From Siderastrea radians (Eukaryota; Cnidaria; Anthozoa; Scleractinia; Rhizangiidae), in contig OZ024895.1 in NCBI GenBank assembly GCA_964017195.1, positions 13,260,501-13,324,500 on the forward strand: DNA of 64,000 bases, in the 5' to 3' direction. The translations under genes and the position numbers were made by a program. Under the pieces are notes generated by a model, which was not told the origin of the DNA, did no database searches, and worked only from the letters and a program-made list of their open reading frames with translations. The first letter of the stretch is position 1. The number at the start of each line of letters is the position of its first letter. Shown one piece after another: positions 1-64,000 of this stretch.

Positions 1-79
1 CGAATGAATAACAATACTGCGACCTGCTGTAGTTGACGTGCAAACATATATTTTTTTGTCCTTTTTTTTTTCATTCAAG

Positions 80-338
80 ACTCACCTACAGTAACAAACA
101 CAGCCAGGCCAAACATTACAGTCAAAGGAAATGATATGCTGAAACTATACTGCCATGCTGATGGTAATCCGCAGCCAGTCATTGCCTGGACATTACTGGA
201 CAACAATCAAACAATGGATGGTGAAGAGGAGCGGCTTACGTTACAAAGGGCACAGAAATCTGATTCAGGGATTTATGTGTGCACGGCGAGCAATTTTCTG
301 GGGAATGACTCCAAGACAATAGCTGTGGATGTCTAGTG
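80..338 (+). pseudogene. exon 1: Ig I-set domain
   Basis: The acceptor is a pyrimidine tract ending at AG 78-79, and the donor is GT at 339 (AGT|GTAAGT). The frame reads SPTVTNTARPNITV, then an Ig core with the first cysteine (LKLYCHADG), the core tryptophan (IAWTLL) and the DSGIYVCTAS motif with the second cysteine. This is a complete I-set fold in one exon. The in-frame TAG falls three codons after the last beta strand, one base before the phase-1 splice point. A single base change at that codon would have created it (inference). Confidence 0.75.
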
Positions 339-779
339 TAAGTATATTTATTATTCCACTGTTGTGTCATTTTACCGTACAAGGCACGAGAACGCGCAAA
401 ATTTGCCAGCCTGTTACAATATCGGTTTTACCGGTTTTTTGCTGAGAGAAGACGAAGCAAAACAAAATGTAGTGGAATAATGAACCTCTTATTCTGTGTT
501 TTTGGTCGATAATACACGCGGGCATTTTACGTACTTCTCACATTCCCCCCCCCCAGCGGGGCTTGGAAAATACTACACAACTCGTAAAATATCGGCGAAT
601 ATCAAAACAGGATGAATCTCTTCTATTGGGCTCCTCCTATAATCTGATTGCTGTTCATAGTTCTTGTTTACGTTTACTTTTTATTAATCGCAGCTCTTAG
701 AAAATGGGAATGAAAAAATGAAAACTGAATGCATACGCGGAAATAAAGCGCGTAAGGAAAGAAGGGACACTGCACGAAA

Positions 780-1066
780 ATTTGGCTTTGACCATCTTTG
801 ATTCGAATCAAAGGTGTAACAAAGTTGCACTTCTATCTTTGACAGGCGAATCAAAGGTGTTGGAGCACATTTGACATTATTTTTGACACAACTTTTGACG
901 CACATCAAAGATACCAGGCCTTTGACGCGAAACAAATGTCATCAAAGGTACCTTTGACGCACATTTGAAAGTAACTTTGCGATAGCTTTGACACAGGTCA
1001 AAGGTATACTACCTTTGACCGAAATCAAATACGGCCTTTGACTCGTATCAAAAGTTGTCAAAGGTT
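780..1066. repeat. cluster of CTTTGAY / RTCAAAG inverted motifs in an intron
   Basis: About fifteen copies of CTTTGAC, CTTTGAT or their complements lie within 290 bp. Several are back-to-back palindromes (for example ATCAAAGGTACCTTTGAC near 937-955). The words ATCAAAG and CTTTGAT match the known TCF/LEF core. A decayed palindromic MITE explains the pattern equally well. Confidence 0.5.
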
Positions 1067-1647
1067 TGTGTAAAGACGGTCTTTATCACCTGCGACATAT
1101 GTCAAACGTGAGAGGTAAAGGCGAATTTTCGTGCAGTGGGAACACCTCTTGTCCTCTCAAGTTCCCAAGCGTTTTATTTCACCGTTCCTTAATATCCCTG
1201 AAACAATTTAAGTTAAAGGTAGGTAAATTCGCACACGATCCAACGAGGCCCATACAGCTGGAGCTTTTCATGGTTACTGTAGGATGAATCAACTAAAGGT
1301 ATAGATACCCCCCTCGGATGGGATGCTAGTGACACTAGTGTTACCTCCAGCAGTATGTCGCCGGTACCCATTTATAGGGTGATGAAGAGAGACAATGTGG
1401 TGTTAAGACGATTTCCGCTGAACGTTCAAGCAATAACTGCAAAAATAAAGTTACCAAGAAAATACTCATGGCATAGTAACATTTTGAACTGAAAAAGAAC
1501 AAATTATCAATGCTTATAAGCTCCCAAAGATTAAACAAACAGGATTTCTCGAATTTTTTTCTTAGGATTCCAACGTGAATTTCAACACACTGATTTTATG
1601 AAAATATGCAAGTCAGTAACAATTCCATCCGATATCTTATCTTTCAG

Positions 1648-1914
1648 ATAGGCCATCGAATACGTGACTGCTGTCATCTGAAAAATCCAAGAAAATGAAA
1701 ATCGATTCTCCAGTTGCAATAACATACGCAACAGACTCTAACTCACCTCCTCACATTTACACCTTTTATAAAGACGGGATCATGATCCAGAAGGGAAAGT
1801 CAGCGTCTTTTAACATACCACAATTGAGCTATCGCGACCAAGGCTGTTATACCTGTGTTCCAAAGAATGGTGCTAGTACAGGGCTGAGTGCTGCGTTTAA
1901 TCTCACAATAGAAG
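1648..1914 (+). pseudogene. exon 2: second Ig domain, degenerate
   Basis: The acceptor is TTTCAG at 1641-1647 and the donor is GAAG|GTAAGT at 1915. Joined in phase 1 to exon 1 it reads YRPSNT, then a TGA at 1665-1667. The rest is an Ig domain (SPVAITYATDSN, then YRDQGCYTCVPKN). The first Ig cysteine, expected where ITYAT is found, is a tyrosine, so the canonical disulfide cannot form. The stop codon and lost cysteine together argue for decay rather than a specialised domain. Confidence 0.7.
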
Positions 1915-2216
1915 GTAAGTTGGAACGCTAATGCGGCATTATAATGTCGATTCCGGGTTGGTGTAGGCGCTCTGATTGGCTAAACATGTTTTATAAGACA
2001 ATATAAACACAGAAAGGGCATATTCATATTCTTTTGAGAGTCGGAGTTGGACGTCTTCAACCTTTCATTTTCCTTTTCACTGAGTTGTTCCATTGGTGCT
2101 TCTTCATTAAAAAATAATCATTTTCTTTTCCAATATGCAGACCCTCTGTACGTTTGTCTTCATCGTCAAAAATGTCTTGTTTTTCTTTCCTTCCCTTTTT
2201 CTTTCTTTTGTTACGG

Positions 2217-2509
2217 TAAAACCCGAACGCCCCATAATTACAAAATTGGAATCCGGAAGTTCGTTCATCCACGTGACTTGGAAACCTCCTAAAAATACCT
2301 GTGGAATCCCTGTGACTGGCTACTTTGTTCAAGCAATTGACGTGACCAACCCAAACAATGTGCTCAACTGCTCCGACATAATCACTAGTATATTTCGTTG
2401 CACCATATATGGAGTACCACCCAACACGACGTATGTAGTCCACGTGCTTGTCGTAGGTAGTACAGGATACGGTTTTTGACGCAAGAAAAGCTTACAACAA
2501 AATACGAAG
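2217..2509 (+). pseudogene. exon 3: fibronectin type III domain, frameshifted
   Basis: The frame reads KPERPIITKLESGSSFIHVTWKPP, with the FN3 tryptophan, then GIPVTGYFVQA and VPPNTTYVVHVLVVGSTGYG, which are the classic C', F and G strands. After the TGYGF motif the frame hits TGA (2477-2479). The adjacent frame continues LTQEKLTTKYE up to a good donor (GAAG|GTAAGT, 2510), so a one-base indel lies in the T5 run at 2473-2477. The position expected for the acceptor AG is GG. The phase-1 start (G from exon 2 plus TA) is preserved. Confidence 0.75.
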
Positions 2510-2514
2510 GTAAG

Positions 2515-2810
2515 TTATTTACTTCTATGAACCGTCGGCTTCACCCTGGGCTTGTCACCTTGTCGTGGTGGGTAAGCTTGCGCGTCTCAATGATCCCAAG
2601 AGCTATGCCGGCTGGGGCTCTAGGCCCTGGTAGGATCAATCATGCCGGATTGGTCAAAGGGGAGGGAGGACAGCCCCTGGGCCCCCAGGCTGGAGGTTAG
2701 GCGTGGGGCTAATCACCCCACCCTGTACAAAACTCAGTGATTACAGAAACCCCTTAAAGGGGTCTTATGCGCCACATGGCGTCAAGAGGCCTAAGTATAT
2801 AAGTAAGTAT
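2515..2810 (+). repeat. GC-rich dispersed repeat, retroelement-like
   Basis: This block is far richer in GC than its surroundings (CCTGGGCTTGTCACC, TTGTCGTGGTGGG, GGGGCTAATCACCCC) and ends in a short AAGTA-type repeated tail (AAGTATATAAGTAAGTATG). A sharp composition change and a simple-repeat tail fit a SINE or a truncated non-LTR element. I cannot name the family. Confidence 0.4.
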
Positions 2811-3200
2811 GAACCTTCGGACGTGCAATCAAACTCATAGCCCTCATGGTGGTACAAGGAGGAGTGGATGGGCGGGGGGGAGGGGTGAGTTGATGGATCA
2901 TCCTGGAAGTTTTGGTGTGTTACAGTCTTTTAAAAAGATTATACTCTTGGTAGATAGCCTGTGATCTGCCCAACAAGGTAAAAACAATATTATCAGTTGT
3001 GGCGCTGCTGGAGGGGGGCTGTGACGTCATCCAAAATGCACAACACGTGGCAAAAGCCGTGAAGGAGAGGGATGATTGTTTTAGTCGCACATAGTCTGTT
3101 ATCACAGATTACATTTGTGATCATATTTTGGTCAGTTCAAGGTTATTCAAACAACAGAAAAACTGAGAATCACAAAGGGGCAAAAAAAGAATTTCTACAG

Positions 3201-3296
3201 TGATGCTGGTCAGTTTGCTTGCAGGTGTTGCAGGAGCTATTTTCCTCATAGTTGTTACTGCTGTACTGGTGAAACGTTGTCGTTCTACTGGAAAGG
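3201..3296 (+). pseudogene. exon 4: transmembrane helix
   Basis: The acceptor is TTTCTACAG (3192-3200) and the donor AAAGG|GTGAGT (3297). Completed in phase 1 by the G of exon 3, it reads VMLVSLLAGVAGAIFLIVVT then AVLVKRCRSTGK, a hydrophobic stretch of about 23 residues followed by a basic stop-transfer patch. This exon itself has no lesion. It fixes the topology as type I, with the Ig/FN3 domains outside. Confidence 0.75.
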
Positions 3297-3828
3297 GTGA
3301 GTACTCACCTGAAAAGCGAATTGAATTTATTACATTCTTAATCTTCGTCATTTAATTTCTACCTTTCTGACTGGTTCACCGTACACAGGTTATCAACGAA
3401 GAAACCTACTTTTTTGCTTGTATAGAAATTGAATGTCATGCCAAGTGCCATGGCGTTGAAAAGTTTTTGCTGGGAAGCAAAGGTTCTGTCCAAAATGGTG
3501 GCCAAAAAAAAAGCAACGATTGCCGAAGTTGATAATTTAATAAAACAACTATACCAGTCACGCTTGTTGGATTTGAGTTAATTATAACCAGTTCGGCGCT
3601 GCGCATCTCGATGATTATTCATCACATCATATCTAACTCGAGCTCTCGGAATAGTTGTTTTAAAATCTGAGCCTGGTTTAAAACAAGAGAAATTAATTCA
3701 CTTTGGACTTTTACTTCTAGGTTAGAGTTAGTCTTCTCCTAGAAACTGAACTTGAAGTACGTTTTGGTCTAGAATAACTGGCAGCGGTTTAAGTGTCCAT
3801 GTAGCACTCAAGGCCAAACAAAACAATA
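3297..3828. other. no gene seen; start of segmental duplication near 3765
   Basis: This is AT-rich sequence after the transmembrane exon. No exon with both splice sites and an open frame was found. From about 3765 it aligns with 52835 onward (GGTTTAAGTG, then GCCAAAC in both), marking the left edge of the large direct duplication. Confidence 0.4.
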
Positions 3829-5123
3829 CAGTCAAAGCTCTCCTTAATTGCGACCACTCTCGTAAGCGACCAGCTCTAGTCATGAGCTATAGGAAACATA
3901 GATTTTGAGTTCTCAACGAACGTTTTTCAAGCAAACAGCGATGAAATATGTGGACGATTCAATAAAACTATCATCTTACCGTCAGTTTTGCTGCATCATC
4001 TTCTGCAAATATCCCTGTTTCTCCCCAATTCTTCGGTGAGTTCGATATGCTTACTTTTCCCGCCGCCATTTTGAAAAACCACTCATTCCCAGTTCTACGC
4101 AGCCAACTGGAAAACCTCCTAAAGTCTAGGTAGGAAGCGCTTGGGGCGTTGCTAGGATATTTGTGCCTTTGGCCAATCGTAGGCCCGAAAAGGCAATCGC
4201 TATTGTTTTTCAAATTCTGGTAAGAGCAAAAACCTCTTTCCAGTTCCCCGACAGAACCTAATTTGAATTGTAACTTTCAATCCGTTGCATGACGACTTTC
4301 CATATATGGAAGTCCGTCATACAATGTTCTTGCGAGCTCGTAACCACAACCTCGAAACGATGGCCTACCCAGTGGCTTTAGAGCGGCTTTAGCTGCGTAT
4401 AACTGGCAATGCGCAGAACTGAGAATGTCATGAGTGGTTTTTCAAAATGGCGGGCGATAAAAGTAAGCATATCCAGCTCACCGAAGAATCGAGGAGAAAC
4501 AGGGATATTTGCAGACGATAAAGCAGAAATCAAAGACACGGGATACCAGAAATGACGGTAAGGTGTTAGTTGTATTGAATAGTCGACACATTTCATCACT
4601 GTTTGCTTGAAACAACGTTCGGTGAGAACGCGTTTCCTATAGCTCATGCTCTAATTACGACCAGCATTGTGAAACCCCGTTTAAATCGTCACTTAAACTC
4701 TGTAATGAAAAGCTCTCATAGGGGACAGGGCCCGTAAGCGACTGCGACCAATTTGTGAATTACCGACGGGATGTTTCCTTTGTTTTTAAGTTCTCGTGAG
4801 CGACCACTCGGTCGGTAAAGTGACTTTAATAAAAACACTCAGTTCTTGATCTACATAACACAAGTGCTAATGGTTCTTTGACTTGTACATACTTAATCCT
4901 CTACTGTGACAGGCGATAAAAACTATTCAATATTATTACTACAAAACTATTAGTAACCATCTACATTTGCCAACCTTTATGCTAAAAGCTCTTGTAAGCG
5001 ACCACTCTCTATTGTCTCATTACGTGGTCGCTTACGAGAGCCCATTCTTACAAGCGACCAGCTCTAGTTGCGACCACTTTTCTGAACCAGTCCCGAGGTG
5101 GTTGCTTACAAGAACTTTGACTG
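3829..5123. mobile_element. non-autonomous Tc1/mariner-like element with TA duplication
   Basis: The left end is TA|CAGTCAAAGCTCTC and the right end is CTTTGACTG|TA, so the terminal inverted repeat CAGTCAAAG is bounded by TA on both sides (3827-3828 and 5124-5125). The paralogous segment at 52890-52920 runs through this point without the element, which serves as an empty site. Subterminal copies of GTAAGCGACCA and GCGACCACT occur near both ends. Two internal arms, 3882-4110 and about 4395-4647, are inverted copies of each other (both carry ATATCCCTGTTTCTCC and the word AAAATGGCGG). No transposase frame is present. Confidence 0.65.
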
Positions 5124-6017
5124 TATTCGAAACTTTATCGTATTCTGACTTGCTGACATAAAGAGTATAGATTATAGGTGTAAGGCGTAAAAAATTAGTC
5201 TAACAGATTTCGGGTATAGCGGATCGTGCGTTACGGCCACCCCGTTAACATGGTAGCCTCATTTTAACAACCACTTCACTATTGGCCCAAATGATCAGTC
5301 GTTTTCTTGCATCAAACCCCCTCTGTTTAACCTTTAACTCCCAAGAATGTCCAAAACCCACAGTCAAGGAAATACCAAATTTCAGTTTGCAAAATACTGA
5401 AAAACTAATAGTACATAGTGAAAGGACTACTGAAGAGGTTTCATTTGATTGGTGAGACCATAGGATCTCTTTCACAGACTCAAACGTTAAAGCTACATTT
5501 ATACCGAGGCATGTGCAATTTATACCCAAAGCAAACTCCGCCCTTTGTACCTGACAGGCCCAACGGATTATCACGTGATCATCATGCCACGATATAAATA
5601 CCATTCTGACAGGTCATAATGTTTGCTTTTAAAAGTTTCCCTAATTGACTCCAGGAGTGAAAGGGTTAATCCGACCACCTCGATTATTCAGCCAGTGGCC
5701 AAGGAAGTTGAAGTCCAAGTAACCATTTTCATTGTAAATTCAACCCTCAATATGGCCACTTCACATGTACGGACACATCTAAACGAAAACACAGTTCCCG
5801 TATTTCATATTGTGCACCGTAAAAGTAGAAATTAAGGGCAGTTTTCCTCTCTTTATATCCTCGTTTTGTGTCACATTTTTCTTGGAACATGCTAGCGCCT
5901 TTCCTCTTTCGTAGTGTCATCATTCTTTTCTTCTACGATGGATAACTAGAAAAAACTCTCTGAATACGGCTACCTTGCTAATACGACCATAATTTCGCTC
6001 CTGTCATGGATCAGATT

Positions 6018-6427
6018 AAGGACCGTGCCTCCTTTTGTTGCTGCACACACCTTCTGCGCATCTCGGGGGGTATGAGAAACTTGGGGTCCTTAAGGACGGT
6101 GCTTGCGGCAAAGGTGTTTTTGCTCGCTTTCTGACTATAGGGGAAAAGCAGCTCTAAGCAATGGCTATTGGAATCCAAAAAGAAAATTTGGGGTGACTAC
6201 GCAAGTTTTTTTTTAAGATATGAATGAAGTTAAATTTGGAAAGAAAATGCCCAAACTGTTTTGTATTACATAGCTTTAATTTTATGGTTGCTTAATTATC
6301 ACTGTAAAATAAGTGGTTACCCACATTTTTCTTTTTGGATTCCAATAACCCTTGTTAAGGTCTGCTTTTTCCTCATCAGTTATGACCTGTGCAAAATGAT
6401 ATCTTTGTATTAGAAGGCACCGTCCTT
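6018..6427. mobile_element. palindromic MITE, termini AAGGACGGTGCC
   Basis: The element begins AAGGACCGTGCC and ends GCACCGTCCTT. Internal arms are inverted too (CCAAAAAGAAAATTTGGGG against CATTTTTCTTTTTGGATTCC). An orthologous copy lies at 53644-54055, so the insertion predates the segment duplication. A third, independent copy is at 58445-58849. No coding capacity. Confidence 0.6.
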
Positions 6428-7675
6428 GAGGGGTCCGAATAAAGGGTATTTAAGAATACTGGTCTACAATATGTACGTATACTAATTGAATTCCTTACCA
6501 CCACAGGAACAATTTTACTGATCAATTATATTTCTAGGACAATAACAATTTCCTTGGTCTTATCTGTTTTTATAGGATCTATCACAACGGACACTGAATG
6601 GCTTTGCGTGATTGAAACTTGCAGGATCTCAGCTGCCTGCTTAAAAAAACCCTAGGACTGAGAGAAAACAATAAAACATGAAAGCAAACTTGAGCTGGAA
6701 TGATTTTATTAGCGTATAATCCATAATTTCTTGGCCTTTTAATTGTAGTCTACATGTACATAAGGAGCCAAGCTATGTATTGTGCTGTACGAGGTATAGT
6801 GTATATTAGTATGTACCAAACCAGTGGATAGTGATTTTTACACGCTCTGATTGGCTACTCAAACTCGGGATAGCATCGGCTATTTACCTCCCGGCATTTT
6901 CCGATATTTCGCGAGCGAGTTTTCCCTTATTTCTCAGAAAAATAGGAACCATTTGGTGCTGGCTATCCACCGGTTTGGTATATAATAAAACAATTATTCA
7001 CCTCGGGAAATATCCACCACTATTCACTTCCACTGCGGTGAATAATTATTAAGTGCAGTTCTAAAGTTTGGGTATGTAGAGGAAATGATTATTCAGATGA
7101 AAGTTATTTAAACAAAACCTCCCGTGATATTGGTTATTAAACTTCCAAGGTAAAGGTCCAGCCTTTAAGGTTGGAGACCTTAAAGTCGTCTTTTAATACT
7201 TTAAAGTCTGTTGTCTCTATAGCATACTGTTTGTCATTCAAAATGTAAATTAAACTCAAATTACAGCTACCGTCTGAGTGATACTTGCCTACGCTTTTAT
7301 TACTTTTTTTTAGATGACCACAAAGACATTGCATGTGGTCTCCTAGAATATTGAAATGACGTCAGAATAGATGGGTGAGCAGGTGATCAACAATATCATA
7401 TCCGCCCTGAGAAAAGGGACATCACGTTTTGACTTGTAGATTTTTTTGAGATTGAATCAATAACAGTTTTTCCGCACATTTGAAATAGGTCGACGTCGAT
7501 GTTTTGAAAGTAATATTTTTGTTTGAACGGTTTGTTTGCGACTGTTTATCAGACGAAACGAATATTACCACCAATAATTTTGCATCTGATTTACATAATG
7601 AGGCACATAAAGAATGTTTTCCTGTTATTTTTGTGTGTTAGGTTTTTGTTTTGATGACAGGAAATATAAAGCCTC

Positions 7676-7693
7676 GGGGGGGGGGGGGGGGGG
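7676..7693 (+). repeat. G18 homopolymer
   Basis: Eighteen consecutive G. The same place in copy B (near 55728) reads GGCGGGGG, so the run expanded in copy A, or it reflects a sequencing/assembly difficulty. Such a run can form a G-quadruplex. Confidence 0.9.
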
Positions 7694-8827
7694 TAAAGGG
7701 GCTACATGGCTACTATGGCTACATGCCTTCAATGTCTGACTAAGCTGATGTCCCATTTTTAGGTATGACGAGGTAAGGAAGCACGTCCGGGGTGTATTAA
7801 ATTTCCTGAAATATCGGACGTTAACTTTCGAGTTCCTCTTTTCTTCGCTTCTATGGTTTATGAACATGCATGTCTTTGGCTTCTTCAAAAATTAGTAAAC
7901 GACTTTAATTTGAAGTTTCCCACTGTTGAAAGGTTTCTTTTCATTTACTTTTTAAACTGAAAACATACTGAAAAATATCGTTCGTAATCCGTCTCAACCT
8001 TGTTGAATTTCAACTATGGTCCTTGTTTTTGTTCTTTTTGGCGTTTTCCCACTTTCGTTAATTGATTATTTTATTGAACATTTGTTTTACTTGAAGGAAA
8101 TACGTAAATTGAGCGCAACAGCGAACTCTTCGTTTATATACATTGCAGGTATAATAGCCTATGTTTCATCGCTCCATCGTTTGCAATAATTGAAAACAGC
8201 CGAAAGCCTCGGGCAATATTTCAAAGTACACAGAATAAGCATGTGTCGTTGGCTACTTTAACCTTAAAGAGACCAATTATGTTTTTGGTATAATTTTCAC
8301 CCAGTTGGTGCGAGACGATTCTCATTGTTACCCACAGCTGTGTATAGCATGAATAAAGCTTAGTAAAAAACTTGTTGCAGACAAAGGACCTCCTGAACGA
8401 ACATGTATTATTATAATAGGAGCTCAAGGACCAGGTAAATATTCACCTTTCCTCAGTAGAACCATTGTCAGTGGTGACTGACATACAATACTGCACTGGG
8501 AAAAATTCCGTTCAGGTTTCCTTGCTAAACAGAGATGAAGTGCGTTTCAGTTTTGACGCGTATACTGTATTGGTGGAACTGTTGGCGACATCGATTTTTC
8601 GAGGTTTCCGCCTTTTTTTTTTAAATATAAAAATGCGAACAAAAGGAAAAGGGTTTTAGAACATTGTTTAAACTGGGGGGCAAAATTGTACCCTGGAGAA
8701 TTTTCTCTTTTTGTGTGTGATATGGTTGCATCAAGTGAGAAAAAACATAGAAAGAACTAGGTTTTTTTTTTAAAGAAAACTAATTTATTTTAATAAAACC
8801 TACCATTTTATTATTTTGTCTTCATAT

Positions 8828-9288
8828 ACCGTATTTACTCGAATAAGCACCGCCCTCGAATAAGCGCCACATTAGGTACAGTAAAATTAATTAGCGCCGC
8901 CCCCGAATAAGCGCCGCGGTCCCGATGCGGGCTTATTCGAGGAATTCATTATAACTAAAAAAAAAAAACACTACAAATCAACTCTAAAACAGCATTGGAA
9001 ATTTCTTTTCATCAAAAGCGATGTTCTTCAGTTCAAAGTGATTATACCAGAATTCTTGCAAGACACAGTTCTGTTGTGAAGGCCGTGAACTTTGCCGGCA
9101 CACCAAGCCTAACTTCTCTCTTCCTTTTTTGCAGTTATTGGTGCAAGTAGTCTGTTTTCAGCGTTCTTTTTTCTTAGTTGTGTCAATTTTTGAATAAGCA
9201 CCGGCGCCCTCGAATCTCGAATAAGCGCCGCATTTGAGGCGCAAAAAAATTTAATAAGCGCTGCGGCGCTTATTCGAGTAAATACGGT
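8828..9288. mobile_element. MITE with CCGTATTTACTCGAATAAG termini
   Basis: The left end is TA|CCGTATTTACTCGAATAAG and the right end is the complement, CGAGTAAATACGG|TA, consistent with a TA target duplication. Subterminal words CGAATAAGCGCC are repeated several times near each end. The right part survives in copy B at 56303-56387; the left part was deleted there. It is related to, but distinct from, the CCGTATTTTCTCGATTAA family at 12511 and 51180. Confidence 0.7.
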
Positions 9289-9402
9289 AAATGGAAAGGA
9301 CGTCAAAATCCTCAAAAGTGACTAAAACATCTTGCCCTCCGTGTAAACTTCTACTAAGATTCTCTTGGGACTTTCTTTATATCTGACGCTGATCTGCGAA
9401 TC

Positions 9403-10329
9403 CTACTTATTTGCCGTTTTTGCAGTTTTTTTTCGCTCGCGTCGTAAAGGAAATACTCTATTTCTGTTTAAACACTGAATGTTTAGAATCCTTTTCAGAG
9501 CCTCTCGAAATCCTTTGTTCCGATAAAAGTATATTATGGGATTAATGGCAGAATTTGCAAAACTGGCAGTAACACAAGCAATGTAATCAACACCATAGTT
9601 TTTGTTCGGGTTTTTAGCAATGTGACAACCAAAAGGTACCCAAAATATCGTAAAAAATCCTATGACAAGTGCAACTGTTTTAGCCAGTCGTTTGTCCTTT
9701 TCTCTGTTAGCCACTTGGTGATGTTGAAGCTCTCTTTGCCTGAGGGAGTTCTGATTCTTAACAGTCATGAATATTGCAGAATAGGATATAATTACAACTG
9801 TATATAAGACAACGATCCCACTCAAGATAAAATATATGTACACAAGTTTGTCCTCCGTAAATGCGTCCAACACAGGCACAATGAAGGCTGAAAACCAATA
9901 AAAGATTAGTACAAACTTCAGACGTGTTGGAGTGACGATGGCTTTGTGTGTCATGGGTTTTAAGATGACGCAGCATCGATCAAGACTCATCGTAGCTAAA
10001 GTTAAAATGGACATCGCACAGGATAGGTTTCCAATAAATCGGGCAGCATGTTCCGCTCTGACGTAACATGTTCCGCCAAGCTTACCCACAAAAATGGATA
10101 TAGCCAATGGTTGAGTTACTATAGTCACCATAAGGTCTGCAAGGGCTAAATTCACGATACAGAAGTTAGATATGACTCTTAAACTTGGTGTGAGGAGTAT
10201 GGTTACGCACACAAAGATATTGCCAAAACTTCCGATCAAGCTTATCAAAGTGTTTACAGCTATAAAAAGACCTCCATCGAGACAAGATAAAGTGCACCGT
10301 TCTGAATCCACTTTGATGTCAGAAAACAT
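9403..10329 (-). CDS. rhodopsin-family (class A) GPCR, intronless, copy A
   Basis: A seven-transmembrane receptor of 308 residues in a single exon, starting at ATG. Landmarks are GN in TM1 (G36-N37), LALAD in TM2 (D65), TM3 cysteine C88, DRC in place of DRY (D117-R118-C119), FTIFWVP in TM6 (W230, P232), NPIIY in TM7 (263-267) and amphipathic helix 8 (FREALKRIL). The loop between TM4 and TM5 is very short (about DAFTEDK, 155-161) and has no cysteine, so the usual TM3 to loop-2 disulfide is missing. That short loop recalls the melanocortin/cannabinoid-type branch, but the ligand is unknown. It probably signals at the plasma membrane through G proteins. The closest relative in the window is the tandem paralog at 56520-57428, on the same strand. 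The basic tail ends KKTAKTANK. Confidence 0.95.
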   Translation of the reverse strand: MFSDIKVDSERCTLSCLDGGLFIAVNTLISLIGSFGNIFVCVTILLTPSLRVISNFCIVNLALADLMVTIVTQPLAISIFVGKLGGTCYVRAEHAARFIGNLSCAMSILTLATMSLDRCCVILKPMTHKAIVTPTRLKFVLIFYWFSAFIVPVLDAFTEDKLVYIYFILSGIVVLYTVVIISYSAIFMTVKNQNSLRQRELQHHQVANREKDKRLAKTVALVIGFFTIFWVPFGCHIAKNPNKNYGVDYIACVTASFANSAINPIIYFYRNKGFREALKRILNIQCLNRNRVFPLRRERKKTAKTANK

Positions 10330-12510
10330 GATGAGCGAAGCCAGTAAGACTCATCCCATGATATGCACGACAATATCCACTCTGCAGATGTTATCCGAAC
10401 AGGGAGAAGACACTGTTTCTGATATCCTCACTGACCATGCAATAATTTCTGGTATTATGATGAATTAAGTCGATTTCTTTTAGCTATAGATGTCAGCCAC
10501 AGAAGAATTGAATCAGAATTACTGAAACCAACGCTAACCCAGCTTTCGTTATACATTATCACCCAGCCGGGCAACAATATTTCGTAAAACAACTACATAT
10601 ATATTAAGTCAGGTGTTTTCGGTTACTTCAGAAAACGGATATTAACATACTTCCATATATATCTACAAAGAGAATTAGCAAATATAGATGTTTAACTTGT
10701 TTGTTTGCACAGAGGACATTTGTTGTCAGACTGAAAAGCTTGTATTACGTCTATTGTTCTTTGTTTACACTAGTTATTAGCTATATGTAAAGAAATTTTA
10801 TAACTGACAATTCTAAGATAACGATTTTAAAATGATCTCCAGTGCAATGTCGTAAATATAAAGTTTTTTGCTGTAATTACTGGGTTGCTTAAGGAAAATA
10901 TAGGGATATATAGGTTTTTTGTTTCTTATTTCTGAATATAAAACATTTACATGGCATAAGACATTTTCTTTTATTAACCTGTCAATACGGCATGACGTGT
11001 CAAACTCATTGCAATAAGGTTGGCATGTTAGCAATCGTTTTCATTAGCGCGAGTTTTCCACATTTTTAATTTCCTTTTTCCACCATGAAATGCACGTCCT
11101 GACAAGGTTAATTTCAAGCCATGTCACAAAATATAAACCGACTTGCAAGAACTAAAGAGCACAGCGCTTGCACATACATTGAGAGGTTAGTTTTGCATAC
11201 AGTTGCGTACAGGCCTAAATGGTTCATAAAGTACATTTAGTCAGCACCGCGTATCAGTGACTCCAAAGCCATGCCCATATATGCTCCTAGTCAATCTACA
11301 TCAGCTAACCCCAGAAGGGCGAATTAGAGCTGTCCACGACTGCTCTCCAACCTTGAGGGCTAGTCATTTCGAGTCTATCTAACTGCAGGATCTGCGGTGC
11401 CTTACAGCGATTTAATATCTTACATTTGGTTTTCCTTTAAGCCTGGACTTTTTATTCTCCTTTCTCACAAGTTTGACCTATAAACCTTCACTACCTGAAA
11501 CAAACCCTTTACGCCTCAGTAGTGACAAGCATCTAATTTCTCCTCACGGTATCGTGTCACTACTTGATCAAACAGATCGGTCATAAGAATTTGGCAGAAA
11601 TTGAGCCTAGAAGATTGGCCATGCAATGATCTCCTTTTCATTTTAAACTGCTAGCACACTGTGGGGAGTTTACTTTCAGTATTAAATTGTTCACTTGCAG
11701 TTGTTTCTAGAAACCCTCGAAAACACTTTGTAAAAATAGTATATAGGCTACTATTTAGCTACTTCCATATGAAATTAGCACTTCTTGGACCAAAAGCTAA
11801 AAAACTCCCATGAAATCGCATCTTCAGCGTCGTAAACATTTCTCGTGATCCAGGGTATCTTTAGAAACAATAAAACAATTATATTATTCTACTCATCTCC
11901 TCGTAAATTTAAAGGGACACTTTCATCAATGTTTAGGATAACTTTGAAAAGCTTAGACATTCTAATCAGAGGAAACCCAAGGATACTGGTTCAGTTTCGT
12001 TTAAAATATTATTACTTAACCCGTTCTCTGAGACTATAACTGTGTTTGGCTACAGAGCGCTAGGGTGGCAGTGGATTGCAACTTGAAAACAACAGGCTGA
12101 GTAAGAAATATAGACCAATACAGTGGTGGTGGGTATTTTGTATCTATAAACGGGGTTTAAAACTCCCTTAAATGCACGGTGACCCCATTCGTTTTTTCGA
12201 TAAATCACTTCCTTTGCTGGTTCTCTCCATTTTGTCTAGAAACAAAAAAATTCTGAGCGTGAGAAGTTTTAATTTTATTGCTATTTCTACTCAAGTACGT
12301 GCGATCGAATTTTTCTACGAATGCATTATTTATGACTTACAATAATTATCATTCTGCGAGGCTAATTTTACCTGAAGAAACGATATTACCGGCAAAAATG
12401 TACTAAATCAGCATTATCCAGAGTCCTCCACGTAACTTATTTTATTCCTTGAAGCAAGAAAGCCGATCTCGCCTTACATAACCAAAGCTTCTAAAAACAC
12501 ATTTCGAATA
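10330..12510. other. duplicated non-coding flank upstream of GPCR copy A
   Basis: Sequence 5' of the minus-strand receptor. It aligns with 57429-60530 but lacks three insertions found there (58445-58849, 58935-59249, 60362-60488), so it supplies empty sites for them. No exon or RNA gene is seen. The promoter is presumably in the first part, but no clear TATA or initiator could be singled out. Confidence 0.5.
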
Positions 12511-12963
12511 CCGTATTTTCTCGATTAAACGCCGGGGGCATTTATTTAAAACTTTTTAGTGAATCTGGTAAGTAATTTATCAAAAAAAAAAAAAACTGAC
12601 AGAAACACTGATTGAACTCTTCTCAACGTTACGTTTCTCCGTGCTTGAAACACGGAGGTAGTGTATCGGTAACTGCTCGACAGCAAACGTACTGTGGAAG
12701 CAATTTGAACAGGGTGGTGGCGAGGTTCTCAGTTCTTTCTCAGCTCTGAGAAAGACAAAATTGTGGAACGATTCAGTTGCAAGGAACTGCTGGAGAAACG
12801 CTGGAGAGACCCTCGAGATGATCCTTGCTTGATGCAAACAGAAAAGTTACCTTGATTTAAGAGATATTTACACGATACCTGATGCGCCGTTTGTTTCATC
12901 TGTTTTAGTAAAAAGTACTTTTGTAAAAGGTAGTTTGGGCAGGTTTGAATATTAGTGTTAATT

Positions 12964-13078
12964 AACAATTATCCTGTGAAATCGCGTGGAATATCACCTG
13001 ATACTTAGCCGACGAGGCCGTAGGCCGAGTTGGCTAAATCAGGGGATATTCCGCAAGATTGAGCAGGATAATTGTGTT
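12964..13078. repeat. 115-bp hairpin repeat
   Basis: AACAATTATCCTG at the left pairs with CAGGATAATTGTGTT at the right, and the inner arms GGAATATCACCTGAT and ATCAGGGGATATTCC also pair. The tip is GGCCGTAGGCC. This is a compact palindromic MITE or the end of a larger element. Confidence 0.6.
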
Positions 13079-13704
13079 ATTATTCAACAAATTCCCATCG
13101 GCTACCATTTTCAGAACGAGAAAAACTACGGCTCTATGATGAAACGCTAAAAGCAAGCAACACATAAGCTTAATAAAAATGAAAACAGAACCTCAAGAAA
13201 TTGAAGTTTACCACCGTCCACTTAAAAAGACTTATTTACAAACTCATGTTTGGAAATGACAAGACAAAGTAAAAAAATATTGCTACCTTACCGAGAATAA
13301 GTCCTCTTCCTGTGAATTAAAGTCTTTTTAACTTTGGTCTTTACAACTTTCCGTGGGCAAGGGTGCTGCTTTGTTCGCAATAGCATTTTCTTGGTTGAGT
13401 TCTCACTATGAAAATTCCAAGTCAACCTCTGGATATCTTTGTGAGCTGAAGCAAATACTTGTTGACTTTTTGAGAGCATTTAATCGTGGAAAGTTTCTTC
13501 CAGGGAGTTAAAATTTCCGGAGAACACTGCTAAAACTGCCCCGCTTTTCAAAATGGCCGCCAAACAAGCAATGAAAGAAAATCTGCAGTGCACTTCCAAA
13601 TATGGTCATCTACGTATATCGCAGGATATCTGTCATGTACGGATGACAGATATTGAGGGCTTCCTTACCATCTATGGGCATAGTGAAAATTTGTTGAATA
13701 ATAA
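13077..13704. mobile_element. candidate element with 17-bp inverted ends
   Basis: TTATTATTCAACAAATT at 13077-13093 is exactly inverted at 13688-13704. The 628-bp interior has no convincing gene. No target duplication was recognised, and the left end overlaps the hairpin, so it may be one end of a larger composite. Confidence 0.4.
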
Positions 13705-13774
13705 ATTCAAATATACCGTATTTTCTCGATTAAACGGCAGGGGCGTTTATTTAAAACTCGGCCTCACAGATCCG

Positions 13775-16700
13775 TTTTTTTATATTAAAAAAAAAAAAAC
13801 AGTTAGAGAAAGGCTAGTCCTTCTCTATAGTATTGCTGTATAAGTATTAAAACAATGGACACTATTTCTCAATGTTTTAATACCATTTTAATTTGTTTAG
13901 TTTAGGGTTGTAAATCGGTTCAAAGCAGAAATCTCCACTCCAATATGCACCAAATCAGCAAGCCCGCACTTAGTCGAACAAATGAACGAATGAACAAGAT
14001 GACACCCAACAGACGATGGGCAAACAAACAAACGCAAGGCCGTTAGAAAACAAAACATTTCAAAAGCTGAGTAACTCAAACTAAAGAAATGAAAGGGATC
14101 CAAGGCCAGAGCGAATGAATGGACGACCCACACGACCGAACGATAGCCGAAATGAACAGACGAACAAATGAACGTAACAAAGCAGGCACACAAAATTCAA
14201 GCACAGATTGGCAGAAGATTAAGCCATGTAAGATTCTTAAGTTGTTTAATCTGGGCCAGTTTGGTTTAGAATAAAGAAAAGTATTTGTGAGCGGCTTGAA
14301 AGAAAATTCGTAGGTTAATTAAGCTTATGTATTAACCTTTTTACACCTTTTCAGTGAGCTCACCAAAAGTTAAAATTTAATACAGCATAGAACGATAATG
14401 AGAAAGTCGTTTAGTCTGCTCAGAAGGTCTGTCATTCTCGTCAGGGGCACAGTGAACAGACCTGGTAGAGAGTTCATAAAACGCAAAACAGTAAAACGTG
14501 CGGAAGGAAAATTAACGTAAACAACGGGGATAAAATTCTTACTTTTCGCTTTAGGGTGAAACTCTCTGACCACACGTTTCAAACTGTGGTACCACAGCTG
14601 GCCCTACGTGCCTGAGCTGACAACTATCATTCTATGCTGTTTACTAGAAATTAAAATGTTTGTTGTACCTTTTTGGTAGTTGTTTGAATTTGCTGCTCCG
14701 ACAGTTCTGTGTCATCCAAAGGACAGCTTCCCTCAGTAAATTGTGGCTTGAGATACGTTTAACGCAGAAGTTTACAAGTTAACAAGGTCATATTGTTAAA
14801 TTTGACCTAAAGAGCGCTTCTAAAAGTTTAAGAATTAGACTTTTTTCGCGGAAAAGAAAAAAAAGAAAAGCGAAAAATAACCTCGTCTTTTCGTTTTAGT
14901 CAGGTAGCTCGCGTTGCCTGTTTGCACACGCGATTGAATTCAAACAGCATATAGGGAGTGACGTCATAGTAAGCGCGCGCGAATAAATACGCCCAAGAAA
15001 ATTTCGCGGGAGATGATCCCCTTTATAGTTGAAACTGCGATTATTTCGTTAAACGTCAGTGTTTAAAAAAACAAAAACAAAAAAAAACGTAACGATTAAC
15101 CTACGTTTTGGTTTACATTTTACTGTCGAGAAGAGCTGAATATGAAGTGATAATTTTTCGGCAAAAAGTATAATATTAAGCCCTAAATGCTCATTAACCA
15201 TAAACAATAGGAAAATACAATTATAGTTATAAATCAGGTTAATTTCCCTTATGCTACATCTAATCGAGTGTCAATACCTAGGGAATAACAATACCACGGA
15301 GAGTTTCACGGGCCATGAGGTGCCTACCCAGATCCATCTCAACCTAAGTATACAGGTGATTATACAATCCAAAAGGAAATGCGCTAAACCCAAGTTCAAA
15401 CTTACATTTTCCTTTATTTGATTTTATTAAATGGCAATTTCTAGAAACAGTCAATACTATTGAATGTTCACGGGCCATGAGGTGCCTTCCCAGATCCATC
15501 CCAACCTAAGTGTACAGGTGATAATACACCCCGAAAGGGAATGCACTAAACACCCGGGGTTACTGGTGCAATGTCGTTCTACAGTCATATCCATATCTAT
15601 ATGGACAGAGGTCTGACACAACTGAACCCAAGGAGAGTAGGATCTTAGGTCGGACATGGTCCGCCATATGGTGGGACATTGGTCCGGCATATGGATCTTC
15701 AAGTTTTTTTATATTAAAAAAAAAAAAAAAAAAACATTTAGAGAAAGGCTAGTCCTTCTCTATAGTATTGCTGTATAAGTATTAAAACAATGGACACTAT
15801 TTCTCAATGTTTTAATACCATTTTAATTTGTTTAGTTTAGGGTTGTAAATCGGTTCAAAGCAGAAATCTCCACTCCAATATGCACCAAATCAGCAAGCCC
15901 GCACTTAGTCGAACAAATGAACGAATGAACAAGATGACACCCAACAGACGATGGGCAAACAAACAAACGCAAGGCCGTTAGAAAACAAAACATTTCAAAA
16001 GCTGAGTAACTCAAACTAAAGAAATGAAAGGGATCCAAGGCCAGAGCGAATGAATGGACGACCCACACGACCGAACGATAGCCGAAATGAACAGACGAAC
16101 AAATGAACGTAACAAAGCAGGCACACAAAATTCAAGCACAGATTGGCAGAAGATTAAGCCATGTAAGATTCTTAAGTTGTTTAATCTGGGCCAGTTTGGT
16201 TTAGAATAAAGAAAAGTATTTGTGAGCGGCTTGAAAGAAAATTCGTAGGTTAATTAAGCTTATGTATTAACCTTTTTACACCTTTTCAGTGAGCTCACCA
16301 AAAGTTAAAATTTAATACAGCATAGAACGATAATGAGAAAGTCGTTTAGTCTGCTCAGAAGGTCTGTCATTCTCGTCAGGGGCACAGTGAACAGACCTGG
16401 TAGAGAGTTCATAAAACGCAAAACAGTAAAACGTGCGGAAGGAAAATTAACGTAAACAACGGGGATAAAATTCTTACTTTTCGCTTTAGGGTGAAACTCT
16501 CTGACCACACGTTTCAAACTGTGGTACCACAGCTGGCCCTACGTGCCTGAGCTGACAACTATCATTCTATGCTGTTTACTAGAAATTAAAATGTTTGTTG
16601 TACCTTTTTGGTAGTTGTTTGAATTTGCTGCTCCGACAGTTCTGTGTCATCCAAAGGACAGCTTCCCTCAGTAAATTGTGGCTTGAGATACGTTTAACGC

Positions 16701-19700
16701 AGAGGTTTACAAGTTAACAAGGTCATATTGTTAAATTTGACCTAAAGAGCGCTTCTAAAAGTTTAAGAATTAGACTTTTTTCGCGGAAAAGAAAAAAAAG
16801 AAAAACGAAAAATAACCTCGTCTTTTCGTTTTAGTCAGGTAGCTCGCGTTGCCTGTTTGCACACGCGATTGAATTCAAACAGCATATAGGGAGTGACGTC
16901 ATAGTAAGCGCGCGCGAATAAATACGCCCAAGAAAATTTCGCGGGAGATGATCCCCTTTATAGTTGAAACTGCGATTATTTCGTTAAACGTCAGTGTTTA
17001 AAAAAACAAAAACAAAAAAAAAAAACGTAACGATTAACCTACGTTTTGGTTTACATTTTACTGTCGAGAAGAGCTGAATATGAAGTGATAATTTTTCGGC
17101 AAAAAGTATAATATTAAGCCCTAAATGCTCATTAACCATAAACAATAGGAAAATACAATTATAGTTATAAATCAGGTTAATTTCCCTTATGCTACATCTA
17201 ATCGAGTGTCAATACCTAGGGAATAACAATACCACGGAGAGTTTCACGGGCCATGAGGTGCCTACCCAGATCCATCTCAACCTAAGTATACAGGTGATTA
17301 TACAATCCAAAAGGAAATGCGCTAAACCCAAGTTCAAACTTACATTTTCCTTTATTTGATTTTATTAAATGGCAATTTCTAGAAACAGTCAATACTATTG
17401 AATGTTCACGGGCCATGAGGTGCCTTCCCAGATCCATCCCAACCTAAGTGTACAGGTGATAATACACCCCGAAAGGGAATGCACTAAACACCCGGGGTTA
17501 CTGGTGCAATGTCGTTCTACAGTCATATCCATATCTATATGGACAGAGGTCTGACACAACTGAACCCAAGGAGAGTAGGATCTTAGGTCGGACATGGTCC
17601 GCCATATGGTGGGACATTGGTCCGGCATATGGATCTTCAAGTTTTTTTATATTAAAAAAAAAAAAAAAACAGTTAGAGAAAGGCTAGTCCTTCTCTATAG
17701 TATTGCTGTATAAGTATTAAAACAATGGACACTATTTCTCAATGTTTTAATACCATTTTAATTTGTTTAGTTTAGGGTTGTAAATCGGTTCAAAGCAGAA
17801 ATCTCCACTCCAATATGCACCAAATCAGCAAGCCCGCACTTAGTCGAACAAATGAACGAATGAACAAGATGACACCCAACAGACGATGGGCAAACAAACA
17901 AACGCAAGGCCGTTAGAAAACAAAACATTTCAAAAGCTGAGTAACTCAAACTAAAGAAATGAAAGGGATCCAAGGCCAGAGCGAATGAATGGACGACCCA
18001 CACGACCGAACGATAGCCGAAATGAACAGACGAACAAATGAACGTAACAAAGCAGGCACACAAAATTCAAGCACAGATTGGCAGAAGATTAAGCCATGTA
18101 AGATTCTTAAGTTGTTTAATCTGGGCCAGTTTGGTTTAGAATAAAGAAAAGTATTTGTGAGCGGCTTGAAAGAAAATTCGTAGGTTAATTAAGCTTATGT
18201 ATTAACCTTTTTACACCTTTTCAGTGAGCTCACCAAAAGTTAAAATTTAATACAGCATAGAACGATAATGAGAAAGTCGTTTAGTCTGCTCAGAAGGTCT
18301 GTCATTCTCGTCAGGGGCACAGTGAACAGACCTGGTAGAGAGTTCATAAAACGCAAAACAGTAAAACGTGCGGAAGGAAAATTAACGTAAACAACGGGGA
18401 TAAAATTCTTACTTTTCGCTTTAGGGTGAAACTCTCTGACCACACGTTTCAAACTGTGGTACCACAGCTGGCCCTACGTGCCTGAGCTGACAACTATCAT
18501 TCTATGCTGTTTACTAGAAATTAAAATGTTTGTTGTACCTTTTTGGTAGTTGTTTGAATTTGCTGCTCCGACAGTTCTGTGTCATCCAAAGGACAGCTTC
18601 CCTCAGTAAATTGTGGCTTGAGATACGTTTAACGCAGAGGTTTACAAGTTAACAAGGTCATATTGTTAAATTTGACCTAAAGAGCGCTTCTAAAAGTTTA
18701 AGAATTAGACTTTTTTCGCGGAAAAGAAAAAAAAGAAAAACGAAAAATAACCTCGTCTTTTCGTTTTAGTCAGGTAGCTCGCGTTGCCTGTTTGCACACG
18801 CGATTGAATTCAAACAGCATATAGGGAGTGACGTCATAGTAAGCGCGCGCGAATAAATACGCCCAAGAAAATTTCGCGGGAGATGATCCCCTTTATAGTT
18901 GAAACTGCGATTATTTCGTTAAACGTCAGTGTTTAAAAAAACAAAAACAAAAAAAAAAAACGTAACGATTAACCTACGTTTTGGTTTACATTTTACTGTC
19001 GAGAAGAGCTGAATATGAAGTGATAATTTTTCGGCAAAAAGTATAATATTAAGCCCTAAATGCTCATTAACCATAAACAATAGGAAAATACAATTATAGT
19101 TATAAATCAGGTTAATTTCCCTTATGCTACATCTAATCGAGTGTCAATACCTAGGGAATAACAATACCACGGAGAGTTTCACGGGCCATGAGGTGCCTAC
19201 CCAGATCCATCTCAACCTAAGTATACAGGTGATTATACAATCCAAAAGGAAATGCGCTAAACCCAAGTTCAAACTTACATTTTCCTTTATTTGATTTTAT
19301 TAAATGGCAATTTCTAGAAACAGTCAATACTATTGAATGTTCACGGGCCATGAGGTGCCTTCCCAGATCCATCCCAACCTAAGTGTACAGGTGATAATAC
19401 ACCCCGAAAGGGAATGCACTAAACACCCGGGGTTACTGGTGCAATGTCGTTCTACAGTCATATCCATATCTATATGGACAGAGGTCTGACACAACTGAAC
19501 CCAAGGAGAGTAGGATCTTAGGTCGGACATGGTCCGCCATATGGTGGGACATTGGTCCGGCATATGGATCTTCAAGTTTTTTTATATTAAAAAAAAAAAA
19601 AAAAAAACATTTAGAGAAAGGCTAGTCCTTCTCTATAGTATTGCTGTATAAGTATTAAAACAATGGACACTATTTCTCAATGTTTTAATACCATTTTAAT

Positions 19701-22700
19701 TTGTTTAGTTTAGGGTTGTAAATCGGTTCAAAGCAGAAATCTCCACTCCAATATGCACCAAATCAGCAAGCCCGCACTTAGTCGAACAAATGAACGAATG
19801 AACAAGATGACACCCAACAGACGATGGGCAAACAAACAAACGCAAGGCCGTTAGAAAACAAAACATTTCAAAAGCTGAGTAACTCAAACTAAAGAAATGA
19901 AAGGGATCCAAGGCCAGAGCGAATGAATGGACGACCCACACGACCGAACGATAGCCGAAATGAACAGACGAACAAATGAACGTAACAAAGCAGGCACACA
20001 AAATTCAAGCACAGATTGGCAGAAGATTAAGCCATGTAAGATTCTTAAGTTGTTTAATCTGGGCCAGTTTGGTTTAGAATAAAGAAAAGTATTTGTGAGC
20101 GGCTTGAAAGAAAATTCGTAGGTTAATTAAGCTTATGTATTAACCTTTTTACACCTTTTCAGTGAGCTCACCAAAAGTTAAAATTTAATACAGCATAGAA
20201 CGATAATGAGAAAGTCGTTTAGTCTGCTCAGAAGGTCTGTCATTCTCGTCAGGGGCACAGTGAACAGACCTGGTAGAGAGTTCATAAAACGCAAAACAGT
20301 AAAACGTGCGGAAGGAAAATTAACGTAAACAACGGGGATAAAATTCTTACTTTTCGCTTTAGGGTGAAACTCTCTGACCACACGTTTCAAACTGTGGTAC
20401 CACAGCTGGCCCTACGTGCCTGAGCTGACAACTATCATTCTATGCTGTTTACTAGAAATTAAAATGTTTGTTGTACCTTTTTGGTAGTTGTTTGAATTTG
20501 CTGCTCCGACAGTTCTGTGTCATCCAAAGGACAGCTTCCCTCAGTAAATTGTGGCTTGAGATACGTTTAACGCAGAGGTTTACAAGTTAACAAGGTCATA
20601 TTGTTAAATTTGACCTAAAGAGCGCTTCTAAAAGTTTAAGAATTAGACTTTTTTCGCGGAAAAGAAAAAAAAGAAAAACGAAAAATAACCTCGTCTTTTC
20701 GTTTTAGTCAGGTAGCTCGCGTTGCCTGTTTGCACACGCGATTGAATTCAAACAGCATATAGGGAGTGACGTCATAGTAAGCGCGCGCGAATAAATACGC
20801 CCAAGAAAATTTCGCGGGAGATGATCCCCTTTATAGTTGAAACTGCGATTATTTCGTTAAACGTCAGTGTTTAAAAAAACAAAAACAAAAAAAAAAAACG
20901 TAACGATTAACCTACGTTTTGGTTTACATTTTACTGTCGAGAAGAGCTGAATATGAAGTGATAATTTTTCGGCAAAAAGTATAATATTAAGCCCTAAATG
21001 CTCATTAACCATAAACAATAGGAAAATACAATTATAGTTATAAATCAGGTTAATTTCCCTTATGCTACATCTAATCGAGTGTCAATACCTAGGGAATAAC
21101 AATACCACGGAGAGTTTCACGGGCCATGAGGTGCCTACCCAGATCCATCTCAACCTAAGTATACAGGTGATTATACAATCCAAAAGGAAATGCGCTAAAC
21201 CCAAGTTCAAACTTACATTTTCCTTTATTTGATTTTATTAAATGGCAATTTCTAGAAACAGTCAATACTATTGAATGTTCACGGGCCATGAGGTGCCTTC
21301 CCAGATCCATCCCAACCTAAGTGTACAGGTGATAATACACCCCGAAAGGGAATGCACTAAACACCCGGGGTTACTGGTGCAATGTCGTTCTACAGTCATA
21401 TCCATATCTATATGGACAGAGGTCTGACACAACTGAACCCAAGGAGAGTAGGATCTTAGGTCGGACATGGTCCGCCATATGGTGGGACATTGGTCCGGCA
21501 TATGGATCTTCAAGTTTTTTTATATTAAAAAAAAAAAAAAAAACAGTTAGAGAAAGGCTAGTCCTTCTCTATAGTATTGCTGTATAAGTATTAAAACAAT
21601 GGACACTATTTCTCAATGTTTTAATACCATTTTAATTTGTTTAGTTTAGGGTTGTAAATCGGTTCAAAGCAGAAATCTCCACTCCAATATGCACCAAATC
21701 AGCAAGCCCGCACTTAGTCGAACAAATGAACGAATGAACAAGATGACACCCAACAGACGATGGGCAAACAAACAAACGCAAGGCCGTTAGAAAACAAAAC
21801 ATTTCAAAAGCTGAGTAACTCAAACTAAAGAAATGAAAGGGATCCAAGGCCAGAGCGAATGAATGGACGACCCACACGACCGAACGATAGCCGAAATGAA
21901 CAGACGAACAAATGAACGTAACAAAGCAGGCACACAAAATTCAAGCACAGATTGGCAGAAGATTAAGCCATGTAAGATTCTTAAGTTGTTTAATCTGGGC
22001 CAGTTTGGTTTAGAATAAAGAAAAGTATTTGTGAGCGGCTTGAAAGAAAATTCGTAGGTTAATTAAGCTTATGTATTAACCTTTTTACACCTTTTCAGTG
22101 AGCTCACCAAAAGTTAAAATTTAATACAGCATAGAACGATAATGAGAAAGTCGTTTAGTCTGCTCAGAAGGTCTGTCATTCTCGTCAGGGGCACAGTGAA
22201 CAGACCTGGTAGAGAGTTCATAAAACGCAAAACAGTAAAACGTGCGGAAGGAAAATTAACGTAAACAACGGGGATAAAATTCTTACTTTTCGCTTTAGGG
22301 TGAAACTCTCTGACCACACGTTTCAAACTGTGGTACCACAGCTGGCCCTACGTGCCTGAGCTGACAACTATCATTCTATGCTGTTTACTAGAAATTAAAA
22401 TGTTTGTTGTACCTTTTTGGTAGTTGTTTGAATTTGCTGCTCCGACAGTTCTGTGTCATCCAAAGGACAGCTTCCCTCAGTAAATTGTGGCTTGAGATAC
22501 GTTTAACGCAGAGGTTTACAAGTTAACAAGGTCATATTGTTAAATTTGACCTAAAGAGCGCTTCTAAAAGTTTAAGAATTAGACTTTTTTCGCGGAAAAG
22601 AAAAAAAAGAAAAACGAAAAATAACCTCGTCTTTTCGTTTTAGTCAGGTAGCTCGCGTTGCCTGTTTGCACACGCGATTGAATTCAAACAGCATATAGGG

Positions 22701-22749
22701 AGTGACGTCATAGTAAGCGCGCGCGAATAAATACGCCCAAGAAAATTTC
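13775..22749 (-). repeat. left arm, 4.6 units
   Basis: Units start at 13775, 15704, 17642, 19577 and 21515 (the last partial); lengths are 1929-1938 bp. Length differences come from the A/T homopolymers next to TATATTA and near the ACGTAACG block. Units 2-5 share two private bases (GAGG in CGCAGAGGTTTAC; AACG in GAAAAACGAAAAAT), whereas unit 1 has the right-arm state. The word after the poly-A alternates CAGTTAG, CATTTAG, CAGTTAG, CATTTAG, CAGTTAG along the arm. Confidence 0.95.
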
Positions 22750-23046
22750 TCTCCGTGGTATTGTTATTCCCTAGGTATTGACACTCGATTAGATGTAGCA
22801 TAAGGGAAATTAACCTGATTTATAACTATAATTGTATTTTCCTATTGTTTATGGTTAATGAGCATTTAGGGCTTAATATTATACTTTTTGCCGAAAAATT
22901 ATCACTTCATATTCAGCTCTTCTCGACAGTAAAATGTAAACCAAAACGTAGGTTAATCGTTACGTTTTTTTTTGTTTTTGTTTTTTTAAACACTGACGTT
23001 TAACGAAATAATCGCAGTTTCAACTATAAAGGGGATCATCTCCCGC
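22750..23046 (+). repeat. 297-bp spacer at the inversion point
   Basis: The left arm ends in CCCAAGAAAATTTC and the next bases (TCTCCGTGGTATTG) are unit sequence in the opposite orientation, about 300 bp further back in the unit. The matching right-arm inverted sequence GAAATTTTCTTGGG begins at 23047. The spacer is therefore ordinary unit sequence, not an unrelated loop. The junction shares one base (C) of microhomology. Confidence 0.9.
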
Positions 23047-26000
23047 GAAATTTTCTTGGGCGTATTTATTCGCGCGCGCTTACTATGACGTCACTCCCTA
23101 TATGCTGTTTGAATTCAATCGCGTGTGCAAACAGGCAACGCGAGCTACCTGACTAAAACGAAAAGACGAGGTTATTTTTCGCTTTTCTTTTTTTTCTTTT
23201 CCGCGAAAAAAGTCTAATTCTTAAACTTTTAGAAGCGCTCTTTAGGTCAAATTTAACAATATGACCTTGTTAACTTGTAAACTTCTGCGTTAAACGTATC
23301 TCAAGCCACAATTTACTGAGGGAAGCTGTCCTTTGGATGACACAGAACTGTCGGAGCAGCAAATTCAAACAACTACCAAAAAGGTACAACAAACATTTTA
23401 ATTTCTAGTAAACAGCATAGAATGATAGTTGTCAGCTCAGGCACGTAGGGCCAGCTGTGGTACCACAGTTTGAAACGTGTGGTCAGAGAGTTTCACCCTA
23501 AAGCGAAAAGTAAGAATTTTATCCCCGTTGTTTACGTTAATTTTCCTTCCGCACGTTTTACTGTTTTGCGTTTTATGAACTCTCTACCAGGTCTGTTCAC
23601 TGTGCCCCTGACGAGAATGACAGACCTTCTGAGCAGACTAAACGACTTTCTCATTATCGTTCTATGCTGTATTAAATTTTAACTTTTGGTGAGCTCACTG
23701 AAAAGGTGTAAAAAGGTTAATACATAAGCTTAATTAACCTACGAATTTTCTTTCAAGCCGCTCACAAATACTTTTCTTTATTCTAAACCAAACTGGCCCA
23801 GATTAAACAACTTAAGAATCTTACATGGCTTAATCTTCTGCCAATCTGTGCTTGAATTTTGTGTGCCTGCTTTGTTACGTTCATTTGTTCGTCTGTTCAT
23901 TTCGGCTATCGTTCGGTCGTGTGGGTCGTCCATTCATTCGCTCTGGCCTTGGATCCCTTTCATTTCTTTAGTTTGAGTTACTCAGCTTTTGAAATGTTTT
24001 GTTTTCTAACGGCCTTGCGTTTGTTTGTTTGCCCATCGTCTGTTGGGTGTCATCTTGTTCATTCGTTCATTTGTTCGACTAAGTGCGGGCTTGCTGATTT
24101 GGTGCATATTGGAGTGGAGATTTCTGCTTTGAACCGATTTACAACCCTAAACTAAACAAATTAAAATGGTATTAAAACATTGAGAAATAGTGTCCATTGT
24201 TTTAATACTTATACAGCAATACTATAGAGAAGGACTAGCCTTTCTCTAAATGTTTTTTTTTTTTTTTTTAATATAAAAAAACTTGAAGATCCATATGCCG
24301 GACCAATGTCCCACCATATGGCGGACCATGTCCGACCTAAGATCCTACTCTCCTTGGGTTCAGTTGTGTCAGACCTCTGTCCATATAGATATGGATATGA
24401 CTGTAGAACGACATTGCACCAGTAACCCCGGGTGTTTAGTGCATTCCCTTTCGGGGTGTATTATCACCTGTACACTTAGGTTGGGATGGATCTGGGAAGG
24501 CACCTCATGGCCCGTGAACATTCAATAGTATTGACTGTTTCTAGAAATTGCCATTTAATAAAATCAAATAAAGGAAAATGTAAGTTTGAACTTGGGTTTA
24601 GCGCATTTCCTTTTGGATTGTATAATCACCTGTATACTTAGGTTGAGATGGATCTGGGTAGGCACCTCATGGCCCGTGAAACTCTCCGTGGTATTGTTAT
24701 TCCCTAGGTATTGACACTCGATTAGATGTAGCATAAGGGAAATTAACCTGATTTATAACTATAATTGTATTTTCCTATTGTTTATGGTTAATGAGCATTT
24801 AGGGCTTAATATTATACTTTTTGCCGAAAAATTATCACTTCATATTCAGCTCTTCTCGACAGTAAAATGTAAACCAAAACGTAGGTTAATCGTTACGTTT
24901 TTTTTTTGTTTTTGTTTTTTTAAACACTGACGTTTAACGAAATAATCGCAGTTTCAACTATAAAGGGGATCATCTCCCGCGAAATTTTCTTGGGCGTATT
25001 TATTCGCGCGCGCTTACTATGACGTCACTCCCTATATGCTGTTTGAATTCAATCGCGTGTGCAAACAGGCAACGCGAGCTACCTGACTAAAACGAAAAGA
25101 CGAGGTTATTTTTCGCTTTTCTTTTTTTTCTTTTCCGCGAAAAAAGTCTAATTCTTAAACTTTTAGAAGCGCTCTTTAGGTCAAATTTAACAATATGACC
25201 TTGTTAACTTGTAAACTTCTGCGTTAAACGTATCTCAAGCCACAATTTACTGAGGGAAGCTGTCCTTTGGATGACACAGAACTGTCGGAGCAGCAAATTC
25301 AAACAACTACCAAAAAGGTACAACAAACATTTTAATTTCTAGTAAACAGCATAGAATGATAGTTGTCAGCTCAGGCACGTAGGGCCAGCTGTGGTACCAC
25401 AGTTTGAAACGTGTGGTCAGAGAGTTTCACCCTAAAGCGAAAAGTAAGAATTTTATCCCCGTTGTTTACGTTAATTTTCCTTCCGCACGTTTTACTGTTT
25501 TGCGTTTTATGAACTCTCTACCAGGTCTGTTCACTGTGCCCCTGACGAGAATGACAGACCTTCTGAGCAGACTAAACGACTTTCTCATTATCGTTCTATG
25601 CTGTATTAAATTTTAACTTTTGGTGAGCTCACTGAAAAGGTGTAAAAAGGTTAATACATAAGCTTAATTAACCTACGAATTTTCTTTCAAGCCGCTCACA
25701 AATACTTTTCTTTATTCTAAACCAAACTGGCCCAGATTAAACAACTTAAGAATCTTACATGGCTTAATCTTCTGCCAATCTGTGCTTGAATTTTGTGTGC
25801 CTGCTTTGTTACGTTCATTTGTTCGTCTGTTCATTTCGGCTATCGTTCGGTCGTGTGGGTCGTCCATTCATTCGCTCTGGCCTTGGATCCCTTTCATTTC
25901 TTTAGTTTGAGTTACTCAGCTTTTGAAATGTTTTGTTTTCTAACGGCCTTGCGTTTGTTTGTTTGCCCATCGTCTGTTGGGTGTCATCTTGTTCATTCGT

Positions 26001-29000
26001 TCATTTGTTCGACTAAGTGCGGGCTTGCTGATTTGGTGCATATTGGAGTGGAGATTTCTGCTTTGAACCGATTTACAACCCTAAACTAAACAAATTAAAA
26101 TGGTATTAAAACATTGAGAAATAGTGTCCATTGTTTTAATACTTATACAGCAATACTATAGAGAAGGACTAGCCTTTCTCTAAATGTTTTTTTTTTTTTT
26201 TTTTAATATAAAAAAACTTGAAGATCCATATGCCGGACCAATGTCCCACCATATGGCGGACCATGTCCGACCTAAGATCCTACTCTCCTTGGGTTCAGTT
26301 GTGTCAGACCTCTGTCCATATAGATATGGATATGACTGTAGAACGACATTGCACCAGTAACCCCGGGTGTTTAGTGCATTCCCTTTCGGGGTGTATTATC
26401 ACCTGTACACTTAGGTTGGGATGGATCTGGGAAGGCACCTCATGGCCCGTGAACATTCAATAGTATTGACTGTTTCTAGAAATTGCCATTTAATAAAATC
26501 AAATAAAGGAAAATGTAAGTTTGAACTTGGGTTTAGCGCATTTCCTTTTGGATTGTATAATCACCTGTATACTTAGGTTGAGATGGATCTGGGTAGGCAC
26601 CTCATGGCCCGTGAAACTCTCCGTGGTATTGTTATTCCCTAGGTATTGACACTCGATTAGATGTAGCATAAGGGAAATTAACCTGATTTATAACTATAAT
26701 TGTATTTTCCTATTGTTTATGGTTAATGAGCATTTAGGGCTTAATATTATACTTTTTGCCGAAAAATTATCACTTCATATTCAGCTCTTCTCGACAGTAA
26801 AATGTAAACCAAAACGTAGGTTAATCGTTACGTTTTTTTTTGTTTTTGTTTTTTTAAACACTGACGTTTAACGAAATAATCGCAGTTTCAACTATAAAGG
26901 GGATCATCTCCCGCGAAATTTTCTTGGGCGTATTTATTCGCGCGCGCTTACTATGACGTCACTCCCTATATGCTGTTTGAATTCAATCGCGTGTGCAAAC
27001 AGGCAACGCGAGCTACCTGACTAAAACGAAAAGACGAGGTTATTTTTCGCTTTTCTTTTTTTTCTTTTCCGCGAAAAAAGTCTAATTCTTAAACTTTTAG
27101 AAGCGCTCTTTAGGTCAAATTTAACAATATGACCTTGTTAACTTGTAAACTTCTGCGTTAAACGTATCTCAAGCCACAATTTACTGAGGGAAGCTGTCCT
27201 TTGGATGACACAGAACTGTCGGAGCAGCAAATTCAAACAACTACCAAAAAGGTACAACAAACATTTTAATTTCTAGTAAACAGCATAGAATGATAGTTGT
27301 CAGCTCAGGCACGTAGGGCCAGCTGTGGTACCACAGTTTGAAACGTGTGGTCAGAGAGTTTCACCCTAAAGCGAAAAGTAAGAATTTTATCCCCGTTGTT
27401 TACGTTAATTTTCCTTCCGCACGTTTTACTGTTTTGCGTTTTATGAACTCTCTACCAGGTCTGTTCACTGTGCCCCTGACGAGAATGACAGACCTTCTGA
27501 GCAGACTAAACGACTTTCTCATTATCGTTCTATGCTGTATTAAATTTTAACTTTTGGTGAGCTCACTGAAAAGGTGTAAAAAGGTTAATACATAAGCTTA
27601 ATTAACCTACGAATTTTCTTTCAAGCCGCTCACAAATACTTTTCTTTATTCTAAACCAAACTGGCCCAGATTAAACAACTTAAGAATCTTACATGGCTTA
27701 ATCTTCTGCCAATCTGTGCTTGAATTTTGTGTGCCTGCTTTGTTACGTTCATTTGTTCGTCTGTTCATTTCGGCTATCGTTCGGTCGTGTGGGTCGTCCA
27801 TTCATTCGCTCTGGCCTTGGATCCCTTTCATTTCTTTAGTTTGAGTTACTCAGCTTTTGAAATGTTTTGTTTTCTAACGGCCTTGCGTTTGTTTGTTTGC
27901 CCATCGTCTGTTGGGTGTCATCTTGTTCATTCGTTCATTTGTTCGACTAAGTGCGGGCTTGCTGATTTGGTGCATATTGGAGTGGAGATTTCTGCTTTGA
28001 ACCGATTTACAACCCTAAACTAAACAAATTAAAATGGTATTAAAACATTGAGAAATAGTGTCCATTGTTTTAATACTTATACAGCAATACTATAGAGAAG
28101 GACTAGCCTTTCTCTAAATGTTTTTTTTTTTTTTTTTTTAATATAAAAAAACTTGAAGATCCATATGCCGGACCAATGTCCCACCATATGGCGGACAATG
28201 TCCGACCTAAGATCCTACTCTCCTTGGGTTCAGTTGTGTCAGACCTCTGTCCATATAGATATGGATATGACTGTAGAACGACATTGCACCAGTAACCCCG
28301 GGTGTTTAGTGCATTCCCTTTCGGGGTGTATTATCACCTGTACACTTAGGTTGGGATGGATCTGGGAAGGCACCTCATGGCCCGTGAACATTCAATAGTA
28401 TTGACTGTTTCTAGAAATTGCCATTTAATAAAATCAAATAAAGGAAAATGTAAGTTTGAACTTGGGTTTAGCGCATTTCCTTTTGGATTGTATAATCACC
28501 TGTATACTTAGGTTGAGATGGATCTGGGTAGGCACCTCATGGCCCGTGAAACTCTCCGTGGTATTGTTATTCCCTAGGTATTGACACTCGATTAGATGTA
28601 GCATAAGGGAAATTAACCTGATTTATAACTATAATTGTATTTTCCTATTGTTTATGGTTAATGAGCATTTAGGGCTTAATATTATACTTTTTGCCGAAAA
28701 ATTATCACTTCATATTCAGCTCTTCTCGACAGTAAAATGTAAACCAAAACGTAGGTTAATCGTTACGTTTTTTTTTGTTTTTGTTTTTTTAAACACTGAC
28801 GTTTAACGAAATAATCGCAGTTTCAACTATAAAGGGGATCATCTCCCGCGAAATTTTCTTGGGCGTATTTATTCGCGCGCGCTTACTATGACGTCACTCC
28901 CTATATGCTGTTTGAATTCAATCGCGTGTGCAAACAGGCAACGCGAGCTACCTGACTAAAACGAAAAGACGAGGTTATTTTTCGCTTTTCTTTTTTTTCT

Positions 29001-31238
29001 TTTCCGCGAAAAAAGTCTAATTCTTAAACTTTTAGAAGCGCTCTTTAGGTCAAATTTAACAATATGACCTTGTTAACTTGTAAACTTCTGCGTTAAACGT
29101 ATCTCAAGCCACAATTTACTGAGGGAAGCTGTCCTTTGGATGACACAGAACTGTCGGAGCAGCAAATTCAAACAACTACCAAAAAGGTACAACAAACATT
29201 TTAATTTCTAGTAAACAGCATAGAATGATAGTTGTCAGCTCAGGCACGTAGGGCCAGCTGTGGTACCACAGTTTGAAACGTGTGGTCAGAGAGTTTCACC
29301 CTAAAGCGAAAAGTAAGAATTTTATCCCCGTTGTTTACGTTAATTTTCCTTCCGCACGTTTTACTGTTTTGCGTTTTATGAACTCTCTACCAGGTCTGTT
29401 CACTGTGCCCCTGACGAGAATGACAGACCTTCTGAGCAGACTAAACGACTTTCTCATTATCGTTCTATGCTGTATTAAATTTTAACTTTTGGTGAGCTCA
29501 CTGAAAAGGTGTAAAAAGGTTAATACATAAGCTTAATTAACCTACGAATTTTCTTTCAAGCCGCTCACAAATACTTTTCTTTATTCTAAACCAAACTGGC
29601 CCAGATTAAACAACTTAAGAATCTTACATGGCTTAATCTTCTGCCAATCTGTGCTTGAATTTTGTGTGCCTGCTTTGTTACGTTCATTTGTTCGTCTGTT
29701 CATTTCGGCTATCGTTCGGTCGTGTGGGTCGTCCATTCATTCGCTCTGGCCTTGGATCCCTTTCATTTCTTTAGTTTGAGTTACTCAGCTTTTGAAATGT
29801 TTTGTTTTCTAACGGCCTTGCGTTTGTTTGTTTGCCCATCGTCTGTTGGGTGTCATCTTGTTCATTCGTTCATTTGTTCGACTAAGTGCGGGCTTGCTGA
29901 TTTGGTGCATATTGGAGTGGAGATTTCTGCTTTGAACCGATTTACAACCCTAAACTAAACAAATTAAAATGGTATTAAAACATTGAGAAATAGTGTCCAT
30001 TGTTTTAATACTTATACAGCAATACTATAGAGAAGGACTAGCCTTTCTCTAAATGTTTTTTTTTTTTTTTTTTTAATATAAAAAAACTTGAAGATCCATA
30101 TGCCGGACCAATGTCCCACCATATGGCGGACCATGTCCGACCTAAGATCCTACTCTCCTTGGGTTCAGTTGTGTCAGACCTCTGTCCATATAGATATGGA
30201 TATGACTGTAGAACGACATTGCACCAGTAACCCCGGGTGTTTAGTGCATTCCCTTTCGGGGTGTATTATCACCTGTACACTTAGGTTGGGATGGATCTGG
30301 GAAGGCACCTCATGGCCCGTGAACATTCAATAGTATTGACTGTTTCTAGAAATTGCCATTTAATAAAATCAAATAAAGGAAAATGTAAGTTTGAACTTGG
30401 GTTTAGCGCATTTCCTTTTGGATTGTATAATCACCTGTATACTTAGGTTGAGATGGATCTGGGTAGGCACCTCATGGCCCGTGAAACTCTCCGTGGTATT
30501 GTTATTCCCTAGGTATTGACACTCGATTAGATGTAGCATAAGGGAAATTAACCTGATTTATAACTATAATTGTATTTTCCTATTGTTTATGGTTAATGAG
30601 CATTTAGGGCTTAATATTATACTTTTTGCCGAAAAATTATCACTTCATATTCAGCTCTTCTCGACAGTAAAATGTAAACCAAAACGTAGGTTAATCGTTA
30701 CGTTTTTTTTTTGTTTTTGTTTTTTTAAACACTGACGTTTAACGAAATAATCGCAGTTTCAACTATAAAGGGGATCATCTCCCGCGAAATTTTCTTGGGC
30801 GTATTTATTCGCGCGCGCTTACTATGACGTCACTCCCTATATGCTGTTTGAATTCAATCGCGTGTGCAAACAGGCAACGCGAGCTACCTGACTAAAACGA
30901 AAAGACGAGGTTATTTTTCGCTTTTCTTTTTTTTCTTTTCCGCGAAAAAAGTCTAATTCTTAAACTTTTAGAAGCGCTCTTTAGGTCAAATTTAACAATA
31001 TGACCTTGTTAACTTGTAAACTTCTGCGTTAAACGTATCTCAAGCCACAATTTACTGAGGGAAGCTGTCCTTTGGATGACACAGAACTGTCGGAGCAGCA
31101 AATTCAAACAACTACCAAAAAGGTACAACAAACATTTTAATTTCTAGTAAACAGCATAGAATGATAGTTGTCAGCTCAGGCACGTAGGGCCAGCTGTGGT
31201 ACCACAGTTTGAAACGTGTGGTCAGAGAGTTTCACCCT
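23047..31238 (+). repeat. right arm, proximal part (units before the hAT-like insertion)
   Basis: Unit boundaries (new unit begins CTTGAAGATCC) are at 24282, 26217, 28152 and 30087. Units are almost identical; a private change is GGACAATG at about 28195. The unit that begins at 30087 is split by the inserted element at 31247-34204. Confidence 0.95.
24282..26216 (+). repeat. reference 1,935-bp array unit
   Basis: Anatomy of one unit. An 80-bp block (24441-24519) is repeated in diverged form 162 bp later (24603-24682), sharing TTAGGTTG and GGCACCTCATGGCCCGTGAA. A CRE-like TGACGTCA lies after GCGCGCGC (near 25015-25024). CTGTGGTACCACAG (25389-25402) is a perfect 14-bp palindrome. An 11-bp stem GTATTAAAACA/TGTTTTAATAC (26103-26142) and a hairpin AGAGAAGG/CCTTTCTCT (26160-26181) precede the T tract that ends the unit. 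Three open frames of 81, 70 and 98 codons (24283, 25404, 25793) all start with TTG rather than ATG, have no recognisable domain and stay open only because the copies are nearly identical. I do not call them genes. Confidence 0.9.
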
Positions 31239-31246
31239 AAAGCGAA
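31239..31246 (+). repeat. target-site duplication AAAGCGAA, left
   Basis: Exact match to 34205-34212. Uninterrupted units read CCCTAAAGCGAAAAGTAAG, which contains this 8-mer once. Confidence 0.9.
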
Positions 31247-31289
31247 CACTCATGTCCAATACTGCCGCACTGATACGGGCCGTTATTTG

Positions 31290-31735
31290 CAGTTGACGGT
31301 CCGTAAGTTTCGCACGGACCGTCACTCTTGCTTCCGGACCGTGATTTGCGGTTGACAGTCCGTATGCTTCGCACGGACCGTCATTCTTACTTATAGTCCG
31401 AATACAGTTGACGGAGAGCGTGCATCTCATTATCGCGCCAGGGCCAACTGTTGACGGTCCGTCATTTCGCGCGGACCGTCACTCTTGCTTACGGACCGTT
31501 ATTTGCGGTTGACGGTCCGTACGTTTCGCACAGACCGTCATTCTTACTTATAGTCCGAATACAGAGCGTGCATCTCATTATCGCGCCAGGGCCAACTGTT
31601 GACGGTCCGTACATTTCGCACGGACCGTCATCATTGCTTACGGACCGTCATTTGCGGTTGACGGTCCGTACGTTTCGTACAGACCGTCATCCTTGCTTAC
31701 AGACCGTCATTTACGATTCACGATCCGTATGTAGA
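31290..31735. repeat. left subterminal ACGGWCCGT repeats
   Basis: Alternating GACGGTCCGT and CACGGACCGT words are separated by TTTCGCA, TTTGCGGTT and CTTGCTT spacers. A longer block (GCATCTCATTATCGCGCC) recurs about 165 bp apart, near 31420 and 31570. Some words have single-base changes. Short open frames across this region are products of the repeat period. Confidence 0.85.
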
Positions 31736-31762
31736 GGTATAAATAGTCTATACAAGTATGAT

Positions 31763-32400
31763 TGAGCCTCGTTATTTAAGCGTACGTACGAAGCGAGCGA
31801 GATACACCAAAGAGGTCGAAAGAGAAGACGGTAATATGTCTATTACTCGTTCTATAAGCGTTGCGCAAACTAATAACAGCTTTCTAAAAGCAAACTTTTA
31901 TGTCGATTATTCCTTCTACTGAAGCGCTAGCCTTGTGAAACTGTTCAGGGAAAGGCAGACGATAACATGTCTATTACTCGTTCGATAAGCGTCGCGCAAA
32001 CTGATAACAGAGTTGTAAAAGCGAACTGTCATGTCCATTACTCCTTCTATTGAAGCCTTGTGAAACTGTTCAAGGGAAGGCAACCATGATTACGCCACGT
32101 TATTTAAGCGCCATAAGAAGCGAGCGTGATACACGAAAGAAATACGTACGACGCGAGCGAGGTACACGAATAGAAGAAGATAATACTGTCTATTACTCGT
32201 TCTATAAGCATCGCGTAAACTGATAACAGAGTTCTAAAAGCGAACTGTTATGTCCATTACTCCTTCTATTGAAGCCTTGTGAATTATGCCTCGTTATTTA
32301 AGTGCCATACGAAGCGAGCATGATACACGAAATAGAAGAAGATAATATGTCTATTACTCGTTCTTTAAGCTTTGCGTCAATTATCTATCAAACAAATCGT
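31763..32400. repeat. four degenerate copies of a 130-220-bp repeat
   Basis: TATTACTCGTTC recurs at about 31841, 31972, 32191 and 32352, each followed by ATAAGCGTYGCG-like sequence and, in the first three, by AAAGCGAACTGT-like and TCCATTACTCCTTC-like words. CGTTATTTAAGCG and GAAGCGAGCG precede several copies. No coding signal. Confidence 0.8.
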
Positions 32401-32867
32401 ATTCATACTATCAATTCAGGCAACCAACTGACCGCAAACGACCGATGAATAGGAATTATTTTCATGCCTATTCTCCCTTCCATTACGATCTGTCTAAACA
32501 CGAACGATCGATCGATTATAAATGTAGTATTCTGCCTTCGTTCCACACTTTCAACTCGATAAAGCCCTGCCGCACACAAACAATACAAAATGCTTCATGC
32601 GAATTCTGCCTTCAATCACGTAGTCGCGCTAGTCCCCTACACAGCCATTTTTATGTCTACAGGAGCCTTGCGTGGCGACAATAAGCCAGGAAACTATCAA
32701 TCGCACTATTTATGAAATGTCGACTACAAAGCTGCACGGGACAATTCATAAAGAATATTGCTTTCACGCGTATTCATATTCATCCCCAGAGACACTACAT
32801 TAAAGTGCGCACCATCGAGCGACACAAGTTATTTTCAGGCTAAGCAACGAATATGTGTTCCACAAAC
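32401..32867. other. unique core of the hAT-like element
   Basis: The only non-repetitive stretch inside the element. Open frames are under 80 codons and show no transposase motif (no BED zinc finger, no hAT dimerisation motif). Confidence 0.5.
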
Positions 32868-34185
32868 GACCACCTTTACATCTACGAACCGATATTTACG
32901 GACAGCAGACTCCTCTATACGGCCCGTATTTAAAGTTCACAGTCCATAAGAAACATATCTCCCACTCACAACCAGAACGAAATATTCTAAGTTCCACTAA
33001 TGAGATGCAATTTACGGACCGTGAACTCTTCTATACGGGCCGTATCTGAAGTTCACGGTCCGTACAAACTGCACGGTCCGTAACGAAGATATCTCCCTCG
33101 CACAACAGGAATGAAATATTCCAAGTGTCACTAATGAGATGCAATTTACGGACCGTGAACTCATCTATACGGACCGTATCTGAAATTCACGGTCTGTACG
33201 AACTGTAGCGTCCTTTAACAAAGATATCTCCCTCTCACAACGGGAATGAAATATTCTAAGTCCCACTAATGAGATGCAATTTACGGACCGTGAACTCTTC
33301 TATACGGACCGTATCTGAAGTTCACGGTCCGTGCAAACTGTACGGTCCGTAATAAGAAAATTTCCCACTCACAACCAGGATGAAATACTCTAAGTGCCGC
33401 TAATGAGATACAATTTACGGACCGTGAACTCTTCTATACGGACCGTATCTGAAGTTCACGGTCCGTACAAACTGTACGGTCCGTAACAAAGATCTCTCTC
33501 TCTCACAACAGGAATGAAATATTCCAAGTGTCACTAATGAGATGCAATTTACGGACCGTGAACTCATCTATACGGACCGTATCTGAAATTCACGGTCCGT
33601 ATGAACTGTACGGTCCGTAACAAAGATATCTCCCTCTCACAACAGGAATGAAATATTCTACGTCCCACTAATGAGATGCAATTTACGGACCGTGAACTCA
33701 TCTATACGGACCGTATCTGAAATTCACGGTCCGTACAAACTGTACGGTCCGTAACAAAAATATCTCCCTCTCACAACGGGAATGAAATATTCTTAGTCCC
33801 ACTAATGAGATGCAATTTACGGACCGTGAACGCTTCTATACGGACCGTATCTGAAGTTCACAGTCCGTACAAACTGTACGGTCTGTAACAAAGATATCTC
33901 CCTCTCACAACCGGAATGAAATACTCTAAGTGCCACTAATGAGATGCAATTTACGGACCGTGAGCTCTTCTATACGGACCGTATCTGAAGTTCACGGTCC
34001 GTACAAACTGTACGGTCCGTAACGAAGATATCTCCCTCTCACAACGGGAATGAAATATTCTAAGTCCCACTAATAAGATGCAATTTACGGACCGTGATCT
34101 CTTTTATACGGACCGTATGTGCAGTTCACGGTCCGTACAAAACTCTACGGACCGAAACCATAGTCTCACGGTCCGTTACAGTGCG
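32868..34185. repeat. 134-bp satellite rich in ACGGWCCGT
   Basis: GAGATGCAATTTACGG recurs at 33002, 33136, 33271, 33405 (variant), 33539, 33673, 33807, 33941 and 34075 (variant), giving a 134-135-bp period over nine units plus a degraded copy at the left. Each unit holds four ACGGACCGT/ACGGTCCGT words about 21, 20 and 18 bp apart. TACGGACCGTGAACT is exactly inverted as AGTTCACGGTCCGTA in the same unit, so each unit can fold. Confidence 0.95.
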
Positions 34186-34204
34186 GGTGTATTGGACAAC
34201 CCTC

Positions 34205-37200
34205 AAAGCGAAAAGTAAGAATTTTATCCCCGTTGTTTACGTTAATTTTCCTTCCGCACGTTTTCCTGTTTTGCGTTTTATGAACTCTCTACCAGGTCTG
34301 TTCACTGTGCCCCTGACGAGAATGACAGACCTTCTGAGCAGACTAAACGACTTTCTCATTATCGTTCTATGCTGTATTAAATTTTAACTTTTGGTGAGCT
34401 CACTGAAAAGGTGTAAAAAGGTTAATACATAAGCTTAATTAACCTACGAATTTTCTTTCAAGCCGCTCACAAATACTTTTCTTTATTCTAAACCAAACTG
34501 GCCCAGATTAAACAACTTAAGAATCTTACATGGCTTAATCTTCTGCCAATCTGTGCTTGAATTTTGTGTGCCTGCTTTGTTACGTTCATTTGTTCGTCTG
34601 TTCATTTCGGCTATCGTTCGGTCGTGTGGGTCGTCCATTCATTCGCTCTGGCCTTGGATCCCTTTCATTTCTTTAGTTTGAGTTACTCAGCTTTTGAAAT
34701 GTTTTGTTTTCTAACGGCCTTGCGTTTGTTTGTTTGCCCATCGTCTGTTGGGTGTCATCTTGTTCATTCGTTCATTTGTTCGACTAAGTGCGGGCTTGCT
34801 GATTTGGTGCATATTGGAGTGGAGATTTCTGCTTTGAACCGATTTACAACCCTAAACTAAACAAATTAAAATGGTATTAAAACATTGAGAAATAGTGTCC
34901 ATTGTTTTAATACTTATACAGCAATACTATAGAGAAGGACTAGCCTTTCTCTAAAGGTTTTTTTTTTTTTTTTTTAATATAAAAAAACTTGAAGATCCAT
35001 ATGCCGGACCAATGTCCCACCATATGGCGGACCATGTCCGACCTAAGATCCTACTCTCCTTGGGTTCAGTTGTGTCAGACCTCTGTCCATATAGATATGG
35101 ATATGACTGTAGAACGACATTGCACCAGTAACCCCGGGTGTTTAGTGCATTCCCTTTCGGGGTGTATTATCACCTGTACACTTAGGTTGGGATGGATCTG
35201 GGAAGGCACCTCATGGCCCGTGAACATTCAATAGTATTGACTGTTTCTAGAAATTGCCATTTAATAAAATCAAATAAAGGAAAATGTAAGTTTGAACTTG
35301 GGTTTAGCGCATTTCCTTTTGGATTGTATAATCACCTGTATACTTAGGTTGAGATGGATCTGGGTAGGCACCTCATGGCCCGTGAAACTCTCCGTGGTAT
35401 TGTTATTCCCTAGGTATTGACACTCGATTAGATGTAGCATAAGGGAAATTAACCTGATTTATAACTATAATTGTATTTTCCTATTGTTTATGGTTAATGA
35501 GCATTTAGGGCTTAATATTATACTTTTTGCCGAAAAATTATCACTTCATATTCAGCTCTTCTTGACAGTAAAATGTAAACCAAAACGTAGGTTAATCGTT
35601 ACGTTTTTTTTTTGTTTTTGTTTTTTTAAACACTGACGTTTAACGAAATAATCGCAGTTTCAACTATAAAGGGGATCATCTCCCGCGAAATTTTCTTGGG
35701 CGTATTTATTCGCGCGCGCTTACTATGACGTCACTCCCTATATGCTGTTTGAATTCAATCGCGTGTGCAAACAGGCAACGCGAGCTACCTGACTAAAACG
35801 AAAAGACGAGGTTATTTTTCGCTTTTCTTTTTTTTCTTTTCCGCGAAAAAAGTCTAATTCTTAAACTTTTAGAAGCGCTCTTTAGGTCAAATTTAACAAT
35901 ATGACCTTGTTAACTTGTAAACTTCTGCGTTAAACGTATCTCAAGCCACAATTTACTGAGGGAAGCTGTCCTTTGGATGACACAGAACTGTCGGAGCAGC
36001 AAATTCAAACAACTACCAAAAAGGTACAACAAACATTTTAATTTCTAGTAAACAGCATAGAATGATAGTTGTCAGCTCAGACACGTAGGGCCAGCTGTGG
36101 TACCACAGTTTGAAACGTGTGGTCAGAGAGTTTCACCCTAAAGCGAAAAGTAAGAATTTTATCCCCGTTGTTTACGTTAATTTTCCTTCCGCACGTTTTA
36201 CTGTTTTGCGTTTTATGAACTCTCTACCAGGTCTGTTCACTGTGCCCCTGACGAGAATGACAGACCTTCTGAGCAGACTAAACGACTTTCTCATTATCGT
36301 TCTATGCTGTATTAAATTTTAACTTTTGGTGAGCTCACTGAAAAGGTGTAAAAAGGTTAATACATAAGCTTAATTAACCTACGAATTTTCTTTCAAGCCG
36401 CTCACAAATACTTTTCTTTATTCTAAACCAAACTGGCCCAGATTAAACAACTTAAGAATCTTACATGGCTTAATCTTCTGCCAATCTGTGCTTGAATTTT
36501 GTGTGCCTGCTTTGTTACGTTCATTTGTTCGTCTGTTCATTTCGGCTATCGTTCGGTCGTGTGGGTCGTCCATTCATTCGCTCTGGCCTTGGATCCCTTT
36601 CATTTCTTTAGTTTGAGTTACTCAGCTTTTGAAATGTTTTGTTTTCTAACGGCCTTGCGTTTGTTTGTTTGCCCATCGTCTGTTGGGTGTCATCTTGTTC
36701 ATTCGTTCATTTGTTCGACTAAGTGCGGGCTTGCTGATTTGGTGCATATTGGAGTGGAGATTTCTGCTTTGAACCGATTTACAACCCTAAACTAAACAAA
36801 TTAAAATGGTATTAAAACATTGAGAAATAGTGTCCATTGTTTTAATACTTATACAGCAATACTATTGAGAAGGACTAGCCTTTCTCTAAATGTTTTTTTT
36901 TTTTTTTTTTTAATATAACAAAACTTGAAGATCCATATGCCGGACCAATGTCCCACCATATGGCGGACCATGTCCGACCTAAGATCCTACTCTCCTTGGG
37001 TTCAGTTGTGTCAGACCTCTGTCCATATAGATATGGATATGACTGTAGAACGACATTGCACCAGTAACCCCGGGTGTTTAGTGCATTCCCTTTCGGGGTG
37101 TATTATCACCTGTACACTTAGGTTGGGATGGATCTGGGAAGGCACCTCATGGCCCGTGAACATTCTATAGTATTGACTGTTTCTAGAAATTGCCATTTAA

Positions 37201-40200
37201 TAAAATCAAATAAAGGAAAATGTAAGTTTGAACTTGGGTTTAGCGCATTTCCTTTTGGATTGTATAATCACCTGTATACTTAGGTTGAGATGGATCTGGG
37301 TAGGCACCTCATGGCCCGTGAAACTCTCCGTGGTATTGTTATTCCCTAGGTATTGACACTCGATTAGATGTAGCATAAGGGAAATTAACCTGATTTATAA
37401 CTATAATTGTATTTTCCTATTGTTTATGGTTAATGAGCATTTAGGGCTTAATATTATACTTTTTGCCGAAAAATTATCACTTCATATTCAGCTCTTCTCG
37501 ACAGTAAAATGTAAACCAAAACGTAGGTTAATCGTTACGTTTTTTTTTTGTTTTTGTTTTTTTAAACACTGACGTTTAACGAAATAATCGCAGTTTCAAC
37601 TATAAAGGGGATCATCTCCCGCGAAATTTTCTTGGGCGTATTTATTCGCGCGCGCTTACTATGACGTCACTCCCTATATGCTGTTTGAATTCAATCGCGT
37701 GTGCAAACAGGCAACGCGAGCTACCTGACTAAAACGAAAAGACGAGGTTATTTTTCGCTTTTCTTTTTTTTCTTTTCCGCGAAAGAAGTCTAATTCTTAA
37801 ACTTTTAGAAGCGCTCTTTAGGTCAAATTTAACAATATGACCTTGTTAACTTGTAAACTTCTGCGTTAAACGTATCTCAAGCCACAATTTACTGAGGGAA
37901 GCTGTCCTTTGGATGACACAGAACTGTCGGAGCAGCAAATTCAAACAACTACCAAAAAGGTACAACAAACATTTTAATTTCTAGTAAACAGCATAGAATG
38001 ATAGTTGTCAGCTCAGGCACGTAGGGCCAGCTGTGGTACCACAGTTTGAAACGTGTGGTCAGAGAGTTTCACCCTAAAGCGAAAAGTAAGAATTTTATCC
38101 CCGTTGTTTACGTTAATTTTCCTTCCGCACGTTTTACTGTTTTGCGTTTTATGAACTCTCTACCAGGTCTGTTCACTGTGCCCCTGACGAGAATGACAGA
38201 CCTTCTGAGCAGACTAAACGACTTTCTCATTATCGTTCTATGCTGTATTAAATTTTAACTTTTGGTGAGCTCACTGAAAAGGTGTAAAAAGGTTAATACA
38301 TAAGCTTAATTAACCTACGAATTTTCTTTCAAGCCGCTCACAAATACTTTTCTTTATTCTAAACCAAACTGGCCCAGATTAAACAACTTAAGAATCTTAC
38401 ATGGCTTAATCTTCTGCCAATCTGTGCTTGAATTTTGTGTGCCTGCTTTGTTACGTTCATTTGTTCGTCTGTTCATTTCGGCTATCGTTCGGTCGTGTGG
38501 GTCGTCCATTCATTCGCTCTGGCCTTGGATCCCTTTCATTTCTTTAGTTTGAGTTACTCAGCTTTTGAAATGTTTTGTTTTCTAACGGCCTTGCGTTTGT
38601 TTGTTTGCCCATCGTCTGTTGGGTGTCATCTTGTTCATTCGTTCATTTGTTCGACTAAGTGCGGGCTTGCTGATTTGGTGCATATTGGAGTGGAGATTTC
38701 TGCTTTGAACCGATTTACAACCCTAAACTAAACAAATTAAAATGGTATTAAAACATTGAGAAATAGTGTCCATTGTTTTAATACTTATACAGCAATACTA
38801 TAGAGAAGGACTAGCCTTTCTCTAAATGTTTTTTTTTTTTTTTTTTAATATAAAAAAACTTGAAGATCCATATGCCGGACCAATGTCCCACCATATGGCG
38901 GACCATGTCCGACCTAAGATCCTACTCTCCTTGGGTTCAGTTGTGTCAGACCTCTGTCCATATAGATATGGATATGACTGTAGAACGACATTGCACCAGT
39001 AACCCCGGGTGTTTAGTGCATTCCCTTTCGGGGTGTATTATCACCTGTACACTTAGGTTGGGATGGATCTGGGAAGGCACCTCATGGCCCGTGAACATTC
39101 AATAGTATTGACTGTTTCTAGAAATTGCCATTTAATAAAATCAAATAAAGGAAAATGTAAGTTTGAACTTGGGTTTAGCGCATTTCCTTTTGGATTGTAT
39201 AATCACCTGTATACTTAGGTTGAGATGGATCTGGGTAGGCACCTCATGGCCCGTGAAACTCTCCGTGGTATTGTTATTCCCTAGGTATTGACACTCGATT
39301 AGATGTAGCATAAGGGAAATTAACCTGATTTATAACTATAATTGTATTTTCCTATTGTTTATGGTTAATGAGCATTTAGGGCTTAATATTATACTTTTTG
39401 CCGAAAAATTATCACTTCATATTCAGCTCTTCTCGACAGTAAAATGTAAACCAAAACGTAGGTTAATCGTTACGTTTTTTTTTTGTTTTTGTTTTTTTAA
39501 ACACTGACGTTTAACGAAATAATCGCAGTTTCAACTATAAAGGGGATCATCTCCCGCGAAATTTTCTTGGGCGTATTTATTCGCGCGCGCTTACTATGAC
39601 GTCACTCCCTATATGCTGTTTGAATTCAATCGCGTGTGCAAACAGGCAACGCGAGCTACCTGACTAAAACGAAAAGACGAGGTTATTTTTCGCTTTTCTT
39701 TTTTTTCTTTTCCGCGAAAAAAGTCTAATTCTTAAACTTTTAGAAGCGCTCTTTAGGTCAAATTTAACAATATGACCTTGTTAACTTGTAAACTTCTGCG
39801 TTAAACGTATCTCAAGCCACAATTTACTGAGGGAAGCTGTCCTTTGGATGACACAGAACTGTCGGAGCAGCAAATTCAAACAACTACCAAAAAGGTACAA
39901 CAAACATTTTAATTTCTAGTAAACAGCATAGAATGATAGTTGTCAGCTCAGGCACGTAGGGCCAGCTGTGGTACCACAGTTTGAAACGTGTGGTCAGAGA
40001 GTTTCACCCTAAAGCGAAAAGTAAGAATTTTATCCCCGTTGTTTACGTTAATTTTCCTTCCGCACGTTTTACTGTTTTGCGTTTTATGAACTCTCTACCA
40101 GGTCTGTTCACTGTGCCCCTGACGAGAATGACAGACCTTCTGAGCAGACTAAACGACTTTCTCATTATCGTTCTATGCTGTATTAAATTTTAACTTTTGG

Positions 40201-43200
40201 TGAGCTCACTGAAAAGGTGTAAAAAGGTTAATACATAAGCTTAATTAACCTACGAATTTTCTTTCAAGCCGCTCACAAATACTTTTCTTTATTCTAAACC
40301 AAACTGGCCCAGATTAAACAACTTAAGAATCTTACATGGCTTAATCTTCTGCCAATCTGTGCTTGAATTTTGTGTGCCTGCTTTGTTACGTTCATTTGTT
40401 CGTCTGTTCATTTCGGCTATCGTTCGGTCGTGTGGGTCGTCCATTCATTCGCTCTGGCCTTGGATCCCTTTCATTTCTTTAGTTTGAGTTACTCAGCTTT
40501 TGAAATGTTTTGTTTTCTAACGGCCTTGCGTTTGTTTGTTTGCCCATCGTCTGTTGGGTGTCATCTTGTTCATTCGTTCATTTGTTCGACTAAGTGCGGG
40601 CTTGCTGATTTGGTGCATATTGGAGTGGAGATTTCTGCTTTGAACCGATTTACAACCCTAAACTAAACAAATTAAAATGGTATTAAAACATTGAGAAATA
40701 GTGTCCATTGTTTTAATACTTATACAGCAATACTATAGAGAAGGACTAGCCTTTCTCTAAATGTTTTTTTTTTTTTTTTTTAATATAACAAAACTTGAAG
40801 ATCCATATGCCGGACCAATGTCCCACCATATGGCGGACCATGTCCGACCTAAGATCCTACTCTCCTTGGGTTCAGTTGTGTCAGACCTCTGTCCATATAG
40901 ATATGGATATGACTGTAGAACGACATTGCACCAGTAACCCCGGGTGTTTAGTGCATTCCCTTTCGGGGTGTATTATCACCTGTACACTTAGGTTGGGATG
41001 GATCTGGGAAGGCACCTCATGGCCCGTGAACATTCTATAGTATTGACTGTTTCTAGAAATTGCCATTTAATAAAATCAAATAAAGGAAAATGTAAGTTTG
41101 AACTTGGGTTTAGCGCATTTCCTTTTGGATTGTATAATCACCTGTATACTTAGGTTGAGATGGATCTGGGTAGGCACCTCATGGCCCGTGAAACTCTCCG
41201 TGGTATTGTTATTCCCTAGGTATTGACACTCGATTAGATGTAGCATAAGGGAAATTAACCTGATTTATAACTATAATTGTATTTTCCTATTGTTTATGGT
41301 TAATGAGCATTTAGGGCTTAATATTATACTTTTTGCCGAAAAATTATCACTTCATATTCAGCTCTTCTCGACAGTAAAATGTAAACCAAAACGTAGGTTA
41401 ATCGTTACGTTTTTTTTTTGTTTTTGTTTTTTTAAACACTGACGTTTAACGAAATAATCGCAGTTTCAACTATAAAGGGGATCATCTCCCGCGAAATTTT
41501 CTTGGGCGTATTTATTCGCGCGCGCTTACTATGACGTCACTCCCTATATGCTGTTTGAATTCAATCGCGTGTGCAAACAGGCAACGCGAGCTACCTGACT
41601 AAAACGAAAAGACGAGGTTATTTTTCGCTTTTCTTTTTTTTCTTTTCCGCGAAAGAAGTCTAATTCTTAAACTTTTAGAAGCGCTCTTTAGGTCAAATTT
41701 AACAATATGACCTTGTTAACTTGTAAACTTCTGCGTTAAACGTATCTCAAGCCACAATTTACTGAGGGAAGCTGTCCTTTGGATGACACAGAACTGTCGG
41801 AGCAGCAAATTCAAACAACTACCAAAAAGGTACAACAAACATTTTAATTTCTAGTAAACAGCATAGAATGATAGTTGTCAGCTCAGGCACGTAGGGCCAG
41901 CTGTGGTACCACAGTTTGAAACGTGTGGTCAGAGAGTTTCACCCTAAAGCGAAAAGTAAGAATTTTATCCCCGTTGTTTACGTTAATTTTCCTTCCGCAC
42001 GTTTTACTGTTTTGCGTTTTATGAACTCTCTACCAGGTCTGTTCACTGTGCCCCTGACGAGAATGACAGACCTTCTGAGCAGACTAAACGACTTTCTCAT
42101 TATCGTTCTATGCTGTATTAAATTTTAACTTTTGGTGAGCTCACTGAAAAGGTGTAAAAAGGTTAATACATAAGCTTAATTAACCTACGAATTTTCTTTC
42201 AAGCCGCTCACAAATACTTTTCTTTATTCTAAACCAAACTGGCCCAGATTAAACAACTTAAGAATCTTACATGGCTTAATCTTCTGCCAATCTGTGCTTG
42301 AATTTTGTGTGCCTGCTTTGTTACGTTCATTTGTTCGTCTGTTCATTTCGGCTATCGTTCGGTCGTGTGGGTCGTCCATTCATTCGCTCTGGCCTTGGAT
42401 CCCTTTCATTTCTTTAGTTTGAGTTACTCAGCTTTTGAAATGTTTTGTTTTCTAACGGCCTTGCGTTTGTTTGTTTGCCCATCGTCTGTTGGGTGTCATC
42501 TTGTTCATTCGTTCATTTGTTCGACTAAGTGCGGGCTTGCTGATTTGGTGCATATTGGAGTGGAGATTTCTGCTTTGAACCGATTTACAACCCTAAACTA
42601 AACAAATTAAAATGGTATTAAAACATTGAGAAATAGTGTCCATTGTTTTAATACTTATACAGCAATACTATAGAGAAGGACTAGCCTTTCTCTAAATGTT
42701 TTTTTTTTTTTTTTTTAATATAAAAAAACTTGAAGATCCATATGCCGGACCAATGTCCCACCATATGGCGGACCATGTCCGACCTAAGATCCTACTCTCC
42801 TTGGGTTCAGTTGTGTCAGACCTCTGTCCATATAGATATGGATATGACTGTAGAACGACATTGCACCAGTAACCCCGGGTGTTTAGTGCATTCCCTTTCG
42901 GGGTGTATTATCACCTGTACACTTAGGTTGGGATGGATCTGGGAAGGCACCTCATGGCCCGTGAACATTCAATAGTATTGACTGTTTCTAGAAATTGCCA
43001 TTTAATAAAATCAAATAAAGGAAAATGTAAGTTTGAACTTGGGTTTAGCGCATTTCCTTTTGGATTGTATAATCACCTGTATACTTAGGTTGAGATGGAT
43101 CTGGGTAGGCACCTCATGGCCCGTGAAACTCTCCGTGGTATTGTTATTCCCTAGGTATTGACACTCGATTAGATGTAGCATAAGGGAAATTAACCTGATT

Positions 43201-46200
43201 TATAACTATAATTGTATTTTCCTATTGTTTATGGTTAATGAGCATTTAGGGCTTAATATTATACTTTTTGCCGAAAAATTATCACTTCATATTCAGCTCT
43301 TCTCGACAGTAAAATGTAAACCAAAACGTAGGTTAATCGTTACGTTTTTTTTTTGTTTTTGTTTTTTTAAACACTGACGTTTAACGAAATAATCGCAGTT
43401 TCAACTATAAAGGGGATCATCTCCCGCGAAATTTTCTTGGGCGTATTTATTCGCGCGCGCTTACTATGACGTCACTCCCTATATGCTGTTTGAATTCAAT
43501 CGCGTGTGCAAACAGGCAACGCGAGCTACCTGACTAAAACGAAAAGACGAGGTTATTTTTCGCTTTTCTTTTTTTTCTTTTCCGCGAAAGAAGTCTAATT
43601 CTTAAACTTTTAGAAGCGCTCTTTAGGTCAAATTTAACAATATGACCTTGTTAACTTGTAAACTTCTGCGTTAAACGTATCTCAAGCCACAATTTACTGA
43701 GGGAAGCTGTCCTTTGGATGACACAGAACTGTCGGAGCAGCAAATTCAAACAACTACCAAAAAGGTACAACAAACATTTTAATTTCTAGTAAACAGCATA
43801 GAATGATAGTTGTCAGCTCAGGCACGTAGGGCCAGCTGTGGTACCACAGTTTGAAACGTGTGGTCAGAGAGTTTCACCCTAAAGCGAAAAGTAAGAATTT
43901 TATCCCCGTTGTTTACGTTAATTTTCCTTCCGCACGTTTTACTGTTTTGCGTTTTATGAACTCTCTACCAGGTCTGTTCACTGTGCCCCTGACGAGAATG
44001 ACAGACCTTCTGAGCAGACTAAACGACTTTCTCATTATCGTTCTATGCTGTATTAAATTTTAACTTTTGGTGAGCTCACTGAAAAGGTGTAAAAAGGTTA
44101 ATACATAAGCTTAATTAACCTACGAATTTTCTTTCAAGCCGCTCACAAATACTTTTCTTTATTCTAAACCAAACTGGCCCAGATTAAACAACTTAAGAAT
44201 CTTACATGGCTTAATCTTCTGCCAATCTGTGCTTGAATTTTGTGTGCCTGCTTTGTTACGTTCATTTGTTCGTCTGTTCATTTCGGCTATCGTTCGGTCG
44301 TGTGGGTCGTCCATTCATTCGCTCTGGCCTTGGATCCCTTTCATTTCTTTAGTTTGAGTTACTCAGCTTTTGAAATGTTTTGTTTTCTAACGGCCTTGCG
44401 TTTGTTTGTTTGCCCATCGTCTGTTGGGTGTCATCTTGTTCATTCGTTCATTTGTTCGACTAAGTGCGGGCTTGCTGATTTGGTGCATATTGGAGTGGAG
44501 ATTTCTGCTTTGAACCGATTTACAACCCTAAACTAAACAAATTAAAATGGTATTAAAACATTGAGAAATAGTGTCCATTGTTTTAATACTTATACAGCAA
44601 TACTATAGAGAAGGACTAGCCTTTCTCTAAATGTTTTTTTTTTTTTTTTTTTAATATAAAAAAACTTGAAGATCCATATGCCGGACCAATGTCCCACCAT
44701 ATGGCGGACCATGTCCGACCTAAGATCCTACTCTCCTTGGGTTCAGTTGTGTCAGACCTCTGTCCATATAGATATGGATATGACTGTAGAACGACATTGC
44801 ACCAGTAACCCCGGGTGTTTAGTGCATTCCCTTTCGGGGTGTATTATCACCTGTACACTTAGGTTGGGATGGATCTGGGAAGGCACCTCATGGCCCGTGA
44901 ACATTCAATAGTATTGACTGTTTCTAGAAATTGCCATTTAATAAAATCAAATAAAGGAAAATGTAAGTTTGAACTTGGGTTTAGCGCATTTCCTTTTGGA
45001 TTGTATAATCACCTGTATACTTAGGTTGAGATGGATCTGGGTAGGCACCTCATGGCCCGTGAAACTCTCCGTGGTATTGTTATTCCCTAGGTATTGACAC
45101 TCGATTAGATGTAGCATAAGGGAAATTAACCTGATTTATAACTATAATTGTATTTTCCTATTGTTTATGGTTAATGAGCATTTAGGGCTTAATATTATAC
45201 TTTTTGCCGAAAAATTATCACTTCATATTCAGCTCTTCTCGACAGTAAAATGTAAACCAAAACGTAGGTTAATCGTTACGTTTTTTTTTTGTTTTTGTTT
45301 TTTTAAACACTGACGTTTAACGAAATAATCGCAGTTTCAACTATAAAGGGGATCATCTCCCGCGAAATTTTCTTGGGCGTATTTATTCGCGCGCGCTTAC
45401 TATGACGTCACTCCCTATATGCTGTTTGAATTCAATCGCGTGTGCAAACAGGCAACGCGAGCTACCTGACTAAAACGAAAAGACGAGGTTATTTTTCGCT
45501 TTTCTTTTTTTTCTTTTCCGCGAAAAAAGTCTAATTCTTAAACTTTTAGAAGCGCTCTTTAGGTCAAATTTAACAATATGACCTTGTTAACTTGTAAACT
45601 TCTGCGTTAAACGTATCTCAAGCCACAATTTACTGAGGGAAGCTGTCCTTTGGATGACACAGAACTGTCGGAGCAGCAAATTCAAACAACTACCAAAAAG
45701 GTACAACAAACATTTTAATTTCTAGTAAACAGCATAGAATGATAGTTGTCAGCTCAGGCACGTAGGGCCAGCTGTGGTACCACAGTTTGAAACGTGTGGT
45801 CAGAGAGTTTCACCCTAAAGCGAAAAGTAAGAATTTTATCCCCGTTGTTTACGTTAATTTTCCTTCCGCACGTTTTACTGTTTTGCGTTTTATGAACTCT
45901 CTACCAGGTCTGTTCACTGTGCCCCTGACGAGAATGACAGACCTTCTGAGCAGACTAAACGACTTTCTCATTATCGTTCTATGCTGTATTAAATTTTAAC
46001 TTTTGGTGAGCTCACTGAAAAGGTGTAAAAAGGTTAATACATAAGCTTAATTAACCTACGAATTTTCTTTCAAGCCGCTCACAAATACTTTTCTTTATTC
46101 TAAACCAAACTGGCCCAGATTAAACAACTTAAGAATCTTACATGGCTTAATCTTCTGCCAATCTGTGCTTGAATTTTGTGTGCCTGCTTTGTTACGTTCA

Positions 46201-49200
46201 TTTGTTCGTCTGTTCATTTCGGCTATCGTTCGGTCGTGTGGGTCGTCCATTCATTCGCTCTGGCCTTGGATCCCTTTCATTTCTTTAGTTTGAGTTACTC
46301 AGCTTTTGAAATGTTTTGTTTTCTAACGGCCTTGCGTTTTTTTGTTTGCCCATCGTCTGTTGGGTGTCATCTTGTTCATTCGTTCATTTGTTCGACTAAG
46401 TGCGGGCTTGCTGATTTGGTGCATATTGGAGTGGAGATTTCTGCTTTGAACCGATTTACAACCCTAAACTAAACAAATTAAAATGGTATTAAAACATTGA
46501 GAAATAGTGTCCATTGTTTTAATACTTATACAGCAATACTATAGAGAAGGACTAGCCTTTCTCTAAATGTTTTTTTTTTTTTTTTTTAATATAAAAAAAC
46601 TTGAAGATCCATATGCCGGACCAATGTCCCACCATATGGCGGACCATGTCCGACCTAAGATCCTACTCTCCTTGGGTTCAGTTGTGTCAGACCTCTGTCC
46701 ATATAGATATGGATATGACTGTAGAACGACATTGCACCAGTAACCCCGGGTGTTTAGTGCATTCCCTTTCGGGGTGTATTATCACCTGTACACTTAGGTT
46801 GGGATGGATCTGGGAAGGCACCTCATGGCCCGTGAACATTCAATAGTATTGACTGTTTCTAGAAATTGCCATTTAATAAAATCAAATAAAGGAAAATGTA
46901 AGTTTGAACTTGGGTTTAGCGCATTTCCTTTTGGATTGTATAATCACCTGTATACTTAGGTTGAGATGGATCTGGGTAGGCACCTCATGGCCCGTGAAAC
47001 TCTCCGTGGTATTGTTATTCCCTAGGTATTGACACTCGATTAGATGTAGCATAAGGGAAATTAACCTGATTTATAACTATAATTGTATTTTCCTATTGTT
47101 TATGGTTAATGAGCATTTAGGGCTTAATATTATACTTTTTGCCGAAAAATTATCACTTCATATTCAGCTCTTCTCGACAGTAAAATGTAAACCAAAACGT
47201 AGGTTAATCGTTACGTTTTTTTTTTGTTTTTGTTTTTTTAAACACTGACGTTTAACGAAATAATCGCAGTTTCAACTATAAAGGGGATCATCTCCCGCGA
47301 AATTTTCTTGGGCGTATTTATTCGCGCGCGCTTACTATGACGTCACTCCCTATATGCTGTTTGAATTCAATCGCGTGTGCAAACAGGCAACGCGAGCTAC
47401 CTGACTAAAACGAAAAGACGAGGTTATTTTTCGCTTTTCTTTTTTTTCTTTTCCGCGAAAAAAGTCTAATTCTTAAACTTTTAGAAGCGCTCTTTAGGTC
47501 AAATTTAACAATATGACCTTGTTAACTTGTAAACTTCTGCGTTAAACGTATCTCAAGCCACAATTTACTGAGGGAAGCTGTCCTTTGGATGACACAGAAC
47601 TGTCGGAGCAGCAAATTCAAACAACTACCAAAAAGGTACAACAAACATTTTAATTTCTAGTAAACAGCATAGAATGATAGTTGTCAGCTCAGGCACGTAG
47701 GGCCAGCTGTGGTACCACAGTTTGAAACGTGTGGTCAGAGAGTTTCACCCTAAAGCGAAAAGTAAGAATTTTATCCCCGTTGTTTACGTTAATTTTCCTT
47801 CCGCACGTTTTACTGTTTTGCGTTTTATGAACTCTCTACCAGGTCTGTTCACTGTGCCCCTGACGAGAATGACAGACCTTCTGAGCAGACTAAACGACTT
47901 TCTCATTATCGTTCTATGCTGTATTAAATTTTAACTTTTGGTGAGCTCACTGAAAAGGTGTAAAAAGGTTAATACATAAGCTTAATTAACCTACGAATTT
48001 TCTTTCAAGCCGCTCACAAATACTTTTCTTTATTCTAAACCAAACTGGCCCAGATTAAACAACTTAAGAATCTTACATGGCTTAATCTTCTGCCAATCTG
48101 TGCTTGAATTTTGTGTGCCTGCTTTGTTACGTTCATTTGTTCGTCTGTTCATTTCGGCTATCGTTCGGTCGTGTGGGTCGTCCATTCATTCGCTCTGGCC
48201 TTGGATCCCTTTCATTTCTTTAGTTTGAGTTACTCAGCTTTTGAAATGTTTTGTTTTCTAACGGCCTTGCGTTTGTTTGTTTGCCCATCGTCTGTTGGGT
48301 GTCATCTTGTTCATTCGTTCATTTGTTCGACTAAGTGCGGGCTTGCTGATTTGGTGCATATTGGAGTGGAGATTTCTGCTTTGAACCGATTTACAACCCT
48401 AAACTAAACAAATTAAAATGGTATTAAAACATTGAGAAATAGTGTCCATTGTTTTAATACTTATACAGCAATACTATAGAGAAGGACTAGCCTTTCTCTA
48501 AATGTTTTTTTTTTTTTTTTTTAATATAAAAAAACTTGAAGATCCATATGCCGGACCAATGTCCCACCATATGGCGGACCATGTCCGACCTAAGATCCTA
48601 CTCTCCTTGGGTTCAGTTGTGTCAGACCTCTGTCCATATAGATATGGATATGACTGTAGAACGACATTGCACCAGTAACCCCGGGTGTTTAGTGCATTCC
48701 CTTTCGGGGTGTATTATCACCTGTACACTTAGGTTGGGATGGATCTGGGAAGGCACCTCATGGCCCGTGAACATTCAATAGTATTGACTGTTTCTAGAAA
48801 TTGCCATTTAATAAAATCAAATAAAGGAAAATGTAAGTTTGAACTTGGGTTTAGCGCATTTCCTTTTGGATTGTATAATCACCTGTATACTTAGGTTGAG
48901 ATGGATCTGGGTAGGCACCTCATGGCCCGTGAAACTCTCCGTGGTATTGTTATTCCCTAGGTATTGACACTCGATTAGATGTAGCATAAGGGAAATTAAC
49001 CTGATTTATAACTATAATTGTATTTTCCTATTGTTTATGGTTAATGAGCATTTAGGGCTTAATATTATACTTTTTGCCGAAAAATTATCACTTCATATTC
49101 AGCTCTTCTCGACAGTAAAATGTAAACCAAAACGTAGGTTAATCGTTACGTTTTTTTTTTGTTTTTGTTTTTTTAAACACTGACGTTTAACGAAATAATC

Positions 49201-50467
49201 GCAGTTTCAACTATAAAGGGGATCATCTCCCGCGAAATTTTCTTGGGCGTATTTATTCGCGCGCGCTTACTATGACGTCACTCCCTATATGCTGTTTGAA
49301 TTCAATCGCGTGTGCAAACAGGCAACGCGAGCTACCTGACTAAAACGAAAAGACGAGGTTATTTTTCGCTTTTCTTTTTTTTCTTTTCCGCGAAAAAAGT
49401 CTAATTCTTAAACTTTTAGAAGCGCTCTTTAGGTCAAATTTAACAATATGACCTTGTTAACTTGTAAACTTCTGCGTTAAACGTATCTCAAGCCACAATT
49501 TACTGAGGGAAGCTGTCCTTTGGATGACACAGAACTGTCGGAGCAGCAAATTCAAACAACTACCAAAAAGGTACAACAAACATTTTAATTTCTAGTAAAC
49601 AGCATAGAATGATAGTTGTCAGCTCAGGCACGTAGGGCCAGCTGTGGTACCACAGTTTGAAACGTGTGGTCAGAGAGTTTCACCCTAAAGCGAAAAGTAA
49701 GAATTTTATCCCCGTTGTTTACGTTAATTTTCCTTCCGCACGTTTTACTGTTTTGCGTTTTATGAACTCTCTACCAGGTCTGTTCACTGTGCCCCTGACG
49801 AGAATGACAGACCTTCTGAGCAGACTAAACGACTTTCTCATTATCGTTCTATGCTGTATTAAATTTTAACTTTTGGTGAGCTCACTGAAAAGGTGTAAAA
49901 AGGTTAATACATAAGCTTAATTAACCTACGAATTTTCTTTCAAGCCGCTCACAAATACTTTTCTTTATTCTAAACCAAACTGGCCCAGATTAAACAACTT
50001 AAGAATCTTACATGGCTTAATCTTCTGCCAATCTGTGCTTGAATTTTGTGTGCCTGCTTTGTTACGTTCATTTGTTCGTCTGTTCATTTCGGCTATCGTT
50101 CGGTCGTGTGGGTCGTCCATTCATTCGCTCTGGCCTTGGATCCCTTTCATTTCTTTAGTTTGAGTTACTCAGCTTTTGAAATGTTTTGTTTTCTAACGGC
50201 CTTGCGTTTGTTTGTTTGCCCATCGTCTGTTGGGTGTCATCTTGTTCATTCGTTCATTTGTTCGACTAAGTGCGGGCTTGCTGATTTGGTGCATATTGGA
50301 GTGGAGATTTCTGCTTTGAACCGATTTACAACCCTAAACTAAACAAATTAAAATGGTATTAAAACATTGAGAAATAGTGTCCATTGTTTTAATACTTATA
50401 CAGCAATACTATAGAGAAGGACTAGCCTTTCTCTAAATGTTTTTTTTTTTTTTTTAATATAAAAAAA
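34205..50467 (+). repeat. right arm, distal part
   Basis: Unit boundaries are at 34988, 36924, 38859, 40794, 42729, 44665, 46600 and 48535; the last unit ends at 50467 at the T/A tract with no following CTTGAAG. A three-base haplotype (AATATAACAAAAC before the boundary, ATTCTATAG, GAAAGAAG) occurs at 36917-37784 and again exactly 3,870 bp later (40787-41654). GAAAGAAG alone occurs again near 43587. Singletons are AAAGG at 34955, CTTCTTGAC at about 35560 and a T in CGTTTTTTTG near 46340. Confidence 0.95.
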
Positions 50468-51180
50468 CAGATCCGGCGTTTATTTACTAAGTGCATCTCT
50501 CAGCCGTCCATTTTTTTTTTATCATCAGTACTGGAGGTTTATTGAATTTAGAACCAAATTTCAACAAAAACGTCAAAAAAATGTGAAACGATGTCACCAA
50601 CTTTGTCTTTTTTCAGTGAATCTGGTAAGTTATTTCGTAAAAAAAACATCACTGACAGGAACAATTATTGAACTCTTCTCAATTTTACATTTGTTGGTGA
50701 AACACGGAGGAAGTGTATCGGCAACTGCTCGACAGCAAACGTACTGTGCATGTGCAAGCAGTTTAGAATAAGGTGATAAATTCAAATAAGGTAGTAGAAA
50801 GAGAGCTAGTTTGCAGTTACGACGCATAATGTTGATTTAATATACCCATCTCGAATAAACACCGGAACCTCAAATAAACGCCGGGGCCTCGAATAAACGC
50901 CGGGGGCGTTTAATCTAAAATCGGCCCAGTAGAACCGACGTTTATTTGAACCTGGCGTTTATTCGTGGTCCGGCGTTTAATCGAGAAACTGCGGTAATAG
51001 TAGAAAGAGAACTAGTATGCAGTCACGACACATATCCTGATCTAATATACCCATCTCGAATAAACGCCGGGACCCCGAATAAACGCCGAGGGTGTTTATT
51101 TTAAACTCGGCCCTGTAGACCCGTTGTTTATTTGAACCCAGCGTTTATTAGGGGTCCGGCGTTTAATCGAGAAAATACGG
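50468..51180. mobile_element. right half of the MITE split by the array, plus tandem repeat
   Basis: This starts with the target duplicate CAGATCCG and continues the interrupted MITE (GCGTTTATTTACTAAG). A block of about 211 bp is tandemly duplicated (GTAGTAGAAAGAG at about 50788 and TAGTAGAAAGAGA at about 50999), each copy followed by CATCTCGAATAAACRCCGG. The outer end GAGAAAATACGG is the inverted partner of 12511; the next bases CA stand where copy B has TA. Confidence 0.7.
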
Positions 51181-52577
51181 CACGCTTTATCTCCGAAACG
51201 AGCACGGTGAACCCCCGCCCCACCCCCCATTTACTTTTCTGACATGAGTTCGTTATTATCTAACTACAGCAAAAGTTTGGAAAAATCTGAACGTGGGAAA
51301 ATTTGGGCGTGAACGTCCATAATTTACGTTTCAGCACATTTTTTCACTCAAAAACGCAAACCTCCATGTGAGAGTCCCTTTTAAGTCAACTCAGTGCGGA
51401 ATACTACGTTTGCAGTGTGCTCATGCAAGACACGTTTTCGTAGAACAATTATCACTTCGCAGATAACGAAACGGCCACGTTACAAGCGATGTCAATTTTA
51501 TTTGTAGATTCTGACTACATGACACTATTGGCTAATTTAAAAATATATAACTGATTCCTGTTAATTTTTGGAATTTTAATATTTCACACCCAGAAGTCTT
51601 CCAGCTTCAACAGGAAAAAAAATTGTTCCCATATGTTCAAACACAAAGTGCATAGTACAATGGAAAAGGTAACGCAGAATTTTATCAACAGATGAAAGTT
51701 ATCACCCGAAAAATTGCTTAGCGTTTAACTTTGGGCGTGAATGAGTTTTAACCTCATAATAGCATTAGTAACGAGGAAACATGTTACAGCTTTTAACTTC
51801 TGTTTATTAACAAACAATTATTGCAAAAAATGGCGAATCAAGTGATATTATAAACAGCTGGTTACATGCGTTCTCATGTACGTCCAAAATTATTATGCTT
51901 ACAATCTTATTAAATAATGGAATCACGGAATTATTATTTGGCAATTTATATAAGAGCAACACATGTCGTTGAGAAGACCATTCTAACCGCTTTCAAGTCC
52001 ATGGACGAATTGCTGCCATGTGTTGTACAAGGTAGTAGACTACTTGCGACTCCGTTGGGCTATGACTTAGGATGGCTTGCGATGCTTTGCGTCCACTTGC
52101 AAGTCCGTTTGTCCACCCAATGCTCAAGTCTGTCTACGCAAGGTCGCATTTTCATACCTGCGTTGACTTGCGTCTCCGTTTGGCCACAGCCTAACCTCAT
52201 TTGAGTCTGTCAGTGAAATCGTAAGGTGTGGCCATTCAAATAAGTGCTGGTTGCTTCTCAAAGTGACATTAATTTTGGATTTTTTTCCACACTTAAATGT
52301 CAACACTTTGGAAAGTGAAAGGGTTAATTACATAAAATTAAACTTTACTGCAGATCAAACTTCAAAAGTCAAATTACACGTCGATTATATGTACGTGCAA
52401 CAGAACACTCTCTGTTGTGAATCTACGAAAAGCATTAATAATGTTTACTAATTACAACTACCAATGGAGAGACTTTGTGACATCCTTAGATACAAGAATA
52501 TATGCATATCAATTCAATGATCATTTACACAACAAAATTATGATTAGCAAAAAATGCACCTCGTAAACTCATCTCAA
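51181..52577. other. remainder of duplication copy A, non-coding
   Basis: Aligns with 60531-62208 (CTTTATCTCCGAAACGA at both starts; CTCATCTCAACTT at both ends). Copy B has about 150 bp extra at 61567-61725, flanked by GCGTCCACTT on both sides. No gene is recognised. Confidence 0.6.
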
Positions 52578-53643
52578 CTTGGAAAGAAATAACAATTTAA
52601 ATTCTTATAAGTTAAGATGAAGGTCTTTCGAAACAAATGGAGAACCAACTCGATTCCGTGACTAAGAAACCCATTCGTTTTCTGCGGTTACAAGGTCTGG
52701 CATGTGATTGGTGAAAACAAAATGAACATTCCAGAAATATTTTCAGCGTTCACGGTTTTCTTAGTTTGGTTGTAATCGACGGTCATCAGTTCACTCCCGG
52801 ATTGGAGTTATTCACCCCTAGCAACTGGACCAACTTGGACCTGAAATAAATTTGGTCTGGTAGTGGTTTAAGTGCCTACGGGTAGCATTCATGGCCAAAC
52901 GAAATAATCTTTGAAACTATATCGTATTTTGAAATTGCTGACATGAAGAAAGTAGATTATTGGTGTAAGGCGTTAATTAGTCTAACAGATTTTGGGTATA
53001 TCGGAACCTTGCGTTACGGCTACCCCGTTAATATGGCAACTTCATTAAGCAATTCACACTTGGCCCAAAAGATCAGTCGTTTTCTTGTATCAAAACCCCT
53101 CTATTTAACCTTTAACTCTCAAGAATGTCCAAAACCCAAATTTCAGTTTGCAAAATACTGAAAAACAAATAGTACCTAATGAAAGTACTGCTGAAGAACT
53201 TTTCTTTGAATGGTGACACCATAGGATTTCGTTCACAGACTCAAAAGTTAAAACTACATTAGCATGATTAGAAGTTTCCATAATTGACTCTGGGAGTAAA
53301 AGGGTCAATTCGAATACTTTGATTGTTTGTCCAGCAGCCTAGGAAATTTAAGTCCGAGTATAACCATTTATATTTTAAATTCAACCCTGAATACGGCCAC
53401 TTCATATGAACGCAGACATCTAAACGAAAACACAGTTCCGTATTTCATGTTTTGCACCTTTAAGTAAGAATTAAAGACAGTTTTCCGATTTGTATATCCT
53501 CCTGTTGTGTCGCATTTTTCTTGGAACATGCTTGCGCCTTTTTTCGCACTTTGCTTCTGCGATGGATAACTTAGATCAACCTCGCTGAATAAGGCTACCT
53601 TGCTAATACGCCCATAATTTCGCGGCCCGTGTTCGATCAGATT

Positions 53644-54055
53644 AAGAGCGGTGCCTCGCTTTGTTACTGCGTACACGTTTTTTGCACCTCGGGATTGTCT
53701 GAGAAACTCGGGTTTCTTATATTAGGACGGTGCCTACTAATACAGAGATATTTTTGAGCGGTTTATGACTATGCCGGCGGGAAAAGCAGATCTTAGCAAG
53801 ATCCAAAAAGAGAATTTGGGGTAACCACGCATTTTTCAGAGATAATTGAGCTTAAACTTAGAAAGAAAATGCCATAAGCTGTTCTGTATTTTAAAGCTCT
53901 TTTTTAGAATTATGGTTGCTCAGTTATCTCTCAAACATGTGTGGCTACCCACATTTTACTTTTTGGATTCCAATAAGCCTTGTTAAGGTCTACTTTTTCC
54001 CCATCAGTCATCACCTGTGCAAAATGATATCTTTGTATTAGAAGGTACCGCCCTT
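53644..54055. mobile_element. palindromic MITE, copy of 6018-6427
   Basis: Same position in copy B as 6018-6427 in copy A, so it was inherited through the duplication. The termini have diverged (AAGAGCGGTGCC, then TACCGCCCTT). Confidence 0.6.
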
Positions 54056-54658
54056 GAGGGGTCCGGATAAAGGGTATTTGAGAATACTGGTCTACAATAT
54101 GTACGTATACTAATCAGTGAATTCCTTACCACCACAGGAACAATTTTACTGATCAATTATATTTCTAGGACAAAAACAATTGCCTTGGTCTTATCTGTTT
54201 TTATAGGATCTATTACCAAGGCATGAACAACGGACAAATGGCTTTGCGTGGTTGAAACTTGCAGGATCTCAGCTGCCTGGTTAAAAAAACCTAGGACTGA
54301 GAGAAAACAATAAAAAATGAAAGCAAACTTGAGCTGGAGTGATTTTACTAACGTATGACCCATAATTTCTTGGCATTTTAATTGTAGTCTACATGTACAT
54401 AAGGAGCCAAGCTATATATTGTGCTGTACGAGGTATAGTGTATATTAGTATATACCAAACCAGTGGATAGTAATTTTTGTACGCTCTGATTGGCTACTCA
54501 AACTCGGGATAGCATCGGCTATTTCCCTCCCGGCATTTTTCGTGATTTCGCGAGCGAGTTTTCCCTTACTTCTCAGAAAAAAGGAACCGTTTGGTGCTGG
54601 CTATCCACCGGCTTGGTATATAATAAAACAATTATTCACCTCGGCAAATATCCACCAT

Positions 54659-54971
54659 TATTATCCAACCGTATTAGTTATTGTACAGAAAGCGCGCAAA
54701 TCGAGTACAAATATCCCAAGATATTGTACAGTTGGTTATTGTACAGTACCGTGCGCGCTCTGATCCTGTTACACTTGTAGATTTCTTTCAAGTTACTCAA
54801 AAAGGTTAAGTTGGATAATAAATCTCTTATAAGGTGTTACGGTGTGAAGTATCGCCGTATATTTTTACTCGTTGTTTGCATTTGGACTCTCCCTGTGGGC
54901 TCGTCAAAATACAGCACAACTCGTAAAAATATACGGCGATACTTCGCACCGGAACATCTAATAAGATATAT
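54659..54971. mobile_element. copy-B-specific insertion with long hairpin
   Basis: Copy A runs directly from TATCCACCA to CTATTCAC at about 7010-7025; copy B has about 310 bp between. Inside, GGTGTGAAGTATCGCCGTAT (54841-54860) pairs with its complement ending at 54950, giving a stem of about 29 bp. Words such as ACAACTCGTAAAAATAT resemble 575-595 of this window, so it belongs to a dispersed family. Confidence 0.55.
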
Positions 54972-56302
54972 CTATTCACCTCCACTTCGGTGAATAATTG
55001 TTAAGTGCAGTTCTAAAGTTTGGGTATGTAGAGGAAGTGATCATTCAGATGAAGGTTAATTAGCGAAAACTTCCTGTGATATTGGTTATTAAACTTCCAA
55101 AGGTAAAGGTCCAGACTTTAAGGTTAAAGACCTTGAAGTCTGTTGACTTTAAGTTCTTTTAGTACTTTAAAGTCTGTTGTCTCTATAACATTTCTCTTTG
55201 TCATTCAAAAGGAAATTAAACTCAAACTAGAGCTACCGTCTGAGTGGTACTTGCCTACGCTTTTATTACATTTTTAGATGACCACTAAGACATTGCATGT
55301 GGTCTCCTAGAATATTGAAATGACGTCAAAAGAAGTGGGTGAGCAGGTGACCAACAATGTCATATCCGCCCTGACTGAAAACGGACATCACGTTTTGACT
55401 TGTAGATTTTTTGAGTTTGGATCAATAACAGTTCTTCCGTACATTTTGGACTGAATAGGTCGACTGTTTGTTATCCACGAGAGAGAATTTAATAAGGCCC
55501 GATAGAAAAACATTCGTAGTACTTTGTTAAATTCTCAACCACCTGACGTCGAAATTTTGAAAGTAATATTGTTGTTTGAACGGTTTGTTTGCGACTGTTT
55601 GGCAGACTTAACGAATATTACTACCAATAATTTTGCAACTGATTTACATAATGGGGCACGTAAAGAATGTTTTCTGCTATTTTGGTGTGAAAGGTTTTTG
55701 TTTTGATGAAGGAAATAGAAAGCCTCGGCGGGGGTAAAGGGGCTGCGGTTGAATGTTTCTATGGCTACAAGCCTTCAATGTCTGACTGAGCTGATGTCCC
55801 ATTTTTAGGCATGACGATCTACGAAGCCATCTCCGGGGTGTAATTTCACAACGGCGATCTCTTCGTTTATATACATTGGTATAATAGCCTATGATTCATC
55901 GCTCTATCGTTTGCAATAATTGAAAACAGCTGAAAAGCCTCGGGCAACATCTGAAAGTACACAAAATAAGCACGTGCCGTTGGCTACTTTAGCCTAAGAG
56001 ACCAATTATGTTTTTGGTATAATTTTCACCCAGTTGGCGCGAGACGATTCTCATTGTTACCCACAGCTAGCATGAATAAGGCTTAGTAAAAATAACTTGC
56101 TGCAGACAAAGGACCTCCTGAACGAACATGTATTATTATAATAGGAGCTTGAGGAACAGGCAAATATTCACCTTTCCTGAGTAGAACCATTGTCAATGGT
56201 GACTGACATACAATTTACATACAATACTGACATACTTTTTTCCAGTTACTTGTGCAAGTAGTCTGTTTTCAGTGTTCTTTTTTCTTATTCGCGTCAATTT
56301 TT

Positions 56303-56387
56303 GAATAAGCGCCGCCCTCGAATAAGCGCCTCATTTGAGCGCAAAAAAATTAATAATCGCCGCGGCGCTTATTCGAGTAAATACGGT
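56303..56387. mobile_element. truncated MITE, remnant of the 8828-9288 element
   Basis: Only the right end remains (CGAATAAGCGCC words, then CGAGTAAATACGGT). Copy B lost the left part in a deletion of about 620 bp. Confidence 0.7.
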
Positions 56388-56519
56388 AAATGGGAAAGGA
56401 CGTCAAAATCCTCAAAAGTGACTAAAACATCTTGCCCTCTGTGTAAACTTCTACTTAGATTCTCTTGGGACTTTCTTTATATCTGACGCTGATCTGCGAA
56501 TCCTATTTATTTGCCGTTT

Positions 56520-57428
56520 TTACAGTTTTTTTCGCTCGCGTCGTAAAGGAAATACTCTATTTCTATTTAAACACTGAATGTTTAGAATCCTTTTCAGAGC
56601 CTCTCGAAATCCTTTGTTCCGATAAAAGTATATTATGGGATTAATGGCAGAATTTGCAAAACTGGCAGTAACACAAGCAATGTAATCAACACCATAGTTT
56701 TTGTTCGGGTTTTTAGCAATGTGACAACCAAAAGGTACCCAAAATATCGTAAAAAATCCTATGACAAGTGCAATTGTTTTGGCCAGTCGTTTGTCCTTTT
56801 CTCTATTAGCCACTTGGTGATGTTGAAGCTCTCTTTGCCTGAGTGAGTTCTGATTCTTAACAGTCAGGAATATTGCAGAATAGGAGATAATTACAACTGT
56901 ATATAAGACAACAATCCCGCTCAAGATAAAATATATGTACACAAGTTTGTCCTCAACAAATGCGTCCAACACAGGCACAATGAAGGCAAAAAACCAATAA
57001 AAGATTAGTATAAACTTCAGACGTGTTGGAGTGACGATGGCTTTGTGTGTCATGGGTCTTAAGATGACGCAGCATCGATCAAGACTCATCGTAGCTAAAG
57101 TTAAAATGGACACCGCACATGATAGGTTTCCGATAAACCGGGCAGCATGTTCGGCTCTGACGTAACATGTCCCACCAAGCTTACCCACAAAAATGGATAT
57201 AGCCAATGGCTGAGTTGCTATAGTCACCATTAGGTCTGCAAGGGCTAAATTCACGATACAGAAGTTAGATATGACTCTTAAACTTGGTGTGAGAAGTATG
57301 GTTACGCACACAAAGATATTGCCAAAACTTCCGATCAAGCTTATCAAAGTGTTTACAGTTATGAAAAGACCTCCATCGATGTAAGTTAATGTGCACCTTT
57401 CTGAATCAACTTTGATGTCAGAAAACAT
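56520..57428 (-). CDS. rhodopsin-family (class A) GPCR, intronless, copy B
   Basis: 302 residues from ATG, differing from the 9403-10329 receptor at 12 aligned positions, mostly conservative: S15T, C16Y, L17I, A24T, V71A, M106V, K124R, V140I, S147F, T158V, M188L, V219I. All class A landmarks are kept (GN, LALAD, DRC, FWVP, NPIIY), as is the short cysteine-free second extracellular loop. Loss of C16 removes one of two N-terminal cysteines (C12/C16) that could pair in copy A. The tail ends KKL because a T run in the + strand is seven instead of eight (near 56526), shifting the last codons; this shortens the tail by six residues and probably leaves the receptor functional. Both copies look constrained, since protein identity exceeds that of the flanks. 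Confidence 0.95.
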   Translation of the reverse strand: MFSDIKVDSERCTLTYIDGGLFITVNTLISLIGSFGNIFVCVTILLTPSLRVISNFCIVNLALADLMVTIATQPLAISIFVGKLGGTCYVRAEHAARFIGNLSCAVSILTLATMSLDRCCVILRPMTHKAIVTPTRLKFILIFYWFFAFIVPVLDAFVEDKLVYIYFILSGIVVLYTVVIISYSAIFLTVKNQNSLRQRELQHHQVANREKDKRLAKTIALVIGFFTIFWVPFGCHIAKNPNKNYGVDYIACVTASFANSAINPIIYFYRNKGFREALKRILNIQCLNRNRVFPLRRERKKL

Positions 57429-58444
57429 GATGAGCGAAGCCAGTAAGACTCATCCCATGATATGCGCGACAATATCCACCTTGCAGATGTTATCGGAACA
57501 GGGAGAAGACACCGTTTCTTATCTCCTCACTGACCAAGCAATAATTTCTGGTATTATGATAAATTAAGTCGATTTCTTTTAGCTTTAGATGTCAGCCACA
57601 GAGGAATTGTATCGGTGTTACTAAACCCAATGCTAACATAGTGTTTCTTATACATTATCACCCAGCCCGGCAACTGACAACATTTCGTATAACAACTACA
57701 TATTAAGCCAGGTGTTCTCGGTTACTTCAGAAACGGATATTAACATACTAGATGTTTAACTTGTTTGTTTGCATAGAGGACATTTGTTGTCAGACTGAAA
57801 AGCTTGTATTACGTCTACTATTCTTTGTTTACACTTGTTATTAGCTATATGTAAAGAAATTTTATAAGTGATAATTCTAAGGTAACGATTTAAAAATCAT
57901 CTTCAGCACAATGCCGTAAGAATAACGTTACTAGCTCTACTTACTGGGTTCAGGATATAGATTTTTCGTTGTTTGTTATTTCAGAATACAAAACATTTAT
58001 ATGTCATAAAACATTTTCTTTTATAATCTGGTCAATACGGCATGACTTCTTAAACTCAGTCCAATAAGGATGTTAGTTAGCAATCGTTTTCATTAGCGCA
58101 AATTTTCCAGATTTTTAATTTCCTTTTTCCATTATGAAATGCAAGGCCTGCCAAGGTTAATTTTAAGCCTGCATGTCACGAAATATAAGACGACTTGCAA
58201 GAACTAAAGAGAACAGCGCTTACACATGCATTGAGAGGTTAGTTTTGCATACAGTTGCATACAGGCCTAAATGGTTTATAAAGTACATTTAGTCAGGACC
58301 GCGTATCAGTGACACCAAAGCCATTCCCATATATGCTCCTGTCAATCTACGTCAGCTAACCCGAGAAGGGCGAAAGAGCTGTCCACGACTGCTGTGCTAA
58401 TCATTTCGAGTCTAGCTAACTGCAGGATCTGCAGTCGGTGCCTT
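57429..58444. other. duplicated non-coding flank upstream of GPCR copy B
   Basis: Aligns with 10330-11400 (GTTTAACTTGTTTGTTTGCA and GAACTAAAGAG in both). No gene seen; the receptor promoter is presumably here. Confidence 0.5.
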
Positions 58445-58595
58445 AAGGACGGTGCCTCCTTTTGTTACTGCGCATACTTTCCGCGCATCTCGAGATATTT
58501 AAGTTTCTTAAGGAATTTGCCCACTAATACGACAATAGTTTTGCGCGGTTTATGATTATGTGGAAAAAAGCAGATCTTAACAAGGGCTACCAGAG

Positions 58596-58630
<35 letters not shown>

Positions 58631-58849
58631 CAGAGATAATTGAGCTTAAATTTGGAAAGAAATTGCCATACTGATTCTCTGTATTTTAGCGCTTTTTTGG
58701 AATTATGGTTGCTTAATTATCTCTGAAAAATGCGTGGTTACCCACCTTTTTCTTTTTGGATTCTAATAACCCTTGCTAAGATCTACTTCTCCCCCCCCCA
58801 TAGTCATGATCTTTGCAAAAATACATCTTTATTAGGAGGCACCGTCCTT
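58445..58849. mobile_element. palindromic MITE, copy-B-specific insertion
   Basis: AAGGACGGTGCCTCC at the left and GGAGGCACCGTCCTT at the right form a perfect 15-bp terminal inverted repeat; the interior arms (AGAGATAATTGAGC against TTAATTATCTCT) are also inverted. Copy A near 11407-11440 lacks it. It is better preserved than the two shared copies, as expected for a younger insertion. Confidence 0.75.
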
Positions 58850-58934
58850 TGGTTTTCCTTTTAGCCTGGTACTCTTGGACTTTTTATTCTCCTTTTCTCA
58901 CAGGTTTGACCTATAAACCTTCACTACCTGAAAC

Positions 58935-59249
58935 GAGGGTCCACAATAGGGTTCTCAGATCCCGCTATCCCGCCTTTTTTTCAGGTAATTTCGCCATCCC
59001 GCCGTTCTTTACGTGAAAATCCCGATCCCGCTGAGATTAATAAAATTCAGTAGGTAAAAAATCGTAATCCCGTTTCCCGCCACTACCTCCTCACGATTCA
59101 CGCATCCCGACCACTCAAAACCCAGAAATCGCGCCTCCGCTAGTAGCTGAAATTTCCGCTTCCCGCTCTTACATTTATTTCGCATCCGGAATATCGCCCC
59201 CAAAATATGCCAAATCCCGCATCCCGCCCAACCTATTGTGGATCCTCTG
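58935..59249. mobile_element. hAT-like MITE, copy-B-specific
   Basis: Ends GAGGGTCCACAATAGG and, read inward from the right, CAGAGGATCCACAATAGG are inverted copies; the second starts CAGAG as hAT termini do. Copy A reads straight through (CTGAAACAAACCC near 11495-11507). The interior repeats ATCCCGC-type words about ten times. The flanking duplication is imperfect (CTGAAAC against CTGGAAC). Confidence 0.65.
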
Positions 59250-60361
59250 GAACTAACCCTTTACACCTCAGTAGTGACAAGTATCTAATTTCTCCTCACA
59301 GTATCGTGTCACTACTTGATCAAACATATCGGTCATAAGAATTTGGCAGCCTAGAAAATTGGCCATGCAATGATTTCCTTTTTATTTTAAACTGCTAGCA
59401 CACTGTGGAGAGTTTACTTTTAGTATTAAATTGTTCAGAAATTTTTGCTTCGGCTGAAAATGATATGCGGCATCATGAACCATAATTGCCACAACAACCT
59501 GAGTTATCCAGGTAATTAATTAAGAAGTTTCCGAGAAAAATACTAACAGAAATTTATCTCCGTCCATTTAGTAGCAGTCGTTTCTCGGAAACCCTCAGTA
59601 AAAATAGTGTTTAAGTTACTATGTAGCTACTTCCATATGAAATTAGCACTTCTTGCACTAAAAGCCAAAAAAAAAAAATTCCTATGAAATCGCACCTTCA
59701 GCGTCCGAAAGAGTTTTTTGCTATGTAAACATTTCTCGTGATCCAGGGTTTCTTTAGAAACAAAACAATTATGTTATTCTATTATTCTATTTAAAGGGAC
59801 ACTTAAATCAATGTTTAGGATAACTTTGAAAAGCTTAGACATTCTAATCAGAGGAAAGCCAAAAATACTGGTTGTTAACCCGTTCTCTGAGACTATAACT
59901 GTGTTTGGCTACAGAGCGTAGGGTGGCAATGGATTGCCACTTGAAAACGACAGGCTGAGGAAGAAATATAGACCAATACAGTGGTGATGGGTATTTTGTA
60001 TCTATAAACGTACTTAACTCTCTGAAATGCACGGTGACCACCCCATTCTTTTTTTTCGATAAATCGCTTCCATTACTGGTTCGCTGCATTTTGCCCAGAA
60101 ACAAAAAACTTCTGAACGTAAGAAGTTTTAATTTTATTGCTATTTCTACTCACGTACGATCGAATTTTTCTACGAATGCAGTATTTATGACTTACAATTA
60201 TTGTTCTGCGATGCTAATTTTACCTGAAGAAACGATTTTACCGACAAAAATGTGCTAAATAGGCCTATTTGCGATGAAATCAATAAATCAGCATTATCCA
60301 GAGTCCTCCACGTAATATATTTTAGTCCTTGTAGCAAGAAAGCCGATCTCACCTTACATAA

Positions 60362-60488
60362 ACTCTCTCCTCCCCAAACTCCTGTTAGTAAACACCAGTG
60401 AAAGAAAAAAAGAGGGAAGGGGGAGCGCTTAATTTTTCTCTCTTCCCAGCCTCCGCGCTTCTGAAGGAGGCCTGTGCGGATAAGAGAG
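60362..60488. mobile_element. 127-bp MITE with 8-bp target duplication
   Basis: TTACATAA occurs on both sides (60354-60361 and 60489-60496) and once, uninterrupted, in copy A at 12474-12481. The ends are ACTCTCTCC and, read inward from the right, CTCTCTTATCC, a short inverted repeat. This is a clean filled-site/empty-site pair inside the window. Confidence 0.8.
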
Positions 60489-62208
60489 TTACATAACCAA
60501 AGCTTCTAAAAACACCTTTCGAATACGCTTTATCTCCGAAACGAACATGGTGACCCCCCAAGTTTTTTGACTTTTCTGACATGAGTTGATCATTATCTAA
60601 CTACAGCAAAAGTTTGGTAAAATCTGAACGTGGGAAGATTTTGGGCGCGAACGTCCTTAATTTACATTTCAGCATATTTTTTCACCCCAAAACTCCTGTG
60701 TGCGGAATACTACGTTTACAGTGTGCTCATGCAAGACACGTTTTCGTAGAACAACTATCACTTCGCAGATAACGAAACGGCCACGTTACAAGCAATGTCA
60801 ATTTTATTTGAAGATTCTGAATACATGGCACTGGTATAATGCTTAACAAACTAATCACTATTGGCTAATTTAAAAATATATAACTGATTCCTGTTCATTT
60901 TTGGAATTTTAATATTTCACTCCCAGAGTCTTCCAGCTCCAACGCATATGTTACCAACACAGAGCGCACATGCAGTAGAATGAGAAGTACTGCTCCCTAA
61001 CTTGCAAATTGGATGCTAACGCAGATCTAGAATTTTATCAACAGACGAAACTTACCACCGAAAAACTCATTTAGCGTCCGACTCTGGGCGTGAATGAGTT
61101 TTAACCTCATAATAGCATAAGTAACGACGAAACATGTTACAGCTTAACTTGTTTATTAACAAACAATTATCACAAAAATAGCGAATCAATTCATATTATA
61201 AACTTGTGGTTACATGTGGGTTCAGGTCCACGCCCAAAATTATTATGCTTACAATCTTATAAATAATGGAATCACAGAATTATTATTTGCCAATTTATAT
61301 AAAAGCAACACAAGGTGGAGTCCAAAGTCGTCGAGAAGACCATTCTAACCAGTCCCCCTTCAGCAGCATGTGTTCGAACTTTTTAAGTCCGTGGACGAAA
61401 TGCTGCCACATAATCATTGAAATGAAAGCTATTAAACAGTACTTTCCTCTCGTACTGTTCGTTATGATGTGCAAGGTGTTTCTAAAGCCTTGGCCAAAGA
61501 GAGTCACAAGTAGACAACTTGCGACTCCGTTGGACTATGACTTGTGATGGCTTGCGATGCGTTGCGTCCACTTTGATCGAGCTTAAATTTACACGCAAGT
61601 GAGAAGTTTTTAATTGTTTGGTCAGTCAAGTCGACGCAAGTTGGCTTCAGTATTGTCGTCCTTAGTAAGGGCGCGCGCAAGGCTGCACTGTAATGGCATT
61701 TTGCAATTTCCGTCAAATTTGCGTCCACTTGCAAGTCCGTTTGTCCACCCAATGTTCACGTCTGTCTACGCAAGGTCGCATTTTCACACCTACGTTGACT
61801 TGAGTCTCCGTTTGGCCACAGCCTAACCTCATTTGAGTCTGTCAGTGACATCCTAAGGTGTGGCCATTCAAATAAGTGCTGACTGTTTTTCAAGATGACA
61901 TTAATTTTGGATCTTTCTCCAGACTTAAATGTCAACACTTTTGAAAGCAAGAGGGTAATTTATATCAAATTACACTTTACTGCAGATCAAATTTCACATG
62001 ACAATTACGTCGATTATAGGTACGTGCACCAGGACACTCTCTCAGTTGTGATTCTAAGGAAATGCATTAATAATGTTTACTAACTACAACTACCAATGAA
62101 GAAACTATGTGACATCCTTAGATACAAGAATATATGCATATCAATTCAATGAACATTTACACAGCAAAATTACGTTTAGCAAAAAATACACCTCCTAAAC
62201 TCATCTCA

Positions 62209-63470
62209 ACTTAATCGTTTTGGGATATTTCCTCTTGCCAACATGCGTGTCTCAATTCCCCCTTGTAGCTCGCACTTGGCCTATTCTACACTCAGCCTAC
62301 AAGCTACTTTGCCGTAAGCCAGGCTTTTATAGCAATCAACAGACCTTTGAAAATCGGGGCCACAACTAAAGAACATGATCTCTTGAACCCGTTGAAAAAA
62401 GGCCCTCTCGTTTCAGAAAATACCAGCTTTGACCTAGCCCTGACTTTTTACTTTTTTCTCTTAAAACGAACGCAACCTTGATAATTATAACAGCGACAAT
62501 TAGGATTCCAGCCTGTTCTTCTATTCGTGTTTTCAATCAAAATACATGTTACAATAATTATATACTTTTCCTTTGTTTAAGTGGGCAGGCAGACATGCTG
62601 CCAATACTCTGCAAATGTGCGCCTATATAAAACACAAGTATCCTCTCTCCCGAAATCCCCTGACCTCAAAGCCGACTCCTCCCTTATCAACGAATTATTC
62701 CCTGCGGAACAAGCTCGTTCCAACACTGGGGGGTGGGGGCGGGGACGGAATTACTAGTAATAATAAACTTGGATTCAGTCATCCACTGAATGAATTCAAA
62801 GTGAATGCTGACACAACAACGAAGAAAATGCAATGCAAACTATTCCACCTTAATGTACACGTTTCCTGTAAAGAAACTAAATACGTGAGCATTATTTTTT
62901 TTCTATTAATTGGATTTAACAGAATCAGCTCTTGCGTATATTATCAACTAGTATATAATCAACTACTAATGAAGTAGCTTACCAGTAAAGTTAAAACAAA
63001 GTACAATAACCAAAAAAAAAAAACTTCAAAAATCGCACACCAGAGAATCACAGCCTCGGACAATTTTTGAAGAACTCTCTGGGGAATACACGTAAATGCT
63101 GCATTATACAGTAGCTAGGGCCATGAACAGCCCCCACAGGACTGCTTTCATGGACTGTTGTCAATCGAGAACTGTAAGAAAGTGTGTGAAGCTGAAAGAT
63201 GAATTTGTGAGTCACCACTTCACCTACCGTCAAACCAGCACAGTACAGTTTCACAGACCTATTGACTGAGCTGGGGTCACAAGGGAAAAATATTTGACTT
63301 TCAAGGACAGGAGAGCTTACTGTCTCTGTTCCACTCACCATATCCTTGAGTTAAATATTTTCTTATCTGGCACTCGCACCCAGTCAATAAGTACAGTTAT
63401 TTAATGCCTTGCCCAACAACCCATGAAAGAGAAGAGAGAGACTGGTTACAGTCCAACGGCAGCCATGAAC
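62209..63470. other. unique sequence, no gene recognised
   Basis: Beyond the duplication. The open frames present (for example 62573-62977 and 63048-63341) show no domain, no splice framework and low-complexity content. Part of the right end is the probable 3' untranslated region of the exon at 63471-63619: ATTAAA, a known variant poly(A) signal, lies on the minus strand at 63405-63400. Confidence 0.4.
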
Positions 63471-63619
63471 CTAACACCACAGCTCAAATCCACCCTCGCC
63501 CTGTCCTCCTCCTCCTTGTCCTCCGGCAGGTGGGGGTCGCTTCTCAGGGGACATCTCACTGTACTCTGTGCCAGAGCCATATCGTGGTGGTGGCTTACCA
63601 GACTTATCAAAGGACGGGT
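63471..63619 (-). CDS. terminal coding exon of an unidentified gene
   Basis: On the minus strand a pyrimidine-rich stretch ends in TTATGCAG (acceptor AG at 63621-63620), then 49 codons run open to TAG. The peptide begins PSFDKSGKPPPRYGSG, continues TEYSEMSPEKRPPP, and ends in a Gly/Gln run and GGFELWC. Pro-rich then Gly-rich composition suggests a disordered cytoplasmic or secreted C-terminus. Codon use and the acceptor support a real exon, but no family can be named; the rest of the gene lies to the right of the window. A minus-strand ATTAAA about 70 bp after the stop is a candidate poly(A) signal. Confidence 0.5.
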
Positions 63620-64000
63620 CTGCATAATTCAAAGAGTTGCAGGAAATAACAATTATTTTTATTGAATTTAGCGGTTAGTAACAACATTGTGCATAAATTC
63701 TAAACCACATTCCCTTCCCCCAAGCCCCTTCAAGGACTCGTTTCAAATAAACAAAATACCCCTCCTAGCTATTATTCAGGTATAACTAGCGCCCCCTTGG
63801 CGATTTCAGAGGGCCTATATTCTTGAAAGGGATCGTAATAGCCTGAGAGCAGGCTCTTGCGTGACCTGGCTCAAAAATGGCTGCTCCAAACCCCGGCTAT
63901 GGTCTCACGACTTGCTAAATATGGTAGGGGCTCCCTCTCCTCCGCAATGGCCTCCTGCAGTCATGTCTTCAGGTCTTGACTACACGCTTAAGCTTTCCCC
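63620..64000. other. probable intron of the minus-strand gene
   Basis: Upstream of the acceptor at 63620 on the minus strand. No further exon could be supported before the window ends. Confidence 0.35.

What the first reader, a model, noticed from the sequence alone, without database searches (positions are those of the whole stretch)
13775..50467. A 36.7-kb foldback-type element built of 1,935-bp tandem units
Seen: two inverted arms of near-identical units, both ending at the same unit position, flanked by an exact 8-bp repeat (CAGATCCG) that closes into a MITE whose intact relative is at 51103-51160. Known: Foldback-like elements have long inverted repeats made of tandem subunits with a short target duplication, but with far smaller subunits. 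Inference: this is a giant, non-autonomous foldback element that expanded in place, possibly an undescribed family.
Basis: partly seen in the sequence, partly recalled or inferred. Interest (0 to 1): 0.9.

Follow-up and report, generated by a model that had tools for sequence, protein, structure and literature searches.

The report
Coral foldback array of 1.9-kb units
A stretch of what looks like coral DNA carries about seventeen near-identical 1.9-kb blocks in two mirror-image arms, inserted as one piece with a short duplicated target on each side, which looks like an oversized relative of so-called foldback jumping genes, although whether other copies exist in the genome could not be checked.

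Summary
Positions 13775-50467 hold 17.43 near-identical units of about 1,935 bp. The left arm (4.64 units) and right arm (12.79 units) are inverted and meet at 22749/22750. Both stop at exactly the same unit position (…TTTAATATAAAAAAA), flanked by the exact 8-bp repeat CAGATCCG. Flanks joined with one 8-bp copy best match two local MITE copies. A GPCR paralogue in the window lacks the whole nest (12511-51181).

Each unit carries the terminal sequence at one end only, so only an inverted arrangement gives two ends. In each arm, two identical units sharing minority variants lie two units apart, pointing to later block duplications. None of eight unit ORFs tested reaches a Pfam cut-off. Relatives of one ORF occur in public data, at least two joined to other sequence.

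Best reading: a non-autonomous foldback-type DNA transposon, inserted as an inverted structure, then expanded by unequal exchange; superfamily unassigned. The decisive test, other genome copies with the same ends and different 8-bp flanks, could not be run: the genome search did not complete.

The parts
13767..13774 (.). left target-site duplication CAGATCCG
   Evidence: exact copy at 50468-50475
13775..22749 (-). left arm: 4.64 units in minus orientation; outer end TTTTTTTATATTAAA...
   Evidence: BLAST of the unit and unit cutting
22749..22750 (.). palindrome centre: unit position about 691 (-) meets about 392 (+), 1 bp shared; the mirror partner resumes at 23047, leaving a 297-bp loop
22750..50467 (+). 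right arm: 12.79 units in plus orientation, outer end ...TTTAATATAAAAAAA; interrupted by 31247-34204
24282..26216 (+). one representative unit (1,935 bp), starting CTTGAAGATCC and ending TTTAATATAAAAAAA
50330..50467 (+). terminal region: two hairpins, T-run, TTTAATATAAAAAAA end (its mirror image is at 13775 onward)
   Evidence: folded as single-stranded DNA, z = -2.91, 2 of 200 shuffles as good
31247..34204 (.). later hAT-like non-autonomous insert, 2,958 bp, imperfect inverted ends (CACTCATGTCCAATAC / GAGGGTTGTCCAATAC), flanked by AAAGCGAA at 31239-31246 and 34205-34212
   Evidence: the hAT label rests on recalled end motifs
50468..50475 (.). right target-site duplication CAGATCCG
12511..51181 (.). 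nest of MITE copies holding the array; absent from the paralogous GPCR copy, where the sequences ending at 12510 and starting at 51182 meet near 60525

Best explanation
A non-autonomous foldback-type DNA transposon. Shown: inverted arms of 1,935-bp subunits, identical outward ends, an 8-bp (or 9-bp) target duplication inside a MITE, and a paralogous site without the nest. Inferred: a transposase supplied in trans recognised the unit terminus (hairpins, T-run, TTTAATATAAAAAAA) in two inverted units and inserted the piece here. Because each unit carries that terminus at one end only, the inverted duplication at unit positions 691/392 must have existed before insertion, and it supplied the second end. 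Afterwards each arm grew by duplication of two-unit blocks through unequal exchange or replication slippage, and a hAT-like element then landed in one right-arm unit. How the first head-to-tail join (AAAAAAA|CTTGAAG) arose is inferred only: insertion of a family member into a sibling copy would give exactly such a repeat, with its boundary at the element end.
For: Same unit end on both sides with an abutting exact 8-bp repeat; flanks close best on the MITE with one copy of the repeat; paralogous site without the nest; no inverted copy of the terminus at the unit start (best local score 14, reached by 38 of 200 shuffles); units 15704-17641 = 19577-21514 and 36924-38858 = 40794-42728 are identical and share minority variants; four of five left-arm units or part-units share variants seen in no right-arm unit, so the palindrome is not a mirrored copy of one read; insert present in a single unit with its own duplication; five relatives of a unit ORF elsewhere, at least two of them joined to other sequence, at unit about 1722 and 1766.
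Against: No second insertion with the same ends was found, since the genome search did not complete; a search with a junction-spanning translation found no relative. T-rich ends match no superfamily with 8- or 9-bp duplications that I can recall. In Tetris the outermost TIR domain differs from the tandem subunits; here it does not. The variant pattern is not a clean split by arm: the outermost left unit has right-arm states at three sites but shares a C at alignment column 1905 with two left-arm units. An 8-bp repeat could also come from capture of a fragment at a staggered break.
Confidence: 0.6

Rival explanations
1. Capture of an extrachromosomal inverted concatemer: a circle of the unit was amplified by rolling-circle or template-switching replication, and the linear product, ending at a fixed nick or hairpin site, was captured at a staggered break without a transposase of its own.
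For: Concatemer register with the terminus at the end of every unit, a non-homologous centre with 1 bp shared, hairpins beside the end. A circle and rolling-circle-like origin has been proposed for Bari1 arrays (PMC8834629, passages).
Against: Exact same end on both sides plus an 8-bp direct repeat is what a transposase gives; unequal arms need later change; variants are not strictly periodic along the array as copies of one small circle would be.
Confidence: 0.18
2. Dual-primed reverse transcription: an RNA of several units was copied from both nicked target strands, each cDNA starting at the RNA 3' end, and the two cDNAs were joined in the middle.
For: Explains identical outward ends, unequal arms, a centre at arbitrary unit positions with 1 bp shared, and the target duplication in one step.
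Against: No unit ORF over 99 aa and no Pfam match reaching its cut-off among the ten ORFs tested, though a reverse transcriptase could act in trans; no homology between flank and array at the joins; two-unit block duplications need DNA-level recombination anyway.
Confidence: 0.07
3. Assembly or library artefact: a tandem array mis-joined into an inverted one by foldback reads.
For: Near-identical 1.9-kb repeats are hard to assemble; no reads were available.
Against: Left-arm units 2-5 carry variants absent from every right-arm unit that covers those columns; target duplication and MITE closure at the outer ends; an asymmetric 297-bp loop. The exact copy number may still be wrong.
Confidence: 0.1
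4. Ordinary satellite array with an internal inversion and chance end features.
For: High homogeneity and block duplications are typical of satellites.
Against: Same unit position at both ends (about 1 in 1,935 by chance, my estimate) together with the 8-bp repeat (23 of 200,000 random flank pairs).
Confidence: 0.05

Closest known systems
Tetris foldback element, Drosophila virilis (PMC4079207, passages read)
   Same: Non-coding foldback with tandem repeats in inverted arms, 8-10-bp target duplications, arrays that grow by duplication of units
   Different: About 220-bp repeats and TIRs up to 1,735 bp, with a separate outer flanking domain; here 1,935-bp units whose own end is the element end, arms of 9 and 25 kb
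FB of D. melanogaster and TU of sea urchin (details recalled, not from a call)
   Same: Long inverted arms of tandem subunits, 8-9-bp duplication
   Different: Subunits of tens of bp; total size of a few kb
Bari1 tandem clusters, D. melanogaster (PMC8834629, passages read; PMC9659126, passages; unit size recalled)
   Same: Tandem array with units of about this size derived from a DNA transposon
   Different: Head-to-tail repeats of a transposase-coding element; here non-coding, one end per unit, and inverted arms
CMITE tandem arrays, Acropora (PMC2872659, parts 1-2 of 4 and passages read)
   Same: Coral non-autonomous elements that form tandem arrays
   Different: About 100-bp units, TTAA duplications, piggyBac-related; no foldback arms in the parts read

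Membership tests
Foldback-type elements | Long inverted arms built of tandem subunits | tested here: met
Foldback-type elements | Short target-site duplication (8-10 bp in Tetris) | tested here: met
   CAGATCCG, 8 bp (9 if the shared A is counted)
Foldback-type elements | Dispersed copies with the same termini | not testable with these tools
   all 16 genome-search requests unanswered; viral and prokaryote collections gave no true relative
Foldback-type elements (Tetris-like) | Distinct outer terminal domain next to the tandem subunits | tested here: not met
   the terminal sequence is the end of every unit
hAT superfamily | 8-bp duplication (recalled) | tested here: met
hAT superfamily | Terminal inverted repeat beginning CAG-like (recalled) | tested here: not met
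   array ends begin TTTTTTTATATTAAA
Helitron/Helentron | No target duplication (PMC9659126 passage) | tested here: not met
   8-bp duplication
Bari1-type cluster | A whole element, both ends, in each unit | tested here: not met
   unit start holds no inverted terminus
CMITE/piggyBac | TTAA duplication (PMC2872659) | tested here: not met
   CAGATCCG

The most novel reading that the evidence does not exclude
A satellite that moves as a DNA transposon: because every unit carries a usable end, any two inverted units define a mobile piece, so multi-unit arrays of tens of kb excise and insert as one element of an unassigned superfamily.
Probability: 0.2. Interest if true: 0.8.

Novelty: new variant of a known kind. 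Interest (0 to 1): 0.5.

Why it matters
Tetris led its authors to propose foldback elements as a source of satellite DNA, on the basis of 220-bp repeats (PMC4079207). This locus would show the same route with units about nine times longer and arms of 9 and 25 kb. It has a readable order of events (nested MITEs, array insertion, block duplication, hAT-like insertion) and a paralogous site without the nest in the same window. If array-sized transposition is real, it would explain how long inverted satellite blocks spread between genes.

Tried and rejected
Coding function of the unit: eight unit ORFs and two insert ORFs against Pfam at E up to 1; two weak matches (E 0.062 and 0.3, 13.6 and 11.6 bits against cut-offs of 23.8 and 27) and nothing else. 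RNA gene: no Rfam family at gathering score in the window, one match of E 1.3 in one unit at a relaxed threshold, taken as chance, and no tRNA. Unit as a complete TIR transposon repeated head to tail: rejected, no inverted end at the unit start. Relatives in viral or prokaryote DNA: none; one locus (L001, 36% identity over query residues 22-71, a bacterial MAG) was judged spurious and not used. A junction-spanning translation found no relative. The similarity AGATCC between the unit start and the target (CTTGAAGATCC / CAGATCCG) was considered as microhomology and set aside, because the right join lacks the bases that a switch at AGATCC would keep. One search's columns 1149-1154 of the fragment starting at 34199 are not unit variants: 34199-34204 belongs to the insert.

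The ten answered paper searches listed no paper whose title or abstract start describes a foldback element with kilobase subunits. Only listings, abstract starts and passages were seen, so this is not proof of absence.

Full report
Source. The window is eukaryotic: two duplicated rhodopsin-type receptor genes (9403-10350 and 56520-57449, minus strand; Pfam 7tm_1). Of 79 relatives of the first, the closest ones are unnamed (up to 92% identity); the closest named ones are from Stylophora pistillata (70%) and Oculina patagonica (62%). I take the source to be a stony coral; the species is not known.

Anatomy. A 1,935-bp unit matches 13774-22749 in minus and 22749-50468 in plus orientation. The array is 36,693 bp, or 33,727 bp (17.43 units) after removing a 2,958-bp insert and its 8-bp duplication; the left arm is 8,975 bp and the right arm 24,752 bp. 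At the centre, unit position about 691 on the minus strand meets about 392 on the plus strand with 1 bp shared, and the mirror partner of the left arm resumes at 23047. Both outer ends are the same unit position, TTTAATATAAAAAAA outward. CAGATCCG stands at 13767-13774 and 50468-50475. Of 200,000 random pairs of positions in the two flanks, 23 had an exact abutting repeat of 8 bp or more.

Target. The flanks joined with one copy of the 8 bp align to two nearby MITE copies with scores 61 and 51, against 53 and 44 with two copies and 47 and 44 with none. A scan with up to three mismatches found two MITE left ends (12511, 13716) and four right ends, of which two (50974, 51160) lie just right of the array and two (9267, 56366) in the receptor copies; that the array's host MITE is nested in a second one is my reading of these positions. 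In the downstream receptor copy, the sequences that end at 12510 and resume at 51182 meet near 60525. The nest was therefore gained in one copy after the gene duplication, or lost from the other.

History. Substitution divergence is 0.084% within the left arm (14 of 16,569 compared bases), 0.096% within the right arm (119 of 123,344) and 0.177% between arms (188 of 106,209); the two fragments beside the insert were left out. Four of the five left-arm units or part-units share two substitutions (alignment columns 837 and 938) seen in no right-arm unit covering them; the outermost left unit has the right-arm states there, but shares a C at column 1905 with two left-arm units. Three pairs of full units are identical. 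One (24282-26216 and 46600-48534) shows the majority state throughout and says little. The other two share minority variants and lie two units apart: 15704-17641 with 19577-21514, and 36924-38858 with 40794-42728. This points to duplication of two-unit blocks in both arms. The insert 31247-34204 lies in one unit only, with AAAGCGAA on both sides and imperfect inverted ends resembling hAT ends (end motif recalled), so it came late.

The unit. Stop-to-stop ORFs reach 99 aa. Eight of the unit's 21 ORFs of 45 aa or more, and two from the insert, were tested against Pfam at E up to 1; none reached a cut-off. No Rfam family reached gathering score anywhere in the window. The terminal 138 bases hold two hairpins and a T-run and fold better, as single-stranded DNA, than 198 of 200 shuffles. 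The unit start has no inverted copy of the terminus (38 of 200 shuffles score as well or better), so a unit alone, or a purely head-to-tail array, has only one kind of end. A 99-aa ORF of the unit has five relatives among six candidates in the protein collection, at 74-96% identity. In one (P0084) the similarity begins at unit position about 1722; in another (P0083) it stops at about 1766. Related sequence therefore exists outside this locus, in part joined to other DNA. The records name no organism and give no context. A search with a translation across the unit junction found nothing.

Reading. Shared exact ends plus an 8-bp duplication inside a closable target point to a transposase-type insertion of an inverted piece. 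As each unit has one end, the inversion must precede insertion. Growth by unequal exchange then fits the block duplications. How many units arrived is unknown. A captured concatemer and dual-primed reverse transcription remain possible; an assembly error in the overall plan is unlikely because the left arm has its own variants, but the copy number could be off.

Against known kinds. Tetris (PMC4079207, passages) is closest: a non-coding foldback, about 220-bp repeats in the arms, 8-10-bp duplications, arrays arising by duplication. It differs in subunit size and in having a separate outer domain. Bari1 clusters (PMC8834629, passages) repeat an element head to tail. Coral CMITE arrays (PMC2872659) have TTAA duplications and units of about 100 bp. 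The array ends fit no superfamily that I can name.

Limits. The one decisive test, other copies in the genome, was asked for sixteen times and never answered. No reads were available.

Noticed in passing
window 5126-12408 and 52910-60260: Tandem duplication (pieces 81-93% identical) of a region with a rhodopsin-type receptor gene.
   Followed up: partly
window 31247-34204: hAT-like non-autonomous insert with about nine 134-bp tandem repeats (32942-34158) rich in the palindrome ACGGACCGT; CpG observed/expected 1.5.
   Followed up: partly
window 12511-51181: Nest of MITE copies with inverted ends CCGTATTTTCTCGATTAAACG; two left ends and two right ends around the array.
   Followed up: yes
window 24712-25141 (unit positions about 431-860): CpG-rich stretch (observed/expected 1.4-2.1) with a TATA-like site and TGACGTCA, promoter-like in look.
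   Followed up: no
window 24434-24518 and 24596-24680, and the same places of other full units: 85-bp direct repeat inside the unit, 89% identical, 162 bp apart.
   Followed up: no
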